Positions 1-64,000 of a stretch of DNA of 64,000 nucleotides are shown here, piece after piece. The stretch's first letter is position 1, and each line of letters begins with the position of its first letter. Under the pieces are notes generated by a model. The model saw only the letters and a list, made by a program, of their open reading frames with translations. It did not search any database and was not told where the DNA came from. Source of the stretch: Halisarca cf. caerulea (taxonomy: Eukaryota > Porifera > Demospongiae > Chondrillida > Halisarcidae); NCBI GenBank assembly GCA_963170055.1, contig CAUJGJ010000444.1, forward strand, positions 6,799,618 to 6,863,617, read 5' to 3'. Made by a program: the position numbers and the translations under genes.

Positions 1-1239
1 ACTCCTGATAAAGTTGGAATCGATGCTCAAGAAGGTTGATGAGACCCTTCTTACTAGCCAACAGAAGCTGCACCTCTACAGCTATGGGATCTGCCCACGC
101 CTTGTCTGGGATATGGCAATCACCAATCTGTCCATCTCCTGGGTGGCAAAGAACCTGGAGGCTTTGGCAAACAGGTTTCTTAAGCGCTGGGCAGGACTTG
201 CCCGAAGTGGTGGCCTCCATCTACCTTCCTTGTCTACCATCTTTAAGACCAAGTGTGGCCTTGTGGCCTCACAGATGAGCTCACGGGACTCCACTGTGCA
301 TCTCATCGCAAGCAGGAAAACAACTGCAGAAAGATCAGCCAAGAGAGTCACTTTCAATCCCTACCAGGAGGTTGTTGAAGTGATGCAAGAGGAACCCGGA
401 GCCTCCAGACCACAGCTCACAAGAGCTGTGAAACGGAGAGTCACTATAGCTGACAACAAGGAGCGGCTGGAGAGCTGCAGGAAACTGGTGGTGCAGGGCA
501 ACCTCTCCCGCCGGTTTGATGACCGAGCCTCGAGTATCTGGTCAGAGGCTCTGTGGGACCTTCCAGAGAGGGTAATGAAGTTCACCATGAACGCAGCCCA
601 ATACACCCTCCCACACAATGCCAATCTCCACTTGTGGAGGAAGGTACCATCACCAAACTGCCCTCTTTGCTCCAGCCATCAGACCCTCCTGCATGTGCTG
701 AACAACTGCCCTATGGCCCTTCAGAACAGACGGTACAACCACAGGCACGATGCTGTTCTGGAGAAACTGCACCAGTTTGTGACAAGCCACATCACCTCTC
801 AACAGCAAGTCACGGTAGATCTCCCAGACCATTCATACAGCTTCCCCATCACCTTTGCTGCTACAGACAGCCGACCGGACATGGTCATTAGAGCCAGTCA
901 TCAATCCAACTGATCGAGCTGACCATCCCCTTTGAGACCACCATTGAAGACACGGCAAGGAGGAAGAGGGACAGGTATGAAGGTCTACTTGCTGAATGTG
1001 TCACAGCAGCCACCACCCAGCTCATCACCATTGAGGTTGGCTCCAGGGGATTCATCAACCTCGACAACCTCCAACAGCTGTACAAGGCCTTGGATCACCC
1101 ACCATCTCAAGAGTGCCGGAGACTGGAGAAGGACATGGTCAAGACAGTCCTACACCATGCACTCACACCTCATCTGGTACAAGAGGAACTGGAGGGAGCA
1201 GCCTCAAGAGTAGAGACATGGATCACAAGCCCTAGTTGA
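1..1239 (+). pseudogene. R2/NeSL-like non-LTR retrotransposon, C-terminal part (copy 1)
   Basis: The frame is open from the window edge, so the 5' part lies outside. The protein end corresponds to the region after the reverse transcriptase: a thumb-like stretch, then a CCHC knuckle (CPLC at about 659, then H and C in TLLHVLNNCP), then RRYNHRHDAV. A restriction-like endonuclease core follows, with RPDMVI near 870-885. The second half of that core (LIELTIPFE, then a basic RRKRDRYE helix) is read in a different frame from about 910 to the stop at 1237-1239, so there is a frameshift between 885 and 910. In this family the endonuclease nicks target DNA to prime reverse transcription. Family assignment rests on the order knuckle then PD-(D/E)XK core. 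The exact clade is uncertain, and the copy is inactive. Confidence 0.8.
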
Positions 1240-2060
1240 ACTATGTATATACTATTAGTCTATGTCTGCATGCCCTTGTCTATTATTACTTCTATTCTAT
1301 GACTGCATGATCTATTATCTTAGACCAGACTGGTAACTGTGTATGTTTTTTTTTGTCAAACACATTTTAGCAGGGTCTGGATTGTCGAAGACCTCACATG
1401 TACCCTTCTTTTTGCTGTTCTTTTTTGTAATAATTATGGCTCATGTGCAGTGGAAAAAAGAGAGAGGTTTATAGGGGTTCTCTTTCTATACTGTGCAGAA
1501 TCAACAATTCTTTTGGCAGTATTTGAAACCAAGTACCTATATCTTATACCTATAATTACACATGCCTCTCACTCCTGTGTTTCCTTATTGTATTCTATAT
1601 TACTGTATTTTACTCCCTCTTCTGTTTATTGTTTTTGTACCCACATGCAATTCTCCTGTATATACCTGTATTGCAAGTTTTAGCAAGACCTGTGGGAACA
1701 AGAGACAGCGGTTTAGGTTTATAGGGGTTCTCATTCTATACTGTGCAGAATCAACAATTCTTTTGGCAATATTTTAAACCAAGGACCTATTTACGTATAA
1801 TTACACATGTATTCATCCCCATGCTTCCTTATTGTATTCCATATTACTGTATTGTTGATTGTTTTGTACCCACATGCAACTCTCCTGTATATACCTGTAT
1901 TTCAAGTTTTAGCCCACACTATGCAGCATTATCGTTCTAACACTTTTGGCAATGGTTAAAACCTGTGACCACATGTTCACCACCTATTATATCTTACTCC
2001 CACTTATATGTCTGTAACTCTTAACAATAATGGTGACATTAATGAATGAATGAACAAATG
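1240..2060 (+). repeat. Repeated 3' UTR of retrotransposon copy 1
   Basis: This non-coding stretch follows the endonuclease stop. A unit of about 250 bp beginning at GTTTATAGGGGTTCTC (about 1467) recurs at about 1717, sharing TACTGTGCAGAATCAACAAT and the cytosine-rich tail TCTCCTGTATATACCTGTAT. It finishes with AATAATGGTGACAT followed by a TGAATGAA-type simple tail near 2035-2065. A related version follows copy 2 (3300-3690), which supports this being the element's own 3' UTR rather than host DNA. Short ORFs here are incidental. Confidence 0.65.
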
Positions 2061-2064
2061 AACA

Positions 2065-2937
2065 TGAATGGTGATTAAAGTCATGAAGGATGACCCTGGG
2101 GTCTCCCGCAACCAACTAATGAGGAAGGTGAAGCAGCAAGTGACCACAACCGCGGACAACAGATGACTGGAGGAAGCCATGACCCTTTTGGTTCAAGGTG
2201 ACCTTCACTGTCATTTTGACAACCAGGGATCATCCATCTGGGCACAGGCATTGTAGGAGCTTCCTGAGAGGGCAATGAAATTTGCCCTCAATGCTGCACA
2301 GAACACACTTCCACACAATGCCAACCTACACTTGTGGAGGACAGTGCCATCTGCTAACTGTACCCTCTGCTCTGATCGTCAAACCCTCTGCCATGTTATG
2401 AGCCATTGCCCTGTGGCCCTCAAGAGTAGACGGTACAATCAGCGCCATGATGCTGTTCTGGACCAGCTACACCAGTTCGTTGTCAACCATGTCAGACCCC
2501 AGCAACAAGTCATAGTGGATCTTCCCAACCATGTTTACTGCTTCCCAGCATCCTTTGCTACCACAGACAGCCGTCCAGACATGGTTGTCTGGAGCCAGGC
2601 ATGCATTCACCTGTTTGAACTGTCTATCCCTTTCTACCTATAATAATTTTATTATAATATAATAATATAATATTATATATATATATGACGCAGCAAGGAG
2701 GAAGAGGAACAAATATGAGGAACTGCTTGCCGAGTGCTCTACCAAGGGCACTGGTAAGCTTATTACCATTGAGGTGGGTTCTGGAGGTTTCTTAAGCCTA
2801 AAGAGCTTCCAAGCACTGTACAAGGCCCTCAACATGCCACCATTGAAAGAGCGCAGAAGCCTGGAAATGGAGGTGGTCAAGACTATCCTACACCACTCTC
2901 ACATCATCTGGTGTAAGCACAACTGGCGAGAGAATTG
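2065..2937 (+). pseudogene. R2/NeSL-like retrotransposon, 5'-truncated copy 2
   Basis: The segment matches copy 1 from its nucleotide 370 onward, so it is 5' truncated, as expected for target-primed insertion. The CCHC knuckle is intact (NCTLCSDRQTLCHVMSHCP, in the frame starting at 2275), and the RPDMVV endonuclease motif lies near 2575. At 2640-2690 an AT-rich run interrupts the core between the acidic strand (ELSIPF) and the basic helix (AARRKRNKYEE), and the reading frame changes across it. Upstream in-frame stops (for example at 2163) confirm decay. It lies head to tail behind copy 1 with only the simple tail between them. Confidence 0.78.
2640..2690. repeat. AT-rich microsatellite inside the endonuclease
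   Basis: A run of TAATAT and TATATATA units sits exactly between the conserved ELSIPF strand and the basic helix that is continuous in copy 1. It is either a microsatellite expansion or the scar of an inserted element. Confidence 0.6.
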
Positions 2938-2940
2938 ACA

Positions 2941-3700
2941 GACTAAGTATATTTATCCTTTGATTGCTACAGTACATCTTGCATGACTTATGATATCCAG
3001 TATGTTTGTTTTCTTTACTTAGGCCAGGCCATGAACTGTATGTGTTATTGTAGAACACTTTTAGCAGGGTCTGGATTACCTAAGATGGCTTGTTGCAAGA
3101 TAAATGGATATCAAGCCAACCTCCACACCATTGAAGTTGGCTCAAGGGGCTTTCTGCATCCTCAAAGCTTCCTTGATCTATACAAGATTGTAAAGACAGA
3201 CAGTATACCAGACAGTTTACAGCTGCAGCTGACAACCAGGCTGCCTTTTTGCCACTTTGTCTGTTTATGGTTCTACTGTTTATTGTTATCTTTGCCTGGA
3301 AAAGACCTGTTTTATACTGGTTCTCATTCAGTCTGTACTGTGCAGAATTCACAATTCTTCAGCAGTATTTGAAACTAAGGACCTGACACACAAACCACCC
3401 ACGCATCAGTTGGTGCATGTTGTAGTCAACATATCCAACGTGGGTACTTGATCACAAGTTCTTCTAGTGGTACTTTTCTTGTAGTTAGTGCCTTCATCAC
3501 AGGTAGAATTGGGAGGTACCCCATTACTCTCCTGTGTCTATCGTTCAAGTTTTAGCCCACACTATGCAGCATTATCCTTCTAATGCTTTTGGCAGTGGCT
3601 AAAACTTGTGATCACATGCTCACCACCTGTCCTGTATCTTACCCCCACATGCATTGTCTGTATCTCTTAATAATAATGGTGACATGTGTTGGAAGAGTGT
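2941..3700 (+). pseudogene. 3' UTR of copy 2 with an extra endonuclease-tail fragment (copy 3)
   Basis: Within this tail, 3117-3230 encodes a further C-terminal fragment (TIEVGSRGFLHPQSFLDLYK) matching the end of copy 1 (TIEVGSRGFINLDNLQQLYK), so it is a third, very short copy. From about 3300 the 3' UTR repeat reappears (TACTGTGCAGAATTCACAAT; AGTTTTAGCCCACACTATGC), ending at AATAATGGTGACATG near 3690, like copy 1. No intact gene is present. Confidence 0.6.
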
Positions 3701-4230
3701 AGTGTATGCGTGGTTGTAGGGTATAATTACGTATGTAATAGTATTTGATTGTTACCACAGTTATTATCTCCTGTAAGTGTAATTCTTGTTTATTACCTAG
3801 TTCCTGTTTTATCACACACGTGCAACACGCAAGCTGTGCATAGTAGTAATTTTACATAATGTACCAACCACGTGCACTACCTGACCACTTTTCCTTTGTC
3901 TTTTACTTTCATTGATGGACTCGAGTATGTACAGTGCATGGCCAGTAGTGGAATTGATTTCATTGTTTTCCAGCAAAAGATGGCTGCCAACGTTGTCGTC
4001 AAGAAGGATTGATCAATGCTGAGGAATAATTAATTTCTCTGTTTTTGTGTGGCAATTTTCTTGCAAGCTATGTTTGCTTTATTGTAGACAAACCTACTGT
4101 ATCTTTGAAATCATTGTGATACCTGCAAATGTATATATTACCTTCTGATTTTTTATCCTTCTCCTGAGCAACATTGGGGGGGCAAGGCTCCTCCAATATT
4201 ATGGTTGGGGGGGGCAATTGCTCCCTCTGA
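3701..4230. other. No gene recognised; possible element terminus at the right end
   Basis: I see no coding signal. The right end (about 4175-4256) is rich in G and C runs and finishes GTGGCGCCGCCCCTG. Its complement, CAGGGGCGGCGCCAC, resembles inverted-repeat starts of cut-and-paste elements. I could not find a matching left terminus, so this is only a candidate border. It directly abuts the RT fragment at 4250. Confidence 0.25.
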
Positions 4231-4249
4231 CCCCCCTGTGGCGCCGCCC

Positions 4250-4860
4250 CTGTGGTGAGAAGGACCCATCGTCTTCCACCAACTTCAGACCCACCTCTTG
4301 CCTTGGTAAGATATACACTTCTATCCTCAAACTGAGATGGCAAGCATTCATGATCAACAACAGCTACCTCAACACATCCATCCAGAAAGCCTTTGTTGAT
4401 GGGATCCCAGGTTGCACTGAGCACCACCTCAAATTCCTGTCCATGATTGAGGATGCCCAAAGAGAGGTAAGTTGCTGTCTGTTTGCTGGCTTGGCATAGC
4501 CAATGCTTATGGAAGTGTCCACCACAAACTCATTCGATTCTCCCTAAGCCATACCATGCAATGAACACCATACCTTCTCCCAGTCCAACCATACATGCAA
4601 CCTTCTCCAGTATATGGATGATACCTGCATCACCGGAGATGGCCCTGCTTCATGTCAGGCACTTGTGACACTGACAGGGGAGTGGCTTCAGTGGTCCAAA
4701 ACGAAGGCTAAGTCCCCAGATGTGCTAGTCTCAACAGAAGGGTGGTCCAGACCTTACTCACTAGACAGCAGAAGTTACACCAGCAATGGAATCTACCCAT
4801 GCCTCACCACCACTCCCAATCTCCTGGATTGAGAAGCATCTGGAGACATGCCTTATTGGT
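4250..4860 (+). pseudogene. R2/NeSL-like reverse transcriptase fragment (copy 4)
   Basis: The segment encodes RT fingers and palm: TNFRPTSCLGKIYTS near 4270, then IQKAFVDGIPGCTEHHLKFL (about 4380-4440), then after a frameshift a piece reading WLGIANAYGSVHHKLIR (about 4485-4530). The catalytic box LLQYMDDTCITGD lies at about 4600-4635. The order matches RT motifs 0-2 through the YxDD box. The sequence after 4740 (TLLTRQQKLH) corresponds to the first residues visible in copy 1, which links this RT to the endonuclease copies. At least two frameshifts and a missing segment make it inactive. Confidence 0.75.
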
Positions 4861-6709
4861 AAGCAGCTACAATTGTCATGGAATGCCACCACAGATCTCC
4901 CTAATAAGTGCACATTACTTTCTGTACCCAGGAGACGGAGTCAGCAATGACTAAATGCAAACAATTGCAAATGAATCGCATGCGCATGAATTACATTTGC
5001 AAACTCGTTCATATAATGTGAAGTAAATGGCATCTTCATCAGCAATATACTGCTGGTCCAGCGGAGTTGCAACCAGCATTAAGAACAGAAGGGTTCTTAA
5101 TTCACCTACAAATGTATTTTCAATGGCTTTCAAAAATGTGGAGTGAAGAGAGAGCTTCTGCTGCCAGTTCTTGAAAGTCATATTCGTGTTTACATCTGCA
5201 AGTCCTGCTTCAACAAAATAGAGAAATTGAGTAAACTGGTCAGTGAACTGAACATCCTGTATACTGAAATTACAGCCAAATTGCACTCTTAAGGTCTGAT
5301 AGATGCTGACATTGTATCGTCAAACTCATCTTTTGTTCCACCAACTACATTAAGAGTAAGTGCATGCCATCAGCTAATAATTTATTATATAAGGAAATCT
5401 GTAGGTGAATTTAGAGCAGTTTACAAGCAATATTTCGTCTTTAATTTCCCAGGTTGCTGCTCATTCCTAAAAGGAGAGAAGTATTAGACTAAGTCTAATT
5501 GTAGAAAAGCCCTGCTGATACAGTAAGTTTTATATTTATCTAAAATTTTAATATTTATTTGAATGGTCATGCAGGAAAGTTCGCACAGCTTTCGGCTTAT
5601 CTTTATTTATTGATTATTGCTTCTTAACTAAAGTTATTATGGTTATTCCCATTTGTTATATACTGAAACACTAAGTTACCATGTAATATTAATTGGAATA
5701 GTGTGATATTAATTAGAATCATGTGTTATAGATTACAGCAATGTGATAAATATCAGCAGTCAGCAGCAACAACACAACACACAGCAGTAACACTCTAAAA
5801 AGAGTTTCTAACTAAAATGACTCAGAAGATCGAAAAAGCACAAATCTTCTGTGGGTTCATTAAAGTGGTCTAAAGCAGCACATCTCGATTTGGTCCTAAA
5901 TTCACCTGTATCTGACAGTTGTGAAGGTGGTCATTTCTGGGACTTTTGGAGAGAAGTTGTATGCATGTGGAACATGTCCAAAAACCTCAAGAATCCTGCG
6001 CAGGAAGTTCACAGAAAACTTAGTCGCCCATGTTTTATAACAACATATATATAATTGCTGTATAATTGTACTGTTACCATGGTAACATATGCTATTAGGT
6101 GATATTTCAGGCCATTTTAGACCATTCATTATGGATGGACACTCAATGCATTATCAGCCATGTGTTGTTCGTTTGGCCGCCAAAATTAGAAATTATACTG
6201 TTTTGCTTGCCCCCCTCATTGAACACATCTAACACAACCTCGTGATACAACCTCTTGACAAGGGTTGCTTTGGTCCACTGAAGAGTTAGCGATAGCAGAA
6301 TCTTTCGAATCTTATCAACTTTGAAGCCATTTTGTGTTTTAATAAGCTTTGTTTAAGTATTTGTAGATTTAAAAACATAATATCAATGCTTAGCCGCAAT
6401 GTCCAAGCTACACTAGTACCGTCAAATAAGGACCAGGTGCCGCCAATTGACCTTTGCACCTCAAATACTCACTACAAAATGCCGAATCAATGTAAAAAAG
6501 TGCTGTGGCAGGTAACTGCACTCTTCTATCCAGAATATCCTAGATTACAAACGAAACGCTGTGCCACTGTCTCTGAGTCTTAGTAGTCAAGTATGCCACT
6601 TTCACCAAAGATACAACTAGGAAAGATAAGAATTTATCATCTGATGGTAAACAGCATCCAAAGAACATCTATTACCACCCTTGAAAACTGCATCATGAAA
6701 CTTGTCAAA
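4861..6709. other. No recognisable gene
   Basis: The stretch contains a 111-codon open frame on the minus strand (4951-5286) with no motif I recognise, and several 60-80 codon frames that look incidental. Base composition is AT-rich without a clear repeat. I assign no function. Confidence 0.4.
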
Positions 6710-7010
6710 CAAGCAATTCGAGTTTAAAACACTCTTGGGCCACCTATGACCCTGGAAACTCAAATCGCTTGGAAATTGTCGTTATTCACGAAACTAACGC
6801 TTCGAAGATCTCTTCAGCTTTAAAAGACTCTTCGCTGATGAAAGGAGGAGCAAACGTTCCAATTTCCTTGAATTATAGCCAAGAATTTAGTACCGCCTTA
6901 ACGTCCGCTATGTTGTTGACATATATATATATATAGACATCGTTACGGACATTACGGACACTTCTGGTGAAAGTAAAAATAATATAGGGCTGCCGGAAGG
7001 CGGCCCAAAA
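6710..7010 (+). mobile_element. Hairpin-ended element, family A, copy 1 (most diverged)
   Basis: The 5' foldback is at 6710-6771 (CAAGCAATTCGAG ... CAAATCGCTTG). The family body follows (GACTCTTCGCTGAT, the CCGCTATGTTGTTGACATAT segment, a short TATATA run). The 3' hairpin at 6987-7006 has stems GGGCTGCC and GGCGGCCC around loop GGAA, then AAAA. It carries several substitutions relative to copies 2-5, including mismatches in the arms, so it is the oldest copy here. It is non-coding and preceded by AAA like the other copies. Confidence 0.85.
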
Positions 7011-7019
7011 TGATTGAGA

Positions 7020-7300
7020 TTACCACATAATGCTACATGGGCCATTCTACATCACCCAGTGATAATCCATCTGCCCAGAAACTCCTCACTGTTGAACAAA
7101 ACCAAATTTACCTTGCTTTCCACCCTTATGAGTTCCAGAGATCCAGCCGTTCCAGAGATATCCAACATCTTGGCCGGCAAAAACTACCTTACAAACATGG
7201 GGATTAATGGTGGCATCACGAATGTATACCAGACACTGGACAAGGGGCAAAGTAAGAAGAAAGTGATTCTCTTCAAGTCCTGTCCAAATTCAGTGAAGTG
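7020..7300 (+). pseudogene. Degraded R2/NeSL-like fragment (copy 5, left part)
   Basis: The peptide LLSTLMSSRDPAV (about 7112-7150) resembles LVASQMSSRDSTV in copy 1 (about 265-300), the segment before the knuckle. Similarity is short and the rest is not recognisable. The matching right part of the same copy is probably 8700-9062, displaced by the duplicated segment between them. Confidence 0.35.
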
Positions 7301-7368
7301 ATTGGAACTGTCCACGAAACTTTGGACAAGGATCATGGACAGCCTTCCGAAAGGTATGTCCTAGGGTG

Positions 7369-7750
7369 AAGGCCTCAACATTCCATCAATTTCAACGTGA
7401 AACAAATAAAAAGCTTCATTTCATGTTTTGCCAAACTTCTGCTATCAAGAGATAAGATAACTGGTCCATTTTCTAAAAATGTCCCTCCTACAATGAATGC
7501 TCTTGTGGACAGAGATATGCTGAACAAATCAATTCAGTCCATTTTTGACAAGCAGGTATGTCCTAGGGTGAAGATGTGGTAGAACTATAGGTACATATAC
7601 ACACATGCCTATGAACACTCACACACACTAGTATGCAACACTAGTTTGATCACTTGCTGATCAGATGCTAAAGGATGATCTGCTCACATCTGCAACTGCC
7701 TTCCTTCCATCTGTGGTTACATGAGACACCCTTATCTCCAATCCTGGAAT
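7369..7750 (+). repeat. Segmental duplication, unit 1
   Basis: The segment starts AAGGCCTCAACATTCCATCA and recurs at 8338-8657 in the same orientation. Shared landmarks are GACAAGCAGGTATGTCCTAG, ACACATGCCTATGAACACTC and CTGCCTTCCTTCCATCTGTG. The second unit lacks part of the middle. It is non-coding as far as I can see. Confidence 0.75.
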
Positions 7751-8337
7751 GCCTATGAACACACACACACACTAGTTCAATCACTTGCTGATTGAACTAT
7801 GTGAACATGTGTAGCCCTTACATGTTTACTGCCTTGGATTCTAGCCTCAAGTGTAGCTTTGTGTATGATGGCAAGACCTGCAATATGATGACAACTTTAT
7901 GGACAAAGATCGTGATAGTGAACTAAGGGTATTAGTGAACAAGGGTACTATTCCATGTGAAAGAATAAAACAGACTTATTCGCACATATTACTCTGAAGT
8001 ACAAACAGAAGAAGACAAAGTGGCTGGAAAAACACCTGTAAAACAAAGGTAGTTTAACCCTCAGCGATACTTGAAGACTCCATTGTATTCATTAGCTGAT
8101 AATTGTTTATGAGTCCTAATTGGTCCATGTCAGACGTAGGACCATGCATCTGCTTTTCTGGTTGTCTTCCCAGACCATTTGGCAGCCACTATCACTATTA
8201 TCAATAATAATTATTATTATCACTTGGGTTAATCGTACATAGCCTCAATACCATTGTCACTCCATACCTGAAGAAGTAGTGGGCTGGTCTGGCTCAATGT
8301 GGAACACCTGCGATTCTGTATATGAAAACAGCAAATG
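7751..8337. other. No gene recognised
   Basis: AT-rich unique-looking sequence between the two duplicated units. It repeats a short CACACACACTAGTTCAATCA phrase but shows no coding signal. Confidence 0.4.
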
Positions 8338-8657
8338 AAGGCCTCAACATTCCATCAATTTCAACATCATATAGAAAGCTTCAAGTTTCATCCTTTGCCT
8401 AACTCCATGGTCAGAGACATGTGTGGACAGAGATATGCTAAACAAATCTATTCAGTCCATTTTTGACAAGCAGGTATGTCCTAGGCAAAACTATAGGCAT
8501 ATACACACATGCCTATGAACACTCACACACACTAGCATGCACACAATAGTTCAATCACTTGCTGATCGAATGTTGAAGGAGGATCTGCTCACATCTGGAA
8601 CTGCCTTCCTTCCATCTGTGGTTACATGAGACTCCCTCATCTCTGATCCTGGAATGT
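8338..8657 (+). repeat. Segmental duplication, unit 2
   Basis: Second copy of the segment described at 7369-7750. It keeps the same order of landmarks with small deletions, so it is a direct duplication about 970 bp downstream. Confidence 0.75.
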
Positions 8658-8699
8658 CAACAGCATGCTAGCACTGAAGAGAATTGCCCAGAATACTGT

Positions 8700-9062
8700 C
8701 ACTGAAGCTGATGATATATCCCATCTCCACCATCTTCAGTCCCTTGAAATGCCCACTTTGTTGTAAAGTTCAGTCATTGCTACATGTTCTGAACTGTAGT
8801 TTTGCACTCAGACAAAGGCGCTATGATGACAGGCACAGTACTATTCTAGCTCATGTGAAGTCAGTAGTAATTGAGTCACCGCAAGGACATCTCCCTAATT
8901 GCCGATTAGCCCAATTGCGATTACAACCAACCAGAAATTCTTGTCTCAGACTTGAAGCCTGACATTGTCCTGGTCTGTGACTTACAATACGTGCTACCTC
9001 ATTGAGCTTACTGTCTGCTTTTTGATACCATTCTGGCCAGACAGGGCAGAAGAAAGGAAACA
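8700..9062 (+). pseudogene. R2/NeSL-like knuckle and endonuclease fragment (copy 5, right part)
   Basis: KCPLCCKVQSLLHVLNCSFA followed by RQRRYDDRHSTI (frame from 8684) is the same CCHC knuckle and RRY...RH signature as copies 1 and 2. Downstream and in other frames KPDIVLVCD (about 8955) and YLIELTVCF (about 8997) are the endonuclease PD and E strands. Two or more frameshifts separate the pieces. Confidence 0.7.
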
Positions 9063-9094
9063 TTAACCTGTGCAGGATTTAGGAATTTGCACAC

Positions 9095-9295
9095 TGTACC
9101 CAGTCCAACCCACCTCTGTCTAGCTTTATGCCTGTCCAGCCCCATGTATGCCTATCCCTATGCCTGCCTATCCCTATGTCCGTCTAGCCCTATGCATGAA
9201 TGCCCCATGTATGCCTATCCCTATGTCCGTCTAGCCCTATGCTAGCCCTATGCACAAGGCTATCCCTATGCCCGTCCAGCCCTGTGTAGCAAACA
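9095..9295 (+). repeat. CTAGCCCTATG-type minisatellite, locus 1
   Basis: Imperfect short units such as TGCCTATCCCTATGTCCGTC and TAGCCCTATGCATG repeat about eight times. Related tracts occur at 26765-26835 (other strand), 29330-29540 and 35590-35690 (other strand), so this belongs to a dispersed repeat family. Confidence 0.6.
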
Positions 9296-9700
9296 ACCCT
9301 ACCTTGTTCCAATGTTTGACAATTTTTATCCCTACATCTTTTTTTCTTCCATTTTTAAATGGTTTTTATATGGTTTGAGTCTTAGCCAGCCCAGCCCAAT
9401 ACAAATTGGCTATCTTTAAAATGGTCGATTAGAGCCCGTTTTGTTGCAAATCATTAAACTTGAATTGCTTGTTGTCACATTTTGACAAATCGGTAAAAAT
9501 ACAAAGTGCTAGGTAGTCTACACAGTATGACAGCAAAGCAGGAACTTCAAGAGGAAGTTCCCTCTAAACCACTCTGACCATCTGCCTCAGCATGCTCTTA
9601 TCAAGGGGCATGTTGAGGAGTTCTTCCAGTAAAACTGCATTTCAGCCTGTCTGTCTGTCAGTCTGATTTCCGTCTTCCAAACCTCTGCCTTTCTCTTCCT
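9296..9700. other. No gene recognised
   Basis: No motif or repeat stands out. The end at about 9680-9718 is pyrimidine-rich and finishes in ATAG before GTAGG, which could be a splice acceptor for the integrase-core gene that follows. Confidence 0.35.
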
Positions 9701-10650
9701 ATGCTTCCTATACATATAGGTAGGTACACCTGGCAGACCCCTCGATTGGATGTATCAGAAGATCCTGTCCATCAACTGCTATTGTATGGCTATTTCATGG
9801 AAGAAATTGGCCAACAGCTAGGTGTAAGTGTGAGAACACTGAGGTGGCGAAACATCCCTAGGTTTTCCACAATTGGAAACTGGCATCTTCGACAAATTAT
9901 TTCCAGCATTAATCACAGGTTTCCAAATGGCTACCGATTCATTAGAGGCATGCTGAGGTCCAGTGGCATACATGTTCAACGAGATAGAGTTGAAAGCATT
10001 CTTCGTCTTGTTGACCCAATTGGTGCAAGGCGACAATTGGCAAGATGCATACATCAACGTAGATATACAGTTGCACATGCAAATGCCCTTTGGCATATTG
10101 ATGCAAATCTAAAGATGGCAAAGTGGTTTATTTTTATACTTGGTGTAATAGATGGTTACCATATCTTGAGTGCTGCTCCAACAACACCGCAAGATCACAC
10201 TTGAGAATTTTCAGAAAGGCAGTGATGCATTTCTCCCTACCCCATCGCACGAGATCATATCATGGTAGGGAGAATTTTGAGGTTGCCCGTTACATGACAG
10301 GCAGGAGGGGAAGAGGAGCTCAAAATTTTGGAAGATCCGTCAACAATCTGAGGATTGAGCGATTATGGAGAGATGTAGGGCAGCAGGTGTACCACCTTTA
10401 CGCCAATCTCTTCTGTTTTTTAGAATACAATGGTATTCTGAATGCTGATGATCCCTTCACATCATCGTGTTACATTGCACTTATATACCCCGAATTAACA
10501 AGGCATTATGTGAGTTTACAAGGACTGCAAGAAGCCAGGCACCTCTGAGGATATGGCATGCAAACATGCTGGATCAAGGATTCACTGCACAAAAATTGCG
10601 TTCAGCCCATTACACCCCTCCACTGCCATCCCCCTCACCCCATAATTCCA
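9701..10650 (+). pseudogene. Integrase-core (rve-type) protein, frameshifted
   Basis: This looks like the family of long integrase-core proteins common in fish and invertebrate genomes. A helix-turn-helix comes first (EEIGQQLGVSVRTLRWR, residues about 30-47), then the catalytic core. The first acidic residue is D in WHIDANLK (codon 10100-10102) and the last is E in NLRIERLWRDV (codon 10357-10359). The middle residue, expected in RSDxG, is Y in RSYHGRENFEVARYM (codon 10258-10260). Two frameshifts, near 10160 and 10460, split the homology over three frames; the tail IPRINKALCEF is read from about 10478. Without the middle Asp and with an interrupted frame it should not catalyse strand transfer. 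Confidence 0.7.
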
Positions 10651-10835
10651 CTATTTGGACCTAGACGTCCAATTGAGGCATTAGTTGCTGAGCTACCCCA
10701 AGCCATCAAGGATGCAATCAGAAGGGTGGGGGACCCTCACCCCATGAATCCACTATTTGGACCAAGATGTACAATTGGGGCATTAGTTTCTGAGCTACCC
10801 CTAGCCATCAAGGATGCAATCAGAAGGGTGAGGGG
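10632..10835 (+). repeat. 102-bp tandem duplication
   Basis: Two direct units, starting at 10632 and 10734, each contain CCACTATTTGGACC, then GCATTAGTT and GCCATCAAGGATGCAATCAG. In the open frame at 10558-11001 both units code for PLFGPR...IKDAIRRV, so the duplication is in frame (102 = 34 codons). It lies just downstream of the integrase-core pseudogene. Confidence 0.8.
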
Positions 10836-10882
10836 AACACGGGAAGACGGAGTAGACACATACATAGAGATTGTACGCATTT

Positions 10883-11195
10883 TAATGCAGCAGGCCACCC
10901 CACAGGAGATTCAAGTGCAGCAGGCCACCACCCCCCAGAAGGTTCAAGACAAGACTGAGGATCCAAGTGCAGCAGGCCACCTGGTTTTGCAGGAGATTTA
11001 AGTGCAGCAGGCCACCACCCCCCAGGAGGTTCAAGACAAGACTGAGGATCCAAGTGCAGCAGGCCACCTGGTTTTGCAGGAGATTTAAGTGCAGCAGACC
11101 ACCCCCCAGGAGATTCAAGACAAGACTAAGGATTCAGACTAAGTGCAGCAGGCCACCTGGTTTTACAGGAGATTCAAGTGCAGCAGGCCACCCCC
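10883..11195 (+). repeat. Minisatellite of GTGCAGCAGGCCAC units
   Basis: GTGCAGCAGGCCACC recurs about six times, alternating with CCCCCCAGGAGGTTCAAGAC and GGTTTTGCAGGAGATT blocks, giving a higher-order unit of about 87-90 bp. Short reading frames across it on both strands are artefacts of the repeat. Confidence 0.8.
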
Positions 11196-11344
11196 AGCAT
11201 AGGAAGAGGGCTCATTTCAAGAACAAGGTCGCCCTAGCATTGTCTTCTTTCAGATACTATTCTCACACGGAAGGTCTTGCGCAGGTAACACACTGCCTTC
11301 ACTGTAGCGAGGGAGTTGACAATCAAGCACATCCTCAACCTGTG

Positions 11345-11706
11345 CAAGAAATGAGTGAGCTAAGGTCTTGTGGGACGTTCCCATCCCCACGGACACATCC
11401 CTCCATCCCCATGGACACATCCCCATGGACATTATAATTGACACCCAAATATGGACAGACAAGTGTACAAGAAAACTGCAGACAATCTGGGCATTACTAC
11501 CTTACTTGCACCATCCTACATTCCAAGCAAATTCCAGAGTGAGCTAAGGTCTTGTGGGATGTGCCCATCCCCGCGGACACATGGACAGTGAAAATTGCCA
11601 CCCGAATATGGACAGACAAGTGTACAAGAAGTCTCATGTAGCAACTGCAGACAATCTGGGCATTACTACCTTACTTGCACCATCCTACATTCCAAGCAAA
11701 TTCCAG
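11345..11706 (+). repeat. Tandem duplication of about 180 bp
   Basis: GAGTGAGCTAAGGTCTTGTG begins both units (about 11352 and 11538), and both end with CATCCTACATTCCAAGCAAA then TTCCAG. Both contain GCAGACAATCTGGGCATTAC. The unit lies immediately before the piggyBac fragment and may belong to its 5' region. Confidence 0.75.
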
Positions 11707-11709
11707 TGT

Positions 11710-12615
11710 TCAGATCCAGTTCACAGAATTAACAGGAAAGAGAAAATAGAATTAATGAAGATAGCAGTACTGACTAAAGCTAACTGCATTTCTTGAATAC
11801 ACAAGTCATGACCACAGTGGCAGTGGACCGAAGCCACAGTCCTCTTCAAGGGTAGGTCGACCATGAAGCAGTACATGCAGCAGAACATACAAAGAAAGGA
11901 TACAAGCTGTGGTTCCTGTGTGACTCCCACAATGGCCTACTGTACAAGGTTGCTGTTTACACAGTAGCAACAGCAAGTGTGGAGAGCAGCGAAGGTGAAC
12001 TAGGAGCAAGGGTTGTGAAGGCTTTGGTGGAGCCGCTCAAAGGGAAGGGCCATCACATATTATGACAACTACTTCTCTAGAGTTTCACTAGCCACAGAAC
12101 AGGCCTGCAAGCGTAACTAGGGGTAACTACACCATTGCCACCACCAGACCCAACAAACAAGGCTGGCCTGCTTCCTTGAAGGATATCAAGACCCTTCAAA
12201 ACGGAATGGCTCAGGGGGACACCAAGTCTGAGGTGGTTGGGGGAGGCACTGTTTAGTGCATCATTTGGAAGGACAAGAAAGGCATAGCTATCATCAACTG
12301 CATAATTAATCCCAAGGACCATTCTTCGATAAAACAAGGATGGCGTAAGAATCACAGCACCATGTCCACTAAGCTTGAAGCTGTACAATGGGTGGAGTGG
12401 ACCGCTTTAAAGCTAGGCGCAAGACCTATTCTGCAAGCAGGAAGTTGAAGAAGTGGTGGTCTCAGCTATAATACTACCTTAGGGACACTGCTATGGTCAA
12501 CTCGTATGTAGTCTACACAGAGGTAGCCAGGAAGCGACTCAACTTGAAGGAGTACATCCAGAAGGTGACATCATCCTTGATGTCTGCTGTAGTATCCATG
12601 TCGATATCTAAGATG
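11710..12615 (+). pseudogene. piggyBac-type transposase (DDE_Tnp_1_7), decayed
   Basis: Recognisable blocks run in family order across several frames: GRSTMKQYMQ (about 11850), KGYKLWFLCDSHNG (about 11897-11937), VVKALVEPLKGKGHH (about 12012), YYDNYFSRVSLATE (about 12058-12098, with the second catalytic Asp), IIWKDKKG (about 12260), and MGGVDRFKARRKTYSASRK (about 12388-12445, with the Asp of the MGGVD motif), then YYLRDTAMVNSYV. Stops and frameshifts between blocks make it inactive. Such transposases cut and paste at TTAA; I did not find its termini. Confidence 0.8.
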
Positions 12616-12664
12616 ATCAATGATCAACAATCAACTATTACCATAATTCAAATTACAGCTACAA

Positions 12665-12673
12665 CTTAGTAAA
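12665..12673 (+). repeat. Target site duplication, left (CTTAGTAAA)
   Basis: Nine bases directly outside the left inverted terminus are identical to 17467-17475 directly outside the right terminus. Nine bp is the usual duplication length for Mutator-like elements. Confidence 0.9.
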
Positions 12674-12752
12674 GGGCCAGTGGAAACGGCGGCGATGGCG
12701 GAAATGGCGGCAATGGCAATGGATCGAAGCACGTACAGAAAATGGCGTCGAC
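12674..12752 (+). repeat. MULE left terminal inverted repeat
   Basis: It begins GGGCCAGTGGAAACGGCGGC and ends AAAATGGCGTCGAC. It aligns with the reverse complement of 17377-17466. The right copy is about 11 bp longer because of extra GGCGGAAAC units. Confidence 0.9.
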
Positions 12753-12879
12753 AAAATCATGGTGATTCTATTCGCTAACTATTATGTTAACGCTTACTTT
12801 CGCATTTATCGTATTGCGATCGAATCACATTTTGAAAAGAAGGCAGTTTAAGGCCCCGAAATCGAAAAGCGATCACTCG

Positions 12880-12957
12880 GTAAGAACGTAAGGATAATCA
12901 TTCAATCATTCGGTAAGAACGTAAGGATTCAATCATTCGGTAAGAACGTATTCTAAG
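12880..12957 (+). repeat. Three short direct repeats in the MULE 5' region
   Basis: CGGTAAGAACGTAAGGAT or a close variant occurs three times at about 25-bp spacing, between the left terminus and the gene. Position suggests a transposase-binding or promoter role, but that is inference. Confidence 0.6.
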
Positions 12958-13133
12958 TATAGAATATCTCTGATTTCAGCATGATCGTCTGTAAAGCGGA
13001 ACTGACGTCGCGTACAGCTGCTGGTTCTTTCACCCTTTGTTCTGATCGGTTCCTTTGTTCTGATCCTTTGTTCTACTTGAAGCTGCATGTATTTGGCATA
13101 GAAGGTATACTTGCAGCCCAGAAATTGCTGTAG

Positions 13134-16100
13134 ATGTCGGACTCTGATGCTTTTGAGGATGATGGTGAACTGCCTAGAAAGAAATCAAGGTGACTTAAGA
13201 AAGTACAGTAATTTTAGAGTATATCTTGTACTTTTCATGTTTGTTTTCCATTTTTGCCATACTTCAGAACTGAAATTGATCTAACTTATGAGCATATGGA
13301 GCCGCTTGCACATAATCTTCATGGTACTACTATCTGCTTGTATTCTGAGAGCAGCAATTCCTCAGATGGGCAGAGCCTGCTCACACCTGAAAGAGAAAAT
13401 AGGTAAGATGAGGATGCAAGCACTGTCAGAGGAGTGATCAAAATTGGTTGCCTTCAGTCATGGTATGACTCTCTCTGCCTTTGTAGCCCACTACTTTTTG
13501 ACAGTGACAAGGATTCTGATGGTCATGAACTTGTTGACTTGACTGAATGTGATTCACCAATCAAGTCTGTGGCAAATCTGAAGGCCAGCATTCATCCAAA
13601 GTATGTTGACATCTCAAAACACTGATGACAAGATATATATTATGACATATGTAGCATGTCCGTAATTTTAAATTCTTTATACATAGGGCTTTGAAGAGAA
13701 ATATGCATGTTACTGAATCAGATGATATAATCAGCTACTGGAATGATGATAGTTCACTTCCCATCCATTCTACACCAAAAGAGCGCATTAGCACCGAGTA
13801 TGCTGCAAGTATCATACTAGATGGTGACTTATCGTCAGAACAGGTGTGTTCAAAGCAGCCCACATGTGTTGACAAAAACTGTCTTTTCGTGGTGGATCTT
13901 AGTGCACTGAAGAATCCAAAAGACCTGGCCTGTGACGACATGGGATCATGGCGTTTAAATAAAACGTATCGAAGCACATTCTCCATAAGGAAAGGAGAAA
14001 TTGTTTTTTCAAAACAGCATTCCAGTAGGAGCACAACCTACACTTTGATCCGACGGTATTACTACAACAAATCTTCTCCAGATGTCAACAAAACGATGTG
14101 CACTGTGCTAGGTAAATTTTGTGTTTGTCCTTGGATTGAGAGCATGCATGCATGATATTGGTGTCATTAAATTCACTAATAATTATTAGATTACATGTAC
14201 TGTGACAATCTAATTTTCATAATAAATATTATTATTATACTTAATTTACATACTGCATGCATATTATCTCATATTGTGTATTAATTTCTATTGATCAGAT
14301 TCCAAGCAAAACCTGATGAGTCGTGCTGTTGTCCAATACCATTTTTCTGAAGACGAGCATCCTATATCTGTGAGACCACACGGGAACTCTAAGAAGGGTA
14401 CTGGGTTCATTCGGACTATGCCTAGTACACTGGACATCCTAGACACTGTAGCTGAGAAACAGACACCAAAGGGTGCTGTACACAGTGTTTCATCACAACT
14501 TGGCGGTATCATCAATTCTCAATCAGCTGGAACCTTGCCAAGAAATCGTCAGCAGGTAAAAGACCGACGCAGAAAAGGGATGAATACCACTGCTAATAAT
14601 GATCCTTTACTTGCAGCCATGTTCATGTGCAAGGAAACAATGCCTGGATTTGTACGCAAGGTGATGGGAGCACCAGACTACATGGTTGTAATATGTGATG
14701 ACCGCACACTGAATAACCTTGTACGCTTTTGTGCAAATCCACACAGCCCGCAGATCTTATCGGTAGATCCTACTTTTAGCCTGGGAAAATTTGATGTAAC
14801 GGTAACCACATATAAGCACCCCTTGGTGGCTACCAGTTCCACTAGCAATCCAACCATGTTGGGACCAGTCTTGATACATCAGCGAAAAAAGTTCCAGAAT
14901 TATCAGTTTTTTGCTAGCAGCCTTCTAGGCATGAGACCATCATTGAAAGATCTGCATGCTTTTGGAACTGATGGTGAAACAGCCTTAGTTGATGCCTTCT
15001 GCTCAGTGTTCCCAAATGCACTTCACCTTCGGTGCTTCTTGCACTTTAAGGATAACATGAAAAATAAACTGGAACATCAGATGCACTTTCCTCAAGATAT
15101 ATCCAAAGACTTCATTGCTGATGTGTTAGGAAGCGTTTTTGGGCGAGAGAAAGGTTTAGTGGATGCAGAGGATGAAGCAATGTTTGATGTACAGCTTCAT
15201 ACAATGAAAGAACACTGGGATCATAAAGAGCAAGCATTAACTAATTCCACCCCAACCTTTCATGGCTGGTTTGTCAAGAATTGTGCTGAAACTATCAGAA
15301 CTGCAATGCTGGCCCCTATCCGAATTGCAGCTGGACTTGGATCACCCCCCAGTCCCTACTACACGAACAGTGTGGAATCCATGAACAGCCTTTTGAAAAG
15401 GGAAATGGGCAACAAAAAGTTGGATCTCTGTCAGTTTATTGAGCAGCTTCAGCGTGTTGTAGATGCCCAGTATTCTGAAGTGGATCGTGCTCTGGCTGGT
15501 TTGGGAGAGTACTCGGTGTGTGAGAACCTATCAGAATTCCACTTCACTGCATCAGAATGGTGCCACATGAATACTGAGCAGAGGAAAAGGACTTTGAGCC
15601 GATTCGTCAATTACACCCCAAAACAGCAAGAGATTCCAATCACCAGTGAGAATAGTGATGAAGAAGCCAACCCCTTGAGCGTTTTACAAATCCCAGGTTA
15701 TGTTGCTTCCACCATTTGGAGGCAACAGAAAAGCTTACAAGGTCACAACAACATTACTGCTGCTCCTGGTTCCTCTACCACATGTGCCTGGATGGTTGCT
15801 AGCCTTAGTGGGTCAAGGCCACACTATGTGAAGCTCGAGAGAGGTCGCTACATGTGTGACAAGGATTGTACATTCTTTCAATCCACAAAAATCTGTGCCC
15901 ATATTATTGCCATAGTTAATATGGAAGGCAAGCTGGAGGAATTCCTCAGCACACACACTAAGCAGTGTTCAATTGTCAATGCCACAACACTTGCTGAAAG
16001 TGGGCTACCTCACTCTGCTATTGGCAAGAAACCATCAAAACGAAAAGGAATGTCAAAGAAAACTAGTGCAAAAGCGAGAAAAATTTCTGCAGCAACCACT

Positions 16101-17078
16101 GCACGAACTTTACGGAAGACTTTAACAACTGCCTTGAGACATAACGATTCAGAGGTATCATATGTGCAGGTTCAACCGTCCACACCACACCTATCCTCAC
16201 AACCTGGCACATTGCAAGTTTCACCATCACAACCTGGCACATTGCAAGTCTCGCCATCACAACCTGGCACATCGCAAGTCACACAATCACAGCCTGGTCC
16301 ACTACAAGTTCCTCTGTCACAGCCAGGTCCATCCCAGCCTGGCACATCACAAGTTCCCCCATCACAACCTGGCCCATTGCAAGTTCCACCATCACAGCCT
16401 CGTCCATCACTAGTTCTTCTGTCACAACCAGGTCCATTACTAGATGCACCATCACAACCTGGTCCATCGCAAGTTCCACCATCACAGACTGGTCCATCAC
16501 AAATTCTGTCGTTGCCAGGCCCATTAATTTCACCATCACAGTCTCGGTCACCCCAACCTTCTCAACCTCTCTCACCACTAGCTCAGTTGCAGCCTGACCA
16601 TGCCACTCCGTGGAGTACACATCCAGCATGGCAAGCAGCTAGTCCACAATTGCAAGTTCCACTACAGGATCAATCAATGTCATGGCCTACATACTCTATG
16701 ACCCCCTGTGTCAGACATCAATGTATGCCATCAGTAACAGTGGGATGCGCACCATTTAATTTGGTTTTCATCAAGGGAAACATCGCAATCTGCAGTGGGT
16801 GTAGGCAAAGGTTTCTAAAAAAAGTTAATGGTGCTGTCGCGGATCCCCCAGATGATATTGTCATCCAGCATATGGAGGAAAGATCCTTTAAAAGCCCCAC
16901 AACAGGGCTACCAACAAGCAAGCGTGGTAATGCTTATTACCATGTTAATCTGCCCTGTCTCCGGACTAATTGGCCCCACTTTGTTGGACAGCACATCAAC
17001 ATTGACCCAATGGTCAAATCCCAGCTTAGGATGGAACACAAGACCATGCTACTTAATTGCTTGGGTATCCACATTTAG
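13134..17078 (+). CDS. MULE transposase with SWIM zinc finger, five exons
   Basis: The proposed exons are 13134-13189, 13268-13402, 13487-13600, 13687-14111 and 14299-17078. All introns are GT-AG, the phases agree at every junction, and the joined length (3510 nt) gives 1169 residues and a stop. The start is the ATG of MSDSDAFEDDGELP. The catalytic triad is D400 in SVDPTFSLGKFD, D468 in AFGTDGETALVDAF and E603 in TNSVESMNSLL, with the CxxH-type LRCFLHFKDNM after the second Asp. A SWIM-type finger, CDKDCTFFQSTKICAH, follows near residue 760. A basic segment (KKPSKRKGMSKKTSAKARK) may be a nuclear signal. Then come about fourteen SQPGPxQVPP-like repeats and a C-terminal block with CSGCRQRF that I do not recognise. 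Its role would be cut-and-paste transposition of this element, in the nucleus. Confidence 0.85.
16195..16560 (+). repeat. Proline-rich coding minisatellite in the MULE gene
   Basis: About 30-bp units starting TCACAACCTGG or TCACAGCC encode SQPGxxQVxP repeats. The frame is kept through the whole tract. Repeat number is likely to vary between alleles. Confidence 0.85.
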
Positions 17079-17376
17079 TTTACCCTTATGCTAGTGTGCT
17101 CATTGACTTTATATTATTATTCACTTTTATATTCTCATGTAATTTAGGATGGTCTTACAATTAATGCCTCCTGGTAAAATCCCGTGCATTCGCATCTATA
17201 GAGTGCTGAGCCGCCTGACTTTTGGAACTAGGAACCTATTCGGTATCACAAACGATCGCTTTTGTGATTTAGAGACCTAAAGCTATCCATTTCTTCCAGC
17301 TAAGATGAAGACAAAAGTAAACGTTCGTTAAAGGACACGATATGAAGTCTATTTACCACCAAACTTTCGGACAATT

Positions 17377-17466
17377 GTCGACGCCATTTTCCGCACGTGC
17401 TGCCATTGTTTCCGCCGTTTCCGCCATCGCCGCCGTTTCCGCCATTGCCGCCGTTTCCACTGGCCC
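17377..17466 (-). repeat. MULE right terminal inverted repeat
   Basis: Read on the minus strand it begins GGGCCAGTGGAAACGGCGGC, like the left end, and its inner border is GTCGAC. The outer side abuts the second CTTAGTAAA. Confidence 0.9.
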
Positions 17467-17475
17467 CTTAGTAAA
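17467..17475 (+). repeat. Target site duplication, right (CTTAGTAAA)
   Basis: Identical to 12665-12673. Confidence 0.9.
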
Positions 17476-18448
17476 CACTCATAACCATTCTACTAGATCT
17501 AACAACTGAACTTGTACTCAAAACACACATAATTAAATGAGGGGGTTACACATGATAACCAACAACGTTGAAATGGGACACGTAACACCATCGACTCTCA
17601 CACTAGGTTCCACCAGCAGCCAGATTTGTTTGTGACACTTTCTTGCCAAGCAGGACAAGAGACGTCATTGTGTTGTGTGCCACACCACAATGGGAAAACT
17701 GTCTTTTGCTGCTCTGACTGCACTCCATCATCACCCATTAGCTTATGCCTTATCCCTTCAAATTTTATCACACCAGGAGCTAAGTCAAACTAAACCTCAA
17801 CACGACTAAACAATAGGATAGTCTAGAACTATCACACATGGACAAGGCAGCCTGTATACATATGATACAAGAAATAATGAGTTGACATTTGACTACTAAC
17901 TTACACCCCTAACTGACACCGAAGGAAAGCTGTAAGTACTTAAAAACAGATCCCAAGATATGTTCTGTAAAATTCTGGAGGACACATGATAAAATTACAT
18001 ACCTGTCAGGGTTCTTGCGAGTCCCCTCGAGGTGAGATCTAGTTTGAAGTGTCCAAAAACCTTGGAGTTTGTCGACAACTGTACAAATTTGAATAGCGAT
18101 TACCTGTACCGTTTGGAAGATATAGGTCTTTTTATATGGACGTTTGTATCATTGGGTCATCAAGAAAACTCATCCTAAAAGGTGTTGTTAGGGAAAACTG
18201 ACCGATACTCCGTGTATTGCTGTACTTGAACATTTTTGTGTTTTTTGTTACACAAATTGTATAAACTTATATATTATGGTTATCAAAACTGACTTTAGCA
18301 ACAGCGCCCGTATTCTCGTTTCAAGAAGATAGTCGACAAGTGACTCACCTTGTTTAATTCACTTGTTTCACCTTTTGCAGGACAATCTAGTAGTATCTGA
18401 AACTTGGCAGATACACAGTTTAGAAACTTTTTGACCAACATATGTAAA
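17476..18448. other. No gene recognised
   Basis: Unique-looking sequence without coding signal. It is the host or older-element DNA into which the MULE (left) and a hairpin element (right) inserted. Confidence 0.4.
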
Positions 18449-18740
18449 CAAGCGATTCGAGTTTAAAAAACTCGTGGGCCGCCCACGGCCCTGGAAACTC
18501 GAATCGCTTGGAAATCGTCTTCGAAGAACTCTTCTGGTCGAAAAGACTCTTCGCTGATAAAATCAGAAGCGAACGAATGAATTTTACCGAAATATAGCCG
18601 AAAGATTACGTACCGACTTCGCGTCCGCCATGTTGTTGACATATATATATATATATATATATAGACATCATTCCAGACGTTCCAGACACTTCCGGTGAAA
18701 GTAAAAACAATATAGGGCCGCCTTCTGGCGGCCCAAAAAA
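18449..18740 (+). mobile_element. Hairpin-ended element, family A, copy 2
   Basis: The 5' foldback is 18449-18510 (CAAGCGATTCGAG...CTCGAATCGCTTG, enclosing GGGCCGCC-CACGGCCC). The 3' hairpin is 18715-18734 with stems GGGCCGCC and GGCGGCCC around loop TTCT, then six A. A stretch of about 23 bp after the foldback (GTTATTGACTAAAATAATAC in other copies) is missing. The internal TA run is 18641-18662. No coding capacity. Confidence 0.9.
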
Positions 18741-19059
18741 TCTCACATTTGCCGCGTTTCAAGGGAATTGTTATTTTGCCCTATATCTACAGTTTACATA
18801 TTTCACAACATGTCGGGTTTAAGCAAATCCAGTCACATGTACCTGTCCACTGCATCAGCCATGACAGTACAGCAACTGATCTCCATCTCATTACCAAGCA
18901 GCACAATCACCGCAGTACCCCACTCCATGTCACCACTGCAGCCCACTCTATGTCACCACTGCAGCCCACTTTATGTCCACCTTTCACCATTATCACTATC
19001 CACGCCACTAGCATACATTCCCACCACTACCACCACATATGGCCATACATGGTATACCT

Positions 19060-19540
19060 GAGAATCCCAAAGGCACTAAACCGACACCACCGATTTACCA
19101 ATGACCTGTCTAAATGCTACAAAATCTTCAAATCAATCAATAACAAAATAGGTGAAGATGCTGTACGTGATTGTGTACACCTTGGAAAATACTCAGTGGA
19201 GAGAAACAAACCAATTGTAGTAAAATTTACCCATGCTCTAGATGCAACCAAATCCTTGCCAAACAAAAAAATCTCAGCAGACTGGCACCCAGGTATATCC
19301 ATCAAACCACAACTCACACCCTTCCAACGTAAAGTCGAACCCATACTCCTTAAGGATCGCAGGTCTCTGATTTAATCTGGAGTACCTGCTACATCTATCT
19401 GCTTCAGTATTAATTCCAAACAACTATATATCGACAACCAAATAAACGGAGAAGCTGCCAACGGAACCTTCATCAAAATCCAGGACCTTGCATCAGACTC
19501 GGATTCTGTGATGTATCACAGCATTCAGAAATATCTTCCC
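19060..19540 (+). pseudogene. CR1/L2-like retrotransposon ORF1, C-terminal part
   Basis: The frame at 18749-19375 contains FTNDLSKCYKIFKSINNKIG, then VHLGKYSVERNKPIVVKF and QLTPFQRKVEPILLKDRRSL, which looks like the nucleic-acid-binding C-terminal domain of non-LTR ORF1 proteins (RNA chaperone). After the stop, LYIDNQINGEA (about 19418) continues the same domain. It is followed within about 100 bp by the reverse transcriptase, with no endonuclease domain between them, so an internal deletion has joined ORF1 to RT. Residues before 19060 are not recognisable. Confidence 0.55.
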
Positions 19541-20200
19541 AACTAAATCAACTTATGAATCTAGTCTCATTGCTAATAAAAGCATGAAAAGTATCTACTC
19601 CTATTTGCATCGCATATCCTCAACCAATTCTGTTCCATTAAATGCATACATCACTGATTCTACTCATCCCACTTGCAACAATCTTGAAACAGCTGAAAGC
19701 TTTAACTCGTTCTTTCACTCAACCTTTACTGTTTCTCATTATGAATCACCTGCACTTGATCAGTTACCCTCACCAAACCAACAACTTCACTCCATCTCCA
19801 TAGATTCTACCGACGTATCCACTGCTATCACATCACTGTACATTTCTAAAGCCTACGGATGTGATGATATCACCCTCATTTAATAAGTCTTTGTGCACAT
19901 CACCTCGTACCTTCTCTCATGGATCTATTCAACATGAGCTTACAAACTGCCTCAGTTCCTCAACAGTGGAAGGTTCACAAAACTATTCCAATTTATAAGA
20001 AAGGCAGCTGTTCCATTGTGTCTAACTACAGACCAATTTCAATTATGTTGTATATCAAGGGTGCTTGAATCCATCATGTACCACAGAATTATCAATTTTA
20101 TTCGACCTTTACTATCATCGCACCAGTTTGGATTTCTATCAAATTATCATGTCTACTGAACTAATTGATGTCTTATTCTGAAATATTTCAATCTCTTGAC
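19541..20200 (+). pseudogene. CR1/L2-like reverse transcriptase, first half
   Basis: The order is SMKSIYSYLHRISST, AESFNSFFHSTFTVS, then DVSTAITSLYISKAYGCDDI (19584-19883). After a stop the piece SLQTASVPQQWKVHKTIPIY then KKG and SNYRPISIM (about 19930-20045) follows, and lastly LLSSHQFGFLSN (about 20110-20145). These are RT motifs 0 to 2 of the CR1/L2 group. The protein then stops matching; the next RT motif is found only at 23385, so 20200-23384 is inserted DNA. At least two frameshifts or stops are present. Confidence 0.75.
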
Positions 20201-20329
20201 AACTAAAGATGCATAAAGAAAGAGATTCTACGAAGGTAGCGGTTCTTTCGTTGTGTCTTCTGAAACGTGTTCCTTTGCTTATCCGTTCTAATGTCTGACA
20301 AACCTGGTCCAAGTGTTGTGCCTTCACTC

Positions 20330-20570
20330 TAGAGTGGTGTTGTGTATTTTTTCCTGGGATGCTTTGAAATGTGGCTCCCTTTATTATAGTGGTTCTTTTC
20401 ACTGGGTTGCAGTTGTTACTCCCACTTTACAGTGTTGTTTTTTTCTTTGGCTCCCTTTTTTTTACCATCGATTTATCCACTGGGTTACAGTTGTTATTCC
20501 CACTCCCAAGTGGTGTTGTTTGTTACTGGGATGCCTACAGTTGGGCTCCCTATATATTACACCGATTTTC
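20330..20570 (+). repeat. Tandem repeats in the DIRS-type 5' region
   Basis: Three imperfect units of about 90 bp share CACTGGGTTRCAGTTGTTAY, TCCCACT and GGGATGC-like phrases with GGCTCCCT. They lie between the CR1/L2 interruption point and the DIRS-type gag, so they are probably part of its 5' non-coding region. Confidence 0.55.
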
Positions 20571-20829
20571 CGTAATTGTGTTACATAGTGGTTAGGTTTC
20601 TAATATATTGGGAAGGTGTTGGGAGACCTCTGTGCAGTTCCCACATTTTTTCTGTGTGTTACGCAGTCAGGTGTGGTTCTATACCCTATTGTTTTCCACA
20701 TTGTTGTTATCTTTTTATTTGCCGTGTGCATGGGCTTTGTTCTTCTGTGCTTCAGTTGGTTCATTTGCCGTTTGAATTTGATTTGCTCTTTCATCAGACA
20801 CTCAAGCATCTCCAGCAGGTACGGGTGAG

Positions 20830-21608
20830 GATGGCACGTTGTCTGGCCAAGATGGGGGCACCAATGATGGGCAAGCGGTTCTCCCCGCTACCCCCCGACC
20901 CCTACTTCATCGAACAATTTGGGTTTTGTACCGGGGGCAGGTCTGCCTGCCATTCCAGCATCCCTCATGGCCCGTATTAAAAAGGGAGAGTTTGTGGAGT
21001 TGGGGGAATTGCTTCCTGACGCCATTGGTGAGGCTTTTCTGTTGCAACAGAGTGGAAAGAATTCACGGAAACCCCCAATGGTCAACAAACTGGTGGACTG
21101 GCTGCTAGCCTTTTCTTGCTATGCATCAGTGTTGGTGGATGCAGAGGGGCATTTGGCTCCTCAAATGTTGTTGTATCAAGCCTCTGTTGTTCGTTTAGCT
21201 CTGGATTATCCCGGTAAGGCATGGTTGGCATACAATCGTGCTTTCAGACAAAAGATGGCAGCCTCTAAGAGCTCAATCTGGGGAACAATGGATCACGATT
21301 TGTGGGCCATGGCTATTGGGCCCCAAAGCTCCTTGTTGATTCAGAGGTCTTTGCCCAAGTCTAGTGCGTCCAGGAGGTACTTTCTGTCCTGCGACGCATT
21401 TAATTGGCGTCGGTGTGATCGGCCGTACTGTATGTACCCTCATGTGTGTTCTTCATGTGGTCGTCCAGGGCATAAGGCGCCCTCATGCTCACTATCTTCT
21501 ACACCACTGCCATATGGAGGGCAAGGCAGTCATCCACCATGTGGGGGTCCACCACCACCTGTGGCTCCAGTACCCGGTCAGGGTCCACCTCCTCTATGTC
21601 GTTGGTGA
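20830..21608 (+). pseudogene. DIRS-type retrotransposon gag-like protein
   Basis: The frame at 20919-21608 contains IPASLMARIKKGEFVELGEL, then SCYASVLVDAEGHLAPQMLL, then YNRAFRQKMAASKSSIWGTM. A C-terminal zinc cluster follows: FNWRRCDRPYCMYPHVCSSC and then GRPGHKAPSC. This layout, especially the C-rich YPHVCSSCGRPGHKAPSC ending, is what I know from the ORF upstream of the RT in DIRS-like tyrosine-recombinase elements. The N-terminal part (SGQDGGTNDGQAVLPATPRP) is in another frame from 20840, so a frameshift sits near 20910. Its expected role is binding the element RNA. Confidence 0.65.
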
Positions 21609-22158
21609 TTTCAGGCTGTATAAGGGGGAGATCATTCAGCTGAGAATTTGTGTATTGTACTCTAGATCTATAGATATGGCCCCCCTTTTCATGACTCACT
21701 ACATGTTTATTATGTCGGTTATTGTAAGGACACTTTATTCCCTTGAGCTGGCTCATGATCACTTATCATGTGTTTTACGGTTATCATGGATATGACCATG
21801 TTCTTGATATTATGTCTATGTATGGTTCATCTGTGTATAATTTCATATATTATAATTATATTAAGTATCTGATTTGTTATTTGCATGATTGGACTTTGTT
21901 GATAGGAGTAAATATAAATTTTTTTGGTAAAGGTAGTGCAGTGTATTGGCAGGGGTATTTGTTCAGTTGCAGTGGTGGAATGTATGGTGTGTGGTTTAGG
22001 CATGTAGCATGTTAAGGTCCCAGTGGTTGCCTTTTTGTCAGTCCTACGGTGGGACATGTATGAGCTGAGTCAAGTTCTTTTCTTGAGTTGGTGGTTTGAG
22101 TCTGATTCCAGTATGCTTTTACAATGGTTCTTATTTTTAGTGGTATATAAGCCAGAAA
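21609..22158. other. Non-coding spacer between DIRS-type gag and RT
   Basis: T-rich sequence with no conserved frame. It may contain the displaced 5' part of the RT ORF, but no homology is visible. Confidence 0.4.
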
Positions 22159-23083
22159 TTGTTCAGGTTATCATTTATTTGGGAAATTTCTTCCTTAGGC
22201 ACGTATGTACCCAAGGGATGGACAGCAGCACCGTGCTTAGCGAGTCGTTTTGTGGCTTTACAGCAAGTTTCCAGGGTCATGGTCCCTGCTCAGTCTCAGC
22301 TTCCACCTGACGCCTTACAAGTTCACTCCCCCTTAAAGGGGCAGGCTTGGAAATCGGCATTGTTGGATCATCCTAACCGGTCTTGGGTGGACTGCTTGTT
22401 GTCGGGGATCCGTCATGGTGTTCACATTGGGTTTGGGGGAGGCATTGTGCGTTCCGCAAAGAATAACCTCCAGTCGGCGTTGGCTAATCCGGCAGTAGTT
22501 GAAGCCTACCTGGAGAAGGAGTTGCAGAATGGGACCATTTCCGGGCCTTGGACAAAAGGAGAGGTACCTACCTTCGGTCATTTTAAACCGTTTTGGTGTC
22601 ATTCCCAAATCTGGTAGGCCTGGGAAATGGCGTCTGATTATGGATATGTCCTTCCCAGATGGGTACAGTGTCAACAGCGGCATTGATGACAACTTGACAG
22701 GCATGGCTTATTCATCAGTGGTCAATGCCGCTCGTATGATGCTCCAATTTGGGAAGGGGGCTTTACTGGACAAGATCAATGTGGCTAACGCTTATCGAAT
22801 TGTCCCAGTACATCCCGCGGATCGGTTTTTGCTAGGCATGTCTTGGAAGGGTAAAGTGTATGTGGACAGACAGCTTCCATTTGGGTTATCTTCAGCCCCG
22901 GTGATTTTTAATGCGTATGCTGACGGTTTGGAGTGGGTTATACACAAGCGGAGTAGCAGCAATCCTCCACTACTTGGATGATTTTCTAGTGATGGGACCT
23001 GCTGGGTCGACTGGCTGCCAGTCTGCTTTAACGACTTTGTCATCGACCTGTGCTGAACTCGGGATTCCCCTAGCTGCGGATAA
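22159..23083 (+). pseudogene. DIRS-type reverse transcriptase, truncated
   Basis: The pre-RT segment reads HPNRSWVDCLLSGIRHGVHI, then NNLQSALANPAVVEAYLEKE. After a frameshift near 22570 the RT core follows: FGVIPKSGRPGKWRLIMDMS, then LLDKINVANAYRIVPVHPAD with the first metal-binding Asp, then VDRQLPFGLSSAPVIFNAYA. After another shift comes the catalytic box ILHYLDDFLVMGP (about 22965-23000). The protein is cut at LGIPLAADNK by the family A element that begins at 23084, so RNase H, methylase-like and tyrosine recombinase parts are all missing. Confidence 0.75.
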
Positions 23084-23384
23084 CAAGCGATTCGAGTTTA
23101 AAAAACTTGTGGGCCGCCTACGGCCCTGGAAACTCGAATCGCTTGGAAATCGTCGTTATTGACTAAAATAATACTTCGAAGAACTCTTCTGGTCGAAAAG
23201 ACTCTTCGCTGATAAAATCAGGAGCAAACGAATGAATTTTACCGAAATATAGCCGAAAGATTACATAACGACTTCACGTCCGCCATGTTGTTGACATATA
23301 TATATATATACATCGTTCCAGACGTTCCGGACACTTCCGGTGAAAGTAAAAACAATATAGGGCCACCGGAAGGCGGCCCAAAAA
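23084..23384 (+). mobile_element. Hairpin-ended element, family A, copy 3
   Basis: The 5' foldback is 23084-23145. The 3' hairpin is 23360-23379 with stems GGGCCACC and GGCGGCCC around loop GGAA, then AAAA. The left flank is the DIRS-type RT and the right flank is CR1/L2 RT, so it marks a junction between two unrelated elements. The TA run is at 23296-23311. Confidence 0.9.
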
Positions 23385-23763
23385 GGAGGGACCGTCTGCA
23401 ATCTATCTTGATTTCTCCAAAGCATTTGACACACTACCCCAAAGCATTTGACACACTACCCCAAAGCATTTACACACTACCTCACTCATGCCTATATTGT
23501 TCAAACTATGGCAATTTGGTATTACAGGGCAATTGTGGTATTGGTTCCAAGCTTATCTCACAAACAGACATCACTTTGTACAAATAGGAGATGTGAAGTC
23601 TACACTCCTTCCAGTTCTCTCTGGTGTACCACAAGGTAGTGTTCTATGTTATTTACATTAATGATCTACCCACCACAATTAGTCATGCATCTATCTATCT
23701 GTTTGTCGACGATACTAATATGCTACTGGATTTCATACAATTTGATGCATGAAACTTACAAAT
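23385..23763 (+). pseudogene. CR1/L2-like reverse transcriptase, middle part
   Basis: SAIYLDFSKAFDTLP (from about 23395) starts right after the hairpin element and resumes the RT interrupted near 20200. Next come ITGQLWYWFQAYLTNRHHFV (about 23520-23580), VLSGVPQGSVL (about 23610-23645), INDLPTTISHASIYLFVDDT (about 23660-23715). FVDDT is the catalytic box. A short local triplication of CCCCAAAGCATTTGACACAC at 23415-23475 breaks the frame. The gene is interrupted again by the MITE at 23765. Confidence 0.75.
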
Positions 23764-23764
23764 A

Positions 23765-24330
23765 CCGTTTTCACATGGGCACCTGAAGCGAGTCGAACCC
23801 AGGTTGTTTTAACCCGGGTTCGCTCCCGGATTCAACCCACCTTTCCATTCACATGATGCGGGGTCAGTTTTGTACAGAAGGGAAAGATGGCGGGCGTTCT
23901 TTTTTATCATCGTTTTAGTTCGAGATGTGAAGCTCGTAGGAGAGCCAGACGATTCAGCGATACAATTTTTATAAGTCGTATGCCAACGTATTCAGTTCAT
24001 TTAAGCTTCCTTTCTTCTTCTCTTTACTCGCTCCCCGTTCACTGGCTGATGCGATCTTTCTAGAGACGACTATTTCTCTTATTGCGTCTTTAAGCTGTCC
24101 ATGGATCGTTTCCATTCTCCAAATCTCCAGCAAAGCTTTGATTTCGTCGTCGGTCTACATTCCGCCATGTTTAACCCACTTCTAACCCACTTGCAAGTGG
24201 GTAGAACCCTACTGCTGGGTTCAACCCACAAAATTAACCCGGGTTCGACTAAGGTTTGTGATGTCATGTGAACACGTTAACTTGGGTTCAACCCGGGTTC
24301 GACCTGCATTATTAGGCGCATGTGAAAACG
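23765..24330. mobile_element. TA-flanked MITE inside the CR1/L2 RT
   Basis: The ends are CCGTTTTCACATGGGCACC on the left and, read inward on the minus strand, CCGTTTTCACATGCGCC on the right, each flanked by TA. The length is 566 bp. CR1/L2 coding homology stops at the left end and resumes at the right end, which proves insertion. Internally AACCCGGGTTCG occurs at 23818, 24236 and 24291, and AACCCAC boxes repeat around the centre. No transposase is encoded. Confidence 0.75.
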
Positions 24331-24332
24331 GT

Positions 24333-25022
24333 AAAAGTGATCTACAATCTGTTTCCAACTAGTGCCATCAAGAGGAACTTAAACTTAACATAGACAAGTG
24401 TTCCATCCTCAGATTTTCAAACAGAAGTCAACCCGGCTTTAGCCCATCGAACCAAGTACGTGACCTACTATGAATTCTAGTCAACAACCAACTCAGTTTT
24501 GTAGATTATTACAAATCAATGTGTTCCAAAGCTTACATGAGCCTAGGTATCATTCACAGAACACTAAACTTGCAATCTATGGATCTCAATCTTAACAACT
24601 GTACCTCACACTAGTTTACTCAAAGCTTACATATTGCTCACAATTGTGGAGACCACTTCAAATTAAGCATATCACTATACTTGAAAATTTACAAAAACGA
24701 GCCACTAAACTCATCACAAATGATTATGTACTGTATCTAATTACATGATTCGTCTCTTAGGACTAAAACTTATTCTGCTCATGCATTGGTATGAATTACA
24801 AGATCTGATGTATCTAGTCCAACACATTGCATTACAGGAGCCATACTATTCAAGCCTGTTTTAAAGGCAGAAAATGAAAAAAACTTGTATGGTTCTGTCA
24901 GACAAGTTTCTGCAAAACAATATAAAAAAATCACTTCAAGAAAATCACTTTCTTGTGCTATGCCACAACTGGACAACCCTTTGCTGAAGGCCCTATTAAG
25001 AAGGAAATAAACATCAAAAGAA
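24333..25022 (+). pseudogene. CR1/L2-like reverse transcriptase, C-terminal part
   Basis: LKLNIDKCSILRFSNRS (about 24370-24420), VNNQLSFVDYYKSMCSKAYM (about 24480-24542), SLGIIHRTL and LRTKTYSAHAL-type pieces correspond to the thumb and connection region of CR1/L2 RT. The last readable block is EPYYSSLFKG-like near 24840. Several stops interrupt it. The end at 25022 is set by a family B hairpin element. Confidence 0.65.
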
Positions 25023-25230
25023 CAAGTAATTCGGGTAAAAAAACCGTGGGGCTGCTGCCCCTTATCCTGAATTACTTGGGAATATGTTATAATGGTTTAT
25101 CTCTGCAACAATGGTATCAGGTTTACAAAGGATGTTTATCCTTCAGCTTTGTATTCTTTGCCTTTGTTGCCATTTTGAAGAAAAATGCAAAATGCAGCGA
25201 ATTTTCTTCAAAATTGCAGCATTCACTTTA
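25023..25230 (+). mobile_element. Hairpin-ended element, family B, partial (5' end)
   Basis: The 5' foldback at 25023-25078 reads CAAGTAATTCGGG ... CCTGAATTACTTG around GGGGCTGCTGCCCC. The family body follows: GGTTTATCTCTGCAACAATG, then GTATCAGGTTTAC and TTATCCTTCAGCTTTGTAT. The 3' hairpin is absent; the body runs out near 25230. Confidence 0.8.
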
Positions 25231-25637
25231 AACTGGTAGAGAGGTCCACTCAAGCAATACTCAACCAGTTTCTGATTAGTCAGGAGGAAACCAAGCAGGA
25301 GCTGATTAAATTGGAAGAACAGCGAATGAGAATGAAGGAGGAGCAAAGAAAGAGGGATGACGAGAGGGACAAGTTGTTCCTCTTGTTGATGAAAGATGCA
25401 TTTACATCCATCCACTCCACTACTGCTTATCCGTATACCAGCTCATTCGCCCCAAATTTCCCCATACCACTGAATGTGTCAGCCCAGCCGTACGGGAACC
25501 CACCACCACCAGCATCCACACAAGCACCAGTACTGCCTATCATGGATGACTTCCACACTTTCTCTGCAGCTGATCCAGAGGATTATCCACCTTACACTGA
25601 CGGACAGGATGAGGTGCGATCATGCATTTTTATATAA
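25230..25637 (+). pseudogene. Coiled-coil C-terminal fragment, unrecognised
   Basis: The frame encodes ERSTQAILNQFLISQEETKQ followed by a charged helix (ELIKLEEQRMRMKEEQRKRD) and a proline-rich tail. Such a helix is typical of the C-terminal part of Myb/SANT-like proteins linked to Harbinger elements, but the DNA-binding domain is not present, so that is a guess. The sequence starts at the border of the family B element. Confidence 0.3.
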
Positions 25638-26048
25638 TATTATACTATTAGGCACTGTTGTATTTTCTATAGTGGCTTTTGAATCTATTCTTTCTGGCAA
25701 GTATGAGCACTACAAGACGCTAAAATATCTTCGTTTGAAAGGCACATGTGGCTTCCAAAAGTTGGCTATTTTGTTGCTAATAAATTCCTTTTTTCTCTTG
25801 TGCGTGACAGAAATGGCAAACGATGACATTTAGACTCTAAGTACACATTTAAGCTACACATTTAACTATATTTTGTTCAAATTTTCCATCTATCATTTGA
25901 ATTTGCCGCTTTTCCGAGCAGTTGCATTTAGCTTAGGCCTAGAGACACAGATTATGGACTAAACTGTCCCTAATACGTCTACTCAATATTCTACCGATGG
26001 AGATTTGGTTTACTGAAATAGTTTCCAAGATAATAGACAAATCCTGAA
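25638..26048. other. No gene recognised
   Basis: AT-rich, no repeat or coding signal that I can support. Confidence 0.4.
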
Positions 26049-26256
26049 CAAGCGATTTGAGTTTAAAAAACTTGTGGGCCGCCTACGGCCCTGGAAACTC
26101 AAATCGCTTGGAAATCGTCGTTATTGACTAAAATAATACTTCGAAGAACTCTTCTGGTCGAAAAGACTCTTTGCTGATAAAATCAGGAGCAAACGAATGA
26201 ATTTTACCGAAATATATCCAAAAGATTACGTACCGACTTCGTGTCCGCCATGCTGT

Positions 26257-26301
<45 letters not shown>

Positions 26302-26374
26302 TCGTTCTGGACGTTCCGGACACTTCCGGTGAAAGTAAAAACAATATAGGGCCGCCTTCCGGTGGCCCAAAAAA
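26049..26374 (+). mobile_element. Hairpin-ended element, family A, copy 4
   Basis: The 5' foldback is 26049-26110 with arms CAAGCGATTTGAG and CTCAAATCGCTTG. Relative to copies 2, 3 and 5 both arms carry a compensating change. The 3' hairpin is 26349-26368 with stems GGGCCGCC and GGTGGCCC around loop TTCC, the exact reverse complement of the copy 3 hairpin. The TA run is long (about 26258-26297). Confidence 0.9.
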
Positions 26375-26690
26375 GTACTAAGATAACCAGCAATAACTCT
26401 TTGGAAACTCCCGGCATCAAAATCCCCATTGGTGAAAAGTTGAAGCGTTCGATATAGATTACAACGAAACACTCAGAAGCTTCCTACATTGATCCGCTGA
26501 TTTACTTGACGACATGGCAGTTTGCAAGAAGGATTTGCTTAGCCAAAGGCCAATTATCACATTATAGTCATGTGACATGAGCTGTGACGTAATTGCATAG
26601 GGGGATATGCACATCATTAAATTTAAGGGTGGATAAAAACCATTTAAAAATGGTAAAAGGATGTAGGATTGACACAGGACCATGCAAAAA
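26375..26690. other. No gene recognised
   Basis: Unique-looking AT-rich sequence without coding signal. Confidence 0.4.
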
Positions 26691-26840
26691 GGATCCTCCA
26701 AATACCCATGGAACAAGGGTAGCGTAGGACTGTGTAAAAAGGATCCTTCAAAAACACATGGAACAAGAGTAATTTGCGAAACCGGTGCAGGGCTAGGTGG
26801 GCAAAGGGCAAGATGGGCATAGGGCTAGACGAGCCGGTAA
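26690..26840 (-). repeat. Dispersed repeat with AAAGGATCCTYCAAA and CTAGCCC blocks
   Basis: AAAAAGGATCCTCCAAATAC and AAAAAGGATCCTTCAAAAAC form a local duplication, each followed by CATGGAACAAG. The tract then reads AGGGCTAGGTGGGCAAAGGGCAAGATGGGCATAGGGCTAGAC in two overlapping parts. The same order of blocks occurs at 35545-35695, so both loci belong to one repeat family. Confidence 0.6.
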
Positions 26841-27028
26841 TATATACGAGAAGCGTCCTTTTTCACGTCAGGATTTTCATGATATCTCTTTTTTGCTCTA
26901 TTTCGATCCTGTTCTAGTTTGTCCTGTACAGTAACAAAGGTGTTGTCGGCGCTTTGCTGTGATGTTTTAGAATGTTGCCTAGAGTATGCCTGAAAGTAAC
27001 TTCTTTTTCTCCGTATTCGGGAAGGCAT
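26825..27028 (-). CDS. Small basic ORF, unrecognised
   Basis: A 67-residue frame, rich in Arg, Lys and Tyr: RIRRKRSYFQAYSRQHSKTS and RAKKRYHENPDVKKDASRIY. The RYHENPDVKKDASRI phrase resembles repeated basic motifs I associate with N-terminal parts of large invertebrate mobile-element proteins, but I cannot name the family. It could be a fragment. Confidence 0.25.
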   Translation of the reverse strand: MPSRIRRKRSYFQAYSRQHSKTSQQSADNTFVTVQDKLEQDRNRAKKRYHENPDVKKDASRIYYRLV

Positions 27029-27039
27029 TGGACAAATAC

Positions 27040-28240
27040 AGACAAGTACAAAACGGACAGTAACTCACCAGAGACTTGGCCCAAGAAACGCTCAGCTGAA
27101 AGACGGTAATAATATGTGAGTTAGTATGGAGCTATGCAAATGGGTCAAGCAAGACAGCAACCCAACCGACCTCAGGCTGTATAATGCAACAAAATTCCCT
27201 GGAACGATGAAGGACGCTCTCCAATGGGTAATTCTGTCCATAAAGAGACACTATACGCTCAGCAGTAATACGGTCGAGAAGTGTTGAGAAGAAACAAACC
27301 AGTAAAGACAAGAAAAGCACTGGCAAGCGTCGAAACAGCGGAGGATGCAAGGTGTTCCTCCTACCTAGATATCGATAGATACAGTAGGTATAGTATAATA
27401 GGTAGTCACCCGAGGGCGATGACATAGAAGGGGCGTTCACCTCCATACTAGGGATAATAGTCAATTTAAAGTTAGCAATGTTTCTAGGATCCCACTCAAT
27501 TCTCCAGGAATGAATTTCTTTATGCCAGTGGTACATTATAATGGTATCTAAACCTACCTTTAGGTTTCCAGGATCACACTCAATTCTCCATGAATGAATT
27601 TCATTATGGTATCTAATAAGCTTCCAGGCCAACCAGCACATACCCCTCATGGGCACATATATGTCACATACCTATACTAGTCCTCCAAGAATGGTTGTGT
27701 CCTTGCAGGTTGTTCAGCAGGCAGGGTAGGGGTACTCTGTACAGTGAAAGTTGTGGAATGTTGATGCATAATATTATCATAGATTGACTCATGGCTGTAT
27801 GATGACCAACCATAATACTACCTACATATAATTCCATGTATGTGTATGAAATGCAAGGTTAACGTTACTGCTGCCTGGACTACAATGCATTTAATTTGCA
27901 TCCTTCGTAATGGTTCCATTCATGCCCGATAAATCCGTTTGTTATCAACAGCTATCATGTCATTGTCAGTATATACTTCGTTCATCCTCTTCATAATTCT
28001 CAATCGACATTGACAAGTTGATTATAAAGTCATGCATGGTTAATTGTCACAGTTACTATTATAATAGCATGCAGGTCATGATTCAGAATTAAATGATCCC
28101 GCTGGGGTCTCCCATGTTAATTAAGAATATGTAATGTTTATCATTGTTGGGGGTAGTGTCCAGTTACAGTGCTGTCTGCTGCAATATATAAATCCTGTTG
28201 TCACTGCTACAATTTCCAAGTCTTATGCTGTTATCTGATT
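27040..28240. other. No gene recognised
   Basis: Contains a short direct repeat (CACTCAATTCTCCAGGAATG at 27493 and CACTCAATTCTCCATGAATG at 27576, each before AATTTC) and otherwise no supportable feature. Confidence 0.4.
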
Positions 28241-28249
28241 GCAAACATA

Positions 28250-28860
28250 ATGGAAGAGTCTGACAAAGAGCTAACCCAAGAACTAGCATCGACCTTCCTT
28301 GAAGAAATTGACCACCAAGAGCACGACATTGTGGAGGGACCAGCAGTACCACCAGATGGTCACCCTCATGATAATCAAGACTTAGTACCAGTTGACAACA
28401 ATAATCAGATGAATGAGGAGGATCAATTCGAAGCACTGGCCATCAGTGGAATTGACTCTCAACAGGACAGGAGTACTAGTAGAAGGGTCAGGGATAGGGG
28501 GGGAAGGTATCATGGTAGGGTTGAGGCAGGGGTAGAGGGGCAGGGGTGGGTGGGCAGGTGTGAATGGTCGGGGTAGGGGTGGGTGGGGTGGTGGTAGCAA
28601 TGGGCGGGGCAGGGATGGCTGGGTTCGTGGAAATGGCCGGGGCAGGGGTGGGTGGGGAGGTGACAATGGGCGGGGAAGGGGTGGGCGGGGAGGTGGCAAT
28701 GGATGGGGAAGGGGTGGGTGGGGAGGTGGGAATGGCCGGGGAAGGGGTAGGTGGGGTGGTGGTGGTAATCGGAGAGGTGGGTGGGGAGGTGGGAATGGCC
28801 GGGGAAGGGGTGGTTGGGCCAGAGGGGGGGTTACTTATATAACTATCAGACAATTATTAT
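28250..28860 (+). CDS. Acidic protein with C-terminal RGG/GRGRGGW repeats (frameshifted)
   Basis: The ATG at 28250 opens an acidic N-terminal region (MEESDKELTQELASTFLEEI) that runs to RDRGGRYHGRVEAG. The frame then stops at 28576, while from about 28560 another frame carries NGRGRGGWGGGSNGRGRDGW and about seven further GRGRGGWGGGN units to 28850. A slip in the G-rich tract near 28510-28560 would explain the frame change. RGG boxes bind nucleic acid. A Gly/Arg-rich leader also precedes the piggyBac N-terminus at 36840, so this may be the detached N-terminus of such a transposase, which is inference. The frames on the opposite strand (Pro/Thr-rich) are shadows of the repeat. Confidence 0.45.
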
Positions 28861-29315
28861 AATATCATTGAAGACATTAACCTAGTGCACCTTTTAGTTA
28901 TTCACTTGCAGTTATGTATCTCATTCTGTAATTTTTATTCTTACTAGGTGCTTGTCAGACTCTATAACCGGCTTTGATTATTTTAAACATGTATTTGTTA
29001 ATGTGTTATTTTCATATTTCACCGAACCAAATTTCATCGAGATTTGCCTAAGTTGCGGACCGAATTTAGTAATTATACATGTCGTGTAGGTGGTGGTAAA
29101 ATGTACGAACCACGATAGTCGGAGATGGAACTTCGCTGTTTAGGCCAATATGCTATAAGGCCTTTTCTGGGAATTCCACCCTTCATCAGTAGTACCGGGC
29201 TGTACGTAGCAGAATCGGATTCACCTTGGAAACCTCCCATCACAGGAGCCAAATTTCAGTCAAATTAACAACTAACCGCAACCCCTTTTCGATATGTCAG
29301 TGCAGTGGTATTTGC
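28861..29315. other. No gene recognised
   Basis: No coding signal or repeat that I can support. Confidence 0.4.
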
Positions 29316-29540
29316 AGTGTGCACTCGGTCCAACTAAACTCTGTCTAGCCCTATACCCGTCTAGATATATGCATGTGTAGCCTAATGCTCGTTTTGTCCT
29401 TAGCCCACCTAGCCCTGACCGTGTTTTGGTATTTGCACAGTGTGCACTCGGTCCAACTAAACTCTGTCTAGCCCTATACCCATCTAGCTTCATGCATGTA
29501 TAGCCCTATGCTCGTCTTGCCCTTTGCCCACCTAGCCTTT
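29316..29540 (+). repeat. Tandem duplication with CTAGCCCTATACCC blocks
   Basis: TGTGCACTCGGTCCAACTAA occurs at about 29317 and 29438, each followed by ACTCTGTCTAGCCCTATACC. The unit is about 120 bp and contains the same CTAGCCC words as the tract at 9095-9295. Confidence 0.7.
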
Positions 29541-30340
29541 TTGCTCACGAAGGATTTTCAGTACTTTATATTGTAGCTAGTGTCTCAAAAGGCACCAATA
29601 TCACTTCAAAATGCTTCTAGCTATACTGTATCATTACTTCAGAACAGCGTTTGCTAGTCTGTTTCGACCAAAATCAGCGAGTCCATCCACCTTTCGGTTG
29701 TTAACCTGCTTCCATCAAAATCGGCGATTTGATTCACCTTTCGCGGACATGTTTTTCTTCGTCAATCTCAAGTTACATGCAATGAATGCAATTGAAAAGC
29801 AGTGAATCTAATTATAGGTGGGCGGCTAGCAATGAATCTAATTATAGGTGGGCAGATGACGACCGCAAATCTAGTCTATGTTAGTCTGATTCATCATGGC
29901 GGGCTCTTCTTAAGTATGGGATTTTCCTATCCAAATAATTCTCACTCTGTACTACACTAGCTGCTTCAAGACCCCTCAAAGGCACCCCGCGCTATCATTT
30001 TGAGTTGAAATGTAAAGTTTGAAGGTTACAGAACCTTCCTGGTGGTCGCTAGCCCGTTTAGTTTAAAAGCGAGAATAATAATAATAATAATAAGATGACG
30101 AAAAGTTGCCCATATCTCGGCTCATGCCTCTTAGGAAAGAAACGAATTGTTGTTTTCTCATTAGGGTAAGGTGAGCATTTACCATCGTAAAACATCGAAA
30201 GCCTACAAAAGGACGTTTCATAGATCGCTTGAGTCTTTTCGTTCCGCAAAACGTTCGTTTCCGGCGAAAATGCGCTTTAGACTAATGTATGGCGGCCATG
30301 TTTTTTCGGTGTCAATCCTACATATGGAGTACTACCGTAC
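29541..30340. other. No gene; short direct repeat
   Basis: A 27-bp direct repeat, AATGAATCTAATTATAGGTG plus GGC, lies at 29800-29852. An AAT trinucleotide run is at 30075-30092. Nothing else is recognisable. Confidence 0.45.
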
Positions 30341-30370
30341 TATTATGGAGTACTACCGTACTCCATAATA
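30341..30370. repeat. Perfect 13-bp inverted repeat
   Basis: TATTATGGAGTAC, a TACC loop, then GTACTCCATAATA. A partial extra copy of the left arm with the loop (ATGGAGTACTACCGTAC) precedes it at 30324-30340. Confidence 0.7.
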
Positions 30371-30549
30371 GAGTACAGATAGGCTATAATGATGTGGTAC
30401 AAAAAGGCATCAATTTGTTGCCAGCCTCGGACTGGGGGTGAAGAAAGTGAATCTACAGAGATTCCGGAAAACCCGGCAAGGCAAGGCAAACAAAAAAAAA
30501 GAAGGCTTAGATTTAGGTAGAGATTGGGTAGCTAGATTATGATAGTTGT

Positions 30550-31146
30550 GGTTAGTTAGAGGCAATGCTCCAGGGCAATTTCCTTGCTAGAAAGATCTGA
30601 TAACTGCCAGAAATGGCTGCCTTTGCTGTTTCAATAAAAGCAGCACGTCGGTCACTCCCTTGACTAAGGGGAGCAGCAGCCTTCAGGGTAATGAAAGCAT
30701 CTTGGGTGTAATGCCCCAGGCAGGCACCCAATTTCCAGGGTGAGGAACTTGGTTGAGTATCCATGGGAAGACAGGTCTGACACTAGGAGTTGGTAGTTGT
30801 CTTTTCCCATCTTCCTCGTTCTGGCCATTTGGATGCTCTTGGTACTGTTCCAAGGGACTGCCAGCTCTACAATGGTGATTTTCCTGTCATGGAGGATGAG
30901 AATATCTGGTCTTGCAGTGGTGACTGCAATATCTGGAGGCACTGTTGCTGGTGGTGACTCACACGCTCTGTGGTTTGAGAGATACACAAATACCTTGGCG
31001 GCAGATGGAAGGAACTTTCTTAGGAAGGAGTATACCTTGCTTAGAACTTGATTGTGTCGCCAAGTGTACCTCCTATCAGATAGGGCAGTGGGGCAACAAT
31101 TGAGAACGTGATGTATGTTGCAGTTTGGACCATTGCATAAGGACAT
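30550..31146 (-). pseudogene. Non-LTR retrotransposon knuckle and restriction-like endonuclease
   Basis: The minus-strand frame begins MSLCNGPNCNIHHVLNCCP, a CCHC knuckle, followed by LSDRRYTWRHNQVL, the same RRY...RH signature as the R2/NeSL-like copies at 1-9 kb. The endonuclease core is uninterrupted: TTARPDILILHDR, then ITIVELAVPWNSTKS with the acidic strand, then RTRKMGKDNYQLLVSDL. The sequence differs clearly from the 1-9 kb family, so it is a second lineage. An in-frame stop precedes the knuckle, and no RT is found upstream (higher coordinates), so it is a 5'-truncated insertion. Confidence 0.75.
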
Positions 31147-32550
31147 GACCGGCTCAAGCCTTTACCAGTACAGAAGTGTTCGAAGTGATGACTATGCATT
31201 TGATCTCAGCAATGATTGAAGCGTCTTAAGCGAGGGAACATTAGTGGAGGAAGACCATTAAGCAAAGAAGGCAGAGGGTTGAACAAATGATAATATTAGC
31301 GATTGAGGAAAAGCAAACTGGACATTCAGCGCCCGATAGCCGATATCGAAGAACAAGGTGTGTAATCTTTGTTTGATCTTAAATTCAAATAGAAAAGTCC
31401 ATTTTACTAACTTGAATACCCTATGAAAGGATGAATGATCTACCTTTTGAGCCTTCAAAATGTGCTTTAGGCCTACCATTAACAGCAAAATTGCAGGGCG
31501 ATTTCGTATAAGTACTGCAGTTCACGATAGCTACTATCAATCGTGAATATGATCTTCCAAGCTTCCTTACCCAACTATATGTATGTGACATTAACTTTTG
31601 GCAAAAAAAGACTTTCACATGTACAAAAACTAGAGCAAATATCGCACAGCACAATCACCATGGCTTCTATGCCCTGAAAATGTCACGCACATATCACATG
31701 ATGGAAGCCTTACACACACCCAATTTCCATGTCCCACATGTGGGAGGAGTTGCCTTGTGACCTGTATTTGAAGTATAAATACACGAAGGACTTCGGATTA
31801 TGATGAATTCATTGAGAACTTTCACCGACTGTGTATCATTGTAAGTTGAGGATGTTGGCTAGAAATAGATCAACAAAGGACTTATAGGAGATTACTCTTA
31901 CTCTATTTCTTAGAGAAACCTTCTACGAAGCCTTTTATTAATCCTATGGAGTAACCGTAGCACAATAGTTGCAAGTTACTGTTGATTTCACCGTTGTTCT
32001 CCTACGTGTGGTGCGGATTTGGGTTTCTTGAACTTGATGTCAATGATAATAATAAGGATCCCAATCCACAAAAAGCTTAGATTAGGTCTTTAGACGGCTT
32101 CAGACAGCCCTGCGAAAGGGGTGAAGTCATTCGTTAAGCTGACGAGCTCCTTCTGCATTCTACATTGCATTGAGCAAAGAAATATTGGGGTATATAACTC
32201 ATGAAAGAAAACTCTATTCTCGCTTACGATCATGAAAACGTAAATTTCCGCTTCGTACTCAAACACTTTTCTAATGGAGGCCATTTTGCTCCTACGTTTA
32301 CTTACGTTTCTCTGTAAACTGCGATGACAATTCCGTATATGAATACATACTTGCATTCTTTTCAGCTATTGTACAGATTTAATAAAGGACACTATGGCTA
32401 TGAAACTTATACTGAAGACTTAGTATATCCCTGAGTATCAGACAGCACTGTTAGAAAATAATCGGAAAAAGATATGCGAATACGATGACTGAAGGGCTAG
32501 CCACAATAGCAGCCACTATAGTGGCTCATGAACTATACATAAACAGATAA
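31147..32550. other. No gene recognised
   Basis: I see no coding signal longer than chance and no clear repeat in this 1.4 kb. It is the largest plain stretch in the first half of the window. Confidence 0.4.
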
Positions 32551-32615
32551 ACAGTTGCTTGTTCAAAGTCTTCTTTTCTTCCAGCAGCCACTTTTATCCG
32601 CCTACTTCCTGTTGC

Positions 32616-32656
<41 letters not shown>

Positions 32657-32659
<3 letters not shown>

Positions 32660-33421
32660 TACGAGTCATAAAAAACTTGACGTTAACCGATAAAGGCAAA
32701 GCGACATCAGCGCTTTTCTGCTGCCGGATTATTAGTTCTTAAACAGTGAAAAGTTAACTTTTCGCGTTTGCGTTTGCAGAAGTAATCTAACCGCTAACGT
32801 TTTACGGATCGTCGAAAAAATGGCTGTGAGCTTAGAATTCGCCAAGCAAAGGATCATCCAGCTTTATTTCCAAAGGAAGGTTTCATTCAGACAAATTTCG
32901 CAAGTACGTACTTCGGCTCGAAAGATTGATCAGAACATCCCAAAGCAGACGGTTTCAGCCATCGTTCGCAAGTACCAGAAGTACGGGACGCTTTCTAGAC
33001 GGCCAGGTTCAAGAAGACCTTTCAAACTGACGAGTAGCATACTGGCCATCATTGAGAAAAGAATGCACTAAGACGACGAGACAACAGCTACACAGTTGCT
33101 TAAACTTCACGAATTCTTTCCCGTCGTATCTGACAAGTTGGTTTCCCTCATATCTAGAATCTTCTCCAGCTCCAAAGCAAAGTTAACGCAAATATTAGAA
33201 GTATCGATCAAAACAAGTAACTCACTTACTCAATATCGGAAAAGCTCACTCTAAACCGAAAACCGTTGACACTTTTAGTACTAACAGCTAAATTAACCGT
33301 TAATGTATATCCGCTAACCGCTATTGGATATCGGAAAACACATATGCAACAAACGCCAAAGCAAGCGCTAAAGGCAAAACGCTAAACGTAATTTGCGTCA
33401 TGTTTTCTATGACTCGTACTG
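32657..33421 (+). mobile_element. Tc1/mariner-like mini-element
   Basis: The termini are CAGTACGAGTCATAAAAAAC on the left and, read inward on the minus strand, CAGTACGAGTCATAGAAAAC on the right, both flanked by TA. The similarity of the ends continues inward (TTGACG against ATGACG, and GGCAAAGCG against GGCAAAACG). The length is 765 bp, about half that of an autonomous Tc1 element. It contains one ORF for a DNA-binding domain. Confidence 0.85.
32820..33071 (+). CDS. Tc1-like N-terminal DNA-binding domain only
   Basis: ATG at 32820 opens an 83-residue frame: LEFAKQRIIQLYFQRKVSF, then SFRQISQVR, then KQTVSAIVRKYQKYGTLSRR (second helix-turn-helix region) and PGSRRPFKLT, the basic linker. After the stop the same frame shows DDETTATQLLKLHEF, another piece of the domain. 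The DDE catalytic domain is absent; the rest of the element is non-coding. In Tc1 transposases this part binds the inverted repeats. If expressed, such a fragment could compete with full transposase; that is inference. Confidence 0.65.
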   Translation: MAVSLEFAKQRIIQLYFQRKVSFRQISQVRTSARKIDQNIPKQTVSAIVRKYQKYGTLSRRPGSRRPFKLTSSILAIIEKRMH

Positions 33422-33478
33422 TATATATGTGTGTGTGTGTGAATATAGCGTTACACTTCCGGAATTCGTAATGAAAAT

Positions 33479-33975
33479 CCCAGCAATGACCATGCTACCC
33501 CCATGCACAGCTACCCACAACACCAGAGGTGCAACAGTCCTAAAAGACCACTACTTATGCAAAGTTATCAGAAGAATTACAGAATGCAACAGTGTTGCTG
33601 TCCCACTTAGCCTAAATGTTGAGCTACAGACCAAACATAATCTACCCAAACTGTAGCAATATTCAGCCTACTTTATGCAGAATGATGTGTACACTTGACT
33701 ACCAGAATGGGGAGGACTCGCTGGATCAATGCCAGGGGGATAATCATGACTGATTATACCTACTGGTTGAATGTATACCCCTTACTGATTACACAGTTGC
33801 TGGTATTAAATGTTGAAGTCTGAACTCAAAACATTCGCTTGAATAGTGAAGTACACAGTTACTGTAATACAAAATGTTTTTTTCTAAAAACCACCAAGTG
33901 ACAAACAGCCATCCCAGCAATGATCATGCCACCCCATGCACAGCTACCCACAACACCAGAGATGCAATAATAACA
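33479..33975 (+). repeat. Direct repeat pair of about 60 bp
   Basis: CCCAGCAATGACCATGC then CACAGCTACCCACAACACCA at 33479-33541 recurs at 33911-33972 (CCCAGCAATGATCATGCC, CACAGCTACCCACAACACCA). The left copy abuts the family B right end. Confidence 0.7.
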
Positions 33976-35540
33976 CCTATGGGTGGTCCAGGATTCACAC
34001 TGCTCATGCACAACAACTAAGTCCTTCAACACTAAGCAACATTGTAAACAGGCTGAGGAGGGTATGCCTTCATAATATCTGCCAGTGGACTCTAGGCAGA
34101 AAGAATGGCCAGCAAGCCCAATGTTGTTCCTAACAATTACTATGGGGGACAGTCAAGTGAGTAATTGATCTTGGTCAAGTTTTCATCCTACAGTTCAATA
34201 TTCTATTTGGAGACAACAGAAAAGAAGAAACACAGCTGCAGCTGAAACACCAAAGAAGAATGGCAAGTTCTTTTTAACCATTAATGGGTGCAAAAGGATG
34301 ATAAGTGCACTTTTAAACAAGATTTCGAATTGTTGAAAGAAACAACACAGTTGCTACTCTAGTGAGTCAGCGCTAGTGGCTATAGCTGTTTTAATACACC
34401 AGAGGCTAAGTACTCTACCAATCCTACTTCTTGGCTGCAAGCATTTCATACACAAAATCATACTTTTCACATTATACAGAGAAAGGAAATACAGGATTGC
34501 AGCGTCAGCTGAAAGAAACAAAGAAAATATCTGAAGTAAGCAAAGGGTCACCTCATAAACCAATTTTGTTACACCTATGGATGTATATTATATCACACAT
34601 GTATAGACACACATTAAACAGGCTGCCTTGGAACAGGAAATGGTTGAGAAAATGGATCATGATCTACTGGATGACCCGGACAGTTGAAATTAAAAGGATA
34701 CGGATGACATTATCCGTTTACAGATAACATGTACTTGTACCCTTGCATTATTATTCGACCACTTATACATATCTGATAAACAGTGCTAGCCCAAGTATAT
34801 GAACGTGAACCAAACATAACGGCTTACCTCTCAATACAAGAACTCACTTGTTGTGAGCACTAAAGTTCACACACTACAAATGGTGGTATCAAAGATTCAG
34901 TTTCATTAGTTCTTTTGTTTTAGACTTTTGATGTTTGACTCCTAAACTGAGTTTCCTTAGCAGAGCAGTGTATTGCTGGATATTTCTTGTGGAAGACGTG
35001 CAATGGCAGCATTATCAAATTAAGCGAGTTTCTCATTTGGGCTTTTGTTTGAAATTTTTGATGTTTGACTTGTACACCATGCCAAGTTGTAGCCCGGCAT
35101 TATCGAAAGAAGCGAGTTTGTTTTCTTCATGCATTCTTATGTTTTAAAGTTTCAATAGTAAACCATACAATATCTACAAGTAAACCGAGCAGGGCAATAG
35201 CAAGTAGTAGCCCACGGCTCTTCTAGGTATTGCCCTGTTTGCGGTCAAGTTCTAACCACAAACAGGACAACAACATAAACTACTGCCCTGTCGGTCCCTT
35301 TGATCTAATGCCCAATCATACAACAAATGTTGTTCTGGATTGTCTACACTCAGACTGCATGAACTTGATAAAATGGAGCCCGCCACTTCACCTTCAGCTG
35401 TGACGTCACCAACCAGTATGTTGCATATGTCACGTGAGGAACACATGATATGTGCTCTAATGGTGCTGGAATTGCATCACATTCCTCCAAAACCACATTA
35501 ACACCCATTTTACCTTAGATTCAGACATAACATACCTGCG
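33976..35540. other. No gene recognised
   Basis: A weak direct repeat (TTTTGATGTTTGACT at 34926 and 35057) is visible, plus exon-like scraps such as GGAGACAACAGAAAAGAAGA. Nothing is strong enough to call a gene. Confidence 0.4.
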
Positions 35541-35544
35541 AATG

Positions 35545-35700
35545 CTTTATCGAAAGCATCCCCCAAAACACTTGGAACAAGGGTAAGTTGTAAAATAGGC
35601 CCAAAGCTAGACTGGCCAAGGGCAAGATGGGCATAGGGTTAGACAAGCATAGGGCTATACATACAGAGGCTAAATGGGTATAGGGCTAGACAGAGATGTA
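35545..35700 (-). repeat. Dispersed repeat, second locus
   Basis: CTTGGAACAAGGGTAAGTTG is followed by AAGGGCAAGATGGGCATAGG and GGGCTAGACAGAG. The block order is the same as at 26690-26840. Confidence 0.6.
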
Positions 35701-35959
35701 AATCCCCAACATGGAAGTTTTTTAGATACTTAGATAAGAAACCTGTACACTAACATTTGTGCCCTCAGCTTTGAAGCTGCCTTGCCTCCCAGCCGTTTTT
35801 CATGTTTTTATATGTTTAGGGAGAATGTGTACACATTCGTTAAAAACGTACAAAATTCTTTCAAATTTGACATCGAACAAAATGTAATACAGCAGTCTAC
35901 ACAATGGTACTAGTTGTTAGAAGATAGTGCATGCTTGGAGAAAGAAATAAAACAAAAAA

Positions 35960-36260
35960 CAAGCGATTCGAGTTTAAAAAACTCGTGGGCCGCCTACGGC
36001 CCTGGAAACTCGAATCGCTTGGAAATCGTTGTTATTGACTAAAATAATACTTCAAAGAACTCTTCTGGTCGAAAAGACTCTTTGCTGATAAAATCAGGAG
36101 CAAACAAATGAATTTCACCGAAATATAGCCGAAAGATTACGTACCGACTTTGCGTCCGCCATGTTGTTGACATATATATATATATATATCGTTACAGACG
36201 TTCCGGACACTTCCGGTGAAAGTAAAAACAATATAGGGCCACCTTCCGGCGGCCCAAAAA
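35960..36260 (+). mobile_element. Hairpin-ended element, family A, copy 5 with 15-bp flanking repeat
   Basis: The 5' foldback is 35960-36021 (perfect outer arms). The 3' hairpin is 36236-36255 with stems GGGCCACC and GGCGGCCC around loop TTCC. The 15 bases before the element (35945-35959, AAATAAAACAAAAAA) recur at 36258-36272, two bases after the 3' hairpin. If this is a target duplication its length resembles retroposition rather than TIR-MITE insertion. A-richness weakens the case. Confidence 0.9.
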
Positions 36261-36500
36261 TAAAACAAAAAAGTGAAGATAAATTTTCTCATCACTGAAG
36301 CCATCATACAAGTGTAGATTGGACATGTCCCACATGCGATATTAAACACCTTCCATTGTGTAACTTGCATGCATGCAATTTGTTCATGAAAGAATAATAT
36401 AGCAACAGTCAAGGAATGATGCTCTCTTCAACTTGTATATATAGGATTGCAGAAGTTTACACTAGAGGATCTACAGTCTATATGAAGGGGACTATCCTGG
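36261..36500. other. No gene recognised
   Basis: Short spacer between the hairpin element and the helicase fragment. No signal. Confidence 0.4.
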
Positions 36501-36504
36501 ATCA

Positions 36505-36790
36505 CTTGGTGCTACCAACAGCACTAGTAGGATTGTCATTGCCACCATTGCCTTTGGTATGGGCTTGGACATTCCTGACATCCACCCAATAGTCCACATG
36601 GGTTCATCAAGTGAAGTAGAACTGTATGAAGATGGAAGAGGAGGATGGAATGGGCAACCAACTAAAGTATTCTGCTAAGGAAATGTTTTGCACACAACTC
36701 AAAGGAGATGAAGTTGTATGCAAGAAATTATATCAAGCAATGCAGAAGAAAATACTCTGCTTCATTAGCGATTCTTTATTGTGAGGGCAA
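36505..36790 (+). pseudogene. RecQ-type helicase, C-terminal helicase-domain fragment
   Basis: STSRIVIATIAFGMGLDIPD (about 36517-36577) is motif V of RecQ helicases, then HPIVHMGSSSEVELYEDGRG (about 36585-36645), where the family has the Q-x-x-G-R-x-G-R motif VI; here it reads EDGRGGWNGQP, with the second Arg lost. MKLYARNYIKQCRRK (36708-36752) matches the following zinc-binding region in another frame. Stops and a frameshift near 36675 break it. RecQ proteins unwind DNA 3' to 5'. Confidence 0.65.
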
Positions 36791-36794
36791 TCAG

Positions 36795-37175
36795 GTGGAA
36801 AAAGAAGGTACAGGACTGCAGCAGGAGTTAAGGCAAAAGGCAAAGGGTTTTGGTAGAGGATCTGGAAGGGGATGTGGACATGGAAGTGGAAGGGGATGTG
36901 GCAGGAGTAAACTGGGAACTACTCCGCCCATTTTGCAGAACATTCCTGCATCAGCTAAACCAATTGAAGTTGTAGATGGTGCATATATTGAACATGATGA
37001 ATTCAGCCCCATACACAAAGTAGGACCACAGTTACCTGACAGTTGCAGTAATCCATTAGAACTAGACCTATTCAATTTGTACTTCACTGATGAAGTTATC
37101 GATCGCTTAGTGGTGGCTACAAATGAATATGCAGAGCTAAACAATAATATCATGGCAGTCAACCATTCCCATTGA
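36795..37175 (+). pseudogene. piggyBac-type transposase N-terminus with Gly-rich leader
   Basis: In the frame of 36708-37175, after the helicase scrap, GFGRGSGRGCGHGSGRGCGR is a Gly/Arg-rich leader. It is followed by FSPIHKVGPQLPD, LELDLFNLYFTDEVIDRLVV and ATNEYAEL, the conserved start of the DDE_Tnp_1_7 domain. The frame ends at 37173 before any catalytic Asp. It lies in the same frame as the RecQ piece, so the two are fused head to tail without an obvious junction. Confidence 0.65.
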
Positions 37176-37520
37176 AGATTTTATTATAGCATATGACATC
37201 TTGGTAACTGTACCTGTGAGTGCCATGAAATGAACATTCGAAGGTATCAGGCACCATATTTCTCCGAAGCGAGAGTAGGCATATCTAAATGACATCTTCC
37301 TGTATGCAATTATTAATAATATAACATGCAATATAAAAGTATAAGATGATCATGTATGGATTAGTCAATTCATTGACGATGGCTTATGCCAACTACATGA
37401 ACACCTTAAAAACATGCCTTGGATGAATATTCAATTACATCATGATGATATAATTAGCAAGCATGCATGTATGCATGTTTGTGCTTATTCATGCATGCAT
37501 ATTAACAATTTGTCAATGCA
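37176..37520. other. No gene recognised
   Basis: AT-rich with several CATGCATG words. This lies between the piggyBac and RecQ fragments. Confidence 0.4.
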
Positions 37521-37524
37521 GTGG

Positions 37525-37981
37525 GCTTCATCAACGACAACTGTTCTGAGCTGATACTGGTAGATAGCTAGGTCTCAGTAGCATATCCCAAAGTTTTGGG
37601 TTATCTAGTAGATTTTCAGGGCTAATAAAAACGAGCTGGTGTTGGCTGTCCACAACTCGCTTCAACACGTCTGCATCAGTCTGTAACTCCCCGAGATATT
37701 TGGCTGAGACTCCCAAAGAAACAAATTTATCTCTAAAATCAATCATTAGAGCAGTAAGTGGTGTGACTATGAGGACAATAGCTGGCTCGCTGAGGTACAA
37801 TTCGAATGCCTTTGGCAAGATTCTAAAAATAAGCGACTTGCTGAAGCCAGTTGGAAGGGCAACGAACACATCCTTTTTCAACATGAAGTTTTAGACAGCT
37901 TCAAGCTGTTGAGGCTTGAGAGAATCAAAGCCTAGCATACGAGCAGCACCAGAAATAGCGTCGTTTAGAGTATTTGCCATT
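37525..37981 (-). pseudogene. RecQ-type helicase, N-terminal half
   Basis: ATG on the minus strand at 37979-37981 opens MANTLNDAISGAARMLGFDS, then LKPQQLEAV, then an in-frame TAA where the family has Gln, then KKDVFVALPTGFSKSLIFRI. The Walker A loop reads TGFSKS instead of TGxGKS. IVLIVTPLTALMIDFRDKFV and HQLVFISPENLLDNPKLWDM follow. After a frameshift near 37555 the DEAH box is seen as LRTVVVDEAH at about 37527-37550. The start ATG, the orderly motifs and the high similarity to the family suggest a fairly young copy. It faces the C-terminal fragment at 36505, which is on the other strand. Confidence 0.7.
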
Positions 37982-37989
37982 GTAACGGT

Positions 37990-38600
37990 TACTTCTGAAA
38001 CAAAAAGACTTGCAAGTGCATGCACTCGATTGAGCGTCAATTGCTGGTACAGACTCATTACTTATTCATTGTTTGTTGATTTTGTGGTCGCAGATCAAAG
38101 TAATTAATTATCGCCAAGTGTTCCAGCGAATGAAGGACACAGTAACAGAAAACCTTCGGTTTGCACCAGACCCTTTTCCCACTTTCTGTGTAAATGGAAA
38201 TATGCAGGAAAAGGGGCTGGCTATGCCGGACTATGTATATGGTACCAATCGACTCCTCTACATGTATAGATTACAAATAAAGAGTCAGACCTTTCAATTA
38301 TGTATATACTGCAGACCAACCCCCCCCCCCCCCCGAGAAGCACGTGGTTGCAAATGTGCGAATAGTGCCGATTTTTCCTGCATATCCCCCTTTTATGTTT
38401 GCATATTAAAATGGCTTCCAAGAAGGTAACACGATTGACATCGGAAGAAGTACTCCAACTCTTTAGAGATGTGGATACCATGTTTCTTCCAAGTTCTTCC
38501 ATAAGTATATCAATCCTGTCTGTGCACACAAATTGTATACGAGTAAGGCCAGGCATTGTGCAATCCACAAAAAAACATTATTTTTTATTTTTATTTTCAT
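37990..38600. other. No gene recognised; poly-C run
   Basis: A 13-C run lies near 38321. Small frames on both strands (plus 38073, minus 38221) show no motif that I recognise. Confidence 0.4.
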
Positions 38601-38609
38601 TTTCATTTT

Positions 38610-39075
38610 ATTGACTGTTGGACCATGCACATCACATCATCCACTCTTGGCAAGGCAGTGGATCACCCACCCACACCCCCACCTTGATCGCGTCAAGATG
38701 CCAGTACAGCCTCAGCTGTTGCCCTGAAACTACCTCCCTTCTGGCCAGTAGACCCCACTGTCTGGTTCGCACAAGTTGAGGCACAGTTATCATTTTGTGG
38801 TGTGTTTCAACAGCGGACATGTTTCGACTACACCATCACTGCCCTGGCCCCGGAAGTAGCTGCAGAAGTACGGGAACTCATCCTTCACCTGCCCAAGGAG
38901 CACCCCTATGACCTTCTGAAAGAAGGCCTTCTTAAACATAGGGAATGCTCCGACACCACTGTTGGAGCCATTCTGCAGCAATGCATCGATTTTGCTTGGT
39001 CTCCGCTCACCTACTTCTCTCGTAAACTGACCCCTGCTGAGACCATGGCGAATAGATGTCTCTCACAGCCGAATA
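38610..39075 (+). pseudogene. Ty3/gypsy deletion derivative: gag joined to RNase H
   Basis: The first part matches the gag region of the element at 43.8 kb (DYTITALAPEVAAEVRELIL, HLPKEHPYDLLKEGLL). At CTCCGA (38948-38953) the sequence switches directly to the RNase H region (DTTVGAILQQCIDFAWSPLT, YFSRKLTPAET). In the longer element these two places are 2002 bp apart (44190 and 46192), and both carry CTCCGA. The remainder of pol is missing, so it encodes a short chimeric frame and no enzyme. Confidence 0.8.
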
Positions 39076-39181
39076 TACAGGCCATGAGGGACAGGGGACC
39101 TTCCTGTACATGGTTGCATAATATGCTTAAAAATGACAGAGAAAATAGAAGGCAGATGGTATGTTTTCTTTAGAGAAGCTT

Positions 39182-39975
39182 TTCCATTTGATTCCAAACA
39201 TTCCTCCTCTCTGTAGGTGCTTGGTATCAACGAAAACCTTTCAGAAATCTTTTCAAATGCACAGATTGTTGTGAAAGGCTCTTACAAAGCTTTACAAGTT
39301 TCTAGTTTGCTGTAGTGATGAGACAAAGGGACAAGATCGATTTGGTGAAAGGAGAGGAACAGTGCCCATGGCAACCGTAGCTGAAACTTCGCCAAAATGT
39401 AGCAAATTGTTTTCAAAATTGCCATTTTGATTCCAAACATTTTTTCAAAATTTCCATTTGATTCCAAACATTCCTCCTCTCTGTAGGTGCTTGGTATCAA
39501 CGAAAACCTTTTAGAAATCTTTTCAAATGCACAGATTGTTGTGAAAGGCTCTTACAAAGCTTTACAAGTTTCTAGTTTGCTGTAGTGATGAGACAAAGGG
39601 ACAAGATCGATTTGGTGAAAGGAGAGGAACAGTGCCCATGGCAACCGTGGCTGAAACTTCGCCAAAATGTAGCAAATTGTTTTCAAAATTGCCATTTGAT
39701 TCCAAACATTTTTTCAAAATTTCCATTTGATTCCAAACATTCCTCCTCTCTGTAGGTGCTTGGTATCAACGAAAACCTTTTAGAAATCTTTTCAAATGCA
39801 CAGATTGTTGTGAAAGGCTCTTACAAAGCTTTACAAGTTTCTAGTTTGCTGTAGTGATGAGACAAAGGGACAAGATCGATTTGGTGAAAGGAGAGGAACA
39901 GTGCCCATGGCAACCGTGGCTGAAATTTCGCCAAAATGTAGCAAATTTTTTTCAAAATTGCAACAAAGGCAAAAA
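39182..39975. repeat. Tandem array, three units of about 270 bp
   Basis: TTCCATTTGATTCCAAACAT starts units at 39182, 39452 and 39721. Each unit includes GTAGGTGCTTGGTATCAACG, AGGCTCTTACAAAGCTTTAC and GTGCCCATGGCAACCGT(A/G)GC and ends with GCCAAAATGTAGCAAATT. Units look nearly identical. The GCTGAAACTTCGCCAAAATG phrase and the sequence after the array match family B bodies, so the array seems to be an expanded internal part of a family B-type element. Confidence 0.85.
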
Positions 39976-40160
39976 ATACAAAGCTGAAGGATAGAACTTC
40001 TTCGTAAACCTGATACCATTATTGCAGAGATAAACCGTTGCTTTTGTTAAAGTCTTCTTTTCTTTCAGCAGCCATTTTTATTCGCTTACTTCCTGTTGCA
40101 TACATATATATATATATATAATTCGCAATGAAAACAATATATACTATATTATTTTCATTA
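39976..40160 (+). mobile_element. Family B-type element end without hairpin
   Basis: AAAGCTGAAGGATAGAACTT, then CGTAAACCTGATACCATTAT and GCAGAGATAAACCG are reverse-complement counterparts of the body after the 5' foldback at 25080-25150. TTTCAGCAGCCATTTTTATT, ACTTCCTGTTGCATACATAT and AATTCGCAATGAAAACAATA then match the 3' side. The GC-rich 3' hairpin is replaced by ATATACTATATTATTTTCAT. Confidence 0.6.
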
Positions 40161-40381
40161 CCCTATACCCTATAATTTTTAGTGATACCCAATATAACGA
40201 TATAATATATCAATTTTTAGTAATACCCTATATTACTAAAAATCCAAAATTTTCAACCCTGTAGACTGTTTTGGGAAATTGCATGCGTGTAAACACATGT
40301 AAACACAAAATTTTCAACCCTGTACCCTGTAAACCTTTCAGGACAAGTCATCAAGAAGGTCTCTCTGCCTGAATTGAAGCA

Positions 40382-40828
40382 ATGCTCAACAGTATTGCTT
40401 GGAGGATTACAGATTCCTGGTTGATAGAGATGGAAAACTGCCCAAAGTTATCAGTTTTGAACACCATTTGCAAGTCCAGATGTTGTAACAGATGCTGCGA
40501 TGTTCCTAACAAGGCTTACAGAACAGTGCTTATGAAACTGAGAGGGGGAACAGCTCACTTCCACATTGGAGCTGGAAGCTGGAGAGGGGTTCCTAGGAAA
40601 GAGCGTTTTTGCAAGGAATGTCCCTCTGGTGACATTGAAGATGTCGAGCATTGGCCACTCCACTGTGATGCATGGCAAGCCAGCAGAGTGACTCTTTTTG
40701 AAAAGCTGCAAGCTCATCTCAGTCTGGATGATGACCAGAAGACTGCAGTGATCTTGGACCTTGCCTGCAAGATCCCATCGATTATGAAGGCAATCATGTG
40801 CATGTGGACAGACAGATTTTGTGTTTAG
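40382..40828 (+). pseudogene. Non-LTR retrotransposon C-terminal zinc-knuckle fragment
   Basis: A 148-residue frame containing KLRGGTAHFHIGAGSWRGVP, then RFCKECPSGDIEDVEHWPLH and CDAWQASRVTLFEKLQAHLS. The C-x2-C ... H-x4-C cluster with surrounding EDVEHWPLHC is the typical C-terminal end of L1/jockey-type RT proteins. No RT precedes it. It probably represents a 5'-truncated insertion of a lineage other than the CR1/L2 copy at 19-25 kb. Confidence 0.65.
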
Positions 40829-40960
40829 CACTACCACCATAATATGTCTAAAATCCCCTGGTATCCAATGCTTATACTATCCAAGGGGCAAGTTGCCCAA
40901 GCTTGTGTTCATGGTATCTACAGCCAACTTATAGAAAATATCACCTATAGGCACCCACTG

Positions 40961-40963
<3 letters not shown>

Positions 40964-41020
<57 letters not shown>
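40964..41020 (+). repeat. (CA)n microsatellite
   Basis: About 27 CA units, followed by imperfect ACACAT-rich sequence to about 41090. Cys/Val or His/Thr reading frames across it are artefacts. Confidence 0.95.
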
Positions 41021-41099
41021 ACACACATGGACACATGTACACATACACACCAATCATACATATACACAAGCATGTGCCGACACATACAAATATGAGAAT

Positions 41100-41586
41100 A
41101 ACATCTACACAACAATACAAAATTATAGGAACTGCAGACAGTGCTACAAGTATGCACGGCCCACAAAGAAACACAAAAGTGTGCGATAAATTGGCCATGT
41201 ATACAGGTAGCACTGTTTTAGCCTTGTTGGGCCATCGTCAGTGCAGCGCACCTACAATTTGTATGCAATCATTCTTCCGCAGGTAAGATTGTGCCATACA
41301 TAATGCATTATCATGCATAAAAATAACTGATTAACCTACATTCTTCAAGTACTACTTTAAAAGTACTTACAACAGGCCTGATTTGTGATAACAAGCACCA
41401 CAAAGGTACATCATGTACATACCATGAAAGTTCCAATTTTATGATCACATCTCCAAAGTTAGAACTATATCACTTGAGTCTGTATCAACACTGGAAAGTA
41501 AGCATCATTGGTAACGACTGGCTATATACGTATGTTTACTCCACACCCACTTAACATGCACAAATGCTTCGCATCACACCTAAGTA
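41100..41586. other. No gene recognised
   Basis: No supportable feature. Confidence 0.4.
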
Positions 41587-42307
41587 CAGTGGAACCTGTA
41601 TAATCTGGCACCCATTGGGGAATGAAAAACAGTGCTAGATTAGCAGGTTGCTGGATTATAGAGGTTTTTTGTTTTCAGCCATACGAATGATGATGCAACA
41701 AAACAGGCAGTTGTATTAAGCATATTAAGCATGTATATGCATACAGCAATGCATGCAGTTAAGTAAGATAATAGCCCATACAATTAAATTTTAAAAGAAC
41801 AGTTATTCCAGTTTGAGGAATGCCATGCTTCTGAATATAGCGTATTATCTTGCTACAATCTGTGTGGTTATTGTCCACTGCTCCCAATAACATCTTTGTG
41901 AGCTCTCCCAGCCATGGCTATGGTGTTCTTATTCTTGGCAAGTGGGAAGCTACTGCAATACAAATGAGGCCAATTACTGCATCATCACTTACCCTTTAGG
42001 TTTGTTTCCTGTACAAATTAGTCAAATTATGATGTCACAATTACATCACTAAAATGGCGCAAGCTACCTAAATCTTGCTCTACGCAATTGGCATTGTTTT
42101 TTTGACTTCCAAAGTAAGCGCTTTTGAAGAAATGCTGGTTTATAGAGGTTATTGGGGTCTGTTGGGCCAGCAGAATCGACACCGGATTGCAAGTTAGCAG
42201 GTTGCCGGATTATGGAGGTTAGTTTGTATGGCGAAATGATCGGTGCCAGAGGGCCAGTTTGGGCGAATTTCGGTTTATAGAGGTGCCGGATTAGGCAGGT
42301 TCCACTG
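41587..42307. mobile_element. TA-flanked MITE with CAGTGGAACCTG termini
   Basis: The left terminus CAGTGGAACCTGTATAATCT and the right terminus, read inward on the minus strand, CAGTGGAACCTGCCTAATCC, are flanked by TA. Further GGATTATAGAGG and GGTTTATAGAGG boxes repeat inside both ends. The 721-bp length, TA flanks and terminal sequence fit a non-autonomous pogo/Tigger-type member of the Tc1/mariner superfamily. It encodes nothing. Confidence 0.8.
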
Positions 42308-42460
42308 TACCCACAATTTTGTATGCCTCAAGTATAATGCATGCTGATTTACTCCTGTGGCTGAGGGCAGTCGTTTTTGCATCCATTATTGTTGTTGAAA
42401 TAATGTTTCAATGCATACCCATGCAAAACCCCTCCATGCCAAGATACCATCCCCTGGGAA

Positions 42461-42809
42461 CAAGTAATTCGAGTTAAAAACTCGTGGGGCTACTGCCCCA
42501 CATGCTCGAATTACTTGCAAAGCATTGGAGTGTAAGTGCACAGCTGAACATTCATTGAACATACTGTTTATTGTAACTGGACAATTGTTTTGAAAACAAT
42601 AGCCATATTTGGCAATTGTTTTCAAAATAATTCCTATAACTCATTCCTGTATAAATTCATACTTCTCTATTACTATTATATAAATTCTCTATGATAAGAC
42701 TTTTCTTCAAATCTATATTATATGTATATATATATATATCAGACGAGCGTTACACACCGGAAGTCCAAATGAAAACAATATAGGGGCTGCCTGTGGCAGC
42801 CCCTAAAAA
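42461..42809 (+). mobile_element. Hairpin-ended element, family B, complete copy
   Basis: The 5' foldback is 42461-42517 with arms CAAGTAATTCGAG and CTCGAATTACTTG around GGGGCTACTGCCCC. The body has a TA run (42725-42740), then GAGCGTTACACACCGGAAGT and AAATGAAAACAATATA. The 3' hairpin is 42783-42803 with stems GGGGCTGCC and GGCAGCCCC around loop TGT, then TAAAAA. The architecture is the same as family A with different stem sequences. Confidence 0.9.
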
Positions 42810-43400
42810 TACCTCCTGTGTCCCCCATGCCAAGATAGAATGTCATAGGGGACACACCAAACAGCGTCTAGCCATGAGGGACACAACAACGTTCTCCATG
42901 GCATCCAAGCCCCATTTGTTATAGTGAAACCATGAAGAACATAGCTACATATGTCCCTCCTGGCATGTATGATGGTCCCAACCCCACTAGGGACACTAAC
43001 CATGAGGGACACAGCTATAATATTACACGTCCCTTCCGGGATGACAGTGCATGGATGAACCCCATTATCTACATGACAAAGAGGGACACATGTATACGAC
43101 TTCCCATGCATAGTCAATTCCTTCGGTCCCTAGCTTTGACATGAGAAACACTGTAACAGTTACATTGTCATTGTCATTGGGAGACGTAAGAGATTCTTAA
43201 TAAATTACAAAACCTATTGACTGCATGCATGTATGTCCCTCTAAAACCCTACTGCCATACAGAACTACATACATACACGTACATAGCTCTTAGAGGATGT
43301 GTACATAGTCAGTCTTGTATCAGATTAGTGTCTTCAGTTGAGACTCAAAGCATGAACAGAAAAGTCATATATAAAGCTAAAGATTGTGGACCATGTGCAT
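42810..43400. other. No gene; short repeats of GAGGGACACA type
   Basis: CCATGAGGGACACA and CATAGGGGACACACC-like phrases repeat at about 42845-43095, also touching the left flank of the family B element (CCATGCCAAGATA at 42434 and 42819). No coding signal. Confidence 0.45.
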
Positions 43401-43409
43401 AAGGGGGAT

Positions 43410-43690
43410 GACTTGTGGCGTATAGCTAACCTGTAACTCTGTGATTGTAGTGCGTTGCATGTATTTGTTGCATGAGTTATTCTTCTTTATGTCGTGCCTA
43501 GTATTATTTGTATCGTCACGTGATCTTTGTACTTACACACTGTAACCACGCATGCGCAGTGAATAACCACGTGTAGTTTTTCAGTGTCTAGTGCGGACCC
43601 GCTATTTTGGTGTCTTGTTACTGTGAGGAGTTTCTATTGTTCATTGATATTGTGAATTGTTATTGCTTGCGCCTCGGCATACGCTCGACC
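43410..43690 (+). repeat. Possible 5' LTR of the gypsy element
   Basis: The segment ends before TTGGTGACCCTGACAGAAC (43695-43713), which looks like the leader of this gypsy group, where a tRNA primer site follows the LTR. I see no second LTR downstream because pol is truncated, so the boundaries are a guess. Confidence 0.3.
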
Positions 43691-43839
43691 TCATTGGTGA
43701 CCCTGACAGAACCTACGCGCCTCGATTCTAACATTTACTGCCTTTTGTATTTCAGCATGCTCGTTACCGGCCCCCACCGCCTACAGCGTTTTTCTTTTGA
43801 GGTTTACTGCCCCGTTGTGCAACACAAGCTCCGTGCTTT

Positions 43840-44640
43840 ATCGACTGTTGGACCGTACGCATCGCATCATCCTCTCTCTACGGAATGGAGGGTGAGGCAG
43901 TGGATCACCCACCAACACCCCCTCCACGGCCACGTTGAGATGCCGGTACAGTCTCAGCCGTCGCTCAGAAGCTACCTCCCTTCTGGCCAGCAGACCCTGC
44001 AGTCTGGTTTGCACAAGTGGAAGCACAGTTCTCCTTTTGTGGTGTAGTCCAACAACGGACACATTTTGACTACGTCATCGCTGCCCTGGCTCCTGAAGTA
44101 GCCGCTGATGTACGAGACCTCATTCTTCACCCACCCGAGGAGCGTCCCTACGACCTCCTGAAAGAAGCCCTTGTCAAACGTACAGAATCCTCCGAACAAC
44201 GTCGCCTGCAGCAGCTTCTCACCTCAGAAAAGCTTGGTGACCGCAAGCCATCACAGCTTCTTCGCAGAATGCAGCAGCTCCTCGGTGATTCTGGTCCCGC
44301 CCCTGACAGTGCCTTTGTCCGACAGTTGTTCTTACAATGTCTACTGCCATCAGTGAGTATGGTAAGTACTTGCCTCCTCATCAGACCACCTCTCATTGTC
44401 ACAACTCGCTGACATGGCCGACCGGATCCTCGAGGTAGCTAACCCACCCACAGTAGCACCGGTTACATCCACCGCCCCTACCAGCACAACTGCAGACGAG
44501 ATGCACCAGCTCACCGACACCTTAGCTCGCTTGATTGGAACCCTGGATGCCACACTGAGGCAGACTCACCATCCTCCTCAAGGTTCGTACAGATCTTGAT
44601 TGCGTTCGTCATCACGTGCCTCCTCTAGGTCTTCCTCTCC
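43840..44640 (+). pseudogene. Ty3/gypsy gag
   Basis: The core reads FAQVEAQFSFCGVVQQRTHF, then DYVIAALAPEVAADVRDLIL and HPPEERPYDLLKEALVKRTE, then LGDRKPSQLLRRMQQLLGDS (frame from 44017). After a frameshift between 44355 and 44400 it continues LSQLADMADRILEVANPPTV (from 44396), and after another near 44590 reaches CWYHRKFGDKARQC (about 44648-44690), a CCHC-like RNA-binding knuckle. Gag would package the element RNA. Several frameshifts make it inactive. No envelope-like gene is present. Confidence 0.8.
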
Positions 44641-46619
44641 ATCACCATATTGCTGGTACCACCGAAAATTCGGAGACAAAGCACGCCAGTGCCGCCAACC
44701 CTGCTCCTTTCCGGGAAACCAGCCAGCCAGCCACTAGTGGCGACGAGTGCAGCTGGCCGTCCCAAAAGTCGCCTTTTCTTTGTAAAGGATCATACCTCCG
44801 GTGTGAGTTTTCTGGTGGACACCGGTGCGGAGGTAAGTGTTCTTCCTCCCTCCGGCCCACCCAACTCCCGTCTTCCCACTGGATACTCCTTGCAAGCCGC
44901 CAACCACTCCACCATCGCGACTTACGGGACACGCTCGATGACGCTCAATCTGTGATTACGCCGCAATTTTCGTTGGGTCTTCATCATCGCTGACGTCAGA
45001 CATGCTATTCTAGGTGCCGATTTCCTACACCACTTCGGTCTCACTGTGGACATGAGGAGATCACACCTCGTAGACACTCTCACCCAGCTACAGATACACG
45101 GAATCTCCACTCACGCCGTATCTATTAGCCCCACTCTACCGTGTTGATTGAACCAGGATGATCCCTACGCAGCTGTGCTTGCCAAGTTCCCCGACATCCT
45201 CCGTCCTCGCGCCACCGAGCAACCACCCCAGCACTCTGTCACGCACCACATTCGGACAACCGGACCCCCCGTTTCTGCACGTCCTCGTCGCTTGCCACCC
45301 GATCGCCTCAAGGTTGCCAAACAGGAGTTTGACCACATGCTGGACCTAGGCATCATCCAACCCTCATCCAGTTGCTGGTCATCTCCTCTGCACATGGTAC
45401 CCAAGAAGTCCCCAGGGGACTGGCGCCCCTGTGGTGACTACCGCGCCCTAAATCGTATCACCGAGCCGGACCGTTATCCCATCCCACACATCCAGGATTT
45501 TGCTTCATCACTCCATGGAGCCACGGTTTTCTCGAAGATCGATCTCGTGCACGCGTATCACCAGATCCCGGTGGAAACAGCAGACAGACCTAAGACAGCC
45601 ATCACCACGCCCTTCGGTCTCTACGAGTTCACTAGCATGCCTTTTGGCCTTCGCAACGCAGCCCAGACTTTTCAACGCTTCATGGATCAGGTACTACGTG
45701 GACTTCCTTTCGCCTACGACTACATCGATGACATCCTTGTAGCCAGCGCCACCAAGGAAGAGCACCTGGAACATCTGCACGAAGTTTGTCGCTGCCTCGA
45801 AACCTACGGCATAGTAGTGAACCCATCCAAGTGTGTACTGGGAACCGATTCGCTGGACTTTCTTGGACATCGAGTGGACAGGCATGGTATTCGGCCCCTG
45901 GAGGAGAAGGTTGACGCTGTACGCCATTTACAACCTACATCACAAAGGAAGCTACGACAATTCCTAGGACTCGTTAATTTCTATCATCGCTTCATTCCTG
46001 GTTGCGCACGCATCTTACAGCCTCTCAATGCCTTACTCACCGGATCTTCCAAGGGTGACCGACGCCTCGTCTGGACTCCCGACGCAGAAGCCGCTTTCCA
46101 TAGGATCAAGGACGTCCTTGCAGATGCCACCCTGTTGGTACATCCACAACCTGACGCGCCGATCTGCCTCATCACTGATGCCTCCGACACCACTGTTGGA
46201 GCCGTTCTACAGCAACGCATCGATTCGGTTTGGTCTCCGCTCGCCTACTTCTCACAGAAGTTGAACCCTACTGAAACCAGGTACAGTACATTGGACCGTG
46301 AATTACTGGCAGTCTACCTGGCCATCAAGCATTTCCGACACCTCGTCGAGGGTAGGCCCTTCTTCGTAGTCACGGACCACAAGCCTCTCATGTTTGTGTT
46401 CGCTAGGCAGTCCCAACATCACTCCCCACGTCAGATCCGTCATCTTGATTTTATTGCAAAGTTCACGTCCGATATCCGTTTCCTCAAGGGCTCATCCAAT
46501 GCCGCCGCCGACGCCTTGTCTCGAGTTGAGGTGGACACTCTACATGCTTCATCCAATTCCATCTCTTCCATCGACTTGGCCGCTATGGCTCGCGCGCAAC
46601 AGGACGACCCCGCAATCAA
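44640..46619 (+). pseudogene. Ty3/gypsy protease, reverse transcriptase and RNase H, 3' truncated
   Basis: An aspartic protease with SFLVDTGAEVSVLPPSG (44800-44853) is followed by ILGADFLHHFGL. From 45148 an unbroken frame carries [35 protein letters not shown] with the first Asp, [20 protein letters not shown], and the catalytic box [12 protein letters not shown] (about 45710-45745). The RNase H domain has [35 protein letters not shown] and [10 protein letters not shown], so its acidic residues are in place, and [13 protein letters not shown] closes it. Homology stops at DPAIN (about 46619), where a family B sequence starts; the integrase and 3' LTR are missing. A frame change separates protease from RT. 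Confidence 0.85.
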
Positions 46620-46802
46620 TGTAGCAAGAAAATTTGCTACATTCTGGCGAAATTTCAGTAACAGTTTTATCCTTCAGCATAAAACCATGGCTGAAACTGC
46701 CAAAATGCCTACCATTGTTACAGAGATAAACCGTTATATTCGCAAGTAATTTGGGACGAGGGGCGGCAGCCCCACAGGTATTTTACCCAAATTACTTGTT
46801 TA
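46620..46802 (-). mobile_element. Hairpin-ended element, family B, partial, inserted in gypsy pol
   Basis: The element lies on the minus strand. Its 5' foldback is 46743-46798 (plus strand reads CAAGTAATTTGGG ... ACCCAAATTACTTG) around GGGGCGGCAGCCCC. The body (CAGAGATAAACCG, CCAAAATG, GGCTGAAACTG, TTATCCTTCAGC) matches 61620-61790 in reverse. TAGCAAGAAAATTTGCTA at 46621-46638 is a small inverted repeat at the junction. The 3' hairpin is missing. Confidence 0.75.
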
Positions 46803-47815
46803 AGGTCCAGGAGGGGGATCGACGCAAGCGCTAGATGTATAATCTGCATTTGCCCGTTGACTACATTGATGATCGATCAGAAAAGACACTATCTAGAAAT
46901 GGGGGTCAGTGCAGAATTTTTTAAAGGGACTTGAAGATCATCCTCGGCGAGCGTTCATCCAACATATCCAACAGTGTATTGGAAGTGTTCCAGAAGTCTC
47001 GGACCACTGAACAGTATTAAGAAAGCGTTCTCATGACACAGTGATGATTAGGAAGGCACCCCATCATCTTCAAGCGTCAGACATAGTGAAAGATGCAATG
47101 AAAGCTGTTCAGTCTCTCTCTGGCGATCTTTTCATGGACATTGGGAGGCAGATACACGCTACAAAGAATCGAAAACCACCTTTACAAAAATGGATACACA
47201 GGAGAAGGAAAAGACACCATGGCATTTACGATTCGCTAACTATTGTATAATTTTATCTATCTTTCTGTCTATTGTATACGTTATTGTATAATACCATATA
47301 GCTTTGTATAATCATTTATACTACCAAGGGACCATTCTGTAACACCACTATGGCTGATGAAATGCCCCAGACCCTTTTCCGACCAAGTAATGACGTCATA
47401 AAAAAATGGAGGAATAGGGTCTGGGCTACACCAGACTAGTACGTGCACAAGCTAGCTCAGTCGCCAACTTTATCAGTGGACCAAAATTCGTACTCGAGCA
47501 GCAAACAAGTCTTTTGTGTACCAAATAACGACGTAAACAATAAAATATAGCTTTAAGTACTAATTCTAATGCTTCTGCTTATATGAGGAGCACTCAGAAC
47601 TGTTTTGTCAGTCATCACAGATATTTGCAGCATTCCTCTACAGCTGCGAAAAGTTGAGCTGCTGGCGCAAGTTTTCGCAGCTGTAGTAGAATACAACCAG
47701 AAAGTTAATTAGTGCAGAGAGAATCTCCAGATGGCTACTGCCAGGCCTGTTCTAAGAGCTTCTCATACCAAAAGCATTGAGTTGTCTTTTTAAGTGATCA
47801 CGTATATTTACGTAC
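46803..47815. other. No gene recognised
   Basis: A 69-codon frame at 47041-47250 (QASDIVKDAMKAVQSLSGDL) shows no motif that I recognise. TTCGCAGCTGTAG and CTACAGCTGCGAA (47637-47690) form an inverted repeat with a 29-bp spacer. Nothing else is supportable. Confidence 0.4.
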
Positions 47816-47819
47816 CCAC

Positions 47820-48925
47820 ATGTCTAGTATACATGTAATTAACAAACTAACAATTGATTTCCCAAATATCGTCTACTTCGTAGATTCTAATCACTACTCC
47901 CTAGTGTTTTGGTCCAAAGAAGGAAGTGTTACTGTAGTGAAGGAAATGCACATAGTTAAACCCTATAGACCTGACGTGGAGGAGAAAATTGAAGTTAAGT
48001 CTGGAGGACAATTGTATGCAGGAGTTCTGAAGTGTTTTGGTACCTGTGCTGTGGTAAGTAAGGCCGAGGAAGAGTTCATAAGTACAATGAAGCAAACCAC
48101 ACCATCATGTATGCAGATAGAAGGAAGCAAACAAAAGAAGGCCACAGATGGAAGAGCAAGGATAAGAAGGCAAACAGTGGTCACAATATGAAGAGTGCAG
48201 CAGGAGAAAGGAAAAAGCATGGATAAAGACCTGCAAGCCAACCAAATGCTTCCAGCAAAAAGACAGCCCAAGAAGCAACTGTAAAGTATTCTGGCAGTGC
48301 ATCCTCACGATGCCAGTGCTGAAACTCCCTCTCCTTTGCCACCTGTTGCTGGGGTTGTTGACACTACCATGGATACACCATCACAAGTCCAGGAGATGAA
48401 CAGCGTGATCGGGGAATTACTGATTGGGAGTTCAGTGACCTACAGTGGGATCCTTGGCAGCTGGGGGGGGTTGAGGGGGAAACGTGGAGGCTTGAGCAGG
48501 AGAACAGGAGGTAACCCCAGGATCGCGAGGAGGTGGAGATGACAGCTATGATGTCTGGGTATCCTACTATCAACATGTCAATTGACTCCAAGTGTAATGA
48601 TGCTGCTACAGTTGCATCATCCACCACAGTGCATGCTAAACTTGAGCTAGTTACAGCCAAGTATAGCAGACTACAACAACGAGTGGAAAGCCTACAGAGA
48701 CCATGTCATCTTACCCATGCGTGAATAGTGCTGTTGGTGGGCCACTGTCAGCCATTGATACAGTTATTGCAAAATATCCAAACTTGCAATGTGAAAAAAA
48801 TGCTACAAGAATGGCTGTGAAATTGGCTCGGAAGCAGTCTTCAGGATTGATGTGTTGGCCCAATATACACAACTTGGAAATGCCACAGATATACGCACAC
48901 TTCCTAATTGATGTCAATTGATGTC
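47820..48925 (+). pseudogene. BEN-domain-type protein remnant
   Basis: The first block (frame 47820-48191) reads YSLVFWSKEGSVTVVKEMHI, then EEKIEVKSGGQLYAGVLKCF, an SH3-like beta segment that I associate with the N-terminal part of invertebrate BEN proteins. A second block (frame 48703-48921) reads IDTVIAKYPNLQCEKNATRM then AVKLARKQSSG, resembling the first helices of a BEN domain (VI.KY...KLAR..FG), after which the domain is lost. Between them sequence is low-complexity and stop-rich. BEN domains bind DNA in chromatin and mobile-element proteins. The assignment is by pattern and moderate. Confidence 0.45.
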
Positions 48926-49023
48926 AACTGGTAGAGTAAGTGGCTGGAACTGATCAACTCTAGATGAGACTGTATACACCAACAGTCAACAGTGAATGGT
49001 TGCCAAGATACAAATTAGTTATA

Positions 49024-49199
49024 CAGTAGAACTTGGATAGTAAGTACCCTCAAGGGAAGGAAAAATTAGTACTCACTATCAGAGGTACTTACTATCCAAG
49101 GTGCTTTCAATGGTGTTGCATGAGGTAGGGAGAGAGCAATGAGTACTCACTATCCAGGAGTACTTACTAACCCAGGTACTTACTAACAGAGTTTGACTG
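49024..49199. mobile_element. Short TA-flanked MITE with repeated GTACTTACTA words
   Basis: The left terminus CAGTAGAACTTGGATAGTAA and the right terminus, read inward on the minus strand, CAGTCAAACTCTGTTAGTAA, are flanked by TA. The 176-bp body is built of TACTCACTATC and TACTTACTA boxes in both orientations. Its CTAACCCAGG word resembles the minisatellite unit at 56086-56800. Confidence 0.65.
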
Positions 49200-49201
49200 T
49201 A

Positions 49202-50200
49202 TCCTGTCCAGGTGTGCTGCAGCAGAAACTACAGTGCTGATGACCTTGGGCTTTGCCCATGGTTAATCTGCACTCGAAGGTGTGACATGTCCCACATGTG
49301 AGGTGTTAACAAAATGCCCGCACTAAAGTCGGCTGAAATCACCCCCTTTTTGCTTCTGTTTGGTAAGGTTGAAACATTTAAGAAGGATTCCAGACGTAAT
49401 TACAACTACCAAATGCTACATTTCTGGTATACTAGTGTTGTTAAATCTTCGTAAAGCTAGGATGCTGAAATACTGTAGATCTAGAGTGTTTTACCCTCTC
49501 TGTCACCCACAGCACAATCCATTCATTTCATTAGTGCGTGTGTATGTGGGGAGGGAACCTCTCAATAGCTGATATTTCAGCGGTGTAAATGCATATGTGC
49601 GAGTGCAGTGCACAAGTACATTGTCAGATCTATGGATCATTGCATTTGCATGACTTGCTCTTGTTTGAATTAATGATGGTGACCATGAAATTATTTTGTG
49701 ACAGTGATGAAGACCCAGACAGTCATGCTGACGGTCCTCATTTACTTCATGTATGAAACTATCCTGGGTCTTATCTGAAAGAAATGTTGGATTACGATTG
49801 TTCTCGGACAAACTTTAAAACAATATACACTCAACACCATACTGGCTGTACAGAGATGGTACTTAACGGGGTCCAGTACAGTTGGACCGTAGATACTCTA
49901 ACCTGGACCAATATCTAGTGGGTGCTTTCAGAGTATAGTTTTAAACAACAACTTTTATAGTGATAATTCACAATCAGGACACCAACCCAAGCAAAAAAGT
50001 GAGCCTGATAAGGCAACTTCAAAAAACCATGTGCCTTTATACTGATTCCCAAATTTGTACATAGACGAGAAAAACAATAAAAAAGAAGCTCATAGGGAGC
50101 GCAAGTTCAAACCACAGCTATGTCGCTACCACAGTAGCATGAACAGATGCAAGAAAGGCCTAGATTGTGATTTCCTACATGCAACATGTAAATACTAGCA
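49202..50200. other. No gene recognised
   Basis: No coding signal is strong enough to report. Confidence 0.4.
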
Positions 50201-50219
50201 GACTACTTGAAAAGTAAAC

Positions 50220-50525
50220 ATAGCTACACAACTGTATCATACAAAGGGTGGCCATTGGAGCTGAAAGACATGAAGGCTCTAAACAAAAGCTTAGAGAATG
50301 GGGAGCACATCGATCAAAGATACTGGACAATAACATCCAGTGTCTGGTTTGAAAGGATAAAGAAGCCGTGGCCTTCATCAACACTATTAGCATTCCTAGC
50401 ACTGAGACCCAAGTATCCCGGTGAAACAAGGATGGGTCTAGATCAGAAATCTCCTACCCTAACACCGTCAAGTTGTACAGTGCACAATATGGGAGGAGTA
50501 GACTTGTTTGATTCTAGGTGAAAGA
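50220..50525 (+). pseudogene. piggyBac-type transposase, C-terminal core fragment
   Basis: GWPLELKDMKALNKSLENGE starts the block. A WKDKEAVAFINTIS-like reading in another frame follows, and CTVHNMGGVDLFDSR (about 50478-50520) carries the conserved MGGVD Asp that aligns with the third catalytic position of piggyBac transposases. The match ends abruptly at DSR. It is more similar in layout to the 11.7 kb copy than to the 36.8 kb one, but too short to pair. Confidence 0.6.
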
Positions 50526-50551
50526 CCCTTTTCTTTACCGGAGAGATGGGA

Positions 50552-51235
50552 TAGAAGCTCTTTGCAGTCTTAACATCACCTTCCAAGAAGCTTGTTTGCA
50601 AATATATATCTGCTCATGGCCCTCTCGTTTTCCCTTCAAGAAAGACAGATGTACTCATTAGAAGACGATGCTTGATCACTGTTCGTTTGCTCTTAGAAGC
50701 CCTACAGTATTCTGGAATTGACAACATTGTTGTTTGTGGTTACGGTATGAAGTCAAAGGACCTAGCATTCCAAAAAGTGAAGAAAGTGACTCTTCCAAGG
50801 CATCCACATGTTTCCTACAAGTGGGATTTTGGGATCACTATGAATACAGAATGTCCTAGAATTCCTCTTTTTGCATTTGATAAGCAATTTGGACAAACTT
50901 ACCCAATGATGCTAGAAGAAAGCATGGGATCTATTGAGCTGTCTTATGGCAAGAAGAAAACCTCCAGAGCAGCCAGAATAATTATTTATCAACATGCCTT
51001 ACATGCAATTGAGGCTCTTTCACAAATTGAAATAGTAATGCCCAGAACTGTAGCGGGATTACGGAAGAAAATTTCATCAATGAAGTCTCTACGGAAGGAG
51101 ATGAAGAAACTGAATGAGGAAAACCTTGAAGGATACAGGATTGAGGCAAGGGTAATGGGAGTACAAGATGTGACTGAAGCATTGAGACAAACCTTGAAGA
51201 AAACCTTAAAGGATACAGGATTGAGGCAAGGGTAA
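50552..51235 (+). CDS. Unrecognised protein, exon-like open frame
   Basis: The frame is open from a possible splice acceptor (GAGAGATGGGATAG, exon from 50552) for about 227 codons. It reads KLFAVLTSPSKKLVCKYISA, then TDVLIRRRCLITVRLLLEAL, VTLPRHPHVSYKWDFGITMN, and KTSRAARIIIYQHALHAIEA, ending in a Lys/Glu-rich helix. It shows no transposase motif that I know. The stop at 51235 falls inside an 80-bp duplication, so the original end is changed. It follows a piggyBac fragment and may be part of a mobile element or a host gene. Confidence 0.4.
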
Positions 51236-51280
51236 TGGGAGTACGAGATGTGACTGAACCATTGAGACAAGTACAATATT
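51121..51280 (+). repeat. 80-bp tandem duplication
   Basis: AACCTTGAAGGATACAGGAT at 51121 and AACCTTAAAGGATACAGGAT at 51201 start two units that share GAGGCAAGGGTAATGGGAGT and GATGTGACTGAA. Eighty is not a multiple of three, so the duplication shifts the frame. Confidence 0.85.
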
Positions 51281-51373
51281 CATTTGGAAAGGGTCAGCTA
51301 CCTAGACAAGTCAGAGTCGCAAAAACCTTTATCTATGATGAATACTTTGGTAGAATAGACACGGCCTAGGGTC

Positions 51374-51420
51374 AGGGTTAGGATTAGGGTTAGGGTTAGG
51401 ATTAGGGTTAGGATTAGGGT
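51374..51420 (+). repeat. Interstitial telomere-like repeat
   Basis: About eight units of GGGTTA and the variant GGATTA in one run. TTAGGG is the usual animal telomere repeat. The tract is short and mixed, so it is an internal site rather than a chromosome end. A two-unit trace is at 58805-58816. Confidence 0.9.
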
Positions 51421-51679
51421 CCTTTATCCTGGAACCACTCTAGCACCTTATTTTTGCCTCCAAACAAAAGTTGTGTTCTTTACCTAGAAGAATCAAATTC
51501 TTCAAGTCCTTTTGGACATGACCTGAGCTGCATAGGTGCACCATCAGAAATCCACTAAAGATCAGTAGTACACCCGTAATGTCCAAAGAAAAGGTAGCTG
51601 AGTCAAGATCTATGCTTGTATTCACAATTGAGCTGGCTGAAATATAGGTGCTTATATAGACTTTTCTCACCTCAAACGC

Positions 51680-51915
51680 TGTCAATGACGTCAACGCTCA
51701 TGAATATCTTTAAAAATGATGTAATCCGCTCTGAAGACTCCAATCACGTTATTCCTCAAATGAATATTATTATAAACGCTGTAATCTGCTCACAAGACGT
51801 CAATTACATCATTACAAGAATATCATTATAAACGACGTAATCCGCTCACAAGATGTCAATTACATCATTCCTTAAACGAATATCATCATTATATATGACG
51901 TAATCCACTAAGATT
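51680..51915 (+). repeat. Three to four tandem units of about 60 bp with GACGTC-like words
   Basis: GTAATCCGCTC (51719, 51837), GTAATCTGCTC (51779) and GTAATCCAC (51898) begin successive units that share ATTACATCATT and TATTATAAACG. TGACGTCAA (51684) and AGACGTCAATTACATCATTA (51796) look like CREB/ATF half-sites, but no function is shown. Confidence 0.65.
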
Positions 51916-51939
51916 ATTCAAAATGGCGTTATAACATAA

Positions 51940-52262
51940 ACTGCGACCAAGCTGTGTGAGAGGTGCCCGAATAGTCAACAGATGGTTCTGACTGTGAAAC
52001 CTGATGTAGCAGACGGCTACAAGTTCAGGTGCCCAGTTTGCAAGACCTTCAAGTCTGCGAGAGGTGGTAGGAGTCGAACTGGTCAACAGGGCTTCTTCCA
52101 CAACTCAAAGATAAGTCTGCAGATCTGGATGATGATGATGTGGATGTGGTCAAGGCAGTGGCCAGTGACCAAGGCTGCAGAGGAATGTGGAATCAATGAG
52201 GGTAATGCCATTGACTTTTACCAGTTTTTCAGGGATATTTGCTCCTGGATACATACTATATA
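51940..52262 (+). pseudogene. Merlin (IS1595-like) transposase N-terminus
   Basis: The frame runs KLCERCPNSQQMVL (CxxC at 51955), then DGYKFRCPVCKTF (second CxxC), then QGFFHNSKISLQIWMMMMWM, WSRQWPVTKAAEECGINEGN and AIDFYQFFRDICSW. A zinc ribbon followed by SFF..SKL...I...W...P....AA...G...TA.D.Y..FR..C is the start of Merlin/ISXO2-like transposases. The DDE part that should follow is absent; sequence beyond 52262 is AT-rich and non-coding. GGGTGG-type insertion around 52060 disturbs the SIRxGS region. Confidence 0.7.
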
Positions 52263-52369
52263 TATACTTTGAAGTATTTACACATTATAGCTTATTAAAA
52301 TGTATGAATGTTACAACTTTTAAATTAAGCAAAATACGTTGTATCAAGTTAACTTTGTACATGTCTGTA

Positions 52370-53560
52370 TTGACATTCAAGCTCACCTTCTGGTGTTAAA
52401 AAGTAGTCTTTGAAACTGTCTCGGATATTTGCAGCTGACTGTGAGTAGGTGTTGCTGCTTAAGCGCGAGATTCTTGACAGATTTGAAGTTATCCCAGACT
52501 CTGTCCTCCAATCTCCAGGAATGAAATTTCCCATGGAATCTTCATGGTCAGCATATCCTGCAGGACAATATTGCCGGGAATTTTGACCACCACTCGTCGA
52601 TCTGATATCACAGATTTTGAGATAGTTGTGAAGACAGCATGCAGCTTTCGTGAATTTCGTAAATCTTTCTGGATCTGCTATAATGGGTCTCCGAAATAGG
52701 CAAATTCAATTATTCTAGGGCTCTAGACAGTCGGTAATTGAATATCTGTTTGTCCTCTGGAAAGAAACGGCCCAGATTAGGTCTCATCATGTTGGTACAC
52801 AGGGGAAAGGCTGCATCTCCCACAAAGATGTAAGGCAGGTCATAGCTTGTACCAGGAATTTGCTCTGGAGAAGGAAGGGACAGTTTGCCTTCCTCAAGAG
52901 CACGACCAAATCCAGAATGACTTAGGACACCTCCATCACTGTGACATCCATAATCACCAACGTCAATCAATGTAAAACAATTCTGTGCATCGCAGACAGC
53001 CATTGAAACAATGCTATGGGTACCTTTGTAATTATAGTATGCTGATCCTGATCTTGGAGGTGCCTGCATGACCACATGTTTTCCATCAATAGCGCCTATG
53101 CAGTGGGGGAAGTTCCACATGCGCCCATAGGATTCGCTTATTCTCTTCCATTCCTCCGGAGTTGAAGGACTCTTCAGATATTCAGCTGCCAGTGTATGCC
53201 AGATAGCGTCACAAGTTTCAGGAATGATCGTACAGACTGTGGAATGACCTATTCTGTAGCTGAAAGCTATTGTCTGCATGGAATCGCCTGTCGCTAAATA
53301 CCTCAAAGTGACAGCTAATCTCTCAGCAGCGGGTATGGCTGACCTAAACTGGTGTCCTGGCGTTGGATTCTAGGACCAACCAAGCTCAGCAACTGGTCGA
53401 ATCGACTTGAAATCATACGAAAATATCGGTAGAAAACATCGTGATCGAACAGCCTCATCTCTTGAATTAAAGAGTGAAATTCTCCCAAACTCTCCCTTCT
53501 TCTGTTTATTCGCCTGACCCAAGTACGCTTCTTCGTTCATTGTCTACTCTGAGCCATACG
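52370..53560 (-). pseudogene. PIF/Harbinger transposase (DDE_Tnp_4)
   Basis: Read on the minus strand: GEFHSLIQEMRLFDHDVFYR and RFDQLLSLVGPRIQRQDTS (53480-53340, one frame), then from 53335 RYLATGDSMQTIAFSYRIGH, then CIGAIDGKHVVMQAPPRSGS with the first Asp, LIDVGDYGCHSDGGVLSHSG with the second Asp, and YIFVGDAAFPL. The third acidic residue lies in a RIIE reading just after RLSRALE, where two frameshifts and a loss of about ten residues occur (52690-52715). The C-terminus continues in another frame as FRRPIIADPERFTKFTKAAC, CLHNYLK and YCPAGYADHEDSMGNFIPGD. The gene is nearly complete in extent but inactive. Confidence 0.85.
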
Positions 53561-53744
53561 TCGTCGCACTAAAAGAAGCAAAAGGAAAAGCTGTCTCCTG
53601 CGATTGAACACCGCCATCACGAAAAAAAAGCGTCGCACGGAGGCTCAAACGTTTGCAATGTGTGAATTGACTACGTATACGTTAAGTTGCGTTACATTAA
53701 TTTAATTATATTCATAGAACAAGTTGCATTGCGTTGCAGTGTGA
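53561..53744. other. No gene recognised
   Basis: Short spacer upstream of the Harbinger gene, possibly its terminal region. I could not identify an inverted repeat. Confidence 0.35.
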
Positions 53745-53814
53745 ATGGGCCTTTACACTTCCGAAATAAGTAATGAAAATAATATAAGGCCCGCCTGTGG
53801 CAGCCCCTAAAAAG
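53745..53814 (+). mobile_element. Family B-type 3' end
   Basis: TTACACTTCCGAAATAAGTA then ATGAAAATAATATAAGG leads into the 3' hairpin (GGCCCGCC, loop TGT, GGCAGCCCC) and CTAAAAA. Only the 3' part of the element is here, with a slightly mismatched hairpin. Confidence 0.75.
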
Positions 53815-54276
53815 GTTGAAAAATATCAAGCACTCATATTAGACCATTTTGGGGCAAGTCAAATGCACAAAAATAAAGCCACTCACTATACGGTTGAAGT
53901 CACTTCAGCCGAATAAGCAATGGTTCAGTTCATGGCTATGCACAACCTTCCTGGTGCATGTACTTTTCTGCCAAATAATGTTGGATTTTTGATGAAACTG
54001 AACATTGATAACTATTAGTATCTTATCTGTATATACGTGTAAAATTGCACGTTGAAATGTGAGGCACACAGTGTCACGTGATCATTGAAAATGGATGAAC
54101 TCTGTGATCTAGATGATTTCCTTATATCTTCGCTGCATGCGAACTAGATGCAGAGTCCACTGTAAGACTCCAAAGAGGATCAATTTGAATTTTTGAAACC
54201 CCAACTTACAACAGAGGCCATTGGGAAAGTGTTCAACTTGCTGCCACGGAGTGTGTGGCTCAAAATGGAATATATG

Positions 54277-54315
<39 letters not shown>

Positions 54316-54380
54316 TCAAGTTGTGCAGATTTGCTATATTAGCAACATGGAACATTATAATATAATGTAATTCCCTTTTA
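53815..54380. other. No gene; (TA)n tract
   Basis: A (TA)n run lies at 54278-54311. An ATG at 54090 (MDELCDLDDFLISSLHAN) opens an acidic peptide that might be a first exon of the gene that follows, but I cannot connect it. Confidence 0.35.
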
Positions 54381-55363
54381 GACCATTGATCATATGAATC
54401 ACCTCAACTTGAGTGTCGGAGACAGTAGTCTTCAAGCAAAGTTGGAAGAATTGGGTAAAGACTTTGATTTAGATGTGCTAAATTGGGCATCACAAGGTAT
54501 ATGAAAAGAATTAAAACATGCATGCATGCTGTTGATGTCAATGCATTTACATGATATCCCTGCATATTATAGGACTATACTTTCACTATAGGGAACAGCT
54601 TTCAAATAGTAGGTGACAATGTTGATATCCGAGTAGTTCCTAGGCACATGTCCCTGGACCGTTGTAAAGCTGATCACCACTCGTTCCACATGTATGCTGT
54701 CAAGCATAGAGTAATAGCCCCACCAAATGAGTAGTATATCCATGCATGTACTTGGGAGCATGTCATTCATACCATTAGCTACATGCACGCTCTTATGTTT
54801 CTGCACACGCAGCATTGTCCAATGACAGGCCTACTGCACCATTCAGCATGTTTCTCCCAACAAGGAAGATTGCAGCAATCTGTCCAAGGATTTTGCTGAG
54901 CTGATGGTCCGTGTTATCGTAGAACATGTTCCAAGTTTGCAGAAATACAAGTCATTATTGAATTTTCACATAACCCACCAGCACTCAGCAGAGATGAGCA
55001 AGAAAAGTGAAATGGTAAATTGCTAATTCAGAATTAAACATGTGTAAATGTATTGTTATGCATGTACATGTATCATTATTTTATCGTTATAATAGGTTCC
55101 TTTGGGGGTCATCATGAAAATCGAGCAGAAGACCGAAGACATGATTGAGATTTTGACTTCCCTCAACAAGTACCTCCCTATTGGATCTTCCGTAAACCAT
55201 GCACATTTTACAATACGTCTGGAGTATGGTGTTGTTCATACTAGAGTTTACTCTGATTCATTGTTGTTGGCTTCAACTAAACCACCTGCTGAGGAGTTGC
55301 TGTTTTGTATAGTGCCTGTCTGCCAGGGGATGGCTTCAGTCACTGCACAATGCCCTTAGTACA

Positions 55364-55365
55364 TA

Positions 55366-55410
<45 letters not shown>
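55364..55410. repeat. (TA)n microsatellite
   Basis: An uninterrupted TA run of about 22 units. Confidence 0.95.
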
Positions 55411-55414
<4 letters not shown>

Positions 55415-55591
55415 CAGTACATATGTAAGTATGTGTGTTTGTGTGTGAGTTGATGTCTTATGATCAATCATCACTACCTCTGTGCTCTGTCATGAACCCA
55501 GTTAGCACTGAAGTTATCTACATTTACCAAATTAGTGTTAGTGTTATAGGGATTCTCTGTGTATGTATTGTATATGACATACATACATGTA

Positions 55592-55596
<5 letters not shown>

Positions 55597-55636
<40 letters not shown>

Positions 55637-55637
55637 T

Positions 55638-55694
<57 letters not shown>
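55597..55694. repeat. (GT)n microsatellite
   Basis: Two GT runs separated by ATGTTG, with long Cys/Val and His/Thr frames that are artefacts. Confidence 0.95.
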
Positions 55695-55696
<2 letters not shown>

Positions 55697-55736
55697 TCGT
55701 GTCATGTGTGCGTGTGTGTGTTCGTGTTGTGTAAAG

Positions 55737-55975
55737 TATGTACATAGATGACATACGTATATGTACATATATGTCATCTATGTACATATGTTTCATATGT
55801 GTACGTATGTGTCATGTATGTACGTATGTGTATTGTCTGTACATATGTGTAATGTATATACGTATGTGTCATGTCTGTACATATGTTTCATGTGTGTACG
55901 TATGTGTCATGTATGTATGTGTGTGTGTGTTTGTGTTTGTGTTTGTGTTTGTGCATGTGGTTGTGTACATGTATG
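55737..55975. repeat. Palindrome and GTATGTGTCATGT minisatellite
   Basis: ATGTACATAGATGACATA (55739-55756) is the inverted copy of TATGTCATCTATGTACAT (55771-55788). After it, about 24-bp units of the type GTACGTATGTGTCATGTATG run to about 55920, grading into GTTTGT repeats. Confidence 0.8.
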
Positions 55976-56085
55976 TGTGCATGACATCATGTATATAAAT
56001 TTCCAGTACCGGTCCTGTACTTGCTTATATTTTTTGATCTCTTCCAGTTTGCCGGACAATGCTAAGAAGAACCGCTACCGAAATG

Positions 56086-56800
56086 CACACTCCTGGTTAG
56101 TACACTCTCCTGGTTAGTACACAGTGTAGTAACATGAGAGTGCACTCACCAAGAGTATGTGCTAACCAGGAGTGTGTACTAACCAGGAGTGTGTACTAAC
56201 CAGGAGTGTGTAGTAACCAGGAGTGTGTACTAACCAGGAGTGTGTACTAACCAGGAGTGTGTACTAACCAGGAGTGTGTACTAACCAGGAGTGTGTAGTA
56301 ACCAGGAGTGTGTAGTAACCAGGAGTGTGTAAGTAACCAGGAGTGTGTAGTAACCAGGAGTGTGTAGTAACCAGGAGTGTGTAGTAACCAAGAGTGTACT
56401 AACCAGGAGTGTGCGTAAAACCAGGAGTGTGTGCTAACCAGGAGTGTGTAGTAACTAGGAGAGTGTAGTAACCAGGAGTGTGTGCTAACCAGGAGTGTGT
56501 GCTAACCAGGAGTGTGTAGTAACCAGGAGTGTGTGCTAACCAGGAGTGTGTAGTAACCAGGAGTGTGTGCTAACCAGGAGTGTGTAGTAACCAGGAGAGT
56601 TTACTAACGAAGAGTGTGTGCTAACCAGGAGTGTGTGCTAACTAGGAGTGTGTGCTATCCAGGAGTGTGTGCTAACCAGGAGTGTGTGTGTGTGTGTGTG
56701 TAGTAACCAGGAGTGTGTTGTAACCAGGAGTGTGTACTAACCAGGAGTGTGTGCTAACCAGGAGTGTGTAGTAACCAGGAGTGTGTGCTAACCAGGAGTG
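56086..56800 (+). repeat. Minisatellite of CTAACCAGGAGTGTGTG units
   Basis: About forty 16-17-bp units (CTAACCAGGAGTGTGTA and GTAACCAGGAGTGTGTA variants) run to 56800. The first two units (CACTCCTGGTTAGTACAC and CTCTCCTGGTTAGTACAC, 56086-56122) are in the opposite orientation, so the array starts with an inverted repeat. The array directly abuts the coding block of the DUF6589-type gene at about 56805. Confidence 0.95.
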
Positions 56801-57346
56801 TCTTGTTCTGTGGTGACCAGCTTACCTGTGAAAGATTCAGGAGTGCCAAAGCATGCCGTGTGCAGTCAGATACGGCTGAAGAACGGTTGAAGGGTTTCAC
56901 TGAAGTACCTGCTGACTGGCATGCACTAGTGACTTTCTACAAGGTATGCATTGGTACGTATTTGGTTGTATTAATTATTATAATATGCATGTAATTCAGT
57001 TACAATATATAGTACATGCATACATATATACTGCATGCATTGCAGTAATTGTTTGTCATTAAATCGTTAATTTGCATTGTATTTCCCATGATCTGTTATA
57101 GGTTGTGTGGCAATTGTATTCACCTACATCTGCAAGGGATAGAGGTACCCTTTACCAGCTTCGCACATTGCTTGATAGGAGAAATGTTGTTTGTGATCCT
57201 CAGAAGAACTTTAATGCCTGTCACGACTTTTTGGATACAGTTGTAGATGGATATATAGTCGCTGCAGCCATAGATAGAGGAAAAAAACGGGATAGGAAAT
57301 GCGTAACGTCACCGACAGAAACTTGTGAAATTCGCTAGCAACAAAA

Positions 57347-58325
57347 ATGGCCGATCGACTGCTATTTCCCTCCGGTGGATACGATTCTTTTCAGCTGTTG
57401 ATGCGCTTTGTATCTTCTCTTGAAGGCGGCATCCATTCTAACACTTTTTCAAAACGTGGAAAAAGACAAGCAGCAGAAGTGAAACAATTTATTGAGACAG
57501 CAGGCAGAATGGAAGTACAACGGCTACTGGCAACTTTCGCTACTGGACTTCTGAAGACTATCCAGCAGTGTATTACATTGTCTTTTGCCACCGAGTTGCG
57601 CTGTAGGGAAGCGTCTTCTGTGGCTTTTTACCAAGCTCAACAAAAGATCATTCCAGATTTATGGAATAGGATCCACAGTGATCTCTCTCTTTGGACCCAA
57701 ACGGTGAGCAGGTTACTGTACGAAGATATTCTTGTGCAGCTGTTAAAGAGCAAACGCCAAAGCACTCCAGTCGCCAAAGAGCAAGTCCCTTTAAACAGTG
57801 AGCAAGAGAATATTATGCGGTATGTTGCGGGATTTGTACCTTTTAAAGATGCTGACAAGGTATAAGAAGCAGGGCACAGTGAATGCTGCAGCCATAGTGG
57901 ATTGCCTTGCAGATATGTCTGTGCCGGGAGAAGAAAGTAGCTTCCTGGCATACACTTCTGAATGGACTGCGGCTGTTAACAGAGGTGGTCTGTTTGAAGT
58001 GAACAACGAGGCTTACCTCTTCTTTCGATGTGTTGAGGTTGAAGTAAAACCTTTATTGACGCAGCATGTCATTTGTGGTACTGTGTCTGAAGCCGAGATT
58101 TTATCTACATTGACCACAAATGAAGATGTCCTCTTTCATTGGGACTTGCTGACTGGCACCCTCACCACGGAAGCTCAGAGTACTCTCCTCAAAGAATTTG
58201 TACAGCTATGGATGACAATTCGGGTGCATGCTTTGACGAGAATGCTTTTGGAGGAGCATAAACACAAAGCACATGCAAATTCTGCAAAATCAAAGCCACT
58301 CCGTGCTTCTTTAAAAGAACAGTAG
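57347..58325 (+). CDS. Unrecognised two-part ORF, one frameshift
   Basis: ATG at 57347 opens MADRLLFPSGGYDSFQLLMR and continues to NIMRYVAGFVPFK (57840). The homologous continuation LLKMLTRYKKQGTVNAAAIV, then YTSEWTAAVNRGGLFEVNNE, VICGTVSEAEILSTLTTNED and IRVHALTRMLLEEHKHKA is in the next frame to the TAG at 58323-58325. A one-base indel near 57843 joins them. The pattern RYVAGY ... WT..VNRGGL ... R.......LE.HK is one I recall from unannotated repetitive proteins of cnidarians and sponges, so it is likely mobile-element derived. No catalytic motif is identified. The total would be about 325 residues without introns. Confidence 0.5.
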
Positions 58326-59690
58326 GTAATGTACACAATCATCATGTAACATGTAGTTGTTGTTATTAGTATTAACTGATGTTCATGTGCATGCATTCTC
58401 GGGGTCTTTATTGGTGGTTTGTTTTGTTGTATTATGCTGATGCTTTGTTATTATTACTTCATGTAACTATTATACGTAGCTATACAGTGTTGTATTATTT
58501 TATTATTACAAAATTTAATGTATTTTTGTTATTTATTACTTTGTTTATGGAACAACCTTGCAGCTAGTGTGTCACTTCCCCTGCAATCAACAGCACTGGC
58601 GGAATTGGTGTCTATTTTGGAGCACTGCTATGAAAACAAATTTCTTGCCACCTCCTTGTCCTTGGTGTAGCAGTCATATGCAACCACTATGAGATTTTAT
58701 TTGCCCAGTTTCAGCAGGTTCCAGTCACCATTGTATACGGTGAAGTTTGTTGTGGCAAAACTCAAGCCCCCTCTTTGGTTGGAGTCTAGAACACCAAATT
58801 TTTAGGGTTAGGGTTTCGACTTGTGCGCGGGACTACCAGCCCAAGACAACTTTCATCTGTTCCATGAATATGCCCTGCCTGCAGCGGATTGCTTCTGATT
58901 CCATGTGAGTATTGCTGAAAACAAAATGATACTCTATGATTCACATGTCATTCTCCTTACAGGCTAATCACTAGAGATGTCTTGGTGCCTTCTGGTACAC
59001 CAAGTTATTCACGGACAGCAGCATTGCAAGATACTATTGACCTGTATATGCATTGTTGAAGAGAGAATGTTGTGGACATTATAACTTGTCCATCTCTCAG
59101 ACATTTGTCTCAAAAGGTAGCACCGCCACCATGATACCTTCAAAGAGGAGTAAATCTGGTAGGGAGATTCTGAAATGTGTTCCAGTGCACAAGAGAGCAT
59201 TGGATACAGCAAGTTTAAAGAAGCTAGAGGAAGGTGTGTACCTTCATACGCCTTTGTTATAATTACAGCCGCCAATGTACATAATATTTCGCACTTTTCC
59301 TTAATTTTAAAATGACAACAGCTTCAGGGTTTGTTGCTCCATGAAAATCACCGAGGTGTCAAGCCATTACTCCCAATGGTCATTCCACTCCAGTGCATCA
59401 ACCATTGAGTCCATGGCCAAGCAAGTATAATGTATTATGATGTACCTATCTGTTTGCTTGTGCGTAGATTGTTATTATTGCAGCGGATATGCCTATTCTA
59501 ATATATATATAGTGTCCTCTCACTAGGTGTAACCACACACATGTGTTGGTGAATTTGTGATTATGTGATATTTATTATAAATTGTGTAGTTTAGCCATGT
59601 GCATGTACGCATGCATGCATATATTATGTGCACGTGTGAGTTTTGGTGCATGCTTACAAAGATGCTTAATATTTAATTCTGCCTGACATT
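58326..59690. other. Exon-like scraps, no gene that I can assemble
   Basis: A frame at 59053-59262 contains SKRSKSGREILKCVPVHKRA. Phrases such as CATCTCTCAGACATTTGTC (59090) recur at 61063 as CATCTCCCAGACGCAAG. A TTAGGGTTAGGG trace is at 58804. AT-rich otherwise. Confidence 0.35.
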
Positions 59691-59763
59691 CTATGGAGTC
59701 CTTTATGTGCAGGTGTAGAGCACGCATTTCTATTGGACCCTCACAAATCTCCTCAGCCCAATG
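59684..59763 (+). repeat. Mini-exon-like repeat, copy 1 (damaged)
   Basis: CATTCTATGGAGTCCT then, after an 18-bp interruption, TTTCTATTGGACCCTCACAA and CTCCTCAGCCCAATG before GTAATAG. The acceptor AG has become AT in CTATGG. Confidence 0.7.
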
Positions 59764-60638
59764 GTAATAGTATGTGTACCATATGGCGGGTAATATTTGT
59801 GGGGTAAAAAGTTCATTGTTTTCGTGGTTGGAAAGGAAACCACAAAATATTTACTCACAAAATTTAGTAACAGACTGCATATGGTACAGATCTGAAGAAT
59901 TTACGAAGGAATCGAGATGGGTATCTTTCAAACTCAGTATTATCCATAATGAAGAACTTTTAAGAAAGGTAACGGCAGTAATTTACCCGATCCCAGTGGA
60001 CCTTTAGCGCGATCAGCACTGCCATTGTTGCAAACAAGGAACTTGGCCGCATTACCGGCATGGAAACATCGTAACGATTACCAATTTCCCTTTGGCATTG
60101 AAGTTTATCAGCACCTTCAGCTTCCCAAATGTTTTGTACTGCTTCAAATTCACTGAACTTCAAACTATCTCCTGTTTGTTACAGTTCTGGAATTACTTAT
60201 GTCAGTTAGTCTTTGTATTGTGCTGACCAATAATAAAGCTCTTAAACTGCGATCAAAGCGATAGAATGTCTAGGTTTTCTTTAGAAAATTTCGTGAATGT
60301 TCACTTCTCCGTAATTTAGGTATTATGAGCTACCACTGTGTACAATTTGCCTTGTGTGGTGGCGAATTGAGGGTGATCAATTCTAGCCACTTACTGTACC
60401 AATTAACCTCAATTAGGAAGTGTGCCAACATCGTGACATGTGCTACATCGCAAATGTCGTCACACTTTTCCTTTGATCCACCTACAATTCACCCCACACC
60501 AGGATACAAGGTTACAAAGACATCATTGATGTTCGTAAGCCTACACATGTGTGTGGGGGTGGATGGGTGTGAATGTGTGTGTGTGTTTGATGTGTTTTGG
60601 TACATGCTTACTGTGATTATTGCTGTCTAACATTCTAG

Positions 60639-60692
60639 GGAGTCCTGAGTACACATCTCTATTGGACCCTCACAAATCTCCTCAGCCCAATG
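60639..60692 (+). repeat. Mini-exon-like repeat, copy 2 (intact splice signals)
   Basis: A 54-nt segment bounded by TCTAACATTCTAG on the left and GTAATTG on the right, reading GSPEYTSLLDPHKSPQPN. Fifty-four nt is 18 codons, so it could be skipped or included without changing frame. Confidence 0.6.
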
Positions 60693-60840
60693 GTAATTGT
60701 ACGTGTATAAATTATGGTTATAAAGACCATAATAATAGGGCATACATCATCTCTGCTGGGTCTACAGACATCCCCTCAACTCTTCACAGTCTTCCAGTAT
60801 GTACATACATTATGGTTATGAAGGCATTGCTGCTGCTCCT

Positions 60841-60853
60841 GCTGTGTGTGTGT

Positions 60854-60895
<42 letters not shown>
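60841..60895. repeat. (GT)n microsatellite
   Basis: GT run interrupted by ATGT. A shorter one is at 61086-61105. Confidence 0.9.
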
Positions 60896-60900
<5 letters not shown>

Positions 60901-60994
60901 CATGCATGCGAGTGCAATTTCATACTTGATATAATATTATGAGTGTTCATGTGTTTTGGTGCATGTTTACTATAGTTACATATTAACCCTCTAG

Positions 60995-61046
60995 GGAGTC
61001 CTGAACACACATCTCTATGGGGCCTTGGAAAAGTCCTCAGCTTGTA
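60995..61046 (+). repeat. Mini-exon-like repeat, copy 3
   Basis: AACCCTCTAG precedes GGAGTCCTGAACACACATCT and CTATGGGGCCTTGGAAAAGT then CCTCAGC. It diverges from copies 1 and 2 at the right end and lacks the donor GT. Confidence 0.6.
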
Positions 61047-61184
61047 TTAATTTCACCATCTCCCAGACGCAAGTATATATATCTGTGTGTGTGTGTGTGT
61101 GTGTATCATTGTAACTGCTAAAGAAGTAGAGTATATAGAATAATATTTATTATTATTGCAATGTATGGTATGTCGGCATATAGT

Positions 61185-61504
61185 ACTGTTACATGTGCTC
61201 TAGATCTGGTATTGTTTCATTCAAGACCAGCATATGTAAAAAGGCTTCTCCGAATATCCATGAAGGATGTGCCCTGCAAGACTGGGCCTACAATCAAAAA
61301 GCCTCCTATGCGCCACAGGAAGCGAACAACCAAGGTCTTGCCAGGAAAAGATACTTGCAGGATCTGCCATCAAAACCTTGCCAAGCTAAACACATGATGG
61401 TAGAGTGTGAACAGTGTGGCCAATGGTTCTACTATAAGTGCGTAAACAATGGCAACCATAAAGAGGCTGAGGAAATGGTATTTAGTTGCCCTGACACTTG
61501 TTAG
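61185..61504 (+). pseudogene. PHD-like zinc-finger C-terminus
   Basis: A basic segment (KKPPMRHRKRTTKVLPGKDT) is followed by CRICHQN (frame 61161) and, after a frameshift near 61390, MMVECEQCGQWFYYKCVNNG then FSCPDTC (frame 61193) before the stop. The spacing C-x2-C ... C-x2-C-x-W-F-x2-K-C ... C-x3-C fits a PHD finger, which binds histone tails. The end of the gene coincides with the family B hairpin at 61504. Confidence 0.5.
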
Positions 61505-61805
61505 GGGCTGCCTGTGGCAGCCCCATATAATTTTCATTACAAATTCTGGAAGTGTATATATACAACAGGAAGTAGGTGAATAAAAATGGCTGCTGAAAGA
61601 AAAGAAGACTTTAAAAAGCAACAGTTTATCTCTACAAAAATGGTATCAGGTTTACGAAGAAGCTTTATCCTTCATCTTTGTATATTTCGCCTTCGTTGCA
61701 ATTTTGAAGAAAATTCGCTACATTTTGGTGAAGTTTCAGCCATGGTTTTATCCTCCAGGATAAAACAGTGGCTGAAACTGCCAAAATGCAGCAAATTTTC
61801 TGCAT
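61504..61805 (-). mobile_element. Hairpin-ended element, family B, minus strand
   Basis: The 3' hairpin is 61504-61524 and, read in the direction of the element, has stems GGGGCTGCC and GGCAGCCCC around loop ACA, the inverse of the TGT loop at 42783. Next inward are TTTTCATTACAAATTCTGGA, AACAGGAAGTAGGTGAATAA, AAATGGCTGCTGAAAGAAAA and GTTTATCTCTACAAAAATGG. The 5' foldback is not found; the body ends near 61805. Confidence 0.8.
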
Positions 61806-62702
61806 TCATGCATGACTATCAAAAAATCCAATATTCGACATTGTATAATTTTAGTAGCGTGCACCATGCATGCATGTCTATGGTTGCTGTAGCACATGGC
61901 ATACAAAAAGCATACGTGCTATTAATTGTCACAATCTAAGATATGGATTAAAATGCTCATGCATCAATCGATACAGTTTCTCATTGTTCAGGGATGTCAT
62001 GAGGCCATTTGATTTGAAGTTCTTAAAGCCGGCATGCATTTGTCCTTCCTGAAGTGAAAATACACTACTGTCACAAAGAACAGTTATCATCCTTGTAACA
62101 TCAGATTTTTCAGATGCCTGCGCATGATGACCACTCACTTCTCAAATGCTAGATACTTGATCAAAGTTTGACAGCAATGTGCTGCGGATATGTGAAGCTT
62201 TGCTGGCCCTCAATATAGTGCGTTCTGTTTTATTTGCACCCAAATGTGTTATTGACTCCTTTACTATTCGATTCCATACGCAGGTCACATGGAACATTGT
62301 GGCCTTCCCTTCCCTGGACATTCACAAATCTGGAGTATATCAACTGTCGAGCTAGTTGTAGAATGTATACTGACATAGAAGATTGAATGCTTCAATTGAA
62401 TAGTTGGTCCATTGAGATGCTCTGAATAGAAGAGAGGTACTTCCAACAATGTAGCACTCATAGCCCTTCTCCCTCCCTAATTGCATCATGGAACTCTAAT
62501 TAAAGAAGTCCAAGTGAAAGTACCTCCTTTCCATACTCCATGATGTTGTCATTTGCAATGGGTAGAGTTATAGAATAGTAATAACAGCATAATAATATAG
62601 TCAATCATGCATATAATTATGATTGACATCATTTTTTAAATATGCATGCATGCTACAAATTTCAATGTCAATTATTAAAACAAATCGAATCCTGTAAGTA
62701 TT
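61806..62702. other. No gene recognised
   Basis: AT-rich with many GCATGCAT words. No coding signal. Confidence 0.4.
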
Positions 62703-62930
62703 TCAATTTAATTGCTTACTTGAATTGAATCCCAGGCTGAAATACTTGGAAACAATATCACGTGCCACTGTTGATAAAAGATCCTTCCGTTGCTCATTTG
62801 GCAACCTACCAACATTGTCTTTGAATTCGTACATAGTGGGAGAATCATGCGTATTCTTCATACCCAAGGTCTCTGTTTTACAGGGAATGTACCTGTGAAG
62901 TTCCTCCACAATCTCATCATATCTAAATTG
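62703..62930 (-). CDS. Unrecognised small ORF
   Basis: The minus-strand frame reads MEELHRYIPCKTETLGMKNT, then NEQRKDLLSTVARDIVSKYF. It looks like a real coding exon by composition, but I recognise no family. Position next to the DUF6589-like piece on the same strand (63660-64000) allows that it is one of its exons. Confidence 0.25.
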   Translation of the reverse strand, partial: QFRYDEIVEELHRYIPCKTETLGMKNTHDSPTMYEFKDNVGRLPNEQRKDLLSTVARDIVSKYFSLGFNSSKQLN

Positions 62931-62989
62931 AGCTGTTCATTCCTAAGTTGAACACCCAGTGGGTCCAAATATATAGTAATGTACTAATA

Positions 62990-63500
62990 GTCAGACTTAC
63001 TGCCGATGGAGCAGCAGCCAACAGGAAGTTTTTCCGTTTGCTCAAGGATCCATCTGGATACAATGTGGCTAATGGTGTTGTATATAAGGCAAGGAATATA
63101 TATGCTCCTGAGAGAGAAGTATATATTGTGTGATGTTCCCCACCTGATCAAGACAGTACAAAACTGCTGGGAAAGATCACACTTTGGCGGCCCTAGATTG
63201 ATGCTGGTAAGAATTATACTGATGATGATGGTCCATGCAACATGTTACTTGGTTCTTACTCATTTTTACATACATAAATTATATAGAAAGATGGACAGTA
63301 TACTTTATGGAAGCAGCTGGAAAACCTCCAGAAGAGGTCCAATGCCCCCATCAGGTCTATATATTGGAAAGAAGCTCACAAGGGAGCACATTAAGCTAAC
63401 GTCTTCTTCAAGAATGAGAGTAGATCTAGCAGCTGAGGCATACGCATCTCTAGCTACATTATATTATATGCTCACCTGTCCCTATATTGTTTTCATTTGG
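62990..63500 (+). pseudogene. P-element/THAP9-like transposase fragment
   Basis: LTADGAAANRKFFRLLKDPS (62993-63050), then in the next frame YILCDVPHLIKTVQNCWERS (about 63118-63177), which is the D-x-P-H-L-x-K-T-x-x-N core of P-element-type transposases. An intron-like segment 63207-63286 (GT...AG) follows, then DGQYTLWKQLENLQKRSNAP, and in another frame KKLTREHIKLTSSSRMRVDL then AAEAYAS. The order matches the RNase H-like domain with its GTP-binding insertion region start. Frameshifts near 63130 and 63350 inactivate it. The right end runs into a TA microsatellite. Confidence 0.65.
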
Positions 63501-63521
63501 ACTTCTGGTGTGTAATGCTCG

Positions 63522-63566
<45 letters not shown>
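63522..63566. repeat. (TA)n microsatellite
   Basis: About 22 TA units, exactly where the P-element-like homology ends. Confidence 0.95.
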
Positions 63567-63569
<3 letters not shown>

Positions 63570-63669
63570 CAGTCAGTTGAAAATGATATCGTTAAAGGGC
63601 CCGGAGACTAATCATGCACTACATAGCACATACCATGATAGACTTTTGTTTCATTTCCTCTGGGTATTC

Positions 63670-64000
63670 CTCTGAGTAATCGTGTTGGATATGCCAGGAT
63701 ACCACATCTCGAAAGGAGGTATTCTACCAGTACTCTTGACAGCAATAAGGCACCATTAGTGGCAAGCTGATGAAAGTCATCTAGCACCTTTTACACATCA
63801 AGGCTAGCTGATTCAACAGCTTGGTTCACTTCCTTGCATGGAAGATCTGAGCTATTAACTCGCTCTCTTACAGCATAAGCATTAAAGTAGTGAAGACTCT
63901 GTGTACGATTATCAATCCGTAAAAATCGTGGCTTTACATTCTTATCATCTACACATTTAAAGCAGCACCATTCTGGTACGTGTGTTTCAGAATCTGCAAA
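63670..64000 (-). pseudogene. DUF6589-like N-terminal fragment (second locus)
   Basis: From the window edge on the minus strand: HVPEWCCFKCVDDKNVKPRF, then LRIDNRTQSLHYFNAYAVRE and RVNSSDLP, then an in-frame TAA (DV stop), then VLDDFHQLATNGALLLSRVL. QSLHYFNAYAVRERV corresponds to HHSFHMYAVKHRV of the gene at 54.4 kb. It continues beyond the window. Confidence 0.5.

Follow-up and report, generated by a model that had tools for sequence, protein, structure and literature searches.

Hairpin-ended repeats in the sponge Halisarca cf. caerulea are very probably non-autonomous transposons of the Helitron2/Helentron branch, with a 5' hairpin that is often inverted

How do short repeats without genes come to carry matched hairpins at both ends when no enzyme is seen to go with them? 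The question is raised by a stretch of Halisarca cf. caerulea DNA (GCA_963170055.1, contig CAUJGJ010000444.1, 6,799,618–6,863,617, forward strand), referred to here at its full length of 64,000 nt as the window. The initial annotation described two families, A and B, built on one plan: first AA and CAAG, then a foldback of 57–62 nt with a GC hairpin inside it, a TA run, a second GC hairpin and finally an A-run. This plan, with a hairpin at either end, is confirmed for each of the five family A copies, which are 75–95% identical to each other, and for the complete copy of family B. Of the six supposed partial B copies, five are members of a third family, C, characterised by a long internal inverted repeat in the body. 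The B-like material in the window comprises the copy at 42459, the piece at 63480–63565 and perhaps the sixth partial copy at 53739–53814. The features are as follows, with strands given in Helitron orientation; on this scale the family A copies had initially been read as +.

6708–7011, minus strand: complete family A copy; end hairpin inverted, loop GGAA
18447–18739, minus strand: complete family A copy; hairpin in usual orientation, loop TTCT
18449–18510, no strand assigned: Helitron 3'-end foldback (example); its loop contains the GC word GGGCCG
18715–18734, no strand assigned: example of the Helitron 5'-end palindrome, GGGCCGCC-TTCT-GGCGGCCC, adjoining the T-run (A-run on the plus strand)
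23082–23384, minus strand: complete family A copy; end hairpin inverted, loop GGAA
25021–25221, minus strand: family C copy comprising the foldback (Helitron 3') end plus some of the body
26047–26373, minus strand: complete family A copy with a long TA run
32545–32638, minus strand: family C fragment containing a TA run
35958–36260, minus strand: complete family A copy; 15-bp direct repeat of the flanks, the sole case among 55 copies
39912–40140, minus strand: family C copy; body and lead to the hairpin, without hairpin or foldback
42459–42809, minus strand: complete family B copy; 40 further near full-length places in the genome at 89–97% identity (best 40 of 1535 candidates)
46626–46800, plus strand: family C copy comprising the foldback end plus some of the body; it overlaps an open frame with reverse transcriptase at the 3' end of that frame
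53739–53814, minus strand: truncated B/C-like copy; hairpin-side end
61498–61804, plus strand: family C copy; hairpin-side end with an inverted hairpin at 61504–61524 (loop ACA), foldback missing
63480–63565, plus strand: family B hairpin-side end, broken within the hairpin and ending at GGG

Read on the opposite strand from that first chosen, the elements run TTTTT^palindromic hairpin...(TA)n...terminal foldback with the same GC word...CTTGTT. The true orientation is therefore the reverse of the initial one: the 5' end is the palindromic GC hairpin, directly after the target T-run, and the 3' end is the foldback closing in CTTGTT. The family-matched stems are the asymmetric terminal inverted repeats (subTIRs) of Helitron2/Helentron elements. 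At least four related families (A, B, C and a further family, D) were found, and we regard them as very probably non-autonomous rolling-circle transposons of the Helitron2/Helentron branch, similar to HINEs. The single-strand replicative mechanism first suggested fits this assignment, although the element strand had been read wrongly.

The repeats occur in the genome far beyond chance. A degenerate signature of the foldback end gave 808 exact matches in the 194-Mb genome and none when the same pattern was reversed. Genome-wide searches for the hairpins with their AATATA lead gave 296 A-type and 501 B-type matches, with none for the control patterns, and the patterns had no match in viral contigs. 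Loci L009–L078 were fetched from places of a pattern that requires AA before CAAG, so the fixed AA is independent evidence only in the B loci and the window copies.

Insertion occurs at T-runs without target duplication, with one exception among 55 copies. These were obtained from 66 rows by removing three outer or duplicate starts and ten rows without a matchable hairpin and adding two nested B inserts; 46 were counted as A and nine as B, one of the 46 (L068:1705) actually being a C copy. The length of the A-run beyond the hairpin is sharply set at five, with A at positions 1–5 in 89–96% of the 46 copies counted as A and at position 6 in 28%. At the paralogous empty sites for six loci (L008, L062, L060, L004, L005 and L002), the element and one to three A are missing and no base is duplicated, and the A-run is accordingly mostly part of the target; for L008, L062 and L004, differences between paralogues blur how many bases the junction has. 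When the two flanks were compared, a match of at least 9 bases was seen in one copy (shuffled pairs gave 0.16 copies on average and at most 2), and two further copies shared 8, which is within the shuffled-pair range. The mean longest flank match was 4.73 as against 4.42 (sd 0.12) for shuffled pairs, an excess that comes partly from copy 35958. The 15-bp duplication around this copy looks true and is single in the paralogous empty site in L070.

A SINE-like retrotransposon, with a structured head, a 3' stem-loop and short A tail, and LINE-mediated insertion at A/T-rich sites, would also have an A-run directly after the hairpin and a head and tail common to copies with variable bodies, and copy 35958 has the flanking repeat that such elements leave. 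However, the 7–20 bp target-site duplication of SINEs and LINEs is clear in this copy only and absent from the other 54 of 55, the empty sites assign most of the supposed tail to the target, and no Rfam family reached the cut-off within the window. We rejected the SINE reading on the target duplications and the empty sites, and it is largely refuted again by the spacing of the supposed head from Rep and PIF1 genes described below; a SINE origin is thus very improbable. A hammerhead-like motif in copy 6708 was also dropped in view of the Rfam result. The ends are indeed not standard terminal inverted repeats, as first stated, and the combination of such repeats with a fixed-length target duplication that marks cut-and-paste MITEs is absent. 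The ends read in the 55 copies likewise lack the 5'-TC, 3'-CTRR and A^T insertion of canonical Helitrons (Helitron1).

No enzyme had been visible to the initial annotation, but a Rep-helicase is found elsewhere in the genome together with the sister family D, which shares the foldback but no body with A, B and C. A profile search gave 119 matches to PF14214 (Helitron-type Rep) in the genome. In 17 of the best 40 of 1070 candidate D copies, the foldback follows a Helitron_like_N match, on the strand required, at a distance of 5.2–7.4 kb, as against a mean of 0.77 and a maximum of 4 in 2000 trials of random placement on the contig; the D query was taken beside a Rep, so that one of the 17 is present by construction and close kin are favoured. 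In 11 of the 17 pairs the spacing is 5.90–6.00 kb (random mean 0.0075, maximum 1), and a PIF1 helicase match lies on the same strand between Rep and foldback in all 17. One autonomous copy has its Rep at C369:4380201–4380818 and its foldback at C369:4374251. The remaining 23 D copies have a Rep at another distance (4 copies) or none within 12 kb (19 copies). One partner frame contains a DUF6570 match (86.1 bits) and ends in a weak OTU match (22.9 bits, just below the cut-off of 23.3). By the PF03372 profile, none of the 17 Rep–foldback intervals contains the AP-type endonuclease fused after the helicase that defines a Helentron in the strict sense; one pair, on C412, was also checked by eye, and a diverged endonuclease may escape the profile. 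The 12 matches that span the 1502-base L080 query all run to its last bases, so the 5' end of the partner lies beyond L080. A match of L080 to L041 consisted only of CA repeats and was dropped.

Family D thus has a partner with Rep and PIF1 that shares its 3' terminus, the Rep being placed by profile only. The searches found no partners of A, B and C themselves; for these families a partner of the same kind is presumed. A TTAA-flanked element with transposase-like frames (L013/L079) has an A foldback on one side and an A hairpin end on the other, in the order expected of an autonomous partner, but it begins and ends with inverted repeats of its own beside TTAA, and exactly this point is occupied by TTAA in the A copies of the window (6898–6901) and L063. 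The insert is therefore a separate transposon nested within an A copy, and we give its candidacy as the autonomous partner of family A almost no credence. A longer A relative was also seen in L051; its ends are about 2.2 kb apart, and the additional 1.9 kb lies within the TA run.

IS200/IS605 elements also combine a single-strand logic with hairpins at both ends, and the initial annotation had invoked an enzyme of this type. A eukaryotic relative, in which a Y1 transposase moves single-strand circles via subterminal hairpins, would agree with the two hairpins, the missing target duplication and the fixed short target at one end. Yet the domains that keep a constant distance from this type of foldback are a Helitron-type Rep and a PIF1 helicase. 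This different class of enzyme is unneeded, since the genome contains Helitron-type Reps and one of their lineages ends in the same kind of foldback; we consider an IS200/IS605 relative extremely unlikely.

Among rolling-circle elements, one of the closest likenesses is to Helitron2. The available part of the FoHeli description from Fusarium oxysporum (PMC5148889) reports hairpins at both ends, a 5' hairpin word that recurs within a hairpin situated tens of bp ahead of the 3' end, and insertion with TTTT on one side and T or C on the other. The elements here share the two hairpins, the recurring word and insertion after TTTT without target duplication, and their partner is likewise a Rep-helicase in which no endonuclease was detected. 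Here, by comparison, a long (13–16 bp) terminal foldback holds the 3' copy of the word in its loop, the end sequences differ, a partner frame has the DUF6570 and weak OTU matches, and the 5' hairpin is frequently inverted, which that part of PMC5148889 does not mention. HINE/DINE-1 elements (PMC4067079; oyster Cg_HINE, PMC7492417) are, in the portions available, similarly short and gene-less, with palindromic subTIRs, a microsatellite in the body and a T-rich target that is neither duplicated nor otherwise modified, and OTU proteases are reported for Helentrons (PMC4067079). Unlike in those elements, the partner lineage here has no PF03372 match (0 of 17), which places it closer to Helitron2 than to the endonuclease-bearing Helentrons. 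Canonical Helitrons share the Rep-helicase, the lack of target duplication and a 3' hairpin, but the elements here have hairpins at both ends and have neither 5'-TC...CTRR-3' ends nor A^T insertion. This placement, together with the partner genes to which the genome points, resolves what had seemed a puzzle, namely matched hairpins in pairs with no enzyme to go with them.

The GC word shared by the 5' hairpin and the 3' foldback loop is GGGCCG(CC) or GGGGCTGC(C), and in family A it lies 29 nt from the foldback end as counted on copies. The stems do match within a family, as had been claimed, but there are only two states, GGGCCGCC and GGGGCTGCC, which are one substitution and one extra G apart; the state is common to B and C, so at most one co-change event is seen. 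The claim that such co-change proves one reader therefore rests on a single family split, and it finds no support at the level of copies, where the two ends of family A vary independently. Tabulated for 45 of the 46 copies counted as A, a variant occurs at both ends in 6, in the foldback only in 7, in the hairpin only in 7 and at neither end in 25 (Fisher p 0.15); in copy L075 both ends carry one and the same variant word. One reader for both stems is nevertheless plausible by analogy with the known mechanism. The long outer stem of the foldback co-varies across families, with 23 double-changed cells where shuffles gave 10.4 (none of 500 reached 23; 22 sequences), but two of five measures, pairs with double change and further pair types, were no higher than in shuffles.

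We infer that the same enzyme also moves A, B and C. A Rep-helicase supplied by autonomous relatives would nick at the 5' hairpin and displace one strand as far as the 3' foldback, in whose loop the matching GC word may help to mark termination. The single strand would then be joined to a new T-run and the insertion completed by host replication, so that no target duplication would form. To our knowledge, little is known of how Helitron2-type elements recognise their ends. Since this genome offers many hundreds of copies in several families, along with a partner lineage and paralogous empty sites, it makes end recognition testable.

The short hairpin-ended repeats are very probably a known kind of transposon in non-autonomous form, and the part that is left unexplained is that one end hairpin is often inverted. 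In the window, three hairpins (61504, 6987 and 23360) read as the reverse complement of the common form. Genome-wide, the true 5'-end hairpin is inverted in 12 of the first 100 A-type matches listed of 296 and in at least 83 of the 501 B hairpins. Only the 3–4 nt loop is visibly inverted. Inverted inner loops of the foldback were not found in the first 70 readable rows of 453 (0/70) or in fetched DNA (0/30).

Template switching at hairpins is known to invert the loop in small inversions of chloroplast DNA. The inverted hairpins are probably ordinary post-insertion mutations of this kind, in which a replication template switch inside the perfect GC palindrome would invert the loop with no transposition step. 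This agrees with the inversion being confined to the loop and with the shorter stem of the inner foldback hairpin used for comparison (6 bp as against 8–9 bp at the end hairpin). A tree of the 46 A-counted copies less four (L022 and L046 because of their length, L032 because its hairpin is broken, and L068:1705) places the inversion in 6 copies by 6 changes, i.e. it arose more than once, a scatter that either mechanism predicts. Against mutation after insertion, no inner foldback loop was inverted in the rows and DNA examined, and the inverted share is no lower in B than in A although the best-listed B copies are 89–97% identical to the B copy of the window and the window's A copies 75–95% identical among themselves, an age contrast that is rough since the B list favours similar copies.

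A narrow literature search met no report of the inverted hairpin, and we do not claim that it is absent from print. An inversion of one end during transposition would be a direct footprint of the intermediate, of a kind that the available parts of PMC5148889, PMC4067079 and PMC7492417 do not describe. It is conceivable, if rather unlikely, that the 5' hairpin is turned in this way, in a flip-flop as at parvovirus ends, with the end copied through its own hairpin by hairpin-primed or strand-switching synthesis on a single-strand intermediate, while copying of the 3' foldback would leave it uninverted. If so, and we put this forward with equal reserve, about one in six to eight copies would record such an event.

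Complete copies, read on the strand opposite to that used in the initial annotation, run from a T-run through a palindromic GC hairpin, a conserved stretch, a (TA)n tract and a variable body to a foldback of 57–62 nt, which closes in CTTGTT and carries in its loop the same GC word as the 5′ hairpin. Helitron2 is described as having a hairpin at each end, with the 5′ hairpin word recurring in a hairpin a short way upstream of the 3′ terminus (PMC5148889), and HINE elements (non-autonomous Helentrons) as having body microsatellites, a T-rich target and no target duplication (PMC4067079). The copies follow this plan in the hairpins at both ends, the repeated word, the microsatellite, the T-rich target and the lack of a duplication. 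The family-matched GC stems noticed in the initial annotation do share one word at both ends and are thus the asymmetric terminal inverted repeats of the Helitron2/HINE branch. The elements form new families within an established group, the non-autonomous Helitron2/Helentron-type elements; that their mechanism is the one used by this branch is only partly shown here.

The window (G000:C412:6799618–6863617, in a 194-Mb assembly) contains the five complete family A copies and the complete family B copy already annotated, together with pieces of a third family, C. Eukaryotic transposon genes accompany this DNA. Its further features are:

Window 25091–25221, 39912–40140 and 61525–61804: internal inverted repeat in family C bodies, beside the end hairpins.
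Window 39141–39948: 269-bp unit in three head-to-tail copies, 89–100% alike, the last continuing into C-family sequence at 39912.
Window 14295–17078: open frame of 927 codons with a weak MULE transposase match (22.6 bits, below the Pfam cut-off of 27.6).

Genome-wide, a degenerate pattern of the foldback end gave 808 exact matches and 0 when read backwards, while the hairpin ends gave 296 matches for A and 501 for B, with 0 in controls.

After the hairpin, A occupies positions 1–5 of the A-run in 89–96% of the 46 copies counted as A and position 6 in 28%; in the B copies (n = 9) a T precedes a run of four or more A. Both flanks were joined and matched to uninterrupted paralogous sites among the loci read. 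The empty sites for L008 (three paralogues), L062 (two places in L059), L060 (L070, L057), L004, L005 and L002 lack the element and 1–3 A, and nothing else was duplicated in these six comparisons; alignments for L006, L011, L056 and the L020 match of L060 were less clear. Three insertions (L002, L005, L021) share one TTTAAA spot in the foldback loop of another copy. Only the family A copy at window 35958–36260 has a 15-bp direct repeat of its flanks, single in the empty site. Over 55 copies the longest match between the two flanks averages 4.73, compared with 4.42 (sd 0.12) in shuffled pairs.

The Rep domain Helitron_like_N (PF14214) has 119 genome matches, fragments included, none of them within the window's span. 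Two sides of one larger element with a 2413-codon open frame were read (L080, L081), and here an A-type foldback lies 5.95 kb downstream of Rep, with AA before it and, after it, the sequence of a fourth family, D, also present in L021, L029 and L042. The positions of the 40 best D matches in the genome, out of 1070 candidates, were set against those of the 119 Rep matches. Of these 40, 17 (one being the copy that served as query) follow a Rep domain at 5.2–7.4 kb downstream and in the required strand orientation; random placement, repeated 2000 times, averaged 0.77 and never exceeded 4. Eleven of the 17 fall at 5.90–6.00 kb (random mean 0.0075). The remaining best-40 copies have Rep at another distance (4) or no Rep within 12 kb (19). 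PIF1 lies between Rep and foldback in all 17 linked copies, and profile matches to the endonuclease domain PF03372 in 0/17. Known parts of the partner's frame match DUF6570, STPRs and, weakly, OTU; the length of the frame implies that it runs on from L080 and closes with the OTU piece in L081. All 12 matches spanning the upstream query, from the partner's 5′ side, continue to its last bases, so the 5′ end lies beyond the sequence read. The start of the frame (L080, minus strand, frame 3–2861) holds two 2A-like motifs, DVELNPGP and DVERNPGP, and these would point to ribosome skipping close to the beginning of a Rep-helicase protein.

Contig C369 (14.2 Mb, 7.3% of the assembly) bears 95 of the 119 Rep-domain matches. 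Of the near full-length B copies listed (41 counting that of the window, chosen as the best among 1535 candidates), 23 are also located there. C369 may be a special repeat-rich chromosome.

Co-change of the two GC stems had been proposed in the initial annotation. The words, GGGCCGCC in A versus GGGGCTGCC in B and C, are one substitution and one G apart. Among 45 A copies, a variant word at one end shows no association with a variant at the other (both 6, single 7 and 7, neither 25; p 0.15). Joint change is therefore seen at most once. Unlike the GC stems, the foldback outer stem stays paired through two-sided changes across families: in 22 sequences and 13 pairs, counts inflated by related rows, 95.1% of cells are paired versus 91.1% when shuffled, and 23 are double-changed versus 10.4 (0/500 shuffles as high). 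Slid versions were 20–43% paired. Two of the five measures did not exceed shuffles (pairs with double change, 4 versus 3.7; further pair types, 8 versus 9.8).

The hairpin adjoining the T-run occurs in both orientations. Its loop is reverse-complemented in 12 of the 100 A-type matches listed out of 296 (6 GGAA, 6 AGAA), and in at least 83/501 B-type matches it is the exact reverse complement ACA, the one inverted form counted. When the hairpin is left out and a tree is made from 42 A copies, 6 changes are needed to account for the 6 inverted ones (shuffled mean 5.7), of which at least two are forced by strongly supported branches. The hairpin has thus inverted more than once; six times is not firm, because many forks are weak. 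No inversion was observed at the foldback end: a single pattern written for the A-type foldback in inverted form gave 0 genome matches, and inner foldback loops were inverted in 0 of the 70 readable rows among 100 listed genome-wide and 0/30 in the loci read. We lean towards inversion as a later event, after transposition, by template switching in the perfect palindrome; inversion during transposition is the less favoured reading.

Some copies (L027, L030, L032, window 63480) stop inside or just before the 5′ hairpin, and breaks there fit a fragile palindrome. The telomere-type repeats of L064, listed below, look as if a broken end was healed. In three A copies (L050, L063, L051) other sequence has entered at the microsatellite. 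The individual loci are:

L064, just beyond 2725, minus strand: GGG and three TTAGGG repeats in place of the end hairpin of an A copy.
L050 ~1265–1590 and L063 ~1240–1570: one unrelated insert of ~330 bp, common to two A copies, within (TA)n.
L051 ~930–2780: 1.9-kb insert in (TA)n of a third A copy.
L013 ~1673 to L079 ~3350: ~4.6-kb transposon with inverted ends and TTAA on both sides, sitting in an A copy; its frames presumably resemble a Kolobok-type transposase.
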